Below, one piece after another: positions 1 to 64,000 of a stretch of DNA of 64,000 bases (positions are counted from its first letter, which is position 1; each line of letters opens with the position of its first letter). Source of the stretch: Notolepis coatsorum. Lineage: Eukaryota; Chordata; Actinopteri; Aulopiformes; Paralepididae. A program made the translations under genes and the position numbers. The stretch spans positions 51,241,125 to 51,305,124 of the forward strand of contig OZ020592.1 of assembly GCA_963971535.1 (NCBI GenBank), read 5' to 3'. The notes under the pieces were generated by a model. That model had not been told where the DNA came from. It did not search any database and was given only the letters and a program-made list of their open reading frames with translations.

Positions 1-1140
1 TGAGGGAAAATTGAGAAAAATTGGGGAAAAAAATAATTATGGTTTTTGTTATTATGTTAAATTGTATGGCTAGTATGTATAGAAATCAAGTCAAGGTACT
101 TGTTTATGACATTATTAAATGTCAAAGAGAGGAATTGTGGTACCCTTGACTGGGATTTCATAATCAAAACTGTTAGATCAACCCTGAAAACTGAAAATAT
201 CTGTGGTAATAGTTAATTCATGCATTACATGGACTCTCAGAGTGATAGAGCAAGAAAGATGCAGCGTCAGTATTGTGTGACATTCCTGAGGAGCCTTCAG
301 GCAAAACCCCCTCTCTGTCCAACATGGGAAGCAAACAGCCCAAAAAGGAGGGGGCCACAGCCCCCCTGCTGCTGCAGGCAAAACCCACGAGGAAAGGACA
401 TGTTGGGACCGATAAGCCCCAGAAGGGAATGTTAAAAGGTCTGAGGTCGTCGGACCTCCTCGCTGCTGGGAACTGGAAGAGGACACCAACGGGGAGGTCG
501 GGGGGGGGGCTGACCGGCCTCCCCCGGAGGGTCATCTGGGGAGGGGCGCCATGTGTGGAGGCAAGGAAACTATGGGGGGAGTCAGGGTATAAAACAGTGG
601 GTTTTGGTGAGGGAGGGCAGGCCAGCTCATGACCCGCCACGACCGTTCCCCAGGGGGTCTGAGTCTCCGCCTCCATCTCCACAGACCATGGTTCGACTTT
701 GCCGCTATGTAAGTAATCTGTATAAGAATCCCTGTTGGTGATAACTTAGAGGAAAGATGTCTATCTTTGACTAGGTTTACCATGTGGCGGCAAACAAGTA
801 CTATTGATCTATTTCATTGACATAACATGAATACTATTAATGTGCAAGACTGTCTTGATGTAGAGAGCCACCGTGTCTGGGCTATTGTGATTTACCTCAT
901 CAATCCTTTTGTACAATCATGTATTATGCTGAAATACATTCCTGTATAACTAATGCAATATCCACTCTGGGCCGCGCTGCAAATAAATGAGTTTGGACCA
1001 TAGCTCATGTTGTCTGGCTGTACACGGTTATTTCTCATCTGACTAAGTCAGATGAGGACCAGGGTTCTATGTCGCTCTCCTTTTCTCCATCCAGTTTAGC
1101 AACCTCATTGTACTGCAATTAACCTTAGATATTCATTTAC
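1..1140. other. Unassigned segment with LTR-like promoter and polyA signals
   Basis: No coding frame is convincing here. A TATAAAA box lies at 588-594 and an AATAAA signal at 982-987, about 390 bp apart on the plus strand. They are followed by a perfect 9-bp stem hairpin at 1035-1055. The order TATA box, transcribed stretch, polyA signal resembles the U3-R-U5 organisation of a retroviral or retrotransposon LTR, so a solo LTR is possible. I could not find matched TG...CA ends or a target duplication, so the identity stays open. Confidence 0.25.
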
Positions 1141-1227
1141 GAATATACGACATGGACTTATGCACCTGGATCAGAAAAAAGTAAGTTGTAGTGTTTGTAA
1201 AACGAAAGCCTGCTTAGCATGGATGCT

Positions 1228-2095
1228 AACGTTAGCTAACTGTTTAGAGAACAATACTTGTAGTAGACTTGATTAAGGGATTGAAACGTTGTTAACTTGG
1301 CTATGTCACACATAAACACAATGTAATGTATCACGTTGGCTGCTGGCTGCTAATGCAGCCTGCAGATAATATTTGCATGTGCACTGTGTTAGTGTAAATT
1401 AATGAATGTTGCCGCTAGCTTGTGGCTAGGCTAGCGTTCTTTGCTAATGGCTAACGTTAGCTAGCCGAATTGTTTAGAGACTTGATTAAGGGATTGAAAC
1501 GTTGATAACTTGGCTATGTCACATATAAACACAATGTATTGTATCACGTTGGCTGCTGGCTGCTAATGCAGCCTGCAGATAATATTTGCATGTGCACTGT
1601 GTTAGTGTAAATGAATGAATGTTGCCGCTAGCTTGTGGCTAGGCTAGCGTTCTTTGCTAATGGCTAACGTTAGCTAGCTGAATTGTTTAGAGACTTGATT
1701 AAGGGATTGAAACGTTGTTAACTTGGCTATGTCACATATAAACACAATGTAATGTATCACGTTGGCTGCTGGCTGCTAATGCAGCCTGCAGATAATATTT
1801 GCATGTGCACTGTGTTAGTGTAAATTAATGAATGTTGCCGCTAGCTTGTGGCTAGGCTAGCGTTCTTTGCTAATGGCTAACGTTAGCTAGCCGAATTGTT
1901 TAGAGACTTGATTAAGGGATTGAAACGTTGTTAACTTGGCTATGTCACATATAAACACAATGTAATGTATCACGTTGGCTGCTGGCTGCTAATGCAGCCT
2001 GCAGATAATATTTGCATGTGCACTGTGTTAGTGGTGCTGCCTAAATTAATGAATGTTTGCCGCTAGCTTGTGGCTAGGCTAGCGTACGTTGCCGA
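1228..2095. repeat. 213-bp satellite-like tandem repeat, about 4 copies
   Basis: The phrase GACTTGATTAAGGG recurs at about 1266, 1480, 1692 and 1905, giving a period of 212-214 bp. The first copy is slightly diverged and the last is partial. Each unit contains palindromic AACGTT and GCTAGC motifs (GCTAACGTTAGC), a pattern common in fish repeats. Copies 2-4 are nearly identical, which suggests recent amplification. No coding potential is seen. Confidence 0.85.
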
Positions 2096-2307
2096 TGCAC
2101 GGCTGATCTAGTGCCTCTGTGGAGGAGGAAGTAAACATTGCCAGGCATTCTGGTTAATGTAGTCATTGTAGTTCTCCCTCTTTTCACCCACAGTTAAAGG
2201 AGACATGACATGCTGGTTTGATGAAATGTATAGTGTAAATGAAATGAATAGTGTATGTATATTCAATAGTAGTATTGATAGTATATTAGCCACTGTATAC
2301 TGTACAA

Positions 2308-2458
2308 GGTCTGCTTGGTTTGATCGGGCCGCCGAGCCATGGTCTGCTTGGTTTGATCGGGCCGCCGAGCCATGGTCTGCTTGGTTTGATCGGGCCGCCG
2401 AGCCATGGTCTGCTTGGTTTGATCGGGCCGCCGAGCCATGGTCTGCTTGGTTTGATTT
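2308..2458. repeat. 33-bp GC-rich minisatellite, 4.6 copies
   Basis: A 33-bp unit beginning GGTCTGCTTGG and ending GCCGAGCCAT repeats at 2308, 2341, 2374 and 2407, with a partial fifth copy. Copies are identical. Because 33 is a multiple of three the array is open in several frames on both strands, but this is a by-product of the period and not evidence for a gene. Confidence 0.9.
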
Positions 2459-3004
2459 AGAGGAGTGGTCTGCCCTGCGGGGGGGCCCTGACATATTGTG
2501 CAACGCCACTGCATACCATTGACTCAGAAAGGTCTGTTTTATTGAAATCGTCACAGCAGTATAGTTTGTTTATACTTCAGAAGGATGATATTTAAACATG
2601 GTCCCCAAAATGAATGGAAGCGAATGAGGAGCCTGACACCTGGGAGAAATGGGGGTGTTGCAGCGTTGGGGATGTTTAAAAAATATAATTTAATATATAA
2701 TATAATAATTTGTGCTTCACCTAAAAATTTGGTCAGCAGCCTTCACTGAGTACCATGTAGTACCATGTAGTACCCTGTAGTATCATGTAGTGCCATGTAG
2801 TGCCCATTTGGGGTTAGTAATGGTGTCAGACAAGGGGGGAATTTGGTCCTACTGTATAATCATTCAATCCTTTATTTCATCTAAAAACGACCATTTCATT
2901 TTCATTTTCAATGATTTCGAGAAAATACAGCACATAATAAATAAATAAATATTATGGATTTAAATTGGCCAAAGGATAATGTATTGAGTTATAAGGTACA
3001 TTTC
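2459..3004. other. Unassigned AT-rich sequence with a short 10-bp repeat
   Basis: No gene is seen. At about 2752-2806 a degenerate 10-bp unit (TACCATGTAG and variants) repeats about five times. The rest is AT-rich and looks like ordinary intergenic sequence or decayed repeat. Confidence 0.6.
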
Positions 3005-3290
3005 AGAACGTTCCATGTAAATGGCTGCATTGCTTTTATCCAAAGCACTTTACAAGCACTTTGTTCCTCACATTTTACCCATTCACTCACCCATTCACAC
3101 ACCGGCGGTGGAGGCAACCATGCAAGGTGCCAACCTGCTTATCGGGAGCAGTTAGGGCTTACAGTAAGTATTTTGTTCAAGGACACTTCGACACACTGCC
3201 TGGGAGGAGTGGGCATCGCACCTGGAACCTCCGGATTACCAGATGACTGCTCTACCTCCCGAGCCACTGTTGCACTCATGTGTCGAGGGC
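3005..3290 (-). repeat. tRNA-derived SINE copy
   Basis: Read on the minus strand, the segment opens with a tRNA-like head: an A-box-like TGGCTCGGGAGGTAGAG near 3265 and a decayed B box near 3230. It continues through a teleost-style body and ends in a LINE-like tail containing AAAGTGCTTTGGATAAAAGC near 3045. This polarity fits RNA polymerase III-transcribed SINEs mobilised by a partner LINE. The exact SINE family is not assigned. Confidence 0.6.
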
Positions 3291-3304
3291 ACAGAAGCTA
3301 AAAG

Positions 3305-3510
<206 letters not shown>

Positions 3511-4187
3511 TGTCAACGGTGGTTGGTGCAGGGGTTAGGGGGTAGGATTTTTTATTTTAAATGAGGCAAGGGGCAAGCCAATGCGTGTAGTTGGCAAATA
3601 ATTTAAATGATGTTTTATGTGCATTGTATGCCTGTACCTGTGCCTTTCATCCAAAAATGAAAGAAAAATATATGAAAGAATTTTTTTTAAAAAAAGCTAA
3701 AAGCAGATTTCTCAATTTCAGAGGAAACGCTGGGGGTTGAAGTGTAAGCCAATCATTGCAGTGCAGGTCCAGAGGTCCAGTCCAATAATTAAGGGGAAGA
3801 TCTCCAACAATGGCTTTATATAGAAACAGATGCCAGTCCAAATCACACATCTATCGGGACCACACAACCTTATTGTACAAGATACAATGGTGAGTAGTAG
3901 TACTATACTGTAACTATCACCAGTGCTAAATCTGAGTGCTGAGTAATATACAGAATCCAAGAGTTTACTGTAAGAGTGGAAGCAGCATGTCTCTAAATCA
4001 CATCTCCATAATCCAAGTCAGATTCAAAACTGCTTCAACAACTGTATTTCTGCAATTCATTGGGAAGCTGGCCAAGATATTGGTATTCTGTAACTCTCTC
4101 CATGATCTGACATATGGATGATCTGTCCAAGCAGTAAGTCTCTAATACTGGGTGCATGATTGGTAATAGTCTAGTGAATCTCATAAT
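3511..4187. other. Unassigned sequence
   Basis: No gene, RNA or clear mobile-element hallmark is seen. Base composition is ordinary and there are only short open frames. Confidence 0.5.
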
Positions 4188-4188
4188 A

Positions 4189-5582
<1,394 letters not shown>

Positions 5583-5689
5583 TCAAATAGAATTGCTATA
5601 TAAAATTACAGTATACCCTGGGGGGCCCTGGGGGTGCGGGCACACCCAGGTCATGAGAGAGAGAGAGGGGGGGGGGGGGGGTCATATGT

Positions 5690-5940
5690 CATTGTTCATG
5701 ATGGCCTGCAGCTTACTCCATGAGCGCCTCTCCACCACAACCCCCAGTGGGTCCACACTCCTGCCAAGGACTGAACCAGCCTTTTTACCAGCCTGTCCAA
5801 CCGCCTTGTGTTCTTGGCTGACATGTTGCCTCCCCAGACTGCAGCATAAAAAACAATGCTTGGCACCACTGATTGGTAGAACATGTACAGCATGTCACTG
5901 CACACATTAAACGACCTGAGCCTTCTCAGAAAAAACAACC
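5690..5940 (-). pseudogene. LINE ORF2 C-terminal fragment
   Basis: The minus-strand translation contains the stretch FFLRRLRSFNV followed by MLYMFYQSVVPSIVFYAAVWGGN and a basic LDRLVKR segment (not given in full). This is the conserved region downstream of the reverse transcriptase palm in several fish non-LTR retrotransposons. Only about 80 residues remain, with no catalytic motif. The (GACA)n/(GATA)n block lies on its 3' side (in element orientation), which could mean the simple repeat grew from a LINE tail. The LINE clade is not resolved. Confidence 0.6.
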
Positions 5941-6250
5941 GGCCCTAAATCATGTATGCACACGCATGTATGGGTACAAATGGAGTGAAGATGTCTCTGT
6001 TCAGATCATTATTGTACACCTCTCTATACTGCACACTGCTTCCTTTAAAAGAGAACTTTGTAGCGCTGAGAGAAAGGAGTCGGAGGCGGTGTCTCGAAGT
6101 TGAACCTAACTCCTTTATTATTCAGCAACATAACAACATGTCAACGTAGTCGAGTCGATAGATAGAATGAATGCCCGTGGCAGGAAGTGCCACCCTCAAT
6201 ATCGTCCGGGGGGAACTACTATTCCCAACAACAGTTCTGTGTGAATTATG
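5941..6250. other. Unassigned sequence
   Basis: No gene or clear repeat is seen. A short stretch around 6100-6210 is open but featureless. Confidence 0.4.
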
Positions 6251-6832
<582 letters not shown>

Positions 6833-6837
6833 GACAT

Positions 6838-7016
6838 TGTCAGGATGGAGGTAGGTGAGTTCCAGTTGTGGTATGCAATCAAGGAGACGGAGAGGGTGTA
6901 CTCTTAAGTAGGTTCGATTTAATAGTAAAGAACACAAAGAGTGATACTAGGATACATTGCCAAGTGGCAGGAAAGAAAGAGGGAATATATAAATTAAGCT
7001 TAATGGTGGTCCAGAA
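6838..7016 (-). repeat. Truncated 3' LTR of the sushi-like element
   Basis: This matches the last part of the 5' LTR (9822-10010) with few substitutions. It then switches abruptly to RNase H coding sequence near 7017. Only the R-U5-like part survives, so the deletion removed U3 together with the 3' end of pol. Confidence 0.85.
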
Positions 7017-7017
7017 A

Positions 7018-7449
7018 CCGGAACCGCCAAGTTCTTATGATCAGTCCAAACAATGAAAGGATGTGCCGCCCCCTCTAACCAATGTCTCCATTCCTCCAGT
7101 GCCAATTTGATTGCCAACAACTCCCGATTACCCACGTCGTAGTTACGCTCGGCCGACGACAGACGGCGAGAAAAAAAAGCGCACGGGTGCACTTTCCCAT
7201 CCTTTAAGCATCTCTGAGAGAGCACCCCCCCCCCACCGTAATGTCAGAAGCATCCACCTCCACATCTGCATCGTGGCGGACCAATACAGGGGCGGAGGTA
7301 AACCGACGTTTGAGATCGCAGAAGGCCGATTCCGCCCTAGGCGACCATTCAAAGCCAGGGAGAGAGGACTTAGTGAGAGCTGTTAACGGATTGGCTAAGG
7401 CGCTAAAGTTGCGAATAAAGCGCCTGTAAAGTGCAGTCCAAGACTGCAC
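7018..7449 (-). pseudogene. RNase H region of the sushi-like element, truncated
   Basis: Two overlapping minus frames cover the tether and RNase H. The first has [20 protein letters not shown] and an aspartate at [11 protein letters not shown]. The second has [20 protein letters not shown] and [10 protein letters not shown] frameshift separates them near 7215, at a run of C. Sequence ends at the deletion junction near 7017, so integrase is absent. Confidence 0.8.
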
Positions 7450-8287
7450 TCACCTTGGCTGGATCCATGCAAAGATCACCCTTCGTCAACACAAAGCCCA
7501 GGAAGGAAACGGTATCAGTGTGAAACACACACTTCTCAGCTTTAACGAATAGTTGATGCTTGAGGAGACGGTCTAGCACCTCTCGAAACGTGCAGTTGGT
7601 GTTGCACCATATCGCGAGAAAAATTAGGATATCATCTAAGTAAACAAACACCGACACCCCAATCAAATCTCGCAGCACGTCGTTAACCAGGGCTTGGAAG
7701 ACTGCCGGAGCATTAGCCAAACCAAAGGGCATGACCAAATACTCATAGTGACCATTAGGTGTATTAAATGCAGTCTTCCACTCGTCTCCTTCTCTAATCC
7801 TGACCAGATTGTATGCATTACGTAAATCAAGTTTAGAAAAGACCTGCGCCCCCTGTAAGCACTCAAAGGCAGTGTCCATGAGAGGTAACGGATATCGGTT
7901 CTTGATGGAAACGTCATTCAATCCCCTATAATCAATGCACGGACGCTGACCCCCATCCTTTTTACCAACAAAAAAGAAGCCAGCGCCGGCAGGAGATGTG
8001 GAAGGACGTATGTGCCCCGCAAGCAATGCCTCCTCAATGTAGGTGTTCATGGCCACGGCCTCGGGGCATGAGAGAGAGAACATACACCCACGGGGCGGGT
8101 AGGTACCGGGTAGGAGATTAATGCGACAGTCGTATGATCTATGAGGCGGTAGTCCTTTAGCACGCGTTTTGCTAAAAACGTCCGCAAGGTCCCAATAGAT
8201 CTTAGGAACCCCTATCAAATCGGGATTAGAGGGTATGACAGAATCTGCGACGCTCCCCACCATCCTGGAGAGAGAAGGAGGAGACAA
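7403..8287 (-). pseudogene. pol: Reverse transcriptase domain of the sushi-like element
   Basis: The motifs are in the expected order. They include the [20 protein letters not shown] fingers region, the first catalytic Asp in [11 protein letters not shown], the [13 protein letters not shown] block and the catalytic YLDD near 7640-7655. These belong to Ty3/gypsy reverse transcriptases. The frame is lost around 7430, and the connection to RNase H continues in another frame. Near 7610 the sequence between YLDD and the thumb looks altered. Confidence 0.85.
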
Positions 8288-8696
8288 AAGAGAAGAGGGG
8301 GGGGGGGGAATGGGAAAAACTCTTGCCGAAGACCGACTTCACGTCGTCCTCCATTGAAAGTTCGCCCCTGACCCAGTTAATATGACGTTTGCAAGAAGCC
8401 AACCAGGGATGACCCAACACCACAACAGAATAGGGGGAGACAATAACAAACAATTGTACCCACTCCCACCCACCACCCGCCACCCGGATGTGAACAGGAA
8501 CAGTACGTTGAGTGACGCTCCCACTGCCCAGGGGCTGACCGTCTAGGGCGTGGATGGGGACAGGAACCCCCAACTCCTCAACCGGGATCCCCCACTCCTT
8601 CACCAACCCCAAGTGTATAAAATTGCCCGCCGCCCCTGAGTCAATGAGAGCCTTAGTTCCCCTAATGCTACCCCCACAGTTAACCGCCTCCTCCAA
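8226..8696 (-). pseudogene. pro: Retropepsin (protease) domain of the sushi-like element
   Basis: The protein holds the active-site motif LIDSGAAGNFI near its N-terminus and a C-terminal VVVLGHPWL (the family's GxPWL motif). This fits a gypsy-type aspartic protease. Coding shifts frame relative to Gag at a run of six T (minus strand) near 8697. It then loses frame relative to the reverse transcriptase near a run of G (plus strand) at 8297-8308, both typical sites for small indels. The trailing 40 residues are out-of-frame readthrough. Confidence 0.75.
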
Positions 8697-9795
8697 AAAA
8701 GTGCGTGTCAGTAGGTAGTGCTGAGTTTAGCCCACCTGCTGGCGCCTTCTCAGGGCCCAGCGGGGCACCTCCCCTTCCCGACTGGCGCCGAGTCGAGCCG
8801 GCCTGGTCTCGACAGCTGCCGAACCGATGACCGGTGTGGCCACACCGGAAGCAGCGTCTCTCTTCAATGAAGCGCCGCCGCTCCTCGTCCGAGAGCGACA
8901 GCGCCCCAAGCTGCATGGATTCATCACCCAGTGGCCCACTCGTGTAATGCAGGAAGCTGTCAACACCGGGAGGAGAAGGGACACGTACCTGGGTAGTAGT
9001 TTCACGCTCCCGTTCTCTCTCCCGATGTCGGTTGTCCATACGAATGGCCGTGTTGATGAGCACTTCCAGCTGCTCCGGGATCTCACGGACGGAAAGCTCA
9101 TCCCTCATCCGGGCAGAGAGCCCCTGGACAAACAAGACAACACAGGGAATCTCCGGCCAAGCTGCCTCCCGAGCCACGATCCGGAAATCAATGGCGTAAT
9201 CTGAGACAGTGCGGAGGCCCTGCCGGCAGGAGAGAAGCCGCCCACCGGCCTCGAAGATCGAGAGTACTCAGGAAGTGTCGAAAACTCTTCTCAACTCCCC
9301 GGTAAAGGCGTCCACACTGTTGCAGATTAACGACCCACTTTCCCATTCGGCCATAGCCCAGGAGAGTGCTCGACCGGTGAGAAGGGTAATGATATATGCG
9401 ACCTGGGATCTGGAAGAGGGGAATGAACGTGGCTGCAGCTGGAACATGAGTGAACACTGGGTGATGAACTCTCTGCATCCCTCCGGTGATCCCGCGTAGC
9501 GGCCCGGTGGAGATAGCCGTGGCTCCTGGGCCCGCTCCTGGTGCCCAAAAGCTCCCCGACCCTCTTCGCCGCCGAGCGCCGCTTCTCCCGGCCCCGCCTC
9601 TGCCACCGTTGATCTTACTCCTGCCACCTCGCCTTGCGCCCTCTGGGCCGTGAGCAACGCCGAATGCGCTGTCTCCTGCGACGTGATGACGAGCCCGCCC
9701 AGCCGAACCAGCTCGGTGTTGACGAGTTGTTGATGTCCGTCCATTCGCTCCAGCGCACTCTTTTGTGCCTGGAGCATCTCCATGATTGCATCCAT
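8680..9795 (-). pseudogene. gag: Gag of the sushi-like element, with an in-frame stop
   Basis: The likely start is the Met at 9795 (MDAIMEMLQAQK), just inside the LTR; earlier in-frame Mets lie in LTR sequence. The capsid-like region includes CREFITQCSLMFQLQP and a LLTGRALSWAMAEWE stretch typical of fish sushi-type Gag. A stop codon at 9268-9270 breaks the frame, after which coding resumes in a different frame. The C-terminal part holds one CCHC zinc knuckle, CFRCGHTGHRFGSC (near 8800-8840). A simple RERERERE run near 9010-9030 suggests local microsatellite growth. Gag would package the element RNA into cytoplasmic particles. Confidence 0.75.
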
Positions 9796-9810
9796 GGAAC
9801 TCTGATGATG

Positions 9811-9821
9811 GTCAGGTCTTC
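9811..9821 (-). promoter_or_regulatory. Self-complementary primer-binding site
   Basis: Directly next to the 5' LTR end, the minus strand reads GAAGACCTGAC. Its exact complement, GTCAGGTCTTC, occurs inside the LTR on the same strand (10037-10047). No tRNA 3'-end match starting TGG is present at this place. In Tf1 and sushi-ichi the first 11 nt of the transcript fold back to prime minus-strand synthesis, and this arrangement fits that mechanism. Confidence 0.75.
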
Positions 9822-10244
9822 TGTCAGGATGGAGGTAGGTGAGTTCCAGTTGTGGTATGCAATCAAGGAGACGGAGAGGGTGTACTCTTAAGTAGGTTTG
9901 ATTTAATAGTAAAGAACACAAAGAGTAATACTAGGATACATTGCCGAGTGGCAGGAAAGAAAAAGGGAATATATAAATGAAGCTTAATGGTGGTCCAGAA
10001 ACCGGAACCGCCCACGTTATCTCCGAACGTTATAATGAAGACCTGACGAAGAGCAAACAAAAGATAGAAGGGTTAAGTAGCGACCACATTCCAACATTCC
10101 ACACACACCCCGTGACAGCCAATCAGGACCCATACACTAAGTGACAGCACTAAGTGACAAGGGAGACAGGTGACAGAAGCCAAGTGACAGATGACAGAAT
10201 GGTGGGTGGTTCACAGACAGCAGTCAGCGAACCAGAACGTAACA
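9822..10244 (-). repeat. 5' LTR of the sushi-like element (423 bp)
   Basis: On the minus strand the LTR opens with TGTTACGTTCTGG and ends with CATCCTGACA, giving canonical TG...CA ends. The probable transcript start is near 10047, where the 11-nt self-priming sequence GTCAGGTCTTC lies. A TACTTAACCC stretch about 30 nt upstream could act as a weak TATA-like box. Confidence 0.85.
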
Positions 10245-10249
10245 GACAT

Positions 10250-10879
10250 TTGTCATTTTCTGATGCATTCCAGGAAATGAGAGTGAGTTGCATCGTCTTC
10301 CTTTTGAAAAGTCTGCTTGTTTGAATAATCCAATAGGGTACAGCAAGTTACTGATTTCCAGAAGGTAATCGGTTACCTGTAACAGATTACATTTCATTTT
10401 GACAGTCTTGGCCTCCCAACCCAGGTCAGTAATATAGACACCCGGTAACACTTTATAATAACACTCAGTTATAAGACCTTTATAAGGTATTTGTAGATAA
10501 TGAACTAATCATGAACAAATTTTATATACATTCGTAAATTATTATTAAATCATTTATAACTATATTTGTATAACATTTACAAATTTGTTCTACATTATTT
10601 ATAACTCATTATCAACATTTTTGTACTTGATTTGTTCATCATTAAATAATGTTGTTTAATGTGTAGTAACACATTTGTAGATGCTTTGAAAAATGGATAG
10701 GAAAAAACGACTATACTGTACCTCCATTTATTTGTTCATGTTCAACAAATGATTTGTAAAACATTCATAAAACATATATAAATCATTTGCATCTATAAAT
10801 CATGTTATTGTGTGCCCTAATCTAAAATGAAGACTATAAATGTTGTCATAATTAATTGAAAACCAGCGATTTCCTTCAA
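10250..10879. other. AT-rich unassigned sequence, possible DNA-transposon remnant
   Basis: No gene is seen. From about 10444 the sequence reads GGTAACACTTTATAATAAC, a motif seen at the ends of many fish non-autonomous DNA transposons, followed by about 400 bp of AT-rich sequence. I could not find the matching inverted end, so this stays a suggestion. Confidence 0.3.
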
Positions 10880-10975
10880 CACGGAAAGGCCCACCTGCTG
10901 GGGTTCAAACCCAGGACCTTCTTGCTGTGAGGTAACAGTGCTCACCACCGTGCCACCGTGCCACCCTAACTGGCT
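10880..10975 (-). repeat. tRNA-derived SINE fragment
   Basis: On the minus strand this reads GGCACGGTGGTGAGCACTG, then CCTGGGTTTGAACCCCAG (near-perfect B box) and GGGCCTTTCCGTGT. The order matches the head of a widespread teleost SINE-like repeat. Only the 5' part is clear. Confidence 0.55.
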
Positions 10976-11128
10976 TTCCTGTCAGGCTGGACACATGTTC
11001 ATGTGGGTTTGCTCAAAGGCCCACTCACTCCAACACGAGCCGCCTCACAGAATGGATACAGACTGCAATCTGTCCTCTCCCTAGGCTCCTCATCTAATAC
11101 GGCTAATTAGACAAGGAGAGAAAGGGGT
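10976..11128. other. Unassigned sequence
   Basis: Short stretch between a SINE fragment and a CT-rich tract. No feature is seen. Confidence 0.4.
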
Positions 11129-11265
11129 CACTCTCCCTCTCTTTCTCCTTCTCCCTCTCTATCTCTTCTTATCCTCCTTGTGTTCTTTCTTTGTTGTCTC
11201 ACCTCCACCCACCCCCATTCTCTCTTTTTCTCTCTCTCTCTTACTATTTATTTCTCTCCTTTTCT

Positions 11266-11306
<41 letters not shown>

Positions 11307-11460
11307 CCTCTCTCTTTATCGCTCTGTCTCCCTCTCCCTCTCCATATTGCTTTCTCTCTCTCTTACTATTTATCTCTCATTTTCTCCCTCCCTCTCTCCT
11401 CCCTCTCTCTTTATCTCTCTGTCTCCCTCTCCATATTTATCTCTCTCTCTCTCCCTAGCT
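11129..11460. repeat. CT-rich polypyrimidine microsatellite
   Basis: About 330 bp of interrupted CTCTCT with CCCT and TATTT interruptions. It contains a partial internal duplication (CTCTTACTATTTAT at 11237 and 11360). Confidence 0.9.
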
Positions 11461-11525
11461 TTACCAATTATGGGATTAGACAGAACACCACAAGGAGTCA
11501 CTTAGGAACCCAGACACACAGCTTC
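11461..11525 (+). repeat. Direct repeat copy 1 (about 62 bp)
   Basis: TACCAATTATGGGATTAGACAG and the 40 bases after it occur here and again at 11924-11985 with three differences. The second copy lies inside a candidate MITE, and this one lies outside it. Confidence 0.8.
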
Positions 11526-11683
11526 TGTCACTACCAATAGAAGACTAATAGAGACCTGTGAACAGCCCTGTGGTTTGTGACCAAACTTGGCCATTAGCTG
11601 ATTACTGCAGCTTAGTTCATGTAAAACAACAGGCTTTCTAATTATTATTCCCAGGCACCAAGGTACCACTGTGACTATACTCT

Positions 11684-12006
11684 TTAAAGGTGCTATAGAT
11701 AACATCATATAGGGCTTTTAGAAAGATGTGAAAGTAAAGGTATTGCTTTTCCCCCACATAACATATTGATTAATGATTCATCATTAAAACATGTTGGCAG
11801 GTCCAAAATAAATGTTGTTGTTGTTTACATGTTGCATGCATGTATTCCCTCCCTACTTCCCATTTCTCCACGTGGAATGCAACTGACTGGATAAATGACA
11901 TGCTGGTGTTCTAGTCCGACATCTACCAATTATGGGATTAGACAGAACACCACAAGGTGTCACTTAGGAACCCAGACGCACAGCTGTTATCTATAGCAAC
12001 TTTAAT
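11684..12006. mobile_element. Candidate MITE with imperfect inverted ends
   Basis: The left end TAAAGGTGCTATAGATAAC (about 11684) is mirrored at the right by GTTATCTATAGCAACTTTA (about 11987-12006). The 320-bp span has no coding capacity. No clear target duplication was seen, so the superfamily is unknown. It includes direct repeat copy 2 at 11924-11985. Confidence 0.45.
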
Positions 12007-12119
12007 ATCCTGATGCAATGGAAATAGGATGTGGATACTTGCTTGTGCTTGTCTCTTTGCAGTCATCAAATGGATTATTTATACATTTAGTTTTTGCATT
12101 AATATCGTTCAATAGATGT

Positions 12120-13071
12120 TGGTGTATTGTTGGTGTTGTTGTTGATGTTGCCATGTCCTTTCTGCGCCATACCCGATATTTCTCTGGTTATCTCGCCAGC
12201 GGTTGAGCTCCCTACCCGAGATTTCTCGGGTTTTCATAGTTTTTATTAAATTTTTTATTTTATTTTAATATTCTATACACTCTCACGGACCTCTGTGTTA
12301 TCATTGGAACTCACTCTGGGACCTCGAGAGTGCAATGTCGGCCGAATCCTGCTAGGTGGCAGTATCGCCTACCCTTTGAAACCTTATTTCACACTGTGTG
12401 TTACATTTTGAGAATTTGGACCTGTGCAAGTGAAACGCTTCATTCGAGCAACTTGATGCATATTTTGTGCCATTTCATGTCAGGGACCCGATGGACATCA
12501 ATACTGGAAATGGCGATCAGACAATTGGAATAATTATTTTGGAATAACTCCTAGCAAAGGTAAGGACTATACATCAATCCTACTTTGATCCTACAATGAT
12601 TTCACATCGATCGCAACAATCAACGTATGTAGTATTCAAAACGTATGCTGTTGCTGACGATCAGAGCATCACAAAACGACCCCCCCCCCCCCTTTGATGC
12701 CTTCATGATGAAACATAATGCCTATTATATACCTTTGATTTGGAAATAATATCGTGTCCAGGCGAGCAACGCGAACGACTTTCGCAAAATGCACATTGCG
12801 CTCCATAACTCAGCTTCCAGGAATTAACCCGGATCACTCTGAAACTATACAATATTCACCACGGGATAACACGCAAACATATACATGAATTTTTTTTTTA
12901 CATGTTGGACGAGAGATAGTGACTGTCAAATGAGCCATAGTATTGTCTCCATAGCTATAATATAGAATATAGATATAGCTCTGCAAACATCGTGACGCAC
13001 AGTGAAAATGCCTATCTTTTAAAGGGTGGCCCATTGCAGGGATGGGGATAATAGCTGGCACTGAATGAGTG
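12120..13071. mobile_element. piggyBac-like non-autonomous element, degenerate copy
   Basis: This region resembles 20419-21366 in several colinear blocks: CCCGAGATTTCTCGGGTTT near 12213, GAAATGGCGATCAGACAATTGGA near 12508 followed by GGTAAGGACT, and CCATAGCTATAATAT near 12950. The right end reads TGGCACTGAATGAG, like the TIR of the better copy, but the TTAA is lost. The left end is unclear. No transposase is present. Confidence 0.4.
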
Positions 13072-13755
13072 GAAGGAGTTCACAAGCTTTCTGTGTATAA
13101 TGTTTATTTTAGACCTATAGGACATAATATATGAATGAAACAACCAATTTTAGTTTCTCTGGGGAAATCTTCTGTCTTTCTGACAAATGAGGTGCAATGG
13201 AACCTAAAGGCTCTGTGTGAAATATCCAGATGGCCTATAAGGCATGATTGCAAAAGAACAAAATACAATTTGGACACACTTCCATGCTTTCCTCCCTGTC
13301 ACTCTTTACCCGTACATTTTCTCATGTAGAATGATGGGCATCTCAATCAAACAGACTCTTATCAGCCAACAAAACGGTGCCAAGACATACCATCTGCTCC
13401 AGCTCAGGGGAGGAGATGATGGAACGTGGTGTAGAAGCATCTCGCTCTTCTCCTTCAACCTCTCCTTGGCTGAAGGGATTAGAGCTGCAGCTGCAGTTCC
13501 TGAACAGTCAGATGACCTTCACCTCAAAACTCACCTTCTCCCCAAGGCTAGTCGACTCTCTCTATGTCCTCGTGGCTCCCCTCCCCCATCCTCCAGCCTC
13601 GAAGGAGGCTGGAGCTATCTCTGCTGTCTCGCTGTCAACGCTCGTCTGACTCAAACCGGAAGAACTCCTGCAGCATAAATGTCTTAAAATCTCTCTCTCT
13701 TGCGCGATACTCTCGAACTCTCTTCGCTGTGTGGCCATCCTGTCACCATAACAAC
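13072..13755. other. Unassigned sequence
   Basis: A plus frame at 13377-13649 is open for 90 codons but has no recognisable domain and no convincing splice context. I do not call it a gene. Confidence 0.4.

Positions 13756-13756
<1 letters not shown>

Positions 13757-13843
<87 letters not shown>
13757..13843. repeat. (CT)n microsatellite
   Basis: About 87 bp of CT repeats with one TTTC interruption at 13811. Confidence 0.95.
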
Positions 13844-13846
<3 letters not shown>

Positions 13847-14265
13847 CTGCCCCCATCACTTGAGAGTCTGTGCCATCTCAAGAATGTTGATTTCCATTGC
13901 ACCTCTCGCGTTGATACAGCACTGGAAGAGCGTGCGATGCCCACAGGCAACAGATGGTTGAAAGACGTCGTGGAATACACAACGGTGGGATCGATATGCA
14001 GGCGCGGCGAGTAGAAGGACTTGTGAGGCAACAAAAGAAAAATCGTGCAGTATCTCGCAATCCGACTAATTGGACTGGCGTAATGCCGAGAAACATTTGA
14101 TATAAAAAGGAGTCCTACGTCTTGAGCCATGCACCCGAATGCTTAGCTGATAATCCTGGTGTTAGCTGTGGAGGCTTGAAATAATTGCAAACCTTTGGAA
14201 ATTATAGCGAACAGTGGGGCGGGGCTAGGGGGTGGCTACTTGGGCTCAAGCCCCGAATGTTTTCT
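13844..14265. other. Unassigned sequence
   Basis: No gene is seen. At 14211-14275 the sequence CAGTGGGGCGGGGCTAG and the following AAGCCCC resemble the left end of a hAT-type element. A loosely similar inverted end (GGGCTAAGCCCC...CTGCCCCTG) lies at 15014-15054. No 8-bp duplication was found. Confidence 0.3.
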
Positions 14266-14900
14266 GAAAAGCCCAGAATCTACTTTCAAGAACATTTAAC
14301 ATTTAGAATCGATTTCAAGGTCCTCCTCTTTATATACAAAGCACTAAATGGAACAGGACCAAGCTACATTGCCAATTCTCTTGTAAACTATGTGCCCCCT
14401 AGAACATTACGATCATCTACTACTGGTTTATTGAAAGTTCCCAACCACAGCCAAAAGAAAATCGGGGACACAGCCATCTCAAATTATGCACCAAAGTTAT
14501 GGAACACCCTACCTATGGACATTAGGAAGGCTAGATCTCTAAACTATTTTATTGCAATGCACTATTGCATTATTTTATTCTATTTTACTAACTATTTTAT
14601 TGCACTGCACTATTTTACTTTGTATCAGTGATAATCAAACCGTAAACAAAGAGGCCTATTAAGATCTTAGATCCTAATATGAAAAACCATGAGATTAATG
14701 TTCTATGTCTTACCTTGACATTGTCTATTTTGCTGCTATCTATTTTATGCTTTGTCTGCACTTTATGCATTGCTCTTGATCTGCCAATATGTGCTCATTT
14801 TATGCCTGTCTTTCTTTTACTGCTGTGAAGCACTTTGAGCTGCAATTCTTGTATGAAAGGTGCTATACAAATAGTGTATTATTATTAATAATTATTATTG
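14266..14900 (+). pseudogene. LINE 3' fragment with ORF2 C-terminus
   Basis: The plus frame at 14280-14570 reads FRIDFKVLLFIYKALNG, PPRTLRSS and APKLWNTLPMDIRKA, which is the conserved C-terminal segment of a widespread fish LINE reverse-transcriptase protein. The 3' untranslated region follows and ends with GTGAAGCACTTTGAGCTGC and a short ATT-rich tail near 14880. The same tail occurs inverted at 42437-42512. It is 5'-truncated and lacks the palm. Confidence 0.75.
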
Positions 14901-15747
<847 letters not shown>

Positions 15748-16115
15748 AGCGCCATGTCACCCAAGGAGACCTGTTAGCAGGGAGGCGTATTGCCCTCTGA
15801 GGCCCGGTTTTGTCTTTGCGTTTCCCTCACAGCTCATCAGCTGTGAAAGGGCTTCACAATAAACGGACCTAAATTATGCATGGTTCTCTTGGGGCTGGTG
15901 TAAAGGTCCCTGACAACGTCACAAAGGTCCCTTCATCACTGCAGGGACTCCGGCTGGCAGGACTGAGGCTCCTTGGGAAATCGTTGGCCTTGGCCTCGGC
16001 CTTGGTGCATATATGTAACGGATGGTATCGTGAAGCGCAGTCAAGAAGGGCTGGGGTGAGTAGCGGTGCTATGGGTTAAACTCACTCTCACATCCTCAAA
16101 GACAGATAGACACGT
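15748..16115. other. Unassigned sequence
   Basis: No gene or repeat identified. Confidence 0.4.
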
Positions 16116-16117
16116 TG

Positions 16118-16206
16118 CGAAGTAGTGGATTCACCTCTTGGTATAGCGGTCTGTGTTGCTGCCTGCGGTGTGGGAGACCGGGGTTCGAATCTCCCTCTGG
16201 GCATCG
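16118..16206 (+). repeat. tRNA-like SINE head or tRNA pseudogene
   Basis: The sequence has an A-box-like TATAGCGGTCTG and a perfect B-box GGTTCGAATCT at the usual spacing, and a four-pair T stem. I cannot fold a proper acceptor stem or anticodon arm, so it is not a functional tRNA. It is more likely the head of a SINE or a repeat-borne tRNA relic. Confidence 0.5.
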
Positions 16207-17186
16207 AAGTTTAAGGTGGCGTTGTCACAACCGTTACATATATAGTGAACACCTAGACGGGGAGCATCAGCACGAGCAGATGCCGCTTCTCAGAGAAAAC
16301 AAGAGCCGGTAAATATACAGAAATTGAATAAGTATGCATACAAAACAATCGCTTTTCTCCCAACAACTGGCTGAGACTGAGGAGGACGTGTTGAAGCAAT
16401 TCCAATATGGAGAATCTTTAGAGGGATTACCACACAGCGCTTATTAAAGAACTTGGTTAATTAGCTTCAATCACAGCTATTGCCAATTGTTATTTATATC
16501 GTTCCCGACAAGCTTGATTAACACATGCAAATTCCTCATAATCCATACTGTACGTACGTATGCCAACTGGATCAGGGTTTTGCAGGCGGTTTGACTGCTT
16601 GTGTACTTTTTCTAATCACAACAGCGAAACCCATTTCTCAAGAGAAATTATGGCAGAGTTTACCCTCTGTCAAATCTGTCATAAGATTTTCTTTTTTACA
16701 TTGGCTGCCTGGCTGGCATATATTCCACCACCAATTAAACCATCCATTTATTAATAATGCATAATGAATATGTATCCATCCGTCCCGCCGAGTGCGTTTC
16801 TACATCTTTATTTCTCATCTTTCATTTCAACCTCTTTTTCCTCTGTTTGCGCCTGCAAAATGTATGATGTATGGGCGAGAGGCATCAGTGTATTCAAGAT
16901 CAACTTGGAGATCCAGGAAGAGAAAGAGGAGGAAGACGAGGACAGGTGTCCAATGCTACAAGACCAACTGAAAGGTTAGGATTAAGTACAGGTTGAGGTT
17001 GACACTCATGAACTCAAGAGAGCCACGGAGAAGAGAACAGTCGCGCCAGATAGAAAGGTCAAGTGTTCCAATGGACTCAGAGACGTTTGTGAGTCACGTT
17101 AGGCGAAAAGCCGACCAACGACACGATACGCGGGATGTATATGTGTAGGAACATCAGAGTAGAAAAAGATGCTGTCGAGAGTGTCA
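16207..17186. other. Unassigned sequence
   Basis: Mostly featureless. An acidic open frame around 16860-16979 (EEKEEEDED) has no domain that I recognise and no support as an exon. Confidence 0.4.
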
Positions 17187-18513
17187 AAACACACTGTAGT
17201 AACAGCACACAGTTACCATAGAAACACACTGTAGTAACAGCACACAGTTACCATAGAAACACACTGTAGTAACAGCACACAGTTACCATAGAAACACACT
17301 GTAGTAACAGCACACAGTTACCATAGAAACACACTGTAGTAACAGCACACAGTTACCATAGAAACACACTGTAGTAACAACACACAGTTACCATGTATAA
17401 ACACACTGTAGTAACAGCACACAGTTACCATAGAAACACACTGTAGCAACAGCACACAGTTACCATAGAAACACACTGTAGTAACAACAGTTACCATAGA
17501 AACACACTGTAGTAACAGCACACAGTTACCATAGAAACACACTGTAGCAACAGCACACAGTTACCATAGAAACACACTGTAGTAACAGCACACAGTTACC
17601 ATAGAAACACACTGTAGTAACAACACACAGTTACCATAGAAACACACTGTAGTAACAGCACAGTTACCATAGAAACACACTGTAGTAACAGCACACAGTT
17701 ACCATAGAAACACACTGTAGTAACAGCACAAGTTACCATAGAAACACACTGTAGTAACAGCACACAGTTACCATAGAAACACACTGTAGTAACAGCACAC
17801 AGTTACCATAGAAACACACTGTAGTACCAGCACACAGTTACCATAGAAACACACTGTAGTACCAGCACAAGTTACCATAGAAACACACTGTAGTAACACA
17901 CAGTTACCATAGAAACACACTGTAGTAACACACAGTTACCATAGAAACACACTGTAGTAACAACACACAGTTACCATAGAAACACACTGTAGTAACAACA
18001 CACAGTTACCATAGAAACACACTGTGGTAACAGCACACAGTTACCATAGAAACACACTGTAGTAACAACACACAGTTACCATAGAAACACACTGTGGTAA
18101 CATGACACAGTTACCATATAGAAACACACTGTAGTAACAGCACACAGTTACCATAGAAACACACTTTAGTAATGGCACACAGTTACCATATAAACACACT
18201 GTAGTAACAGCACACAGTTACCATAGAAACACACTGTAGTAATGGCACACAGTTACCATAGAAACACACTGTAGTAACAGCACACAGTTGCCATAGAAAC
18301 ACCCTGTAATAGCAGCACACAGTTACCATAGAAACACACTGTAGTAACAACATAGTTACCATAGAAACACACTGTAGTAACAACACAGAGTTACCATGTA
18401 GAAACACACTGTAGTAACAGCACACAGTTACCATAGAAATAACACACTGTAGTAACAACACACAGTTACCATAGAAACACACTGTAGTAACAGCACACAG
18501 TTACCATAGAAAC
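17187..18513. repeat. 35-bp minisatellite, about 38 copies
   Basis: The unit is AACACACTGTAGTAACAGC followed by ACACAGTTACCATAGA, 35 bp, repeated nearly head to tail. Variants include AACAACAC for AACAGCAC, deletions of 2-7 bp, and TATAG/GTATAA junctions. No spacers separate the units, so this is not a CRISPR-like array. Its minus strand is partly open (CFYGNCVLLLQ repeats) by chance. Confidence 0.97.
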
Positions 18514-19328
18514 TGTTAGGGATAAGTGTGGTGGAGGACCCAATCGCTGAACAGGACGAGGAGAGAATAGGCAGAGAGGCAGAACGAGACGTGGAGTCAG
18601 GGGTGTAGTAGTAAAAATAGACTTTACTTCCAAAAGGCAGCAACAGAGGTACACGACAAAGGCACAGCATAAAGGCACAGCCGAGCTGGCACGGAGAAGA
18701 GAGTAAACTGACTACAAACGAAAACCTAACCAAAAAACAAACTGTGATACGAAAAACAAAGATGAGCAGCAACAAAACATGGGACACTAGAATACACTTA
18801 CTACTTAACTGGAGCACGATAGAATCAGGAACAGTAACATCAACCAGGAACATGGACATGAAACACAAACAGCAAACAGCAACAGCAAACAATGAACCGA
18901 CACTGGAGGGTAGGGAACACACACACCAGATATAGGGGGAACAATTAACACATGAGCAACAGCAGGGCAATTAGCAAAACGAGACGCACATGGGGGGTGA
19001 GACAACCAGGAAGGAAAACAGACACAAGAAAAGACTGAAACATGATGAGACCAAATAACAATAGTTACACAGACACAGGGGACAACACAAGACTAGACAA
19101 CGGGGATTAGCACAGATAGCAGATACACAGGGACAGTACATAAAAAATTACAGACAAAACCAGGCATGAATGAATAACAGAGGCCAACAAAGTTAGTTGC
19201 CGCAGTTGTCCACTAGATGGCAGCAGAGGATAGTTTATCTGGGGATGGCAGTTCATGAGGCCAGGATGGACAGGAGGGGAGGGGGGAGCAGCAGGCGGAG
19301 TCTGGCCAGGGAACGCTGAACCCTTACA
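18514..19328 (-). repeat. Gypsy-type 3' LTR (815 bp)
   Basis: On the minus strand the LTR begins TGTAAGGGTTCAGCG and ends CTTATCCCTAACA, giving inverted tips (TGTTAGGG/CCCTTACA on the plus strand). A purine-rich tract, GGATGGGGGAG, lies just upstream of the LTR start on the minus strand (19332-19345), as expected for the polypurine tract. The layout and the TCTATTTTTACTAC...TGGGTCCTCC ending resemble fish Ty3/gypsy LTRs. It lies inside the 35-bp minisatellite. Confidence 0.7.
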
Positions 19329-19633
19329 GTACTCCCCCATCCAGGGACGGCTTCCAGGCGGCCAAAAAGACCATCTGGGAACGGGTAAGACGGGGGGCCA
19401 GGATCCAGGGAAGGTGAACACTGAGAGAGTCCGGGGGAAAAGGTCAGGATGGATGGGGCTAGGATGAGGGGCACTGGGGCAGGGGTGCGGCGACAGAAAC
19501 CCAGGAGGGGCATAGGAGAAGGGGGGCCGGGGAACAGGACCGGAGAGGGGTCTGGAGAAGGCACGGCATCAGGGGAACTGGAAACGGGGACAGAGGGTCG
19601 ACGAGGGGAACTGGAAACGGGGACAGAGGGCAG
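19329..19633 (-). mobile_element. 3' internal end of the gypsy element, truncated
   Basis: This GC-rich segment directly precedes the LTR in element orientation and starts with the polypurine tract. A 35-bp block (GGGAACTGGAAACGGGGAC) is duplicated at 19575 and 19606. It stops abruptly where a minisatellite unit resumes at about 19634. No pol domain remains. Confidence 0.55.
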
Positions 19634-19672
19634 ATGTAGTAAGAGCATACAGTTACCATATAGAACCATATA
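19634..19672. repeat. Isolated copy of the 35-bp minisatellite unit
   Basis: TGTAGTAAGAGCATACAGTTACCATATAG is one diverged unit of the array at 17187-18513, separated from it by the gypsy 3' end. This places the insertion within the array. Confidence 0.75.
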
Positions 19673-20205
<533 letters not shown>

Positions 20206-20207
20206 AG

Positions 20208-20415
20208 TTAAGATAAGATAAGATAAGATAAGATAAGATAAAATATTCCTTTATTGATCCCCTTGGGAAAATTCTGGTGTCATAGCAGCATGGGGGAGTG
20301 GGGAAGGGAGGTACAGGTATGGGCAGGGTAATAGTAGAAAGACAAAATAGGAAATAAAATTAGATCTGAATATAAAAATATGAGAAAAAATAAATAGTGG
20401 AAACAATGTAATTAA
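20208..20415 (-). repeat. LINE 3' end copy with (TTATC)n tail
   Basis: The sequence starts (plus) with AGATAAGATAAGATAA repeats, then CCTTTATTGATCCCCTTGGG and a conserved block with GGTACAGGTATGGGCAGGG. A sister copy lies at 60408-60760 in the same orientation. On the minus strand this is a LINE 3' untranslated region ending in a pentanucleotide repeat. No ORF is retained. Confidence 0.6.
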
Positions 20416-20418
20416 CTA

Positions 20419-21366
20419 TTAACTCATTCAACACCAGCCACGAGAAAAGTCGGGTTAACTCGCCAACCGTTCAGCGCCAATCACGAGAAAACTCTGGTTT
20501 TAATCGTTATTTCTCTTATTAGCTATATCCATTCATTTTCATCCATCCAGCCTGATGTTATCATTGGGAATGGGTATGAGCTCGCAAAAGGGCAAATACC
20601 GCCACCTGCGCCTTCCAGCAGGTATTGCACTCTATTAGAAATAATGTAGTTTCTTTTCAGGGCCGATCTGAGCCGTGCGGGTGGGGTTTAAATACTCAGA
20701 CGAGGCAGGCCTTTACAACGATGGCATGGTACACTAACCCCGCCCGCCTGTTCATGTGTAACGCTTGGTAATGTGGGACGGCCCTCCATGAGCAGTATTT
20801 GGAATGGCGATCAGATAATTGGATTATTTCTTTTGCATTACATCAGATACCAGGTAAGGACTCTATATATCAAATCTTGCGTTGATCTGATATTTCTTTC
20901 TACCGCGATCGCGGCTGTCTGTGTGTGGTTGTGTGCCGTTGAGTGGGAGGAGGTGGCGGGGGAGCGCCGCGCTCCAGGGCCCTTTTCATTCTTGCATGAG
21001 GAAGGATAATAACGATCATCTAGCGTTGATTTCAGGATGATTAGATAATCAGGCGAAAAATTACAACGTGTTTAGTGTATTCCACTAAAGGGCTATTATC
21101 GCGTCTTTTCCTGGGATTACTAAGAATCACCAAAACTATATTCATATTCAAAACGGTATAAAACGGAAATGTACAGATGAAAAAACAATCCGTTTTGTAC
21201 ATGTTGACTGGAAGCAACTCACTGACAATCGACGAGTGTATTAGACCCATAGCTATAATATAAGATATATTTTAAGCACTCGCAAATCTCGCAGTCCCCC
21301 CATTGATTAAATCGATGGCGTAATAGCGCCCTCTGGCGCATTAAGCAATGGCGCAGAATGAGTTAA
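20419..21366. mobile_element. piggyBac-like non-autonomous element (948 bp)
   Basis: TTAA lies at both ends (20419-20422 and 21363-21366), next to inverted tips reading ACTCATTC on the left and GAATGAGT on the right. TTAA target duplications are the hallmark of piggyBac (also Kolobok) transposons. Internal blocks are shared with 12120-13071. The 78-codon open frame at 20773-21009 shows no transposase motif. Confidence 0.6.
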
Positions 21367-21481
21367 ATATAGGCCAGCCTGTGAAAATCTGGATCTCTTT
21401 TATTTAAATTTTTTTTACTTTCCAATTATAGCCTTTTAACTTCTACACCCTTTGTATTTGGGCACATTCCATTATCCTGTG
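21367..21481. other. Short spacer between two transposons
   Basis: About 115 bp of AT-rich sequence, with no feature, between the piggyBac-like element and the foldback element's target duplication. Confidence 0.5.
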
Positions 21482-21489
21482 ACATCCCT
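21482..21489. repeat. Left target-site duplication of the foldback element
   Basis: ACATCCCT, identical to 56333-56340, directly outside the inverted tip. Confidence 0.8.
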
Positions 21490-22083
21490 ATGGAAGAAAA
21501 TGAGTGCCAGAAGTATTTGAATTTAATCAGACACCGCATTTATAGCATTGAAAATAATAACTTTGAAAACATGTATCTGAATTTTTTCAGACACCGCATT
21601 TCTGTATCTGAATTTTTTCAGACACCGCATTTATAGTTTCAGACACCGAATTTATAGCATTGCAAATAAATACTTTGAAAATCATGTATCTGAATTTCTT
21701 TGCTCCGAATTTACCTATACGAAATAAAAATGCAGTGTTAATAAAACAATTCGAATGCATAATCAAATTCAATTCGACGCCAAAAAAAAATTCAATGCAT
21801 AATTGCGGTGTATATAATTCGATGTCAAAAATTCGATGCATAATTGCGGTGTATGGAATTCGATGTAAAAAACCAACATCCGGGTTCCCCAGACAGGATA
21901 AGCAATCGAGCTGGATGTAATCGAACGAGATGCATCCAGCTGCAGAACCACAGCACCAGGAGGCTGGGGTCCCGCAGGCTGAGGTCCCTCACGCTTCCAT
22001 TGGCTGATTTGGGTCATGTGACCGTCCCACCCAATGGCTGAATTGGAGTGTTGCACTGCGGGCATTGGCTGATTTGGGTCACG
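21490..22083. repeat. Foldback left arm, outer segment
   Basis: Subterminal region with repeated CAGACACCGCATTTAT and ATGTATCTGAATTTTTT motifs, then TGCATAATTGCGGTGTAT repeated twice. It ends in a block with four CCAAT/ATTGG boxes and TCATGTGAC (22000-22080). The mirror copy is at 55825-56332 plus 54655-54735. Open frames here are shadows of repeats. Confidence 0.8.
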
Positions 22084-22224
22084 TTGCATTGATTGATTGA
22101 TTGATTGAAAACTTTATTAACAGATTGCAGAATGGGTACACGTGACTGCCACAGGCCCTGATTGATTGATTGAAAACTTTATTAACAGATTGTAGAATGG
22201 GTACAGTGACCGATTGATTGATTG

Positions 22225-22270
<46 letters not shown>

Positions 22271-22311
22271 AACTTTATTAACAGATTGCAGAATGGGTAC
22301 AGTGACCGTGA
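22084..22311. repeat. GATT-tract units, left outer block
   Basis: Three units of GATT repeats followed by GAAAACTTTATTAACAGATT and AGAATGGGTACAGTGACC. On the minus strand each carries AATAAA. The mirror block is 54475-54655. Confidence 0.9.
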
Positions 22312-23344
22312 CAGGCCCGGATGCGTCTATATTAATGCCAGCCCAAGAGTGCAAGAGTGCTTCCGCATTCGCCGGTAACCAATGCGCATTTTCTTTTTGA
22401 CGCTCCACAAATGCATGCTTCCCTTGTAACGTTAACACAGCCCAGCTGTCAACTGTACTTTGTAATGTTATGTTATTTCGGGCATTCATAACGTTATTTC
22501 GTGCGACTGTACATTGTAACGTTAACACAGCCCAGCTGTCAACTGTACTTTTTAATGCTATGTTATTTCAGGCATTCATAACGTTATTTTGGGCGTTTTA
22601 TTCATAACAAACATTGACGCGATTCCGCCAACACATATGTAATATTAATAGGTTTTGCTCACAGAGAGATAGATAAATAAATAAACATAATCACGGTTAT
22701 CTACCTCAACAACTGCATGTACTGTAGAAATGTGTGTTTCAGTGCAGATAAAGGTACTGTACAAAATAACCTCTAAAACACTGCTAGAATACACAAGAGA
22801 GATAGATAAATAAATAAACATAATCGCGGTTATCTACCTCAACAACTGCATGTACTGTAGAAATGTATGTTTCAGTGCAGATAAAGGTACTGTACAAAAT
22901 AACCTCTAAAACACTGCTAGAATACACAAGCAGTTAGGGTGCGCTGTGTTAACGTTACAATGTACAGTCGCGCGAAATAACATAATAAGTGAGTGAATCT
23001 GGTCCTCGTTTGGATAATATGTATTCCATTTCCGATGAAAGTACAGTTGACAGCTGCATTGTGTTAACGTTACAATGTACAGCGAAATAACGTTATGGCG
23101 TGTTATGGCGTTATGTGGTCCTCGTTTGGATAATATGTAAAGTACAGTTGACAGCTGCTTTGTGTTAACGTTACAATGTACAGGGAAATAACGTTGCGAG
23201 TGAATCTGGTCTGCGTCGCGATAATATGTATTCCATTTCCGCGTCTGAGTGGCAAAAAAGAAAATGCGCATTGGAGCGCGTTACCGGGGCCAATCAGGGC
23301 AAAATGCGGAAGCGCTCTTGCACTCTTGGGCTGGCATTAATATA
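22312..23344. repeat. Foldback left arm, middle segment
   Basis: This contains three kinds of repeated blocks. GTGTTAACGTTACAATGTACA and ACAGTTGACAGCTG recur at 22425-22560 and 22945-23185. A 133-bp unit with TAGATAAATAAATAAACATAAT occurs twice (about 22664 and 22797). TATTAATGCCAGCCCAAGAG at 22330 and its inverse at 23325-23344 bound an inner inverted repeat. Mirror copies are 44218-44636 and 54147-54475. No gene is present. Confidence 0.8.
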
Positions 23345-23355
23345 GACGCCGCCCG

Positions 23356-23386
<31 letters not shown>

Positions 23387-23585
23387 AACTTTATTAACAG
23401 ATTGCAGAATGGGTACAGTGACCGTGACAGGCCCGGATTGATTGATTGCTTGATTGATTGATTGAAAACTTTATTAACAGATTGCAGAATGGGTACAGTG
23501 ACGTCACAGGCCCGGATTGATTGATTGATTGATTGAAAACTTTATTAACAGATTGCAGAATGGGTACAGTGACGTCACAGGCCCG

Positions 23586-23624
<39 letters not shown>

Positions 23625-23628
23625 AACT
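23345..23628. repeat. GATT-tract units, left inner block
   Basis: Four units as in 22084-22311. Two of them include the full CRE palindrome TGACGTCA (about 23503 and 23573). The last is cut after GAAAACTTT by the poly-T of the L1-A insertion. Confidence 0.9.
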
Positions 23629-23645
23629 TTTTTTTTTTTTTTTTT

Positions 23646-24509
23646 AACTTTCTTTTATTTTGTGTCATAATGAACATCACATTGCAATAATCATACAGTA
23701 TAATATACTTGATTCACATATTCAATGACATTTGTTACTCAGGCTCTTCCCTCTTATTCAATTTGTTTTCAAAGTATTCAGCGTAATCAAAATAAGCTGT
23801 ATAATCCGAGTACGCCTCTTAAACAACCCAGTGGGGAGGGATTTTTACAATTTTTTTTTTTTAGGATTTTTTGTAGGATAAGAAACGAAAAAATAAATAG
23901 AAACATAAATTTAGCAAAAGGAAAAAAAGAAAAAAAAACAACAAAAAAAGAAAAAAAGAGAGAGAGGGCGTCAGACTCATGCTAGTGTATCTCCAGGTAC
24001 AAGGTTACAAGTGACCATCTCTGCATAAACATATCTTTTTTCAGTTGCAATTGTGCAGTCATTTCTTCCATTGTATACATCTGTCTCAGTCTCTTGGTCC
24101 ATTGTTTGATTGTCGGTGGTTGATTTTGTAGCCATGCCATAGTTATCATTTTCCTTGCTATTAACAGTATCACTCTCAAGATGTATAACGTATCTCCATA
24201 GTATGTGCCTTTCGGTATACATCCCAAGATATAGTACGATGGATTCAGAGGTAAGTCAAGATCTAGAATGGTTTTAATCTAATTTTTGATATTCACCCAA
24301 AATGTCTGCACCCTTGGACAGTCCCAGAAAATATGTGTATGATCTCCGATCAATCCACATCCTCTCCAACATAGTGGTGAGGACCCACCAGCAAATCCGG
24401 AGAGAACTTGAGGAGTCCTAAAGTACCTGACCTTGACCTTCCAGTCAAACTCCTTCCACATTGGACTATTTGTGATTTTATGATTGCTTGAATGGCTGTC
24501 CTCCCATTC
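23646..24509 (-). pseudogene. L1-A ORF2 C-terminus and 3' UTR
   Basis: After the stop near 24510 a further frame (24279-24461) carries the C-terminal Cys/His motif CWRGCGLIGDHTHIFWDC, and another (23977-24222) the residual tail. The 3' UTR then runs to the poly-A (poly-T at 23629-23645). Several frameshifts show decay. Confidence 0.7.
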
Positions 24510-25872
24510 TTAATTTTCTATGATCACATTAGCTTCCAACTCCCATTTTTCTTTAATATAGGTGGTGTCTCCTGGATCGTCTAGTTGTAACATGTTGTAA
24601 ATATTGGATATCTGCTTTCTTTCCATCAAGTTTTTTTCTATTGTGTTAATAAAGTACCGCTCCACATTTGTTGGTGGTCTCTTAATTGCTTCCCACTCAC
24701 TGTGAGTCATTACATAGTGTCTTATTTGAAAGTATCTAAACATGTCTTTCGAAGGTAGATCAAAACATTGCTGTAGCTGTGCAAACGATTTAAAACAGTC
24801 TCCTTCCATTAATTGATTGATAGTAACCAGGCCCAAATCCACCCATTTTTTAAAACCCCCATCCTCCATAGCTGGCCGGAATTCTGTATTGTCTGCTATT
24901 GGCATGGCCCTAGATATTGATCGTGGACCTCCCCCCTTTTTCCTTACACTTTCCCATACCTTTAATGTATTTGTAATCCATTTGTTACCAATCTTAATTT
25001 TTTTCCAGTATGCTTTCCCCAGGAATATTATGGATCTGAGAGGGGTCTTTGGAATTGAGTTTTGCTCAATCTGTACCCATCCTGAATCTAGGTCCTTTTG
25101 TATCCAATGCACAAGTATGCGTAATTGAGCTGCCCAGTAGTAGTTTCTTAGGTTTGGTAGACCAAGACCACCCTTGTTCTTTGGCAAACATAGTGTTTTA
25201 AGCCTTACTCTAGGTTTTTTCCTCTGCCAGATAAATTTGGATAGGAGTTTATCTAACCTTTTAAAGGTAGTGGCAGGTATTGGTATAGGTAGAGACTGGA
25301 AGAGAAAAATAAGTCTAGGTAGCACATTCATTCGAATTGATTCTATTCTTCCCACTAGGGAGAGAGGTAAAATGTCCCATCTGGCCATGTCTGATTTGAT
25401 TTGTACAATCAACTTTTCGTAGTTTGCTTGATATAACTGATTGCTGCTGGGAGTCAAAATGATTCCTAAATACCTGAATCCGTCTCTAGCCCAATGGAAG
25501 GGTGCTATACTATTCAGATGTGTTGGCCATGTTCCCACTATCACCATGGCTTCTGATTTGGTCTCATTTATCTTATAACCCGACAGTTCGCCGTAATTTC
25601 TTAAATCCATCATTATGTTTGGAATTGATTCTAAAGGGTTTTTGATATAAAGTAAAATGTCATCAGCAAATAGCGAGATCTTGTGTGTAATGCCTTTTTG
25701 GTCATCTATTCCCTGTATCTGAGGGTTTGATCTAATCATCTCCGCTAGTGGCTCTATGCCAATCGCGAATAGTAACGGAGACAAAACGTCTCCTTGGCGT
25801 GTCCCTCTCTGTATCTCAAAGAAGTGAGAGCAGTGACCATTCAACCTTACTCTAGACTTAGGATTTTTTTTT
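24510..25872 (-). pseudogene. L1-A ORF2, downstream part with catalytic FADD
   Basis: The frame opens with RGTRQGDVLSPLLFAIGIEP and the catalytic block HKISLFADDILLYI (FADD near 25665), followed by thumb and connection motifs such as FRYLGIILTPS, LPRLIFLFQSLPIPIP and FIWQRKKPR. It is the direct continuation of 38024-39000, displaced by 12.1 kb. A stop at 24510 truncates it before the C-terminal Cys motif. No single-protein product is possible. Confidence 0.85.
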
Positions 25873-25890
25873 ATATTTTTTTTATTATTG

Positions 25891-26195
25891 CAAAACAAAA
25901 ATTATTAAAAGTCAGTACTCAACACATAATGCATAATGAAACTTTCAGTCAAGGTGGTTAAAATTACATGCAAGTACAGAAACAAGATAAAACAAAAATA
26001 GTCCATAATAACATTTTAACCGTATACAGTGTATATCCAGCGAAATTACAATTATATAAATGTTAGTATAGAATATACCCCTAATACCTATTTTCTAAAA
26101 CCCTACACACATATGCTCCAGCTCGAACCCCCCCCTCCCGGACCCCCCCTTGGATAGTACCTCCATTATCCCTCACTCCTAACCAGACACTACCA
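25891..26195 (-). other. L1-B 3' untranslated region
   Basis: About 300 bp of AT-rich sequence with a C-rich patch (26128-26150) between the ORF2 stop and the poly-A. On the minus strand an AATAAA lies just before the tail. Confidence 0.6.
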
Positions 26196-26788
26196 TTATA
26201 AGCTAGCTTTTATTCTCTCCACCACTTCTACCCACATTGACATTTTGGATTCATTGAGACCCAGAATTCTTGCTGTAGATATTTCTTGATATATCACATC
26301 GAGATATGTAAGAAACCAAACTTTCCGGCAAATTTTTTCCGGTTGAAACCAGCGTGATGCGATCAGCTTTTTAGCTACTGTGATACCCGATAAAACCAAT
26401 CTCTTTAGCTGTGGATTCACTGCAAACTCAAAAACATCATTCAATAGTAATACCGAGGGGTGTACAGGTATATTCCAAGATACGAGTTTTGATAATTGTT
26501 GGGACACATCTTTCCAGAATGCCTTAACTGGTGGGCAGTCCCAATACATGTGCATAAATGTTCCTTCGTCCCCATTTGTACATTGGGAGCATTTGGAGTC
26601 TTGTTTAAGCCCCATTCTGCACAGTCTTATAGGAGTCAAGTATGTCCTGTGAATATAGTTCAGATTGATTTGTTGATGATCCGGGTTCCTTGATGTAAGT
26701 CGGACATTTGCCCAGGCTCCTTGCCAATCAAAGTCATTTTCCAGGTCTGGTATATCCCTCCTCCAGACAGTGTCTAGTTGAAGGGTTT
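26196..26788 (-). pseudogene. L1-B ORF2, C-terminal part with Cys/His motif
   Basis: This is the continuation of 35756-37990 after the BEL-1 insertion and stays in frame to a stop at 26196. It contains CSQCTNGDEGTFMHMYWDC (near 26550-26605), the C-x2-C...H-x4-C motif of vertebrate L1 ORF2 proteins. The rest is a conserved helical tail. Confidence 0.8.
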
Positions 26789-28224
26789 TGTAACTGAGGG
26801 GTACAATTCCCTGACTGTATTACTAGATATGATACTTACTACCACTACCTTTGTACTTAATATTCGGCCACCCAGTACTCGGCATAAATATATTATGATG
26901 AACACTGTCACGTAGATGAAACGGATCCAACACAAATGTACGAATTAGAAATAGGTCTTTATTTCTACACAGCGATGGTGTGTAGAGCAAGCACTTAATC
27001 AAATCAATCACATTTATGAATGGGAATTAGTATGCACTTTTATGGCAAGAGTATTCGTCGGTATATCAATAGAGAATGTCCAATCTCTGAAGGCGCAGGT
27101 GGTACATATACGACCTGGAATAGTTTAAGGAATAACAGCAATGATACTTTAATGATTATATACTGGATACACTAGGGGGGGTTAATCCGGTCGCTTGTAA
27201 GCCGACAGGAGTAGGAAGGGGGGGGGGGGGTAGAATCCGGCTGCCTCATCCGGCCAAGGGTATCCCAGGTGAACCCACTGTAGTGCCGTTCAATGCGCCG
27301 GCGATCCTTGGACCACAGATGAAAGCAGGTGGACTCTTTGTGGGCCGGCGTCCTCCGGTCCACGGGGGAGAGACGTGAAGCGACCTCGTCTTGCAGAGCG
27401 TCTCCTCACCTTGCGTCCTCTCCAGGGGGGGGGGTTCCAACACACGGCAGTGTCGGGGGTCTTTATCCATGGAATAATCAACGTATACAAAGCATAATCC
27501 GTGCCTGGGAAGGCGGGCTGTCGTCGGTAGAATAATCCGGTATACAGGTCCACTCGCTCGTCGGCTCTGGGGCTCCTCGGGTGCAGCTTCACGTGGGGTC
27601 AACCACCCTGGATAAGCAGCCAGTTCTCTGCCCGAAACGATGGGGTACTGACTACGGTAGTATTCTCACCGCACGAAGCACTATATATTAACAGACTATT
27701 ATTAGCTTAATAGACTACGTCCAACTCGACGATATAGTGCCAAATATGACTATTCAAATATTAATATACACGATGTCTCAATACCGATGGTAGGCGAACT
27801 TGGCCTTACTCCCACACGTGGCGTCGCGGGGAGGCTTTACGTCTGTGACTCTATTGGAGGGTAAGAAACTGGACTGAAAAGGAAGTCCTACTTTAGTAGC
27901 GCAGTATATATATGCACTATGAACAAATAGTCCCATTAGTGGTGCGGTAGCCAGATTCCTACGCGGAACTAGGACTTGTTCGTACATGTTGAGCGGTACG
28001 TTTGAACTGGGTCTGGGGGGTATGGCAGCCTGGCACCAAGGTCTCGACCAATAGTAGAATGGAGACTATTATGGGATGTTCAGTAGGCTAGAATGGATAT
28101 TCAATGCATATTGTACAAGGAATATACAAGGGATATCAAGGAATATTAGAGAATATACAAATACAATTAAATATATATATATAAATAAATATATATATTC
28201 GGTTTAATCTGGCCCTTCACAACA
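26789..28224 (-). repeat. BEL-1 3' LTR
   Basis: TG...CA ends (minus strand TGTTGTGAAGG...CAGTTACA). Internal short open frames are not genes. Compare 34321-35755. Confidence 0.95.
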
Positions 28225-28234
28225 GCCACCCCCT
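28225..28234 (-). promoter_or_regulatory. BEL-1 polypurine tract
   Basis: AGGGGGTGGC on the minus strand directly before the 3' LTR, the plus-strand DNA primer position. Confidence 0.65.
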
Positions 28235-28332
28235 GATTGGTCCCAGACCTAATCAGTTAAACAGAGACAGATTAATCGCGTTGTCTATTTACACATAAGG
28301 GTTTGCTGTAGGGGTCAGTCAACTTCACAAAG
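28235..28332 (-). other. BEL-1 3' untranslated spacer
   Basis: Short sequence between the pol stop and the polypurine tract. No other feature. Confidence 0.6.
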
Positions 28333-28875
28333 TCATAGGGTTATAGGGTCATGGTCATCATCGATTGTGTCTGGGAGTCGGGGCAGTTCTATGAGCCTCG
28401 CCACGGGACGGGTGTAAGTGCGACCCTGGACAAGCACTTCAGCTGCTCGGACCTTGCCGTCGGCACCGGTGATCACTTTGCTTACGCGGCCGGCCGGCCA
28501 CATAGCTCTGGGCAGTGATTGATCAATAATCATGACGACTGTTCCTTCTGTCAAATTGTCTCTCTCCTTTACCCACTTCTGGCGGGTCTGTAGAGACGGT
28601 AGGTAGTGCAGTAGGAAACTGCTCCAAAACTTGTCGGCTAATACTTGGCTGTACCTCCACATTCGTCGGCCGTTCGCTTCTTCAGGCCGGTACATTGTCT
28701 GGGGTAATGCAGGATCTAGCCGCCCCATCAGGAGTGTGTTGGGGGTAACTGGGTCGATATCCGCCACATCACTGGAGACATATCCGAGGGGCTTCGAGTT
28801 AAGTACTCCCTCAATCTCCGTGAGGACTGTCATTAGGACTTCTTCCGCCACAGTCTGGTGCCCCAAGTACTGCAT
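28333..28875 (-). pseudogene. BEL-1 integrase C-terminal part, shifted frame
   Basis: This continues the integrase protein after the frameshift: VLNSKPLGYVSSDV, TPNTLLMGRLDPALP and a DUF5641-like tail with TEGTVVMIIDQSLPRAMWP, typical of BEL/Pao C-termini. It ends with a stop at 28333. Confidence 0.85.
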
Positions 28876-30796
28876 ACAGGGCTGTCTTTATGGAGCGCAC
28901 TTCTCGTTCCCAAGTGCCACCGAAGTGGGGTGCGTTTGGGGGGTTGAATTGGAAATCAACCTGTGCTGGAGCGAGGTGGGTCTTAAGTTCTGGGCCCATA
29001 GCTTGGAAGCTCTCTCTCAGCTCTCTTTCGCCGCCTTTGAAGTTTGTCCCATGATCGGACAATAGGGTAGACGGTCTTCCTTTCCGTGATGTGAATCTAC
29101 GGAAGGCCATAAGGAATGAGTCTGTGCTCATGGTCGGGAGAAGCTCGATGTGTATCGCTCTGGTGGTCATGCATTTGAATACAATACCCCACCGCTTCTC
29201 GGTTCCTCTTCCTTTCTTTATGTGCAGCGGGCCAAAGCAGTCCATACCCGTTGAGTGGAATGGCTTGTCACCGATTCGGAGGCGACATGGAGGAAGGTCA
29301 GCCATCCTTGGTATGCTGGGCTGCGCGCGCCACTTGCGGCAGTCTAGACATGTTCGCTGGAAGCGTCGTACCGCCTCTCTTCCTTGTAGGATCCAGTAAC
29401 GACGTCTGATTTCCGCGAAGACTCTTTCTGCTCCTGCGTGATGTACATCCTCATCGTATTTCTTTATAATCAGCTCTGTGACCTTGTGTCGGCTGTTCAA
29501 TACGATCGGGTATTTAATGTCATCCGGTAGATTGGGGGCTCTGCGTAGGCGACCACCCACTCTGATGAGGGTATGAGCGTCGCTCTCGGGGGCCAGATGA
29601 ATTAATCTGCTGTCGGATGGGACGGGCTTTCCTCCCTGTAGACAGGCCAATTCATCGGGGAACGAGTCTCTCTGGGCTCGCTGCAGTAGAAGCAATTCTG
29701 CTTCCTCGTAGTTAGCTGCTGACATATCAGCGGGGGACTTGCACTCCGGGTGGTACCGCAGGAATGTTCTTTGTTGTGCACTCTCTATGGACGTGCAATC
29801 GTCTATGTTAGGGTCGGTGGAGGCTACGGTGCTCAATCCACAGAACACAGACTTCTTATTTTCCACCTCCTCTGGACTTGCTTCCCTCGGGATAGGCATG
29901 GGCCACTGTCCTTCCGGGAGTCTTAGGAATGCTGGGCCGTCACTGTAGACATTGCGACGGGTGAGGTCATCCAGGGGCATCCCCCGGGTGATGACGTCAG
30001 CTGGGTTCTGTTTTGTATCAACGTAGCGCCACTCTGTTTCTCCGGTTAACTCTTCGGTTAAGTCTTGAATCTCGGTGACTCTGACTCCCACGAAGACTTT
30101 GTACTTGCATGAGTCCGATTTAATCCAGGCGAGTACTGTCGTGGAATCTGACCACAGGATTGTTCTAGACACCGGTATGGTGAGCTCACGTTGGATGAGC
30201 GTGGCTAGGTGCGCTCCGGCTAGGGCTGCGCAGAGCTCTAGACGTGGGATAGATTGTTGCTTGCGTGGGGCTATTCTCGAGCGGGCGAAGACAAATGCTG
30301 TGTAGATCTCTCCCCCCTTTTCTTGGGCCCGCAAGTAGGCTACTGATCCGTATGCGACCTCTGAGGCGTCACTGAAGACGTGTAAGTCCATTTTACATGT
30401 CTCTGGCCTCACCGTGGGTGGGAAGTAGCTTCGGCGCATATTAACGCCTGGGAGTGAGTGGAGCTCCATCTCCCACTCTCTCCAGGTGGATGCAAGGTGT
30501 GCGGGAATGGGGTCGTCCCAGCCCTGGTCCTTGTCCCACAATGCTCGTACAATCATTTTTGCCCTGGTGGTGTACGGTAGAATACATCCTAGCGGGTCAT
30601 ATTGTCGGGCGAGTGTTGTGTACACACTCCGTCTGGTGGTCGGCGCCGCCGCCGGCCTTCCCTGCTCCGTAGTCAGGGGCTTGTGTCTGTAGTGAAGCGA
30701 ATCTGTTTTGAATCGCCACACCAATCCCAGGGTCATCTCCTGGGCTGAAAGGCTTTGTAGACAGTTGTCTACGTAGAAGCTGTTCTTTACGCTGTG
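28811..30796 (-). pseudogene. BEL-1 reverse transcriptase end, RNase H and integrase
   Basis: Downstream of the nonsense codon the same frame continues with FYVDNCLQS (30760-30785). Then about 55 residues present in BEL-2 are missing (junction near 30740). RNase H has VFSDASEVAYG, PRLELCAALAG and LWSDSTTV. Integrase has an HHAGAERVF...CLDC zinc-binding region and D, D, E residues in GMDCFGP, LLSDHGTNF and GTWEREV. A 1-bp insertion near 28859 shifts the frame after the last catalytic residue. Confidence 0.9.
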
Positions 30797-33700
30797 TCAG
30801 ACCTCTTCGTCCGCTGCTGGGTCCTCTGCTACATGTTTCTGTAGTGCAAATGTAGCACAGCAGGGGCTGCACGTCGTTCCGAAGGGGAGGACTTCCCATT
30901 GGTAGATGGCTGGGTGCTCATCTCCTGGCTTCTCTCTCCATAGGAACCGTAACAGGGGCTTGTCCTCCTCTACTAATCTCACCTGCAGGAACATTCCTTT
31001 AATGTCCCCGCTGATGGCCACCTTTTCCTGGCGGAAGCGGAGTAGAACGCCGAGTAGGGAGGGGCCGAGTGTGGGACCGGGCAGTAACTCTTTATTCAGA
31101 TTTTGGGATCCGATCTGGTAGCTGCAGTTAAATACTATGCGGTCTTTACCGTTGTGATGGACCTTGTGGTGAGGCACGTACCACGATTCAGTGGTCTGGT
31201 CAGCCTCTTTAATGTCCATCTTTGTGACGTGTCCCGCTGTGATGAGCTTCTCAATCTCAGCGCGGTATACACTCTCTTGGGCGGGGTTCTTGGCTAAGCG
31301 CCGCTCCGTGTTCAGCAGGTACCGTTCTGTGGCGTCTGTCTTGGCGTGGAAAGTAGGCATTCCTTCTCGCCGCAGGAGTGGCGTGGCGTATCTCAACACG
31401 CCGTTGACCGGGACTCTCTTGGTCCCTGTCTCGAGGAGGTGAATGGCGTAAATGTCATCTTTAGAGCGAATGTCTTTCTTTCCGTTCTTAAAGGGCATTT
31501 GTTCCAAGGTCCATAGCTGCTCTACGTGTTGCAGGAGTGCGGTTTCTCCCTCTGTGACTCGGGAGTGGAGACATCTAATGGCTGTACTTCGGTTGAGAGA
31601 TTTGGCGAGCGGGCCTTGGAGAGTCCATCCCAAACGGGTCTCGACTGCTGCAGGACAGCCTCGGGGTCCGGTATGAACCCGGTCTATCGGGACAATGAGG
31701 TCTGCATGGTCGGAGCCTATCAACAGGGTCGGCATAGCATTGTCTATGAGCGGGATCGGTAACTTGCGCAGATGTGCATATTTCTCCATCAGCTTGGCGA
31801 CGGGGTATGTGTACCGCGACAGTCCTATTTCTTGGCTGGTGAAAGCGTCTGTAATCTGGTACCGTCGCTCAGGCTGGCCGCTTGCTGCGATAGAGAATGA
31901 GACATTCTCGCCCTTTATCGTCTTCAAATCTCGTCTTATTGTCCGAATTGTCATTTGGGTTTCGCTTCCCCGCAGCCCTAGCTGGGCCGCAGCGGAGGCG
32001 AGCAGAAGGGTCTTCTCGGACCCGTCATCGAGGACGGCGTAAGTGTCCAGGACTTTATTCTGGTAGCTTAGTGTCACACTCACTACTTTTAGGAGTACTC
32101 GGGCTCCACTGCTGCTGGCGGGATCGATGTACATGACGCTCGCTTTGCTGCTGGATGGTGCGGGTGAAGGGCGCCGTCTGTTACTGTCGTGAAGTATGTC
32201 CAGATGGGCTCCATCGCACTTGGTGCACCTTTTCTTTAAGCGGCATTCGGCTGCCATGTGTGAGCGCGCACAGCGAAAACAGCGCTTGTTGGACTTTATC
32301 CATTGACTTGCTTCCTCCGCGTTCAGCTTGGGGAAGGAGTCACATTGCGCTAGCCAGTGTTCTTTCTCACAGTAGGGGCACACTATCTTCCACTTCTCCG
32401 TTCTGGAGGGGGTACTGTGGCTCCTGCTGCTCGGTACTGACTCCGATTGGTGCATCACAGTCACCGATCTTCTTCCATCATTTAGTCGTCTGGTTCCTTC
32501 TCTGGAGCCAGGGGTGCTCCGTCCGAATGTATCTAGCCGTAGGCTGCTGACTTCTCTCGCCAGGAAGTCTGCTAGATCGAGGAGGTTCGGTTCGGGGCCA
32601 TTCGGGTCTCGGTGGTCTCTCTGTCGCCTAAAACGCTCCTGTCGAGCGGGCGGCAGCTTCTCCAAGATCCTTTCCACATTTGAGTTGGCGTAAAGTTCAT
32701 GCCTCCCCTTCTCTCTCTGCGCTCCCAACATCCCTACCAGGGACTGCACTCTGATGGACAGGTCGTCCAGTGCTCGATTGTCTATTGCTGGGGGTAAGCG
32801 GTCGATGTGTCGGATCTCCTGGATCACGTAATCCCATATGCGCCCATACCTCTGGTCCAATGCTACCAGCGCTGCTGTGTATGGGGTGGTGGAAGTCGCG
32901 TAGGCGAGCGCTATATTATGTGCGCGGGGTACCTTTAAGTGCTTCAGTAGGATGGCGTATTTATGGCGTTCATCCAATACATCCACCAACATGGTCTCCA
33001 GACACATGCAGAGTTCTGTATACTGGGCCCGGTTCTCTTGGGTGAAGTCGGGTACCATAGGCGTGCCAATGTATGACGCTGACTGTGGATACATCTGCGA
33101 GCGTTGGGGGAGAGGCCTCCTAGGCGAGTCTCCTCCCGCTCCTTGGTATGGGCTGGTACCGGCAGTGTACCATGGCCCGCTTGTCCAGGTGCTGTTCCTC
33201 GGTGCGGGTCGTGCGTCGTGTTCACCCGTGTATAGAGTCGGGGGTCTGTAGCGCAGCTCCGCGGGAGTATAGCCTGGGCTGTACCGGACCTCCTGGTCCG
33301 GTAGAGTACTGTGCTGTCGTCGGGCGTGGTTCTCCTCCTCTTCCTCTTCGTCTTCAGTTAGGTCATCCAGTGCTTGTAGTCTCTGGTTTAGCCTCTCCAC
33401 AGGATATACTGCTCCTTCCCGGTTGCTAGGTCTCGCTTGGACCGGTGGGGGGAGGTGGTCTGTGGGGGGTATAGACCTCGTCTGTTGGTCAAGTTCAGGG
33501 TTGTTTACTCGGCTAGGGGATGCCGCCCTGGAGGTGTGTCTAGACGAGTTCCTGGAGCCTCTGGCGGAGGGAGAGGGTGTTGTCCGTCTGATCAGCTGTT
33601 CTATTAGTTGCGCTTGCTGTCTGTCGCGCTCTGCGTCCCGTAGAGCACCAGCAGCTGCTCGCTGGCTGTCTGCTCGGTCTCGGGCCACATTCTCTTCCCT

Positions 33701-34252
33701 CTGAATGCGTCTTATTTCTAGACGTATATGCTCTTCTTCGCTCCGCTGCTGGATCTGCAGTCGGTCGCGTTCAGCAGCGGCGTTCAGGCTGATGAGGAAG
33801 GCCTGCTGTAGGGTCCTCTCTGCCTCGCTGGGGGAAGGCGGTTGTATAGGGGAGCCGTCCCTCGGGGTACTCCTTGCGGAGCCTTGGAGCTCTATCTCCA
33901 CGGTGCTCTCCCCGTCTTCTTCCGTGCCGAGTTCTGTCTCGGTAGCGTTGTATTCCTCCCGGGACTCATCGGGGACTACTTCTTCAGTACTGGCGGGGTG
34001 TGAAGTCATGTCTGGTTCCCACTGGTCCCCACCGTGAACTTGGTCAGTTACATTAGAACCCGTAGGGGCCTCTATGGTCGGGGTAGTCTGGGCGTTGGGG
34101 TTAGACATACTTTTACTTTCTAGTTTTACCGCGTTTACTGTTAGTAGAAGACTAGGTTGTTGACTGACAGCGTAAGCCTCTAAGTACTGAGGGAGCCGTC
34201 GTTCGCGCTGCGGGCGTTGGTTAGGAGGATCGTTTCGTGGAGTGTTCATCAT
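30797..34252 (-). pseudogene. BEL-1 gag, protease and N-terminal reverse transcriptase
   Basis: The frame is open from 34276; the double Met at 34249-34252 (MMNTPRND) is the likely start. It opens with a charged, Glu-rich region, then a Gag core, then zinc knuckles CPYCEKEHWLAQC and CFRCARSHMAAEC with a third CxxC near residue 665-700. The protease motif is VLDDGSEKTL (near 32035), and the fingers and palm include GDIKGMFLQV (first catalytic Asp, near 31005). It ends at a TGA (30797-30799) where BEL-2 has an Arg codon, just before the YVDN motif. The product would be a truncated Gag-Pol. Confidence 0.9.
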
Positions 34253-34301
34253 AGGCCATTTCAATATTAATAACACTATATTAATATTACACTAATTACC
34301 A

Positions 34302-34318
34302 TCCGGCTCGAAGGACCA
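34302..34318 (-). promoter_or_regulatory. BEL-1 primer-binding site, tRNA-Tyr type
   Basis: Two bases inside the 5' LTR, the minus strand reads TGGTCCTTCGAGCCGGA. This is complementary to a tRNA 3' end TCCGGCTCGAAGGACCA, which matches the vertebrate tRNA-Tyr acceptor and T arm as I know it. Confidence 0.7.
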
Positions 34319-34320
34319 AT

Positions 34321-35755
34321 TGTAACTGAGGGGTACAATTCCCTGACTGTATTACTAGATATGATACTTACTACCACTACCTTTGTACTTAATATTCGGC
34401 CACCCAGTACTCGGCATAAATATATTATGATGAACACTGTCACGTAGATGAAACGGATCCAACACAAATGTACGAATTAGAAATAGGTCTTTATTTCTAC
34501 ACAGCGATGGTGTGTAGAGCAAGCACTTAATCAAATCAATCACATTTATGAATGGGAATTAGTATGCACTTTTATGGCAAGAGTATTCGTCGGTATATCA
34601 ATAGAGAATGTCCAATCTCTGAAGGCGCAGGTGGTACATATACGACCTGGAATAGTTTAAGGAATAACAGCAATGATACTTTAATGATTATATACTGGAT
34701 ACACTAGGGGGGGTTAATCCGGTCGCTTGTAAGCCGACAGGAGTAGGAAGGGGGGGGGGGGTAGAATCCGGCTGCCTCATCCGGCCAAGGGTATCCCAGG
34801 TGAACCCACTGTAGTGCCGTTCAATGCGCCGGCGATCCTTGGACCACAGATGAAAGCAGGTGGACTCTTTGTGGGCCGGCGTCCTCCGGTCCACGGGGGA
34901 GAGACGTGAAGCGACCTCGTCTTGCAGAGCGTCTCCTCACCTTGCGTCCTCTCCAGGGGGGGGGGTTCCAACACACGGCAGTGTCGGGGGTCTTTATCCA
35001 TGGAATAATCAACGTATACAAAGCATAATCCGTGCCTGGGAAGGCGGGCTGTCGTCGGTAGAATAATCCGGTATACAGGTCCACTCGCTCGTCGGCTCTG
35101 GGGCTCCTCGGGTGCAGCTTCACGTGGGGTCAACCACCCTGGATAAGCAGCCAGTTCTCTGCCCGAAACGATGGGGTACTGACTACGGTAGTATTCTCAC
35201 CGCACGAAGCACTATATATTAACAGACTATTATTAGCTTAATAGACTACGTCCAACTCAACGATATAGTGCCAAATATGACTATTCAAATATTAATATAC
35301 ACGATGTCTCAATACCGATGGTAGGCGAACTTGGCCTTACTCCCACACGTGGCGTCGCGGGGAGGCTTTACGTCTGTGACTCTATTGGAGGGTAAGAAAC
35401 TGGACTGAAAAGGAAGTCCTACTTTAGTAGCGCAGTATATATACGCACTATGAACAAATAGTCCCATTAGTGGTGCGGTAGCCAGATTCCTACGCGGAAC
35501 TAGGACTTGTTCGTACATGTTGAGCGGTACGTTTGAACTGGGTCTGGGGGGTATGGCAGCCTGGCACCAAGGTCTCGACCAATAGTAGAATGGAGACTAT
35601 TATGGGATGTTCAGTAGGCTAGAATGGATATTCAATGCATATTGTACAAGGAATATACAAGGGATATCAAGGAATATTAGAGAATATACAAATACAATTA
35701 AATATATATATATAAATAAATATATATATTCGGTTTAATCTGGCCCTTCACAACA
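34321..35755 (-). repeat. BEL-1 5' LTR
   Basis: Near-identical partner of 26789-28224. As a 5' LTR it should hold the promoter, but no clear TATA box was identified. Confidence 0.95.
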
Positions 35756-37990
35756 GGTTTCATACGAGGACGTTAGTAATTGATAATAAAAACCTGATAC
35801 AAAACCTCCCAATGTTTCTCTTTCATAGAAAAATTTGTGGTATCTGTGGTGTTCAATTGGTATGAGTAATGGAACACCGTGAGACCTCAGACATAGTCGT
35901 AACTGTATATAAAAAAGCCATGTGGACTCGGTGAGGTTAAACTTTGTGCATATTTCGCCATAACTACAGAAGCCCTGGTTATTAAAAATATCCCCTAATG
36001 AGTGTATGCCTTGCTCTTCCCATATAGGGAATCTTATAGGGCGTTTTCCCATTAAGAGTGCATTGTTATTGAATATGGGAGTGTGATTATGCCATTTTTG
36101 AGGGTTAGGATATTTCTTTTGTGTTTCCCGCCATGTTCTGATTGCATGGGTAATTATGGGGCCAAATTCCCGCTCACAATGCTTGATTGAAAGTTTAGTG
36201 TGTGCTATGTCTTTCAGTCTCTGTGGGGCTACTATGTTTTCTTCCAATTCTCTCCAAGATACCAAAGCCTGGGGATCAAACCATATTTTCAATGGTCTTA
36301 ATGTGAACGCCTTAAAATATTGTAAAAAATCTGGAACTGCCATGCCACCGTCTGCTTTATTTCTCTGTGCGGTGGATCTTTTTATGCGAGGTGGTTTGTT
36401 ATTCCAAATAAATTTGTATGTGGAGGATTGTAATATTTTCCAGTAGCCCTCTGGAGGAGGTAACGGTAGCATTGAGCTGATGAAATTGATTCTTGGTAAT
36501 ACATTCATCTTAACTATTGATACCCTTGCCTGTACTGAGTTTTTAAGTTTTGCCCACCTGTCCAGGTCGTCTTTGATTTTGTTCTGTATTTTTGTGTAAT
36601 TGTGCTTCACCGTTTGTCTTATGGTGGGAAATATTTCCACACCCAAGCAACTAAAATGTTTAACCATGGGTATCGCGCCTGGGAGGGTTGTGTCTTTTTT
36701 TGCACGGATGTTAAGAGGAAGGAAAGCCGACTTAGGCCAATTTATTTTAAATCCTGATAAATCACCAAAGTTCTCTATCAACTTGAGTAGATGCGGCAAT
36801 GTGGTGTTGGGGTTTTGCATGAACAATATTACGTCGTTCGCATATAAACTAATTTTATGTTGTGTGCCCTTCATTACGATTGGTTCTATGTGTTGGGATT
36901 GTCTTATAAATTGTGCTAAAGGCTCTAATGATAGATCGAATAGTCCGGGACTAAGAGGGCAACCCTGTCTGGCTGAGCGTGATACCGGAAAGATTTCGGA
37001 GATGAATGTGCCTGTTGTAATCATGGCCGATGGGTCCTTGTATAGTACTTTACTCATATCAATGAATCCTTTTCCTAACCCCATCCTTTCTAATATTGCC
37101 CATAGAAACGACCATTCCAGCCTGTCAAATGCTTTCATAGCATCCAGGGATAGCATCGCCTTAGGTGTGGTGTCCTCATTGTCTGCATCTAGTACGTGCA
37201 GTATTCGCCTTATGTTATCATTGATCAGGCGACCTCTTATGAAGCCAGTTTGGTCCGGATGAACTAAAGACGTCATATGCTTTTGCAATCTGATGGCTAA
37301 TATCTTAGAGTACAGTTTGACATCGGTTCCGAGAAGGCTTAAAGGTCGGTAACTACCGCACTCAGTGGGGTCTTTGTCTTTTTTGAGAAGGACTGAAATG
37401 AGTGCGATATTGTGGTGTTTATGGAAGCTCCCCTCCTTGACTGAGTATAAGATCATATTTAGTAATAAGGGTCCAAATATGTCCCAGCAAGAAAGGTACA
37501 TTTCTGATGGGATACCGTCTTTTCCCGGAGCCTTACCGTTTTTCATTCCGGATATGGCCTTCTTGAGTTCTTCTAATGTGATCGGTGCTTCTAACTGTTT
37601 AGCGTCGTCCTCCGAAAGTTTAGGGAGAGTAATTTGATTAAGATATGTGTCTAATTTGTTTTGATCAAAGGTTGTTTCTGAATTATACAAGTCGGAGTAG
37701 AATTCTTTGAATGTATCGTTTATTATTTTGGGGTCTGTTACAAGTACTTGTTGTTTTCTAATGGCAGTTATATCTGCAAATTTTGCATTAATTCTTAATC
37801 GCATGGCTAATAGGTGACTAGGTTTAGAACCTTGGAAATACTGCTGTTGTCTTGTGCTGCGTATTTGCATTTCCGATTTTTGTCTGTATATTGCTTTGAT
37901 CTCTGTCTTTAGAATGTTAACTTGGTTTTCTAGTCTAGTAGAGTTGTTGTATTTTAAAGAATTAAAAAGCGTTGAATAAAGCGTTTCCAT
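35756..37990 (-). pseudogene. L1-B ORF2, upstream part, catalytic YADD changed to YAND
   Basis: A long open frame (about 745 codons before the BEL-1 junction) covers the linker, the fingers motif MKNGKAPGKDGIPSEMY, the first catalytic Asp at LDAMKAFDRLEW, SARQGCPLSPGLFDLSLEP and the thumb. The second catalytic motif reads SLYANDVILF (near 36850) instead of the expected YADD, so one metal-binding aspartate is lost and the enzyme should be inactive. The last residues before 35756 are BEL-1-derived. A start within the frame at 37990 is arbitrary because the element is 5'-truncated. Confidence 0.85.
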
Positions 37991-38023
37991 TTCCGACAGT
38001 TTAGGATTTAGGACTTAGGATTT

Positions 38024-39000
38024 TTATATAAACATTTTATCCAATCTATAAATGTGTTATTGAATCCCATACCTTTCAATGTTAGTTCAAGGTACAGCCA
38101 ATCAACTCTATCAAATGCCTTCTCGGCATCTAAGCCGAGAAGCATTGATGGTTCTTTTCGAGATCCAGCCACTGTTTGCAGATTTAAAGTTCTTCTGATG
38201 TTTTAGCACCCTGTCGACCAGTGATAAAGCCAGTCTGGTCTGGGTGTATCAGTTTTATTATATGTTTCTGTATTCTTTTTTTAAGTATAGATGTCAATAT
38301 CTTGAAATCGTTGCAAAGGAGACTTATGGGCCTATAGGAACTACATCTTGTGGGGTCTTTACCTTCTTTATGTATTACCAAGACAATAGCTTCTGACCAG
38401 CTTCCTGGTGGATCTCTCTCAGATAGGGCATAGTTATAAACTACACTTAATACTGGTGTTAATTGTTCAGTGAAATGTTTATAAAATTCATTTGAAAACC
38501 CATCTGTACCTGGTGATTTATTGTTCTTAAGCATCTGAATAGTTTCCCCTATCTCCTTCTCCATAATAGGGGAGGTTAGCTCATCCGCCTCATCTGGGGA
38601 TAGTTTAGAAAGTTTATGGTTATCTAAGAAGTTGTTGATTTTTTCTTTCTTGTTTTCCAATTGCTGTGCTTTGTAGAGGTCGGTATAGTAATCTGCAAAT
38701 GCATTAGCAATTTCTTGCGTTTGCATTACTTCCATGTGTGTGCTGGGGTGTTTAATCTTTGGAACTATCCGACTTGACTGTATTTTGTGGAGCTGGAATG
38801 ACAGTAGCTTGCTTGCCCTATTTCCCATCTCATAGTAATTCCTACCAGCAAATCTAAGGGCTCCTTCCGCTTTGTATGTCAACAGGTCATCTAGTTTTTG
38901 TTTGCAGGTTAGTAGAGCTTTTAAATCTTCCTCATCTCTGTTCAGTTTATGTTTCCTTTCTAGTATTTTTAACTCATATTCTAGGTTCTGCTGTTTTTCA
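38024..39000 (-). pseudogene. L1-A ORF2, upstream part (reverse transcriptase N-terminal half)
   Basis: From residues after the endonuclease, the frame includes a coiled basic linker, then MLKNNKSPGTDGFSNEFYK, EGKDPTRCSSYRPISLL and LIHPDQTGFITGRQG, the fingers-and-palm motifs of L1 reverse transcriptases. A frameshift near 38200 breaks it, and coding continues in another frame (DAEKAFDRVDW first catalytic Asp, near 38115). It stops at the L1-B insertion. Confidence 0.85.
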
Positions 39001-39016
39001 TTTCGCTGTTTCTTTA

Positions 39017-39048
39017 GTGAAAACTTTATTAACAGATTGCAGAATGGG
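39017..39048. repeat. GATT-unit fragment beside array A
   Basis: GAAAACTTTATTAACAGATT and AGAATGGGTATA, the remainder of the unit that L1-A split. The unit is expanded internally by array A between its GGGTA and CAGTG parts. Confidence 0.85.
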
Positions 39049-39531
39049 TATAGAGGTGTGATAGGTGTGATAGGTGATAGGTGTGAGAGGTGTGATAGGT
39101 GTGATAGGTGTGAGAGGTGTGAGAGGTGTGATAGGTGTGATAGGTGTGATAGGTGGGATCGGTGTGAGAGGTGTGATAGGTGTGATAGGTGTGATAGGTG
39201 TGATAGATGTGAGAGGTGTGATAGGTGTGAGAGGTGTGAGAGGTGTGATAGGTGTAAGAGGTGTGATAGGTGTGAGAGGTGGGATCGGTGTGAGAGGTGT
39301 GATAGGTGTGATCGGTGTGAGAGGTGTGATAGGTGTGAAAGGTGTGAGAGGTGTGATAGGTGTGATAGGTGGGATAGGTGTGATAGGTGTGATAGGTGTG
39401 AGAGGTGTGATAGGTGTGATAGGTGTGAGAGGTGTGATAGGTGTGATAGGTGGGATAGGTGTGATAGGTGTGATAGGTGTGAGAGGTGTGATAGGTGTGA
39501 GAGGTGTGAGAGGTGTGATAGGTGTGATACA
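39049..39531. repeat. 9-bp array A (GAGGTGTGA variants), about 53 copies
   Basis: On the minus strand it is built of TATCACACC, TCTCACACC, TATCCCACC and GATCCCACC units in irregular order. Because 9 is a multiple of three it is open in all frames (SHL, CDR and GVI repeats). It is the mirror partner of array B at 43034-43607. Confidence 0.95.
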
Positions 39532-39600
39532 GTGACCGTCACAGGCCCGGATTGATTGATTGATTGATTGATTGAAAACTTTATTAACAGATTGCAGAAT
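39532..39600. repeat. GATT unit, innermost of the left arm
   Basis: CAGTGACCGTCACAGGCCC then GATT repeats and GAAAACTTTATTAACAGATT. It marks the inner boundary of the left arm. Confidence 0.85.
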
Positions 39601-40057
39601 GCAGTACAGCTCAATACACACAATTGTTAAGGGGATGCAGACCATGCAGTACTGTTACATTTGTGACATACAGTAAATATATACAAGGGGGAGGGAACTG
39701 TACATTTATGATGAATTGAAAATGGGGGACCCAGGGAGCTCCAGTAGCTCACCACGTACCGCGAGTGCTATTTCAGCGCCGTGGACAACCGTGCTCGTCA
39801 CGGATCTGGGGCTGAGCGAGTTCGAATCCCGGACTGCAGCCGTGCCTTTCCCAGAGTTTCTTCCCCCCCATCTGAACCCTTTCAGCCTGCTTCTGTCGGT
39901 CGAACTTGACCAAGTATAAATGCGATAAACGTATAAAAGAGCCAGGGAAATGGCCAAAGTTTAAAAAAAAGAAAATGGGGGACCCTGATGTAAACAAGAC
40001 GGAAGTCTTTCTCTGGTCTGCATCCCCTTAACAATTGTGTGTATTGAGCTGTACTGC
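39601..40057. mobile_element. MITE with 43-bp inverted ends, containing a SINE
   Basis: 39601-39643 (GCAGTACAGCTCAATACAC...) is the exact inverse of 40015-40057. The element was about 200 bp before a SINE inserted. No transposase is present. The target duplication could not be identified, because its right flank is a different LINE sequence. Confidence 0.75.
39733..39970 (+). repeat. tRNA-derived SINE with 15-bp target duplication
   Basis: GAAAATGGGGGACCC flanks the SINE on both sides (39718-39732 and 39971-39985). The head carries a B-box GAGTTCGAATCCC near 39818 and an A-box-like stretch upstream. It ends in an A-rich tail (TTTAAAAAAAA). It has inserted into the MITE, so it is younger. Confidence 0.7.
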
Positions 40058-40367
40058 AGATATATTTCAATTGCCTTACTTATTTACATAAGTATTATAG
40101 GCCTACAGCAGTATTGTACAGACAGTAACTATAGAGGGTGTGCTGACCTACGGTGTGTCTGTGTGGTTCTCCAGCTGCACAAAGGCAGAGCAAGAGGCTC
40201 TACAGAGGGTGGTGAAGGCGGCAGGCAGGATCGTCGGGACTCCTCTACCAAACATCACCTCCGTCTTCACCTCCCGCTGCCTCCACCGCTCCAAGTGTAT
40301 CATCAAGGACCAGTCTCACCCAGCACATCACCTCTTTCAGCTCCTTCCCCCAGGGAGGAGATACCGG
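40058..40367 (+). pseudogene. LINE ORF2 C-terminal fragment, left part
   Basis: The frame LTYGVSVWFSSCTKAEQEAL, RVVKAAGRIVG and HHLFQLLPPGRRYR is the tail of a fish LINE ORF2. It is cut by an inserted element at 40368 and continues at 41641. No catalytic residues remain. Confidence 0.75.
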
Positions 40368-41632
40368 GGGTCCTACTAATCACCCCAAAGTACCAGAAAA
40401 TACCAGAAAATACCAGAAACTACCTCAAAATACCCCCAAAGTATACCCCAAAATACCAGAAACTACACCAAAATACCCCAAAATACCATAAAATACCATA
40501 AAATACCAGAAACTACCCCAAAATACCCCAAAGTATATCCCAAAATACCAGAAACTACCCCAAAATACCAGAGAATACCAGAAACTACCCCAAAATACCC
40601 CAAAGTATACCCCAAAATACCATAAACTACCCCAAAATACCCCAAAATACCAGAAAATACCAGAAACTACCCCACAATACCCCAAAGTATACCCCAAAAT
40701 ACCAGAAACTACCCCAAAATACCAGAAAATACCCCAAAATACCCCAAAATACCCCAAAGTATACCCCAAAATACCAGAAACTACCCCAAAATACCCCAAA
40801 GTATACCCCAAAATACCAGAAACTACCCCAAAATACCCCAAAATACCAGAAAATACCCCCAAAATACCAGGAAATACCAGAAAGTACCAGAAACTACCCC
40901 AAAATACCCCAAAGTATACCCCAAAATACCCCAAAGTATACCCCAAAATACCAGAAAATACCAGAAACTACCCCAAAATACCCCAAAGTATACCCCAAAA
41001 TACCAAGACACTGAACCCCAAATGACTCCAATAAGCAGGCTAGCACCTTGCATGGCATCTGGCTGCCATTGCTCTGTGAGTGCATGTGTGAATTGGTGAA
41101 GGAGAGGCAATTATAAAGCTATTTGTGCAGGTAGGAAAGTGCTATATATGTGGAGTCCATTTCCCATTCCCAAAGTACCACATATTTTCAAAACAAATGT
41201 TTATTTTAATATATTATAATCTCCAAATGTAATAACATCTATATTGAACACTGAACAAACAGTATACATTTTTTTTATCAATTTTATTTTAAATGTTCAA
41301 CAATAACAAAACAACATCAACAACAATAATAACGAAGGGGTATACTTTGGGTATTTTGGGGTATTTTCTGGTATTTTGGGGTATTTTGGGGTAGTTTGGG
41401 GTAGTTTCTGGTATTTTGGGGTATACTTTGGGGTATTTTGGGGTAGTTTCTGGTATTTTCTGGTATTTTCTGGTATTTTGGGGTATTTTGGGGTAGTTTC
41501 TGGTATTTTGGGGTATACTTTGGGGTATTTTGGGGTAGTTTCTGGTATTTTCTGGTATTTTCTGGTACTTTGGGGGGTAGTTTCTGGTATTTTCTGGTAT
41601 TTTCTGGTACTTTGGGGTGATTAGTAGGACCC
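40368..41632. mobile_element. Palindromic element built from CCCCAAAATACC-type repeats
   Basis: The left end begins GGGTCCTACTAATCACCCC and the right end is its exact inverse. Near-identical 8-mers flank it: GATACCGG (40360-40367) and GATACGGG (41633-41640), consistent with an 8-bp duplication as in hAT-type elements. The left half (to about 41005) and right half (from about 41339) are inverted arrays of short variants (CCCCAAAATACC, CAGAAACTACC, CCAAAGTATA). A 330-bp centre includes a SINE tail at about 41060-41170. No transposase is present. Confidence 0.7.
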
Positions 41633-41640
41633 GATACGGG

Positions 41641-41925
41641 TCCATACATGCCAAGAGTTCAAGATTTAAGAACAGCTTTTTCCCCCAAGCAGTCAGACTG
41701 TTAAACGCTCATTGTCTGTCCCCTCACGTGCACCATGCACTTACCTGGACTTGATAATCACTGTTACCACTCATCATGCACTTTATTTAAAATATTCTGT
41801 TATGTACAGTGTTATATGTGTTGTTCATGTATGTATATATTGTACTACGGTCTGTGGGAGCTCCCCTGAAATTCCGTTGTATATTGTGCAATGACAATTA
41901 TTCTATTATATCTTGAATGAATGAG
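41641..41925 (+). pseudogene. LINE ORF2 end and 3' UTR, right part
   Basis: Sequence resumes with the end of the same ORF2 (RFKNSFFPQAVRLLN, about 41658-41700). The 3' UTR then runs to TGTATATTGTGCAATGACAA and an ATT-rich tail. This shows the palindromic element inserted into the LINE. Confidence 0.7.
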
Positions 41926-42543
41926 TTTATTTATTTCGAACATAAATTGAAAATAAATAATAATAAAAAACTTGTAATAAACAGATGAAAAAAAACAAGC
42001 AGTTCATGTATAATATTGTAAAATAGCTTAGACATAGCCTACTTGCATATAATAGTCATGTATAATAATTCCTTATTTCACGGCGATCCATATTTATTAT
42101 TAAACTGGCACTAGGGCGCCATATGACCGATGACATGTACTGTGTGGTTTGTTTGGTAATTTAGATCCCCAGTATTTGGTGGCTTAGCCAACTGCTGCTC
42201 TCTGGGGTCAAACATAAGAAACATTTAATTGAGAATAGAATAAACACAAGTGCAATAAAATAAAATAAGAATGTGCGGGTGACTTCAAAGATTTGTGAAG
42301 CCCCATCTACAGTGTGACATCACAACCCCTCAATTAATTAATAATAATGGTAGTTTTCTCAGAAAGGTTGTTCATCACTGGGTAGCTCATCTTGTTTCTC
42401 ATACATGGACCTGCTTTTAGCAACCCAGCACAATATCCAGCCCAATAATAATAATAAATATGTGTATAGCACATTTCATACAAGAATTGCAGCTCAAAGT
42501 GCTTCACAGCTGTGTAACGTTTATGAGATTTTAAATGTTTATG
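41926..42543 (-). repeat. Two LINE 3' tails and unassigned sequence
   Basis: TGAATGAATGAGTTTATTT at 41914-41945 looks like the tail of one minus-strand LINE. At 42437-42512 an ATAATAATAA run followed by CACATTTCATACAAGAATTG and TGCAGCTCAAAGTGCTTCAC is the inverse of the LINE tail at 14826-14885. The rest is unassigned. Confidence 0.55.
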
Positions 42544-42559
42544 AGATGACAATATCAAC

Positions 42560-43033
42560 ATGTCACAACAGAAGCCTGTGAAACTTAACATTCAGACAAA
42601 GTCACAGAAGATTACAGACTGTATTAAGCCCAAACTGAGTAAAAGATCACGTTCTGACATTGAAGATGCAGAGGAAGCTTCATTGGAGGAAGCGCTGACA
42701 ATAAGAGAGGTTGACATGAATCTAACATTACAGGCCATCAATAAGAGACTTGATAAACTGGATATGTTGGACTTGATGATGCAGGAAATTAAGAGCCTCA
42801 AAGAAAGCTTGGAGTTCAGTCAGAGACAAATTGATGAGCTGGTCAAGGATAATGCTGAGCTGAAAGGAAAGGTGGAATACATGGGAAACAAAGTAGACAT
42901 AATTGAGATAGACAACAGGAAGTTGAAGGAATCTCTTCTGGATGTACAGTGTAGGTCTATGCAAGACAATCTGGTTTTTACAGGGATAGCAGAGAAGGAG
43001 AGCAAGGACTGTGAAACAGTCATAAGGGAGTTT
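42560..43033 (+). pseudogene. L1-C ORF1 N-terminal part running into array B
   Basis: The frame starts at the Met at 42560 and encodes a basic N-terminus followed by a long coiled coil (about residues 50-130, with LDKLDMLDLMMQEIKSLKES). The beginning of an RRM-like part follows (DNLVFTGIAE). This matches the ORF1 RNA-binding protein of vertebrate L1 elements. At 43033 it joins directly to the 9-bp array B, which stays open, so a chimeric frame of 355 codons exists. There is no evidence that it is expressed. Confidence 0.7.
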
Positions 43034-43607
43034 ATGTCACACCTCTCACACCTATCACACCTCTCACACCTATCACACCTATCACACCTATCCCACCTAT
43101 CACACCTATCACACCTCTCACACCTATCACACCTATCACACCTCTCACACCGATCCCACCTATCACACCTATCACACCTCTCACACCTATCACACCTATC
43201 ACACCTCTCACACCTATCACACCTCTCACACATATCACACCTCTCACACCTATCACACCTGTCACACCTATCCCACCTATCCCACCTATCACACCTATCA
43301 CACCTATCACACCTTTCACACCTATCACACCTATCACACATATCACACCTCTCACACCGATCCCACCTATCACACCTCTCACACCTATCACACCGATCCC
43401 ACCTATCACACCTATCACACCTCTCACACCTATCACACCTCTCACACCTCTCACACCTATCACACCTCTCACACCTATTACACCTATCACACCTATCACA
43501 CCTATCACACCTATCACACCTCTCACACATATCACACCTCTCACACCTCTCACACCTATCACACCTCTCACACCTATCACACCTATCACACCTATCACAC
43601 CTCTATA
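43034..43607. repeat. 9-bp array B (TCACACCTA variants), about 64 copies
   Basis: Same unit types as array A, opposite orientation. Read from the centre outward, both arrays share at least 12 consecutive unit types in the same order, which shows common descent. It ends in TATACCCATTCTGC, so it is an expansion inside a GATT unit. Confidence 0.95.
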
Positions 43608-44001
43608 CCCATTCTGCAATCTGTTAATAAAGTTTTTAATCAATCAATCAATCAATCAATCCGGGCCTGTGACGTCACTGTACCCATTCTGCAATCTGTT
43701 AATAAAGTTTTCAATCAATCAATCAATCAATCAATAAATCCGGGCCTGTGACGTCACTGTACCCATTCTGCAATCTGTTAATAAAGTTTTCAATCAATCA
43801 ATCAATCAATCCGGGCCTGTGACCTCACTGTACCCATTCTGCAATCTGTTAATAAAGTTTTCAATCAATCAATCAATCCGGGCCTGTGACGTCACTGTAC
43901 CCATTCTGCAATCTGTTCATAAAGTTTTCAATCAATCAATCAATCAATCAATCCGGGCCTGTGACGTCACTGTACCCATTCTGCAATCTGTTAATAAAGT
44001 T

Positions 44002-44048
<47 letters not shown>

Positions 44049-44096
44049 CGGGCCTGTGACGTCACTGTACCCATTCTGCAATCTGTTAATAACATT

Positions 44097-44135
<39 letters not shown>

Positions 44136-44184
44136 CGGGCCTGTCACGGTCACTGTACCCATTCTGCAATCTGTTAATAAAGTT

Positions 44185-44215
<31 letters not shown>

Positions 44216-44217
44216 CG
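43608..44217 (+). repeat. GATT-tract unit array, right inner block (8 units)
   Basis: Eight units, each with ACCCATTCTGCAATCTGTTA, an AATAAA signal (usually intact), CAAT repeats and CCGGGCCTGTGACGTCACTG. Full CRE palindromes (TGACGTCA) are seen in five. The array is the mirror of 23345-23628 and 39532-39600. Frames read through it only by chance. Confidence 0.9.
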
Positions 44218-44635
44218 GGCCGCGTCTATATTAATGCCAGCCCAAGAGTGCAAGAGCGCTTCCGCATTTTGCCCTGATTGGCCCCGGTAACGCGCTCCAA
44301 TGCGCATTTTCTTTTTTGCCACTCAGATGCGGAAATGGAATACATATTATCGCGACGCGGACCAGATTCACAGTACCTTTATCTGCACTGAAACATACAT
44401 TTCTACAGTACATGCAGTTATTGAGGTAGATAACCGCGATTATGTTTATTTATTTATCTATCTCTCTTGTGTATTCTAGCAGTGTTTTAGAGGTTATTTT
44501 GTACAGTACCTTTATCTGCACTGAAACATACATTTCTACAGTACATGCAGTTGTTGAGGTAGATAACCGTGAATATGTTTATTTATTTATCTATCTCTCT
44601 GTGAGCAAAACCTACTTTTGATTGCCAAAAACGCC
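44218..44635. repeat. Foldback right arm, middle segment (inner half)
   Basis: Inverse of 22650-23345 in condensed form, with two copies of the TTTATTTATTTATCTATCTCT block. It ends at CTGTGAGCAAAACCTA where a piggyBac-like element begins. Confidence 0.8.
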
Positions 44636-44788
44636 TTACCACGTCATTCCCCGCCATGCTCATTATGCCAAAGACGCCGTACCACGTCATTGATATCAAT
44701 ATTTCAAAAATCTGTGACCGCAATCATATTTCTCCCCCGGAGACTTGAGATCTACTGTTGATCCCCTCTCAACTCTCCAACGGTTCAA

Positions 44789-44807
44789 GAGCGCCATCTG
44801 GTGGCCG
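44789..44807 (+). promoter_or_regulatory. CTCF-like motif
   Basis: GAGCGCCATCTGGTGGCCG matches the well-known CTCF core (GCGCC..CTGGTGG) closely. Binding is untested. Confidence 0.4.
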
Positions 44808-45391
44808 ATCGGCGGATCGCTCAAACCGGAAACCGGAAACGGAGGCTGGTGCTCATTCCAATTCGGTCCGATCACTCGCTAATAGTCCCGGGACTCGAGC
44901 TAGACACAATGGATAGCAATCCGTTACCAATAACTCGATAAACAACATGATTTGGACGTATATACTATTATACAACCTGGAGATGGATCGCATATTTCAA
45001 CATCCCATAATAGGAATATTTCTGCTCCACGCTCATTGCCCAATGCTACGAGGAAGCTACGGTGAGATTCAGCGTTTTTTTTTAACGTGTTCGATACAAA
45101 CTGCTCTAATGATCATATCACCCACACTATGAATCATCTAACGTTGGCCACGGAATTATAAACGACCCCCCCCCCCCCATCCGGTCAACATAAGATGATA
45201 AGTAGTAACTTCTAGCGGTCCATTTGAATTTTTTTATCTCGCGCAGATCGCTATCAAACTGTATTTGATCATCAATATAATGCATTTAGGGCTATAAATC
45301 ACGTTCTGGAGAATGCTGCAGAAAACGATAAAAAACATACTTATACTTTAGACCGTATTTTAGTATGAATATGTGAATGAAAAAGTATAAC

Positions 45392-46793
45392 TGTAACTGA
45401 GGGGTACAATTCCCTGACTGTATTGATAAGTATGGTATTATTAAACCACTACCGCTTGTACTTTAACTTCTGGCCATCCAGTACATGATATAGATATGAT
45501 GAACACTTTCCCACCTGATGAAACGAAGTCCACACAAATGTATAAATCGAATATTTTATATAGCAAAGGGTATATACAACGTTCACTTAATGACATTTAT
45601 GATTTGAAATGCACTTGTAAGGCAAATGAGTATTCGTAGGTAAATCAACATTGAATGTCCAATCTCTGGTTACGCAGGGAGCAAGTATACAACCTGGTTC
45701 GTTAGGGAACTATAGCGATGGTACTTAAATGATTATAGCTGGATACACTAAAGGGGGGGGGGGGGGTCCTGCTGGTTGTAAGACAGTAGGGGGGGGGGTT
45801 AGAAGAGCCGCTGGCGGTATCCCATCTGGCCGACGATTTCTTGGGAGAATTCAGAGTGCTGAACACGGTGCCCACAGAACCTCGGTCCGCAGATGAATAC
45901 AGCTGGACCCTCTGGTGGACGGTAGCTGCCGGTCCACAACGAAGAGACGTGAGGCGACCTCACTCGGGGTAGAGCGCCGTCTCACCTGGACTCCTCTCCG
46001 GGGGGTAGTTCCAACACTCAGCAGTGTTGGCCGTTATCCATGGCATAATCAAAGCACCCAAAGCATGTAGATAATCCAAGCCGTGGAAGGCTCGCCGTCG
46101 TCCGGGTAAAGTAATCCAATGTACAGGTCCACTCGTCCTGGCCCGGAGCTCCTCGGATGCAAGCACCACACGTGGTCTGCCCAGCCTGGTTAAGACTCCA
46201 GATAACGTCAGGAACGATGGGGGTACTGCTCACTTTATAACTCTAACCGAACGATGCACCATACATAATAGACTATTATTAACTTAATAGAAATACGTCC
46301 CACTCGACGGTATAGTGCCAAACTATGACAATTCAACTATCAATCCACACAATGTCTCAATGCCTATTCTGAGGCCAAGTAGGCCTTACTGCACCACACG
46401 TGCGTCGTGGGTGAGGCTTCGCGTCTGTTACTAGGTTGGAGGGTAAAGGACTAATGGACTAAAAGAAAGTTCTACTTTACTTGCGCCATATATATATGCG
46501 CTGTGAACAAATAGTACCATTCGTATTTCGCCAGACGTATTCCTACGCGGAACCGGGCTTGTAACGACATGTTTGTCGGCACGATTGAACTTGAACCAAG
46601 GGGCATGGCTGCTGGCGCCAGGTTCTCGTCCAATGGTAGAATGAAACTATTATGGGCTGTTAGTAGACTAAAGGGATATTCAGTGCATATTGTACAAGGA
46701 ATATACAGGGGATATCAAACGATATACAAATACTATTAAATATATATCCATAAATAAATATATATATTCGGTTTAATCTGATCCTTCACAACA
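45392..46793 (-). repeat. BEL-2 3' LTR
   Basis: TG...CA ends; partner of 52569-53970. Poly-G runs near 45750 and 45790 differ in length from the other LTR. Confidence 0.95.
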
Positions 46794-46803
46794 GCCGCCC
46801 CCT
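46794..46803 (-). promoter_or_regulatory. BEL-2 polypurine tract
   Basis: AGGGGGCGGC on the minus strand next to the 3' LTR. Confidence 0.65.
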
Positions 46804-46886
46804 AATTAGTCCCACCTAATTAGCTAAGCAGAGACAGATTAACCGCACTGTCTACCACTCAAGGTCCGCTGTAAGGGTCAGTCAAC

Positions 46887-49800
46887 TCACAAAGTCATGG
46901 GGTCATGGTCATCATCGATAGTGTCTGGGAGTCTGGGCAGTTCTATTAGCCTCGCCACGGGTTGTGTGTAAGTTCGCCCTTGGACGAGCACTTCAGCTGC
47001 TCGGACCTTGCCATCGGCACCGGTGATCACTTTGCTTACGCGGCCAGCCGGCCACATAGCTCTGGGTAGTGACTGGTCGATAATCATGACGACTGTTCCT
47101 TCTGTCAAATTGTCTCTCTCTTTTACCCACTTCTGGCGGGTCTGTAGAGACGGTAGGTAGTGGAGTAGGAAGCTGTTCCAAAACTTGTCAGCTAGCACTT
47201 GACTGTACCTCCACATTCTTCGGCCGTTCGCTTCTTCAGGCCTGTACATTGTCTGGGGTAGCGCGGGGTCCAGCCGCCCCATTAAGAGTGTGTTGGGGGT
47301 GACTGGGTCGACATCTGCTACATCACTGGAGACGTAGCCGAGGGGCTTGGAGTTCAATACTCCCTCGATCTCCGTGAGGACTGTCATTAGGACTTCCTCC
47401 GCCACAGTCTGGGCCCCAAGCACGGCGTACAGGGCTGTCTTTATAGAACGTACTTCTCGTTCCCAGGTTCCACCGAAGTGGGGTGCGTTCGGGGGATTAA
47501 ACTGGAAGTCAATCTGGGATGGAGCGAGGTGGGTCTTAAGTTCTGGGCCCATAGCTTGGAAGCTCTCTCTCAGCTCTCTTTCTCCGCCTTTGAAGTTTGT
47601 CCCGTGATCAGACAACAATGTAGACGGTTTTCCTTTCCGTGATGTGAATCTTCGGAAGGCCATAAGGAATGAGTCTGTGCTCATGGTCGGAAGGAGTTCG
47701 ATATGGATCGCTCTGGTGGTCATGCATTTGAATACAATACCCCACCGCTTCTCGGTTCCTCTTCCTCTCTTTATATACAACGGGCCAAAACAGTCCATGC
47801 CTGTGGAGTGGAATGGCTTGTCGCCGAGTCGGAGGCGACAGGGAGGTAAGTCAGCCATCCGGGGTATGCTGGGCTGCGCGCGCCACTTTCGGCAGTCTAG
47901 ACAGGTTCGCTGGAAGCGTTGCACCGCTTCTCTTCCTTGAAGTATCCAATAGCGACGTCTGATCTCCACGAAGACTCTCTCTGCTCCTGCGTGGTGTACA
48001 TCCTCGTCGTATTTCTTTATGATCAGCTCTGTGACCTTGTGTCGGCTGTTCAAGACTATCGGGTACTTAATGTCATCCGGTAGATCGGGGGCTCTCCGCA
48101 GACGACCACCCACTCTGATGAGATTATGGGCGTCGCTCTCGGGTGCCAGGTGGAGCAGTCTGCTGTCTGATGGGACGGGCTTTCCTCCCTGTAGACAGTC
48201 TAGCTCGTCGGGGAACGAGTCCCTCTGGGCTCGTTGTAGTAGAAGAAGTTCTGCTTCTTCGTAGTCAGCTGCTGAAATGTCAGTGGTGGACTGAATCTCT
48301 GGGTGGTGCCACAGGAATGTCTTTAGATGCGCACTCTGTAGGGTAATGCAATCATCTATGTTGGGGTCTGTGGAGGCGACTGTGCTCAGTCCACAGAACA
48401 TAGGTTTCTTGTTCTCAGCCTCCTCTTTACTTGCTTCCCGTGGGGTGGGCGTAGGCCACTCTTCTTCCGGGAGCTTGAGGAATTCTGGTCCGTCACTGTA
48501 GATGTTGCGACGGGTGAGGTCATCCAGGGACATTCCCCGGGTGATGACGTCAGCTGGGTTGTGTTTGGTGTCCACATACCGCCAGCTCGCTGCTTCTGTT
48601 AACTCTTGAATCTCGGTGACTCTGACTCCCACGAAGACCTTGTATCTGCATGAATCAGACTTGATCCATGTGAGTACTGTCGTGGAATCTGACCACAAGA
48701 TTGTTCTGTGCACCGGAATGGTGAGTTCACGTTGGATTAACGTGGCTAGATGCGCTCCTGCTAGGGCTGCGCAGAGCTCTAGACGCGGGATAGATTGTTG
48801 CTTTCGTGGGGCTATTCTTGAGCGAGCCAGGATGAAAGCAGTGTGTATCTCTCCTCCCTTCTCTTGGGCACGCAAGTAGGCCACCGATCCATAGGCTACT
48901 TCGGAGGCGTCACTGAAGACGTGTAGATCCATCTTGCATGTCTCTGGCCTCACTGTGGGTGGGAAGTAGCTACGGCATATATTGACGCCTGGGAGTGAGC
49001 GGAGTTCCGTCTCCCACTCTCTCCATGTGGAGGCAAGGTGTGCGGGTATTGGGTCGTCCCAGCCCTGGTCCTTGTCCCATAGTGCTCGTACAATCATCTT
49101 TGCCCTGGTGGTGTAAGGTAGAATACATCCCAACGGGTCATATTGTCTGGCGAGTGTTCTGTACACACTCCGTCTGGTGGTCGGTATCGCCGTCGACCTT
49201 CCCTGCTCTGGAGTCAGGGGTTTGTGTCTATAGTGGAGCGAGTCTGTTTTGAAGCGCCAGACTAGTCCTAGTGTCATTTCTTGGGCTTCTCCTGGGATGG
49301 TCGCCATCCAGGTCTCGCTGCTGGCAGCCTTGTCCGCGGGGGAGAGGCTGCGCAATACGTGCGGGTCACTGCTGGCCCACTGCCTGAGATCAAAGCCGCC
49401 TTTGATCAGGGAGGCGCGTAGCTTGATTAGGAGAGCCTCGGCTTCTTCTTGAGTCGAAACGCTTTGTAAACAGTTGTCCACGTAGAAACTGTTCTTCACA
49501 CTGTGTCGGACCTCTTCATCTGCTGCTGGGTCCTCTGCGACCTCTGGGTTGAGGTTGCGCAATACTGGGGGGTCGCTGCTGGCCCGCTGCCGGAGATCAA
49601 AGCCATCTTTGATCAGGGAGGCGCGGAGCAGCGCACGACGTCGCCAGTCAATTTTCTTCTCGACATGCTGCAGGAGTGTGGTGTCTCCTTCTGTCGTTCT
49701 GGAGTGGAGGCAGCTAGTGGCTGCTGTTCGGTTGAGAGATTTAGCGAGGGGGCCTTGTAGTGTCCACCCTAGGCGGGTCTCGACTGCTGCAGGACAGCCT

Positions 49801-52352
49801 CGGGGTCCTGTATGGACCCGGTCTATCGGGACGATGAGGTCTGCATGGTCGGAGCCTATCAGCAGGGTCGGGGTGGCGCCGTCTATGAGCGGGATAGGTA
49901 GTTGACGCAGGTGCACATATTTATCCATCAGCTTGGCGATGGGGTAGGTGTACTGCGATAGTCCTATTTCTTGGCTGGTGAAAGCATTTGTAATCCTATA
50001 CCGTCGCTCTGGCTGCCCGCTTGCTGCGATAGTGAAGGAGACATTCTCGCCCTTTATCGTCTTTAAATCTCTTCTTATTGTCCGAATCGTCATTTGGTTC
50101 TCGCTCCCCCGCAGTCCCAGCTGGGCCGCAGCGGACGCGAGCAGAAGGGTCTTCTCTGACCCGTCATCAAGGACGGCGTAAGTGTCCATGACTTTATCTT
50201 GGTAGCTCAATGTCACACGGACTACCTTTAAGAGCACTTGGGCGCCACTGCTGCTGGCGGGGTCAATGTACATGACACTTGCCCTGGTGCCGCTCGATGG
50301 TGCAGGTGCAGGCCTTCTTCTGTTACTGTCGTGTAGTATATCTAGATGGGCTCCATCACACCGACTGCACCTTTTCTTTAGGCGGCATTCGGCTGCCATG
50401 TGACTGCGCGCACATCGGTAACAGCGCCTGTTGGACTTTATCCATTGACTCACTTCTTCTGCATTCATCTTTGTGAACAGGTCACATTGTGACAGCCAGT
50501 GTTCCTTCTCACAGTTGGGGCACACCATCTTCCACTTCTCTTTTCTCGAGGGGGTACTGTGGCTCTTACTGCTCGGTACTGACTCTGATTGGTGCATGAC
50601 AGTCACCGATCTTCTTCCATCGTTTATTCTCCTGGGTCCCTCTCTGGAGCTTGGCGTGCTCCGCACGAACGTATCCAGTCGTAAGCTGCTGACTTCTCTC
50701 GCCAGGAAGTCGGCTAGATCGAGGAGGGATGGTTCGGGACCGTTAGGATCACGGTGGTCTCTCTGCCGCCTAAAACGCTCTTGTCTTGCGGGTGGCAGCT
50801 TCTCTAGAATCCTCTCGACGTTAGAGTTGGCGTATAGCTCATGCATGCCCTTTTCCCGTTGCGCTCCCAGCATCCCTACCAGGGACTGCACTTTGATTGA
50901 CAGGTCGTCTAATGAGCGATTGTCTGTTGCTGGGGGTAGGCGATCAATATGCCTTATCTCTTGGATTACGTAATCCCATATACGTCCATATCTCTGGTCC
51001 AGCGCTGCTAGAGCCGCGGTGTATGGGGTCGTAGAGGTGGCATAGGCTAGCGCTATATTGTGCGCTCGCGGTACTTTCAGGTGCTTCAGTAATATTGCAT
51101 ACTTGTGACGTTCATCAACGACGTCCACCATCATTGTCTCTAAGCACATCCGGAGCTCCGTGTACTGTGCTCGATTCTCATAGGTGAAGTCTGGAAACGT
51201 CTGCGTGGCAATGTATGACGCCGTGGATGGCTGATACATCGGCGAGCGTTGGGGGAGAGACCTCCTAGGCGAGTCTCCTCTTGCGCCTCTCTGTGGGCTG
51301 GTACCGACAGGGTACCATGGCCCGCTGGTCCAGGTGCTATTCCTCGGGGCTGGTCGTGCGTCGTGCTCACCCGTGAATAGAGTCGGGGGTCTGTAGCGCA
51401 GCGCCGCGGGGGTATAGCCTGGGCTGTACTGGACCTCCTGGTCCGGTGGAGTACTGTGCTGTCGTCGGGCTTGGTTCTCCTCCTCTCCCTCTTCTTCTTC
51501 TATCAGGTCCTCTAGATCCTGTAGTCGTTTATTTAGCTTCTCCGCAGTGTATGCCGCTCCTTCCTTGTAGCTGGGTCTCGCTTGGACCGGTCTGGGAAGG
51601 GGGTCTGCGGGGGGTATAGGCTTGGTCTGTTGGTCAAGTTCAGGGTCGCTTGCTCGGTTAGGAGACGCTGCCCTTGACTGTTGTCTCGACGAGTTCCTTG
51701 AACCCCTGGCGGAGGGAGAGGGTGTTGCCTTGAGGATCAGCTGCTCCATTAGTTGCGCTTGTAACTTGTCGCGCTCGGCTTCACGCTTGGTGAGATCTGC
51801 TTCTCTTTGGGCACCGGCAGCGGCGCGCTGTGCGTCGGCCCGGTCTCTTGCCATATTCTCTTCCGTCTGAAGGCGTCTCATCTCCAGGCGTATGCGCTCT
51901 TCTTCGCTCCGTTGCTGCGCTTGGAGTTGTTCGCGCTCGATAAGCATCTGTGCTTGGAGTCGATCGCGTTCGCCCTGAAGTCGATCGCGTTCACCCTGAA
52001 GTCGATCGCGTTCGGTAGAGGCTGTCAGGCTGACGAGGAACGCCTGTTGTAGCATCCTCTCCGCTTCGCTGGGGGAAGACGGTTGTAGAGGTGAGCCGCT
52101 CCTGGGTGAGCCGCTCGTTGGGGAGTCCTGGAGCTCTATTTCCTCGGCGCTCTCCTCCTCTTCTTCCGTGCAGAGTTCTCTCTCTGTAGGGTTGTCTTCC
52201 TCCCGGGGCTGGTGGGGGACTACTTCTTCGGTATTGGCGGGGGGTAAAGGCATGTCAGCTCCCTCCTGGTCCCCACCGTGAGCTTGGTCAGTTACATTAG
52301 AACCCACTAGGGCCTCTGTGGTCGGGGAAACCTGGTCGTTAAGGTCAGACAT
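46887..52352 (-). CDS. BEL-2 Gag-Pol polyprotein, rearranged reverse transcriptase (1821 aa)
   Basis: One uninterrupted frame. Residues 1-300 are Glu/Arg-rich with a direct repeat of QGERDRL near 115-130. Zinc knuckles lie near 604 (CPNCEKEHWLSQC), 642 (CYRCARSHMAAEC) and 664. Protease: VLDDGSEKTL near 724. Reverse transcriptase: the fingers and palm seen in BEL-1 (about 220 residues with the first catalytic Asp) are absent. In their place is a diverged duplicate of the thumb segment (RASLIKDGFDLRQRASSDP, about 900-935); the normal copy follows YVDN (near 954). RNase H Asp/Glu/Asp near 1144, 1190 and 1220. Integrase: HHCC near 1451-1485 and D, D, E near 1516, 1581 and 1630. The upstream Met (MNTPRNGPP, 52493-52498) leads to a stop after about 30 codons, so translation may start at 52352. 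It cannot encode a working reverse transcriptase. Confidence 0.85.
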   Translation of the reverse strand: MSDLNDQVSPTTEALVGSNVTDQAHGGDQEGADMPLPPANTEEVVPHQPREEDNPTERELCTEEEEESAEEIELQDSPTSGSPRSGSPLQPSSPSEAERMLQQAFLVSLTASTERDRLQGERDRLQGERDRLQAQMLIEREQLQAQQRSEEERIRLEMRRLQTEENMARDRADAQRAAAGAQREADLTKREAERDKLQAQLMEQLILKATPSPSARGSRNSSRQQSRAASPNRASDPELDQQTKPIPPADPLPRPVQARPSYKEGAAYTAEKLNKRLQDLEDLIEEEEGEEENQARRQHSTPPDQEVQYSPGYTPAALRYRPPTLFTGEHDARPAPRNSTWTSGPWYPVGTSPQRGARGDSPRRSLPQRSPMYQPSTASYIATQTFPDFTYENRAQYTELRMCLETMMVDVVDERHKYAILLKHLKVPRAHNIALAYATSTTPYTAALAALDQRYGRIWDYVIQEIRHIDRLPPATDNRSLDDLSIKVQSLVGMLGAQREKGMHELYANSNVERILEKLPPARQERFRRQRDHRDPNGPEPSLLDLADFLAREVSSLRLDTFVRSTPSSREGPRRINDGRRSVTVMHQSESVPSSKSHSTPSRKEKWKMVCPNCEKEHWLSQCDLFTKMNAEEVSQWIKSNRRCYRCARSHMAAECRLKKRCSRCDGAHLDILHDSNRRRPAPAPSSGTRASVMYIDPASSSGAQVLLKVVRVTLSYQDKVMDTYAVLDDGSEKTLLLASAAAQLGLRGSENQMTIRTIRRDLKTIKGENVSFTIAASGQPERRYRITNAFTSQEIGLSQYTYPIAKLMDKYVHLRQLPIPLIDGATPTLLIGSDHADLIVPIDRVHTGPRGCPAAVETRLGWTLQGPLAKSLNRTAATSCLHSRTTEGDTTLLQHVEKKIDWRRRALLRASLIKDGFDLRQRASSDPPVLRNLNPEVAEDPAADEEVRHSVKNSFYVDNCLQSVSTQEEAEALLIKLRASLIKGGFDLRQWASSDPHVLRSLSPADKAASSETWMATIPGEAQEMTLGLVWRFKTDSLHYRHKPLTPEQGRSTAIPTTRRSVYRTLARQYDPLGCILPYTTRAKMIVRALWDKDQGWDDPIPAHLASTWREWETELRSLPGVNICRSYFPPTVRPETCKMDLHVFSDASEVAYGSVAYLRAQEKGGEIHTAFILARSRIAPRKQQSIPRLELCAALAGAHLATLIQRELTIPVHRTILWSDSTTVLTWIKSDSCRYKVFVGVRVTEIQELTEAASWRYVDTKHNPADVITRGMSLDDLTRRNIYSDGPEFLKLPEEEWPTPTPREASKEEAENKKPMFCGLSTVASTDPNIDDCITLQSAHLKTFLWHHPEIQSTTDISAADYEEAELLLLQRAQRDSFPDELDCLQGGKPVPSDSRLLHLAPESDAHNLIRVGGRLRRAPDLPDDIKYPIVLNSRHKVTELIIKKYDEDVHHAGAERVFVEIRRRYWILQGREAVQRFQRTCLDCRKWRAQPSIPRMADLPPCRLRLGDKPFHSTGMDCFGPLYIKRGRGTEKRWGIVFKCMTTRAIHIELLPTMSTDSFLMAFRRFTSRKGKPSTLLSDHGTNFKGGERELRESFQAMGPELKTHLAPSQIDFQFNPPNAPHFGGTWEREVRSIKTALYAVLGAQTVAEEVLMTVLTEIEGVLNSKPLGYVSSDVADVDPVTPNTLLMGRLDPALPQTMYRPEEANGRRMWRYSQVLADKFWNSFLLHYLPSLQTRQKWVKERDNLTEGTVVMIIDQSLPRAMWPAGRVSKVITGADGKVRAAEVLVQGRTYTQPVARLIELPRLPDTIDDDHDPMTL

Positions 52353-52549
52353 AATTTTACTTTCTACTTTTACCGCGTTTACCGTTTGTCGAAGGCTAGG
52401 TAGTTGACTGACTGGCGTAATCCTCTAAGTACTGAGGTGGCTGTCGTCTGCGCTGCGGGCGTTCTACGTTAGGAGGACCGTTTCGTGGAGTGTTCATCAT
52501 AGGCCATTTCAATATTAATAACACTATATTAATATTACACTAGTTACCC

Positions 52550-52566
52550 TCCGGCTCGAAGGACCA
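52550..52566 (-). promoter_or_regulatory. BEL-2 primer-binding site, tRNA-Tyr type
   Basis: TGGTCCTTCGAGCCGGA on the minus strand, identical to BEL-1 over 17 nt while nearby sequence differs, which supports functional constraint. Confidence 0.7.
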
Positions 52567-52568
52567 AT

Positions 52569-53970
52569 TGTAACTGAGGGGTACAATTCCCTGACTGTAT
52601 TGATAAGTATGGTATTATTAAACCACTACCGCTTGTACTTTAACTTCTGGCCATCCAGTACATGATATAGATATGATGAACACTTTCCCACCTGATGAAA
52701 CGAAGTCCACACAAATGTATAAATCGAATATTTTATATAGCAAAGGGTATATACAACGTTCACTTAATGACATTTATGATTTGAAATGCACTTGTAAGGC
52801 AAATGAGTATTCGTAGGTAAATCAACATTGAATGTCCAATCTCTGGTTACGCAGGGAGCAAGTATACAACCTGGTTCGTTAGGGAACTATAGCGATGGTA
52901 CTTAAATGATTATAGCTGGATACACTAAAGGGGGGGGGGGGGTCCCGCTGGTTGTAAGACAGTAGGGGGGGGGGGTTAGAAGAGCCGCTGGCGGTATCCC
53001 ATCTGGCCGACGATTTCTTGGGAGAATTCAGAGTGCTGAACACGGTGCCCACAGAACCTCGGTCCGCAGATGAATACAGCTGGACCCTCTGGTGGACGGT
53101 AGCTGCCGGTCCACAACGAAGAGACGTGAGGCGACCTCACTCGGGGTAGAGCGCCGTCTCACCTGGACTCCTCTCCGGGGGGTAGTTCCAACACTCAGCA
53201 GTGTTGGCCGTTATCCATGGCATAATCAAAGCACCCAAAGCATGTAGATAATCCAAGCCGTGGAAGGCTCGCCATCGTCCGGGTAAAGTAATCCAATGTA
53301 CAGGTCCACTCGTCCTGGCCCGGAGCTCCTCGGATGCAAGCACCACACGTGGTCTGCCCAGCCTGGTTAAGACTCCAGATAACGTCAGGAACGATGGGGG
53401 TACTGCTCACTTTATAACTCTAACCGAACGATGCACCATACATAATAGACTATTATTAACTTAATAGAAATACGTCCCACTCGACGGTATAGTGCCAAAC
53501 TATGACAATTCAACTATCAATCCACACGATGTCTCAATGCCTATTCTGAGGCCAAGTAGGCCTTACTGCACCACACGTGCGTCGTGGGTGAGGCTTCGCG
53601 TCTGTTACTAGGTTGGAGGGTAAAGGACTAATGGACTAAACGAAAGTTCTACTTTACTTGCGCCATATATATATGCGCTGTGAACAAATAGTACCATTCG
53701 TATTTCGCCAGACGTATTCCTACGCGGAACCGGGCTTGTAACGACATGTTTGTCGGCACGATTGAACTTGAACCAAGGGGCATGGCTGCTGGCGCCAGGT
53801 TCTCGTCCAATGGTAGAATGAAACTATTATGGGCTGTTAGTAGACTAAAGGGATATTCAGTGCATATTGTACAAGGAATATACAGGGGATATCAAACGAT
53901 ATACAAATACTATTAAATATATATCCATAAATAAATATATATATTCGGTTTAATCTGATCCTTCACAACA
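52569..53970 (-). repeat. BEL-2 5' LTR
   Basis: Partner of 45392-46793. High identity implies recent insertion. Confidence 0.95.
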
Positions 53971-53975
53971 ATAAC

Positions 53976-54146
53976 GTTGCTACACCCTGAACAATACATA
54001 CTTGACGTTGAATGGGCCATAGTAATGTCAATTTAGCAATACAATTTAAAAAGTTATAGCCCTGCAAAGAAGGGGAACTTCTCCATAGACAAATAGAGCT
54101 GGCAGAGGATGTTATAATGATGTACATAAGCCTGGCAACCAAAGTG
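53976..54146. other. Right remainder of the piggyBac-like element
   Basis: Sequence after BEL-2 up to the TTAA at 54143. It contains GGGCCATAGTAATGTCAATT, similar to GAGCCATAGTATTGTC in the 12-kb copy. Confidence 0.55.
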
Positions 54147-54474
54147 TTAATATTACATATGTGTTGGCGGAATCGCGTCAATGTTTGTTATGAATAAAAC
54201 GCCCGAAATAACGTTATGAATGCCCGAAATAACATAGCATTACAAAGTACAGTTGACAGCTGGGCTGTGTTAACGTTTCAATGTACAGTCGCGCGAAATA
54301 AGGTTATGAATGCCCGAAATAACATAACATTACAAAGTACAGTTGACAGCTGGGCTGTGTTAACGTTACAAGGGAAGCATGCGTTTGTGGAGCGTCAAAG
54401 AGAAAATGCGCATTGGTTACCGGCGAATGCGGAAGCACTCTTACACTCTTGGGCTGGCATTAATATAGACGCAT
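54147..54474. repeat. Foldback right arm, middle segment (outer half)
   Basis: Inverse of 22312-22645: ACGCGATTCCGCCAACACAT on the left arm appears inverted here (54162-54181). Repeated TAACGTTA and ACAGTTGACAGCTG blocks are shared. Confidence 0.85.
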
Positions 54475-54655
54475 CCGGGCCTGTCACTGTCACTGTACCC
54501 ATTCTGTAATCTGTTAATAAAGTTTTAAATCAATCAATCAATCAATCAATCAAACAATCAACCAATCGGTCACTGTACCCATTCTACAATCTGTTTATAA
54601 AGTTTTCAATCAATCAATCAGGGCCTGTGGCGGTCACGTGTACCCATTCTGCAAC
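54475..54655 (+). repeat. GATT-tract units, right outer block
   Basis: Mirror of 22084-22311, including the unusual CAAACAATC interruption (mirror of GATTGTTTG at 22222). Two AATAAA-type signals face outward; one is changed to TATAAA. Confidence 0.85.
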
Positions 54656-54732
54656 ACTCCAATTCAGCCATTGGGTGGGACGGTCACATGACCCAAATCA
54701 GCCAATGGAAGCGTTAGGGACCTCAGCCTGCA
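54656..54732. repeat. Foldback right arm, outer segment, first part
   Basis: Inverse of about 21975-22050, with CCAATTCAGCCATTGGGTGG. It is interrupted at CAGCCTGCAGG by an inserted element. Confidence 0.8.
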
Positions 54733-55828
54733 GGACGCGTGAATATTAAAGGCAACCAACTTGTGTTCAGCCTTGCGTTCAGCGTTTCTCTGATTGGCTA
54801 CACGGCCACGTGACCGCGCTGCCACGCGACGTGACCGCGCTGCCGTGCGGCAGAGAGTTGCAGTGGCCATCTTCCGTTGTAGAATTGTTAACATCAGGGT
54901 GAACGCTATTGTATTCGCAAATATGAGAGCCAGCAATACGCAGCTCCAGTTAACCTAATTTATACCGTAATGAATCATTAAAAAAATATACCGTTAACTG
55001 GAATATGTTGTTTCTTTACACATATGTTGGGATTATGTAATTGGTTTGTCATGACAAAACAATAAAAATCGCTACTTTACATCAGGGTGAACGCTGTTAG
55101 TAACGCTGCCACCACCCACTTCAATGACAGAGCTCTCATATTTGCGAATGCATAAACTATATCTTAAATTATGGCTATGTGTCTAATATGGCTGTCGCGA
55201 AGTCATTGATAAGCGACAGCCATATTAGACACATAGCCATAATTTAAGATATAGTTTATGCATTTGCAAAATATGAGAGCTCTGTCATTGAAGGGCTTCT
55301 ACAACAGAGCACGGCCGCTGCTGCGTCAAGCCGGCGGCGGCCGCGCACGGAAGCCGGGGACGCACCACCGCATCGCCCCGCTGGCGCTTCAGCTGCCTCC
55401 ACGGGTGAAATAACATATAACGTTACAGCGTACAGTTCCACACTGATGTACAGTGACACCCAGAGTTTCTAGTTACAGTATAGTGACGCGTGAATCGAGA
55501 TAGTCCTAACAGTGTTTATTATTAAGAGTCAGATAGTCCGCACAGTGTTTATAGTCCTAACAGTGTTTATTAGTAAGAGTCAGATAGTCCTAACAGTGTT
55601 TATTATTAAGAGTCAGATAGTCCTAACAGTGTTTATTATTAAGAGTCCTAACAGTGTTTATTATTAATTAACGTCATAAACCAACTACCAGATTTATTTT
55701 GCACCAGGGAACTTGAAGGTTCCTGCCGCTTGCGCTCGCGGCAAAAGGGGGCGGGCTAGCGGCGTGGGGTCGTGGCCAATCAGAGAAAAGATGAACACAA
55801 GTTGGTTGCCTTTAATATTCACGCCTGC
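54733..55828. mobile_element. 1.1-kb insertion with about 60-bp inverted ends, right arm only
   Basis: The left end CGTGAATATTAAAGGCAACC and right end GGTTGCCTTTAATATTCACG are inverted copies, and the similarity extends through AACACAAGTTGG/CCAACTTGTGTT and ATCAGAGAAA/TTTCTCTGAT. Near-duplicated CCTGCAGGA and CCTGCGGGA lie close to the junctions, possibly a 9-bp target duplication (Mutator-like). The left arm at about 21975 shows the empty site. It contains a long hairpin (55121-55291) and repeated CCTAACAGTGTTTATTATTA. No transposase is present. Confidence 0.6.
55121..55291. repeat. Near-perfect 78-bp inverted repeat (hairpin)
   Basis: TCAATGACAGAGCTCTCATA through GGCTGTCGC is followed by a 14-nt loop (GAAGTCATTGATAA) and its inverse. 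Only one or two mismatches and a 1-nt bulge are seen. The arms would form a strong hairpin in DNA or RNA. Confidence 0.9.
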
Positions 55829-56332
55829 GGGACCCCAGCCTGCTGGTGCTGTGGTTCTGCAGCTGGATACATCTCGTTCGATTACATCCAGCTCGATTGC
55901 TTATCCTGTCTGGGTAACCCGGATGTTGGTTTTTTACATCGAATTCCATACACCGCAATTATGCATCGAATTTTTGACATCGAATTATATACACCACAAT
56001 TATGCATCGAATTTTTTTTTGGCGTCGAATTGAATTTTATTATGCATTCGAATTGTTTTATTAACACTGCATTTTTATTTCGCATAGGTAAATTCAGAGC
56101 AAAGAAATTCAGATACATGATTTTCAAAGTATTTATTTGCAATGGTATAAATTCTGTGTCTGAAACTATAAATGCGGTGTCTGAAAAAATTCAGATACAA
56201 AAATGCGGTGTCTGAAAAAATTCAGATACATGTTTTCAAATTCAGATACATGTTTTCAAAGTTATTATTTTCAATGCTATAAATGCGGTGTCTGATTAAA
56301 TTCAAATACTTCTGGCACTCATTTGCTTCCAT
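55829..56332. repeat. Foldback right arm, outer segment and tip
   Basis: Inverse of 21490-21975 with few differences; the left arm has one extra CAGACACCGCATTTCTGTATC block. Tip reads CTTCCAT before the ACATCCCT duplication. Confidence 0.85.
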
Positions 56333-56340
56333 ACATCCCT
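56333..56340. repeat. Right target-site duplication of the foldback element
   Basis: ACATCCCT, identical to 21482-21489. Confidence 0.8.

Positions 56341-57093
<753 letters not shown>

Positions 57094-57156
<63 letters not shown>
57094..57156. repeat. (CT)n microsatellite
   Basis: About 63 bp of CT. Confidence 0.95.
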
Positions 57157-57160
<4 letters not shown>

Positions 57161-57483
57161 TCTTATCGACTCTTCCAGTTTGAGACCGTTAGTCATCGGT
57201 GTCATTGCGTGAGACTTTTTAGGTTAAGACAGTGTTTATGTAAATGATGTGGCTAGAATCTGACGATTCTGATCGCTGCTGCACCCTTGTGGTTACCTGC
57301 AGTTAAAGACTGGATCAAGGGTGCACTGCAGGATGGGACCAGTTACCATAGTGTGAAATGGCACACACTGCCATGCCAGCAAGAAAATGAAGTAGTTTTT
57401 CCACTTTTATTAAAAATAACTGAATTGTCTTGTTGTTGGATAGACGATTTGAGTGAATCAGTTAAGCTAAGATAAGATACTCC
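57157..57483. other. Unassigned sequence
   Basis: No gene is seen. A TAAGATAAGATACTCCTTC at 57466-57484 resembles the LINE tail motif of 20208 and 60408. Confidence 0.4.
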
Positions 57484-57858
57484 TTCGGGCGGCTGGGTGG
57501 CACAGCGGACATTGCGCTCGTCACCAACGCAAGAGACACCAGGTTCGACTCCGGCTGTCGGCACTGCCTCCGGCTTGGACCAGTCGTCATACTAACTCAT
57601 TTGGCAGAGTTAGCGGGTGGAAGTCGATGGGTGGTAATCTGGACGTTGTGGACAGCGACTCCTACAGGTCGGTTGGGGACGCCTGCACAGCAGAGACAGG
57701 AAATAGCGGGGGTAGTGTGAGCCTCCGACACGTTACACCTCGCCAATGAGGGTCCGCGCTGGCAGGTGAAAAGATGTGACATGCTGCCTCCTCGTGTACC
57801 GGAGGGGACACATGATGCAAGGCTTCTATCCTCCCTACAACCGGCCTGTGGGGGCATA
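57484..57858 (+). repeat. tRNA-derived SINE copy (375 bp)
   Basis: The head has A-box TGGCACAGCGG and B-box GGTTCGACTCC at tRNA-like spacing (57500-57555). The body includes GTGTGAGCCTCCGACACGTT and ACATGCTGCCTCCTCGTG, found in a widespread teleost SINE. It ends next to the (AGTA)n array. Confidence 0.65.
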
Positions 57859-59075
<1,217 letters not shown>

Positions 59076-59303
59076 TATTGCTCAGGGGCGTATTTGACGC
59101 CGGGGACATCGGAAAGTGTCCCCCCCACGTTTTACCGTCCAAAGAGCTGAGTCTGACTACCTGTTCTATTATTATGCAAAGAGCAGTAGATGGGGGTCGC
59201 ATTCTTGCCCTGCAAGGGCCAAGTACCCACTCGCTAAAGTACTTGTCTTTGCATAATAATAGCTCGGGTCGTCAGCCTAGGTGTGTGTTAAAATACGTCA
59301 AAC

Positions 59304-59839
59304 ATATTGTTTACACTGTCTTTCTTCTATTATAACCCTCCCAAATCATATTCAGAAAGTATCACAGAGACTTCTATTGACCAAGGAATTAGTTATTATT
59401 TCGCGGTTTATTCACATAACGTTATATTGTTTACACTGTCTTTCTTCTATTATAACCCTCCCAAATCATATTCAGAAAGTATCACAGAGACTTCTATTGA
59501 CCAAGGAATTAGTTATTATTTCGCAGTTTATTCACATAACGTTATATTGTTTACACTGTCTTTCTTCTATTATAACCCTCCCAAATCATATTCAGAAAGT
59601 ATCACAGAGACTTCTATTGACCAAGGAATTAGTTATTATTTCGCGGTTTATTCACATAACGTTATATTGTTTACACTGTCTTTCTTCTATTATAAGCCTC
59701 CCAAATCATATTCAGAAAGTATCACAGAGACTTCTATTGACCAAGGAATTAGTTATTATTTCGCAGTTTATTCACATAACGTTATATTGTTTACACTGTC
59801 TTTCTTCTATTATAACCCTCCCAAATCATATTCAGAAAG
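59304..59839. repeat. 120-bp tandem repeat, 4.5 copies, inside the hAT element
   Basis: ATATTGTTTACACTGTC starts at 59304, 59424, 59544, 59664 and 59784 (partial). Units differ at single positions (CGCGG/CGCAG, AACCC/AAGCC), with a CGCGG/CGCAG alternation suggesting that 240-bp pairs were duplicated. The period is a multiple of three, which explains long open frames. Confidence 0.95.
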
Positions 59840-60077
59840 GCACACACACAACATATTCCAGTTAACGGTATATTTTTTTAATGATTCGTTATGGCGTAAT
59901 CAATACTTCCATGCGTATAAATTGCGTTTGCGACCTCCGTGTTTTGGGGGTAGTCATCAGAAACCTCGGATCCGGGATTCGCTCCCATCCGTCGGGCAAG
60001 AACTGTGGGTTTTCAGCCTCTCTCTCTGGAGCTTAACGGAGTTTCTGGAGGAGTTTCTGGAGGAGCTTGTCGCGGCT

Positions 60078-60165
60078 CATGCGCATGCGCACGCTCAACC
60101 AATCAGAGAGGGGCTTCGCTCAACCAATCAGAGAGGGGTCTGCAGAAATAGAGTTCAACCAATCA
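60078..60165. promoter_or_regulatory. NRF1 palindrome plus three CCAAT boxes in the hAT element
   Basis: TGCGCATGCGCA at 60080-60091 is the perfect NRF1 consensus. AACCAATCAGAGAGGGG follows three times (CCAAT at 60099, 60124 and 60159). NRF1 and NF-Y sites together are typical of CpG-rich housekeeping-type promoters. Activity is inferred only. Confidence 0.55.
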
Positions 60166-60315
60166 GAGAGGGGTCTGCAGAAATGCGGCTACGAAATGTA
60201 GAGACGCAGAGGGCGTGGGGGGGGGGCCCTAACCCCCCCCCATCGACGTCACTCGCCACGCCCCCAAATCTGTCCCCGGCACACATTGAGAGAGAGTTAC
60301 GCCACTGATATTGCT

Positions 60316-60407
60316 TAAGCAACGTTCAAGACAGGGGAGGGAAGAATTGGCACATTGGAATTGGGATGGGAGAAAAATAGAAAAAGAGGAGAAAAAGTGG
60401 ATAAAAA
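60316..60407. other. Unassigned purine-rich sequence
   Basis: Short purine-rich stretch between the hAT element and a LINE tail. Confidence 0.4.
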
Positions 60408-60760
60408 AAAAGATAAGATACTCCTTTATTGATCCCCTTGGGGAAATTCGGGTGTCATACTGTAGCAGCATGGGGTAGGGGGGAGGGTACAGGTATGGGC
60501 AGGGTAATAGTAGAAAGTCATAAACATAGGCAATACAATTAGATAAAAAAATGTATATACGTATATGAAAGATTTATAAATAAACAGTGTAAACAATATA
60601 ATTGACTCTGAATATAAGAATATGATAAAGTAAACAGTGTAATCAAAGATGCAGATAAGGGTCTGTAATGCCCTATCAGTTATATTATATGTTACAATAA
60701 ATATGGGCAATAAAGAATTAGAATCTGAATATATACTATGAGTAAAGTAAAGTAAACAGT
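60408..60760 (-). repeat. LINE 3' end copy with AGATA tail
   Basis: AGATAAGATACTCCTTTATT followed by CCCCTTGGGGAAATTC and GGTACAGGTATGGGCAGGG, colinear with 20208-20415 and longer. Minus-strand 3' UTR of a LINE; no ORF retained. Confidence 0.6.
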
Positions 60761-61555
60761 ATACACAGGTGCATTAGTCATGGTGCATTAGTCATAATGC
60801 ACACAAAATGCACAAGATACATTCCTACAAATGACTGCTAAAGATCCTCAGACAGATTACAGAAAAAGGGTTACAGAAGATATTGTACAGTGATATATTA
60901 TGAGACCGTGTACGGATATGATAGAACTATCTATGTTGATGTGTTTTGGGTTTACCTCGTACTTAGGGTCTAAAAGCCACAATATTCATCTCAGACTGGA
61001 GGACGGCGGTGACTCAGTGGAATGATAATAGCATTCTGTGTGGGTCTGTGTAGTGTTTGTGACCTGAGTGTGTCATGTCTGTTCAGTTCTCGTCTCCTGG
61101 CGTTACCTCCCACACTCCATGCAGAGCTGTCTCTACGCCTGTACGTCACAGCCTGCTACACAACTCTGGCCAAGAGAGCTCAAATCTGGACAAAATCCGG
61201 ACATCCGTGACCAAATTAGTTTGAAAGAGAATGCTTTGAATTGGGTGTATATATACATTGATGAGTCATGCAGTGATAGTTATCAGAAAGTTAAACCGAC
61301 TATATTTTCTGCATAAGGAAACCATACCTTTATCGCATGCGTTCATCTGTGTTTGAATGAATGAATTGATTCACATACACACACACGACATATTACATAA
61401 ACATATCTTCATGGTGAGAACATCATTGTCAAGATTGTGTGCGTGTGCCAGGTCTCCCAAGAAGCTATTTAAAGCTCACAAATATAAACAAACAAAAACA
61501 TACAACATGGATAGGCTTACACACCTACCTACTAACATACATACAACATAGATAC
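60761..61555. other. Unassigned sequence
   Basis: No gene or clear repeat is seen. A plus-strand open frame at 61022-61210 has no recognisable domain. Confidence 0.4.
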
Positions 61556-61557
61556 AT

Positions 61558-61727
61558 ACATCCGTGTTTCTTGAAGCCAGTGTCAAGAGGTTTAGCTGCA
61601 CTGGTTCACCCTTTGTGTTGAGAGCCTTTGCTGTCCTTTCGAGGATAAAGGTTGTGTCACTTTGTGTATCGAGGAGTGCGTACACCAGAACTTCACGGCG
61701 TGGCTCACCTGTAGATGACACCCACAC
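61558..61727 (-). pseudogene. BEL/Pao-3 protease fragment
   Basis: VWVSSTGEPRREVLVYALLD with the active site LLDTQSDTTFI (about 61645-61680), characteristic of BEL/Pao aspartic proteases. It stops matching after LLTLASR, near 61575. Confidence 0.75.
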
Positions 61728-61732
61728 TGGAA

Positions 61733-62495
61733 TTATTGTGGATGTATGAGTGTCCCCATCCTTCTGGATGACTCTAAATGTTGTTGCCTGGTTTTGTGGC
61801 TGAGTATTTGTACCTTTGTCTTTGTACTTATCACTGTTCCTTCTCCATCAGGCCTTGGTGCCATCCTTTCTTCCGTGTTGCGCGCATCATGGAGGCAAGT
61901 TGGATGTCTTCTATCACAGATCTCGCAGGTGTTTCTATCTCTACAGTCCTTGGCGCGATGGCCAGACTTCAGACAGCCGAAGCACCACTGATTTTCTTGA
62001 ACAAACTTGATTCGTTCTAAGATGGTCTTCTGCATAAACTTGCGACACCTTTGTAGACTGTGTCCTGCCTTCTCACAGAAGACACAGCTTGTGGCGACGG
62101 CTGTCTCATGTAAACTGGTTGCTAAGACCCTTGCTCCAGGGTCCCTGCTTCTTGAGACCATGTCCCGAATACTTTCCCTTGGGTTCAGGGCCTGAAGCGA
62201 TGTTATTGGTCTGCAAGCGATTCTGGCTTCACATGTGAGGAACTTGACGAACTGGCTGAAGCTCGGGAACCTGTGCGTTTCGTCTCCTGTGGCTACGACT
62301 TCCCTATTCCATCTTGAAGTCACCCAGTCTGGAAGTTTAGCGAGTATTTTCTGGTTCTCGTTGCAATCGTTAAGTATTTCAAGACCGCTGACCTGAGACA
62401 TGGCAGCCTCACAGCTGTGCAGGAAATTGGCGAGTTCTTGAAGTTCCCCACTGCCTTTGGCGCTTATCTTGGGCCAAGAATCAGAGCTTCTCTCT
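61733..62495 (-). pseudogene. gag: BEL/Pao-3 Gag, C-terminal part with zinc knuckles
   Basis: Continues the Gag core (SWPKISAKGSGELQELANFL, KLPDWVTSRWNREV). Zinc knuckles CVFCEKAGHSLQRC (62070-62110) and CFGCLKSGHRAKDC (61945-61985), then CEICDRRHPTCLH. The upstream Met at 62527 lies before the frameshift point and is not the true start. It ends at 61733, where coding shifts to the protease frame. Confidence 0.8.
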
Positions 62496-63872
62496 GAAGG
62501 CCCTGGCACGAAGGAATGGATTGCCATATCGCTCCTCTAGGAGGTGCCATGTTGCATAATAGGCTTCCTCTGTGCTTAGTACGCAGTAGCTCTCTATGGC
62601 CTTCTTGGCAGCTCCACCCACGTACCTGCGTAGATAGTATATCTTCTCTGCGGCTGGTATGGTCTTCCTGTCAACAAGCGTCCGAAAGGACACCTTCCAG
62701 TCGTTGTATCTTAGTGGGTCACTATTGAACACTGAGGGTTCAGGTATAGGCATATGACTTGCACTGATGGATTCTGTAACCAATCTGACAAGAGCTGCTG
62801 TACTGTCTTCAGCTCTGTCTTCTTGTGATACAGCTGGCGGTAGAGCCAGCTGATGTGACTGCCTTGGGTGTGCGGATGCCTGCGGTGGCGCCTGGTACCG
62901 TTCTGGCCCTGATGGTGCTGCAGCTGGCAGCGGGGGTTGCATTGGTGGTGCTGGAGACCGGACTTCCTCTTTCACAGTGACGCCTGTGAAACGCCCGTCT
63001 TGACACGCCTGTCTGTCTCCAGCTGGGTAGTCACTTTGGCTGGCTGCTTGAGCTGCCTGTAGCTTCTGCATGGCTTCCAATAGCGTTCCTTCTCTGCGTT
63101 TAGCCTCTAGCCTTCTTTGTCTTTCTGCGGTTTCAGCACCCTGCTGCACCTTTCTTTCCGCGGTTTCAGCCTCTTGCTTGGCTTTTCTTTCCGCGGTTTC
63201 AGCCTCTTGCTTGGCTTTTCTCTTGGCGTTTTCAGCATCCACTTGTGCCTTTAACTGTGCATCTTCGGCTTCCAGTTTCTGAAGTGCTTCAAGGTGCTCC
63301 TCTTGCTCTCGCAAGCCGTCTATGACGGCTTGTCTAGCCACAATGTCAGCGGCTGAGCTTTTCCTGCTTGCTGCGGAGGAGTTACTGTGGCGAGAGCTGG
63401 TGCCTGTCCTGGCTGAGGATACCGACCCTCTCTCGCTCCCGCCTGCTTCTTCCAGCCCGTGACCTCTAGGCTTTGTTGCCTCGCACAGTCTCTTTGCAAG
63501 TATCTCTGTTTGTGTGGTGCAGCGGTCGATGATGCGCCGTGCCGGTATGTCCGGCGCTCCAAGGCTCTTCCACGCATCATAAGCCGCATCCAGCCTATTA
63601 ACGGCACTGCATACTGTAGCGACGTGTTTAACTAGGTTGAGTGAGCCCGGGGTACCCAGCGCGTTCTCAGCTTCCCGCATCACCGCCTGCCATCTTTCCT
63701 TGCATGTATTGAACCGCCGTGCAATCTTTCCTTTTTGCTCATCCTTCCGTTGTTGAGCCTTTCCCGTCAACTTGCGGTCTCTAGGGCTGCCTTTGCCTTC
63801 TGCCTCGGGTAGTGGCGCGTCGGGGCCATCTGCCTCCAAAACCATGTTGGTCTGGCTGCCACTCTCAGACAT
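62481..63872 (-). pseudogene. gag: BEL/Pao-3 Gag, N-terminal part
   Basis: Start at 63872 (MSESGSQTNMVLEADG). Residues 30-170 are basic and helical; residues about 190-290 form a coiled coil with an 11-residue repeat (KQEAETAERKA, encoded by a 33-bp tandem repeat at 63120-63220). A Pro-rich linker follows, then a capsid-like DUF1759-type core (PLRYNDWKVSFRTLVDRK, YYLRRYVGGAAKKAIESY). The frame ends at 62481 after FREKL through a 1-bp insertion; coding continues in another frame. Confidence 0.8.
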
Positions 63873-64000
63873 CTTGATTTAATGCAAGGATGTTCAATGT
63901 TCTAGAATGTTCCGCTATGACTTCATCCTGAACGTTCCAGAATGTTGTGGCAGCGGTAATGTTCTAGAATCACTGTGGTGCTGCTGCTGGAGCATCAAGT
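63873..64000. other. Leader region of BEL/Pao-3, up to the window edge
   Basis: Non-coding sequence upstream of the Gag start with the heat-shock-like motifs. A primer-binding site or LTR boundary is not recognisable before the window ends. Confidence 0.4.
63899..63971. promoter_or_regulatory. Heat-shock-element-like motifs in the BEL/Pao-3 leader
   Basis: GTTCTAGAATGTTCC (63899-63913) has three perfectly spaced inverted nGAAn pentamers. GTTCCAGAATGTTG (63934-63947) and GTTCTAGAATC (63961-63971) are weaker. HSF1 binding is possible but unproven. Confidence 0.45.

Follow-up and report, generated by a model that had tools for sequence, protein, structure and literature searches.

A genome-wide family of foldback DNA transposons with mirrored, minisatellite-built arms and IS3EU-like ends in the fish Notolepis coatsorum

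Drosophila FB and sea-urchin TU elements have inverted arms with internal tandem repeats, and by description the fish element reported here is alike in this, although FB gives a 9-bp and TU an 8-bp duplication and the fish element one of 6 bp. Galileo has a P-type transposase and a 7-bp duplication, and in these the fish element differs. To our knowledge, what keeps foldback arms mirrored and which transposases drive them are mostly open questions. Knowledge of foldbacks dates back to 1980 (cited in PMC4079207). IS3EU elements have TA..TA ends and usually a 6-bp duplication (PMC10045372), and the fungal IS3EU families have TAYGG..CCRTA ends with inverted ends longer than 30 bp (PMC12730594).

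The window analyzed is 64,000 nt of the Notolepis coatsorum genome (GCA_963971535.1, OZ020592.1, 51,241,125-51,305,124, forward strand). Positions 21489-56333 are a single insertion having the ends TATGGAAG..CTTCCATA and flanked by a 6-bp target duplication, CATCCC, at 21483-21488 and 56334-56339. The preliminary description had reported mirrored tips with identical 8-mers outside them, and the letters agree at both ends: the tips ATGGAAG (21490) and CTTCCAT (56332) are exact, as is the 8-mer ACATCCCT at 21482-21489 and 56333-56340 (the third of its three occurrences in the window is at 32728). This copy has been swollen to 34.8 kb by later nested insertions, these being L1s, two LTR elements, a SINE and DNA transposons. 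The size of about 11 kb proposed for the element before insertion agrees with our own sum of ~10.9 kb (34,843 minus the L1s including LTR element 1, minus LTR element 2), although that remainder itself still contains nested inserts, and two relatives without the later inserts measure 6.9 and 7.3 kb. The epithet "giant" was misplaced: the relatives read span 0.2-7.3 kb, and one more, which contains nested retroelements, is 11.8 kb long.

The tip is found 899 times in the genome (439 + 460), whereas the reversed control gave 0, and 66 of 100 listed tips form 33 inward-facing pairs with a median of 2.4 kb; one neighbor had another orientation. A foldback family of the same design, with paired ends and target duplications, is dispersed genome-wide. 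A genome-wide check for a second locus with paired tips beside a duplication was positive, and the proposal that this is a non-autonomous fish element of foldback type, its mirrored arms built from repeats, stands on the 899 tips, their pairing and the duplications. In 14 of 16 relatives the GATT array and the 9-bp array are found in both arms in opposite orientations, and in 12 of the 16 they are strictly mirrored and non-overlapping. BLAST gave inverted partners with 58-100% coverage in 10 relatives, 31% in L023 and 33% in L012. Long inverted arms containing tandem repeats are present in the window copy and in most relatives. A search of viral contigs with the tip pattern gave 0 matches.

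Inverted pairs in the window are 21489-21979/55823-56333, 22125-22648/54147-54654, 22649-22893/44370-44614, 23200-23611/43928-44371, 39020-39529/43125-43636 and 40368-40695/41337-41632. As a control, 20 first-order-Markov windows were searched; 19 had no inverted match at E<=1e-3 and one had a single match. Six arm pieces had ungapped identities of 96.7-98.8% (summed, 34 differences in 1,467 bases). The arms mirror each other, each combining a tip domain with two minisatellite arrays. On the left (plus strand) the tip domain a0 (21489-21885, ~397 bp), which begins TATGGAAG and whose tip is found hundreds of times in the genome, is followed by the arm segments a1 and bO (21886-22087), by the outer (22088-22322) and inner (23359-23630) parts of the GATT minisatellite array d, which has a 71-bp unit, and by the 9-bp minisatellite array e (AGGTGTGAT, 39054-39529). 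The right arm (minus strand) has the 9-bp array e' (43037-43602), the GATT array d' (43603-44215), the outer part of d' with bO' (54473-54737), and the tip domain with a1' (55824-56333), which ends CTTCCATA. Segment a1 is also in both arms of L016, L029 and L046 and in one arm of L045.

Of the five or more blocks said to be mirrored in order, the inverted pairs are real, but blocks b, c and d are in part a nested DNA transposon: inner b, c and outer d (22323-23349, plus strand) are one transposon, g, with inverted ends GCGTCTATATTAATGCCAGCCC and a 9-bp duplication GGCCCGGAT/CGCCCGGAT, and both arms carry it. The right-arm counterpart g' is in two minus-strand pieces, inner (44216-44614) and outer (54147-54472). 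Transposon g is a separate genome-wide family; left-arm g shares 97-98% identity with its counterpart in the right arm of the window and with the copy at C7, and the remaining scored copies are at most 90% identical over the full query or at most 96% over 1-273. The innermost inverted pair (40368-41632) was rejected as an arm block, as it is an independent, small, foldback-like later insert, f, with ~10-bp-repeat arms, its own 8-bp duplication (GATACCGG/GATACGGG) and empty sites in L016, L045 and L046 (exact pattern).

One later insertion is L1A (23631-39018, minus strand), which has its poly-A end at 23631 and a target duplication GAAAACTTT at 23622-23630 and 39019-39027, and apparently hosts a second L1. 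Frames inside the L1 insert are reverse transcriptases, and the named relatives of the nested L1 are from fish save three frog entries (among 120 listed of 293). LTR retrotransposon 1 lies inside the L1 region (26788-35756, minus strand; LTRs with 2 differences in 1,437; duplication GGTTT). The g' pieces are separated by an insert (44615-54146) with ends CTTTTGATTGCC..GGCAACCAAAGTG and no duplication seen, which hosts LTR retrotransposon 2 (45389-53970, minus strand; LTRs with 5 differences in 1,404; duplication ATAAC). A DNA transposon of 1,086 bp (54738-55823), bounded by 32-bp inverted ends CGTGAATATT.. and by a 9-10-bp duplication in which one base is mismatched, has its empty site in the left arm of the window and in L016, L045 and L046 (exact pattern). 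A SINE, identified by eye (39733-39971, plus strand; target duplication AAAATGGGGGACCC), is likewise a later insert and is missing from L046 in the alignment map.

Between the 9-bp arrays lie an inner GATT unit and a middle domain (39530-43036) containing a LINE 3' fragment, unique stretches and a reading frame (42560-43627, plus strand) that continues, in frame, into the 9-bp array on the right. This frame is putatively L1-ORF1-like; the protein search with it gave five matches, all to unnamed proteins, and it matched no L1 entry in Pfam. The middle domain is common to L046 and partly to L045, with the SINE and f excepted. As the L1-ORF1-like piece and the LINE fragment are both also in L045 and L046, we rejected them as late insertions; they are therefore part of the middle of a long subtype, the middle domain of which bears retroelement-like pieces.

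In the 21 copies read at both ends, T and A lie directly outside the ATGG/CCAT tips without exception; the left end is TATGG in 20 (the C8 copy has TATGA) and the right end CCATA in all 21. The 6-bp duplication is exact in 15, has one mismatch (5/6) in two, is shifted by one base in two and is absent from two. When flanks were cross-paired between copies as a control, 6/6 matches were found in 2 of 306 pairings, both of which involved a spurious pairing in that set. The TATGG..CCATA ends plus 6 bp correspond to the published IS3EU signature, but IS3EU membership is putative, as no transposase was found. A search of the window for TAYGG/CCRTA pairs with equal 6-mers gave only the present element, but as about one such pair is reckoned to occur by chance this search alone is no evidence.

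Pfam scans of all 28 frames of at least 70 aa from the arm and centre segments and of nine L045/L046 frames gave no transposase match. The earlier statement that the element has no transposase of its own thus holds for the present copy as far as Pfam shows (28 of 28 frames). The Pfam-matching frames at 24510-39626 are reverse transcriptases or repeat arrays, and hence a transposase inside the element was rejected. An IS481-family profile search of the genome scored 68 of 33,505 candidates, none above the cut-off; the scored candidates, with open frames of 256-2,524 aa, look like LTR integrases and swamped the search. No IS3EU transposase together with these ends was seen in the frames and the genome profile search. 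A protein search with an arm frame gave two candidates, neither significant, and the Rfam and tRNA scans gave 0 matches each.

Taken as a whole, the locus is probably best explained as a non-autonomous foldback DNA transposon moved in trans by an IS3EU-type transposase. The signature is short, and the Pfam scans of arm, centre and L045/L046 frames and the genome profile search found no transposase; both points favor a rival reading, a non-autonomous foldback making 6-bp duplications with TATGG ends from another or unnamed superfamily that resemble IS3EU by chance. We consider this unlikely, as the tip matches published IS3EU traits and so do the lengths of the duplication and of the inverted ends. 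Much less probable is a foldback of an 8-bp class, be it a relative of sea-urchin TU, hAT, P, Zisupton or Mutator; the earlier proposal was of this class. An exact 8-mer does flank both ends of the window copy and most foldbacks are ascribed to Mutator (PMC4079207), but an 8/8 duplication is found in 3 of 21 copies, close to the chance level (a duplication of 6 bp alone would give ~1.3). The outer two bases are the T and A fixed on the element side (21/21), the host side of the end having A in 5/21 and T in 6/21. The 8-bp duplication was therefore rejected, and with it the TU-like reading built on it. An assembly artefact or a chance inverted duplication of host DNA, which the similar and repeat-rich arms might suggest, is scarcely credible given arms ~2% different with different nested inserts and 6-bp duplications at many unlinked loci.

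For the preferred reading, a non-autonomous element moved in trans, the IS3EU-type transposase would come from another element and recognize the tips. Tandem repeats may grow by slippage. Inserts and repeats gained by one arm could be carried into its opposite through recombination or gene conversion, whether inside a single copy or between copies; such arm-to-arm spread would account for g occupying corresponding positions in the two arms. Arm divergence within elements was 0.8-3.0%, and against the arms of other elements the means were 1.5-2.0% (16 elements; no support values). Homogenization within elements alone is unsupported, as an element's own arms are no closer than those of other elements. 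We tentatively propose, as a possibility falling somewhat short of probable, that the foldback design arose in a fish IS3EU (integrase-like) lineage and that exchange between the arms of different copies kept them mirrored, the 9-bp minisatellite, running in frame from a captured L1-ORF1-like fragment, and the whole transposon g each having been gained once and then copied to the opposite arm.

The family has several hundred tips, tip domains ~2% apart in the compared copies, and short, long and swollen versions. With these, and with 6-bp footprints that are intact and nested inserts that can be dated, both arm mirroring and the driving transposase become testable in one genome. Among the literature matches listed (titles and abstract starts) there was no fish foldback with IS3EU ends; PMC8268682 contains both words, with "foldback" in its reference list only. 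The fish element is like IS3EU/GingerRoot in its TA..TA (TAYGG..CCRTA) ends, 6-bp duplication and inverted ends longer than 30 bp (PMC10045372, PMC12730594), and unlike them in that no transposase gene was found in it. Its minisatellite-built foldback arms are not mentioned for IS3EU in the available portions of those two papers. With Drosophila virilis Tetris it shares modular inverted arms with flanking, tandem-repeat and inner domains and a middle without coding capacity, Tetris being apparently non-autonomous (PMC4079207). Tetris differs in having 8-10-bp duplications and a ~220-bp repeat unit, and is ascribed by its authors to Mutator (PMC4079207); the fish element lacks the Mutator-type 8-10-bp duplication. 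Galileo, of the P superfamily, is similar in its very long, foldback-resembling inverted ends (PMC3688188, PMC4168063), and with the fish family the foldback design would reach beyond the Mutator and P superfamilies.

The tips ATGGAAG..CTTCCAT, the identical 8-mers outside them and the mirrored blocks from which the preliminary description had proposed a foldback element at 21490..56332 are all present in the window as stated. Six arm pieces are 96.7-98.8% identical (ungapped), and simulated windows of the same composition gave one inverted match in 20 windows. The claim of an 8-bp target duplication did not hold. In 21 copies with both ends read (a spurious pairing at L024, 5982/8270, was left out of the count and the right end of L025 was corrected), a T adjoined the left tip and an A the right tip in every case, the host-side outer bases of the 8-mer varied as by chance (A in 5/21, T in 6/21) and 8/8 agreement was found only in the window copy and in the genomic loci L025 and L046. 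A 6-base duplication was exact in 15 of these copies, agreed at 5/6 positions in L009 and L021, was shifted by one base in L010 and L045, and was absent from L012 and L020. When flanks were paired across different copies as a control, 6/6 agreement arose in 2 of 306 pairings, and both of these involved the spurious L024 pairing. Given the constant T and A adjoining the tips and the 6-bp duplication, the ends of the foldback are TATGGAAG..CTTCCATA and its span is 21489-56333.

The 3.42-Gb genome was searched for relatives. Arm a as query gave 1,285 first-look candidates, of which 40 were scored, and 43 matches; the tip pattern with at most three mismatches matched 899 places (439 + 460) versus none for the control. 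Among the first 100 exact tip matches, taken in contig order rather than at random, 66 formed 33 inward pairs less than 10 kb apart (218-7,265 bp, median 2,429) and one neighbour pair had another orientation. The other copies with paired tips anticipated earlier do exist, but with duplications of 6 rather than 8 bp in most of those with both ends read. The GATT array (71-bp unit) and the 9-bp array of the arms were found in both orientations in 14 of 16 relatives tested, with every plus unit to the left of every minus unit in 12 of those 14; the ranges of plus and minus units overlapped for GATT in L021 and for the 9-bp array in L024. The 9-bp array was missing from L012 and both arrays from L023, the copies in which inverted partners found by BLAST covered 33% and 31%, respectively, as against 58-100% in 10 of the 12 copies. 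In eight copies inspected, the plus and minus 9-bp arrays adjoin within tens of bases; for most of them the junction lies near the element middle, for L009 and L011 away from it. The family includes a tip-only derivative of 218 bp (L047, C21:118488660-118488977, duplication CGCGCG) and an 11.8-kb copy with an additional arm piece (L042-L044, C8:15069533-15081328, duplication CGTTTG). At L024:5982-9845 a copy of 3,866 bp (duplication CATGTA) has a right end in its interior, and after this comes GCCGATGAAACTG, which is the host flank of the L026 copy; an element seems to have moved together with adjoining host DNA.

Of the mirrored blocks, inner b, c and outer d (22323-23349) are an independent transposon, g, whose family also includes L030-L041. 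Eight copies elsewhere (L034-L041; 920 first-look candidates, 40 scored) are 0.76-1.02 kb long with ends GCGTCTATATTAATGCCAGCCC, and their 9-bp flanks agree at 9/9 in two, 8/9 in four (among them L039 and L040, which have common flanks), 7/9 in L034 and 4/9 in L037. Inside the GATT array, g lies in both window arms and on contig C7 (L016, L031), bordered by GGCCCGGAT or a sequence one change away where both sides were read. These copies are 97-98% identical to the left g of the window, the other scored copies being less close. Two separate insertions into the repeated target are the alternative; the simplest reading is that g inserted once and was then copied into the opposite arm.

Tip domains diverge by 0.8-3.0% within 16 elements and by averages of 1.5-2.0% between elements, and the two window arms, 2.3% apart, are not mutual nearest neighbours in a tree without support values. 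On these comparisons, arms seem to have been shuffled among copies.

The 34.8-kb span holds several insertions recognisable by their own duplications. Two LTR elements (duplications GGTTT and ATAAC) have LTRs differing at 2/1,437 and 5/1,404 positions, far below the inter-arm divergence, and thus inserted later. L1A, an L1 in the left part with poly-A and duplication GAAAACTTT, is apparently interrupted by a second L1 and the GGTTT element. The host is fish-like: where the 120 matches listed for the nested L1 carry a name, they are fish except for three frog entries. Further insertions are a SINE called by eye (duplication AAAATGGGGGACCC), a DNA transposon of 1,086 bp in the right arm whose inverted ends measure 32 bp, and an insert without duplication that splits g', the right-arm g, into two pieces and hosts the ATAAC element. 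The middle carries f (40368-41632), a foldback-like element of 1,265 bp with arms of ~10-bp ACCCCAAAAT-type repeats, tips GGGTCCTACTAATCACCCC and an 8-bp duplication, as shown by three empty sites with a single GATACCGG (L016, L045, L046). Overlaps in a map of the window on L046 equal the duplications (8 bp at f, 15 bp at the SINE); an exact-pattern search for the SINE empty site gave no match. Elsewhere in the window are an almost pure 1.4-kb AGAC tetranucleotide repeat (4192-5582), a 120-bp tandem array (59304-59894) beside 47 bp that match part of the 1,086-bp insert (54965-55011), and other retroelement frames (7403-9930 and 62481-63878: reverse transcriptase, aspartyl protease, DUF4939, DUF1759).

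Pieces from the middle of the window have matches of 97-100% in two long copies, L045 (6,920 bp) and L046 (7,265 bp, GTAACC at both sides). Of the inserts tested for, g, f and the 1,086-bp transposon are missing from both and the SINE from L046. These copies are not simply the window element minus its inserts: L046 has an extra ~0.74 kb at 42120 and 2.0 kb at 42538-42548, and two central window pieces had no match in L045. The middle contains a LINE 3' fragment and a frame that we take to be L1-ORF1-like. This frame continues without a shift into the 9-bp array, reading FM-SHLSHL in the window and FMSDQLSHLSHL in both long copies. Such continuity is suggestive, short of proof, of an origin of the array in the L1-ORF1-like fragment and of a loss of the middle from the short copies.

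The arm and centre segments scanned, which lie outside the LINE fragment and f (40110-41900), hold 28 frames of 70 aa or longer. None of them gave a transposase match in Pfam, and neither did the nine L045 and L046 frames scanned; the 11.8-kb copy has a copia-type polyprotein frame and a LINE frame. By structure the window element is a foldback, and its end signature places it tentatively, because no transposase was found, in the IS3EU superfamily of DNA transposons. A passage of PMC10045372 gives IS3EU elements TA..TA ends and usually a 6-bp duplication, and one of PMC12730594 gives fungal families TAYGG..CCRTA with inverted ends >30 bp. The ends of the foldback match this TA..TA (TAYGG..CCRTA) signature, and its duplication is likewise 6 bp.
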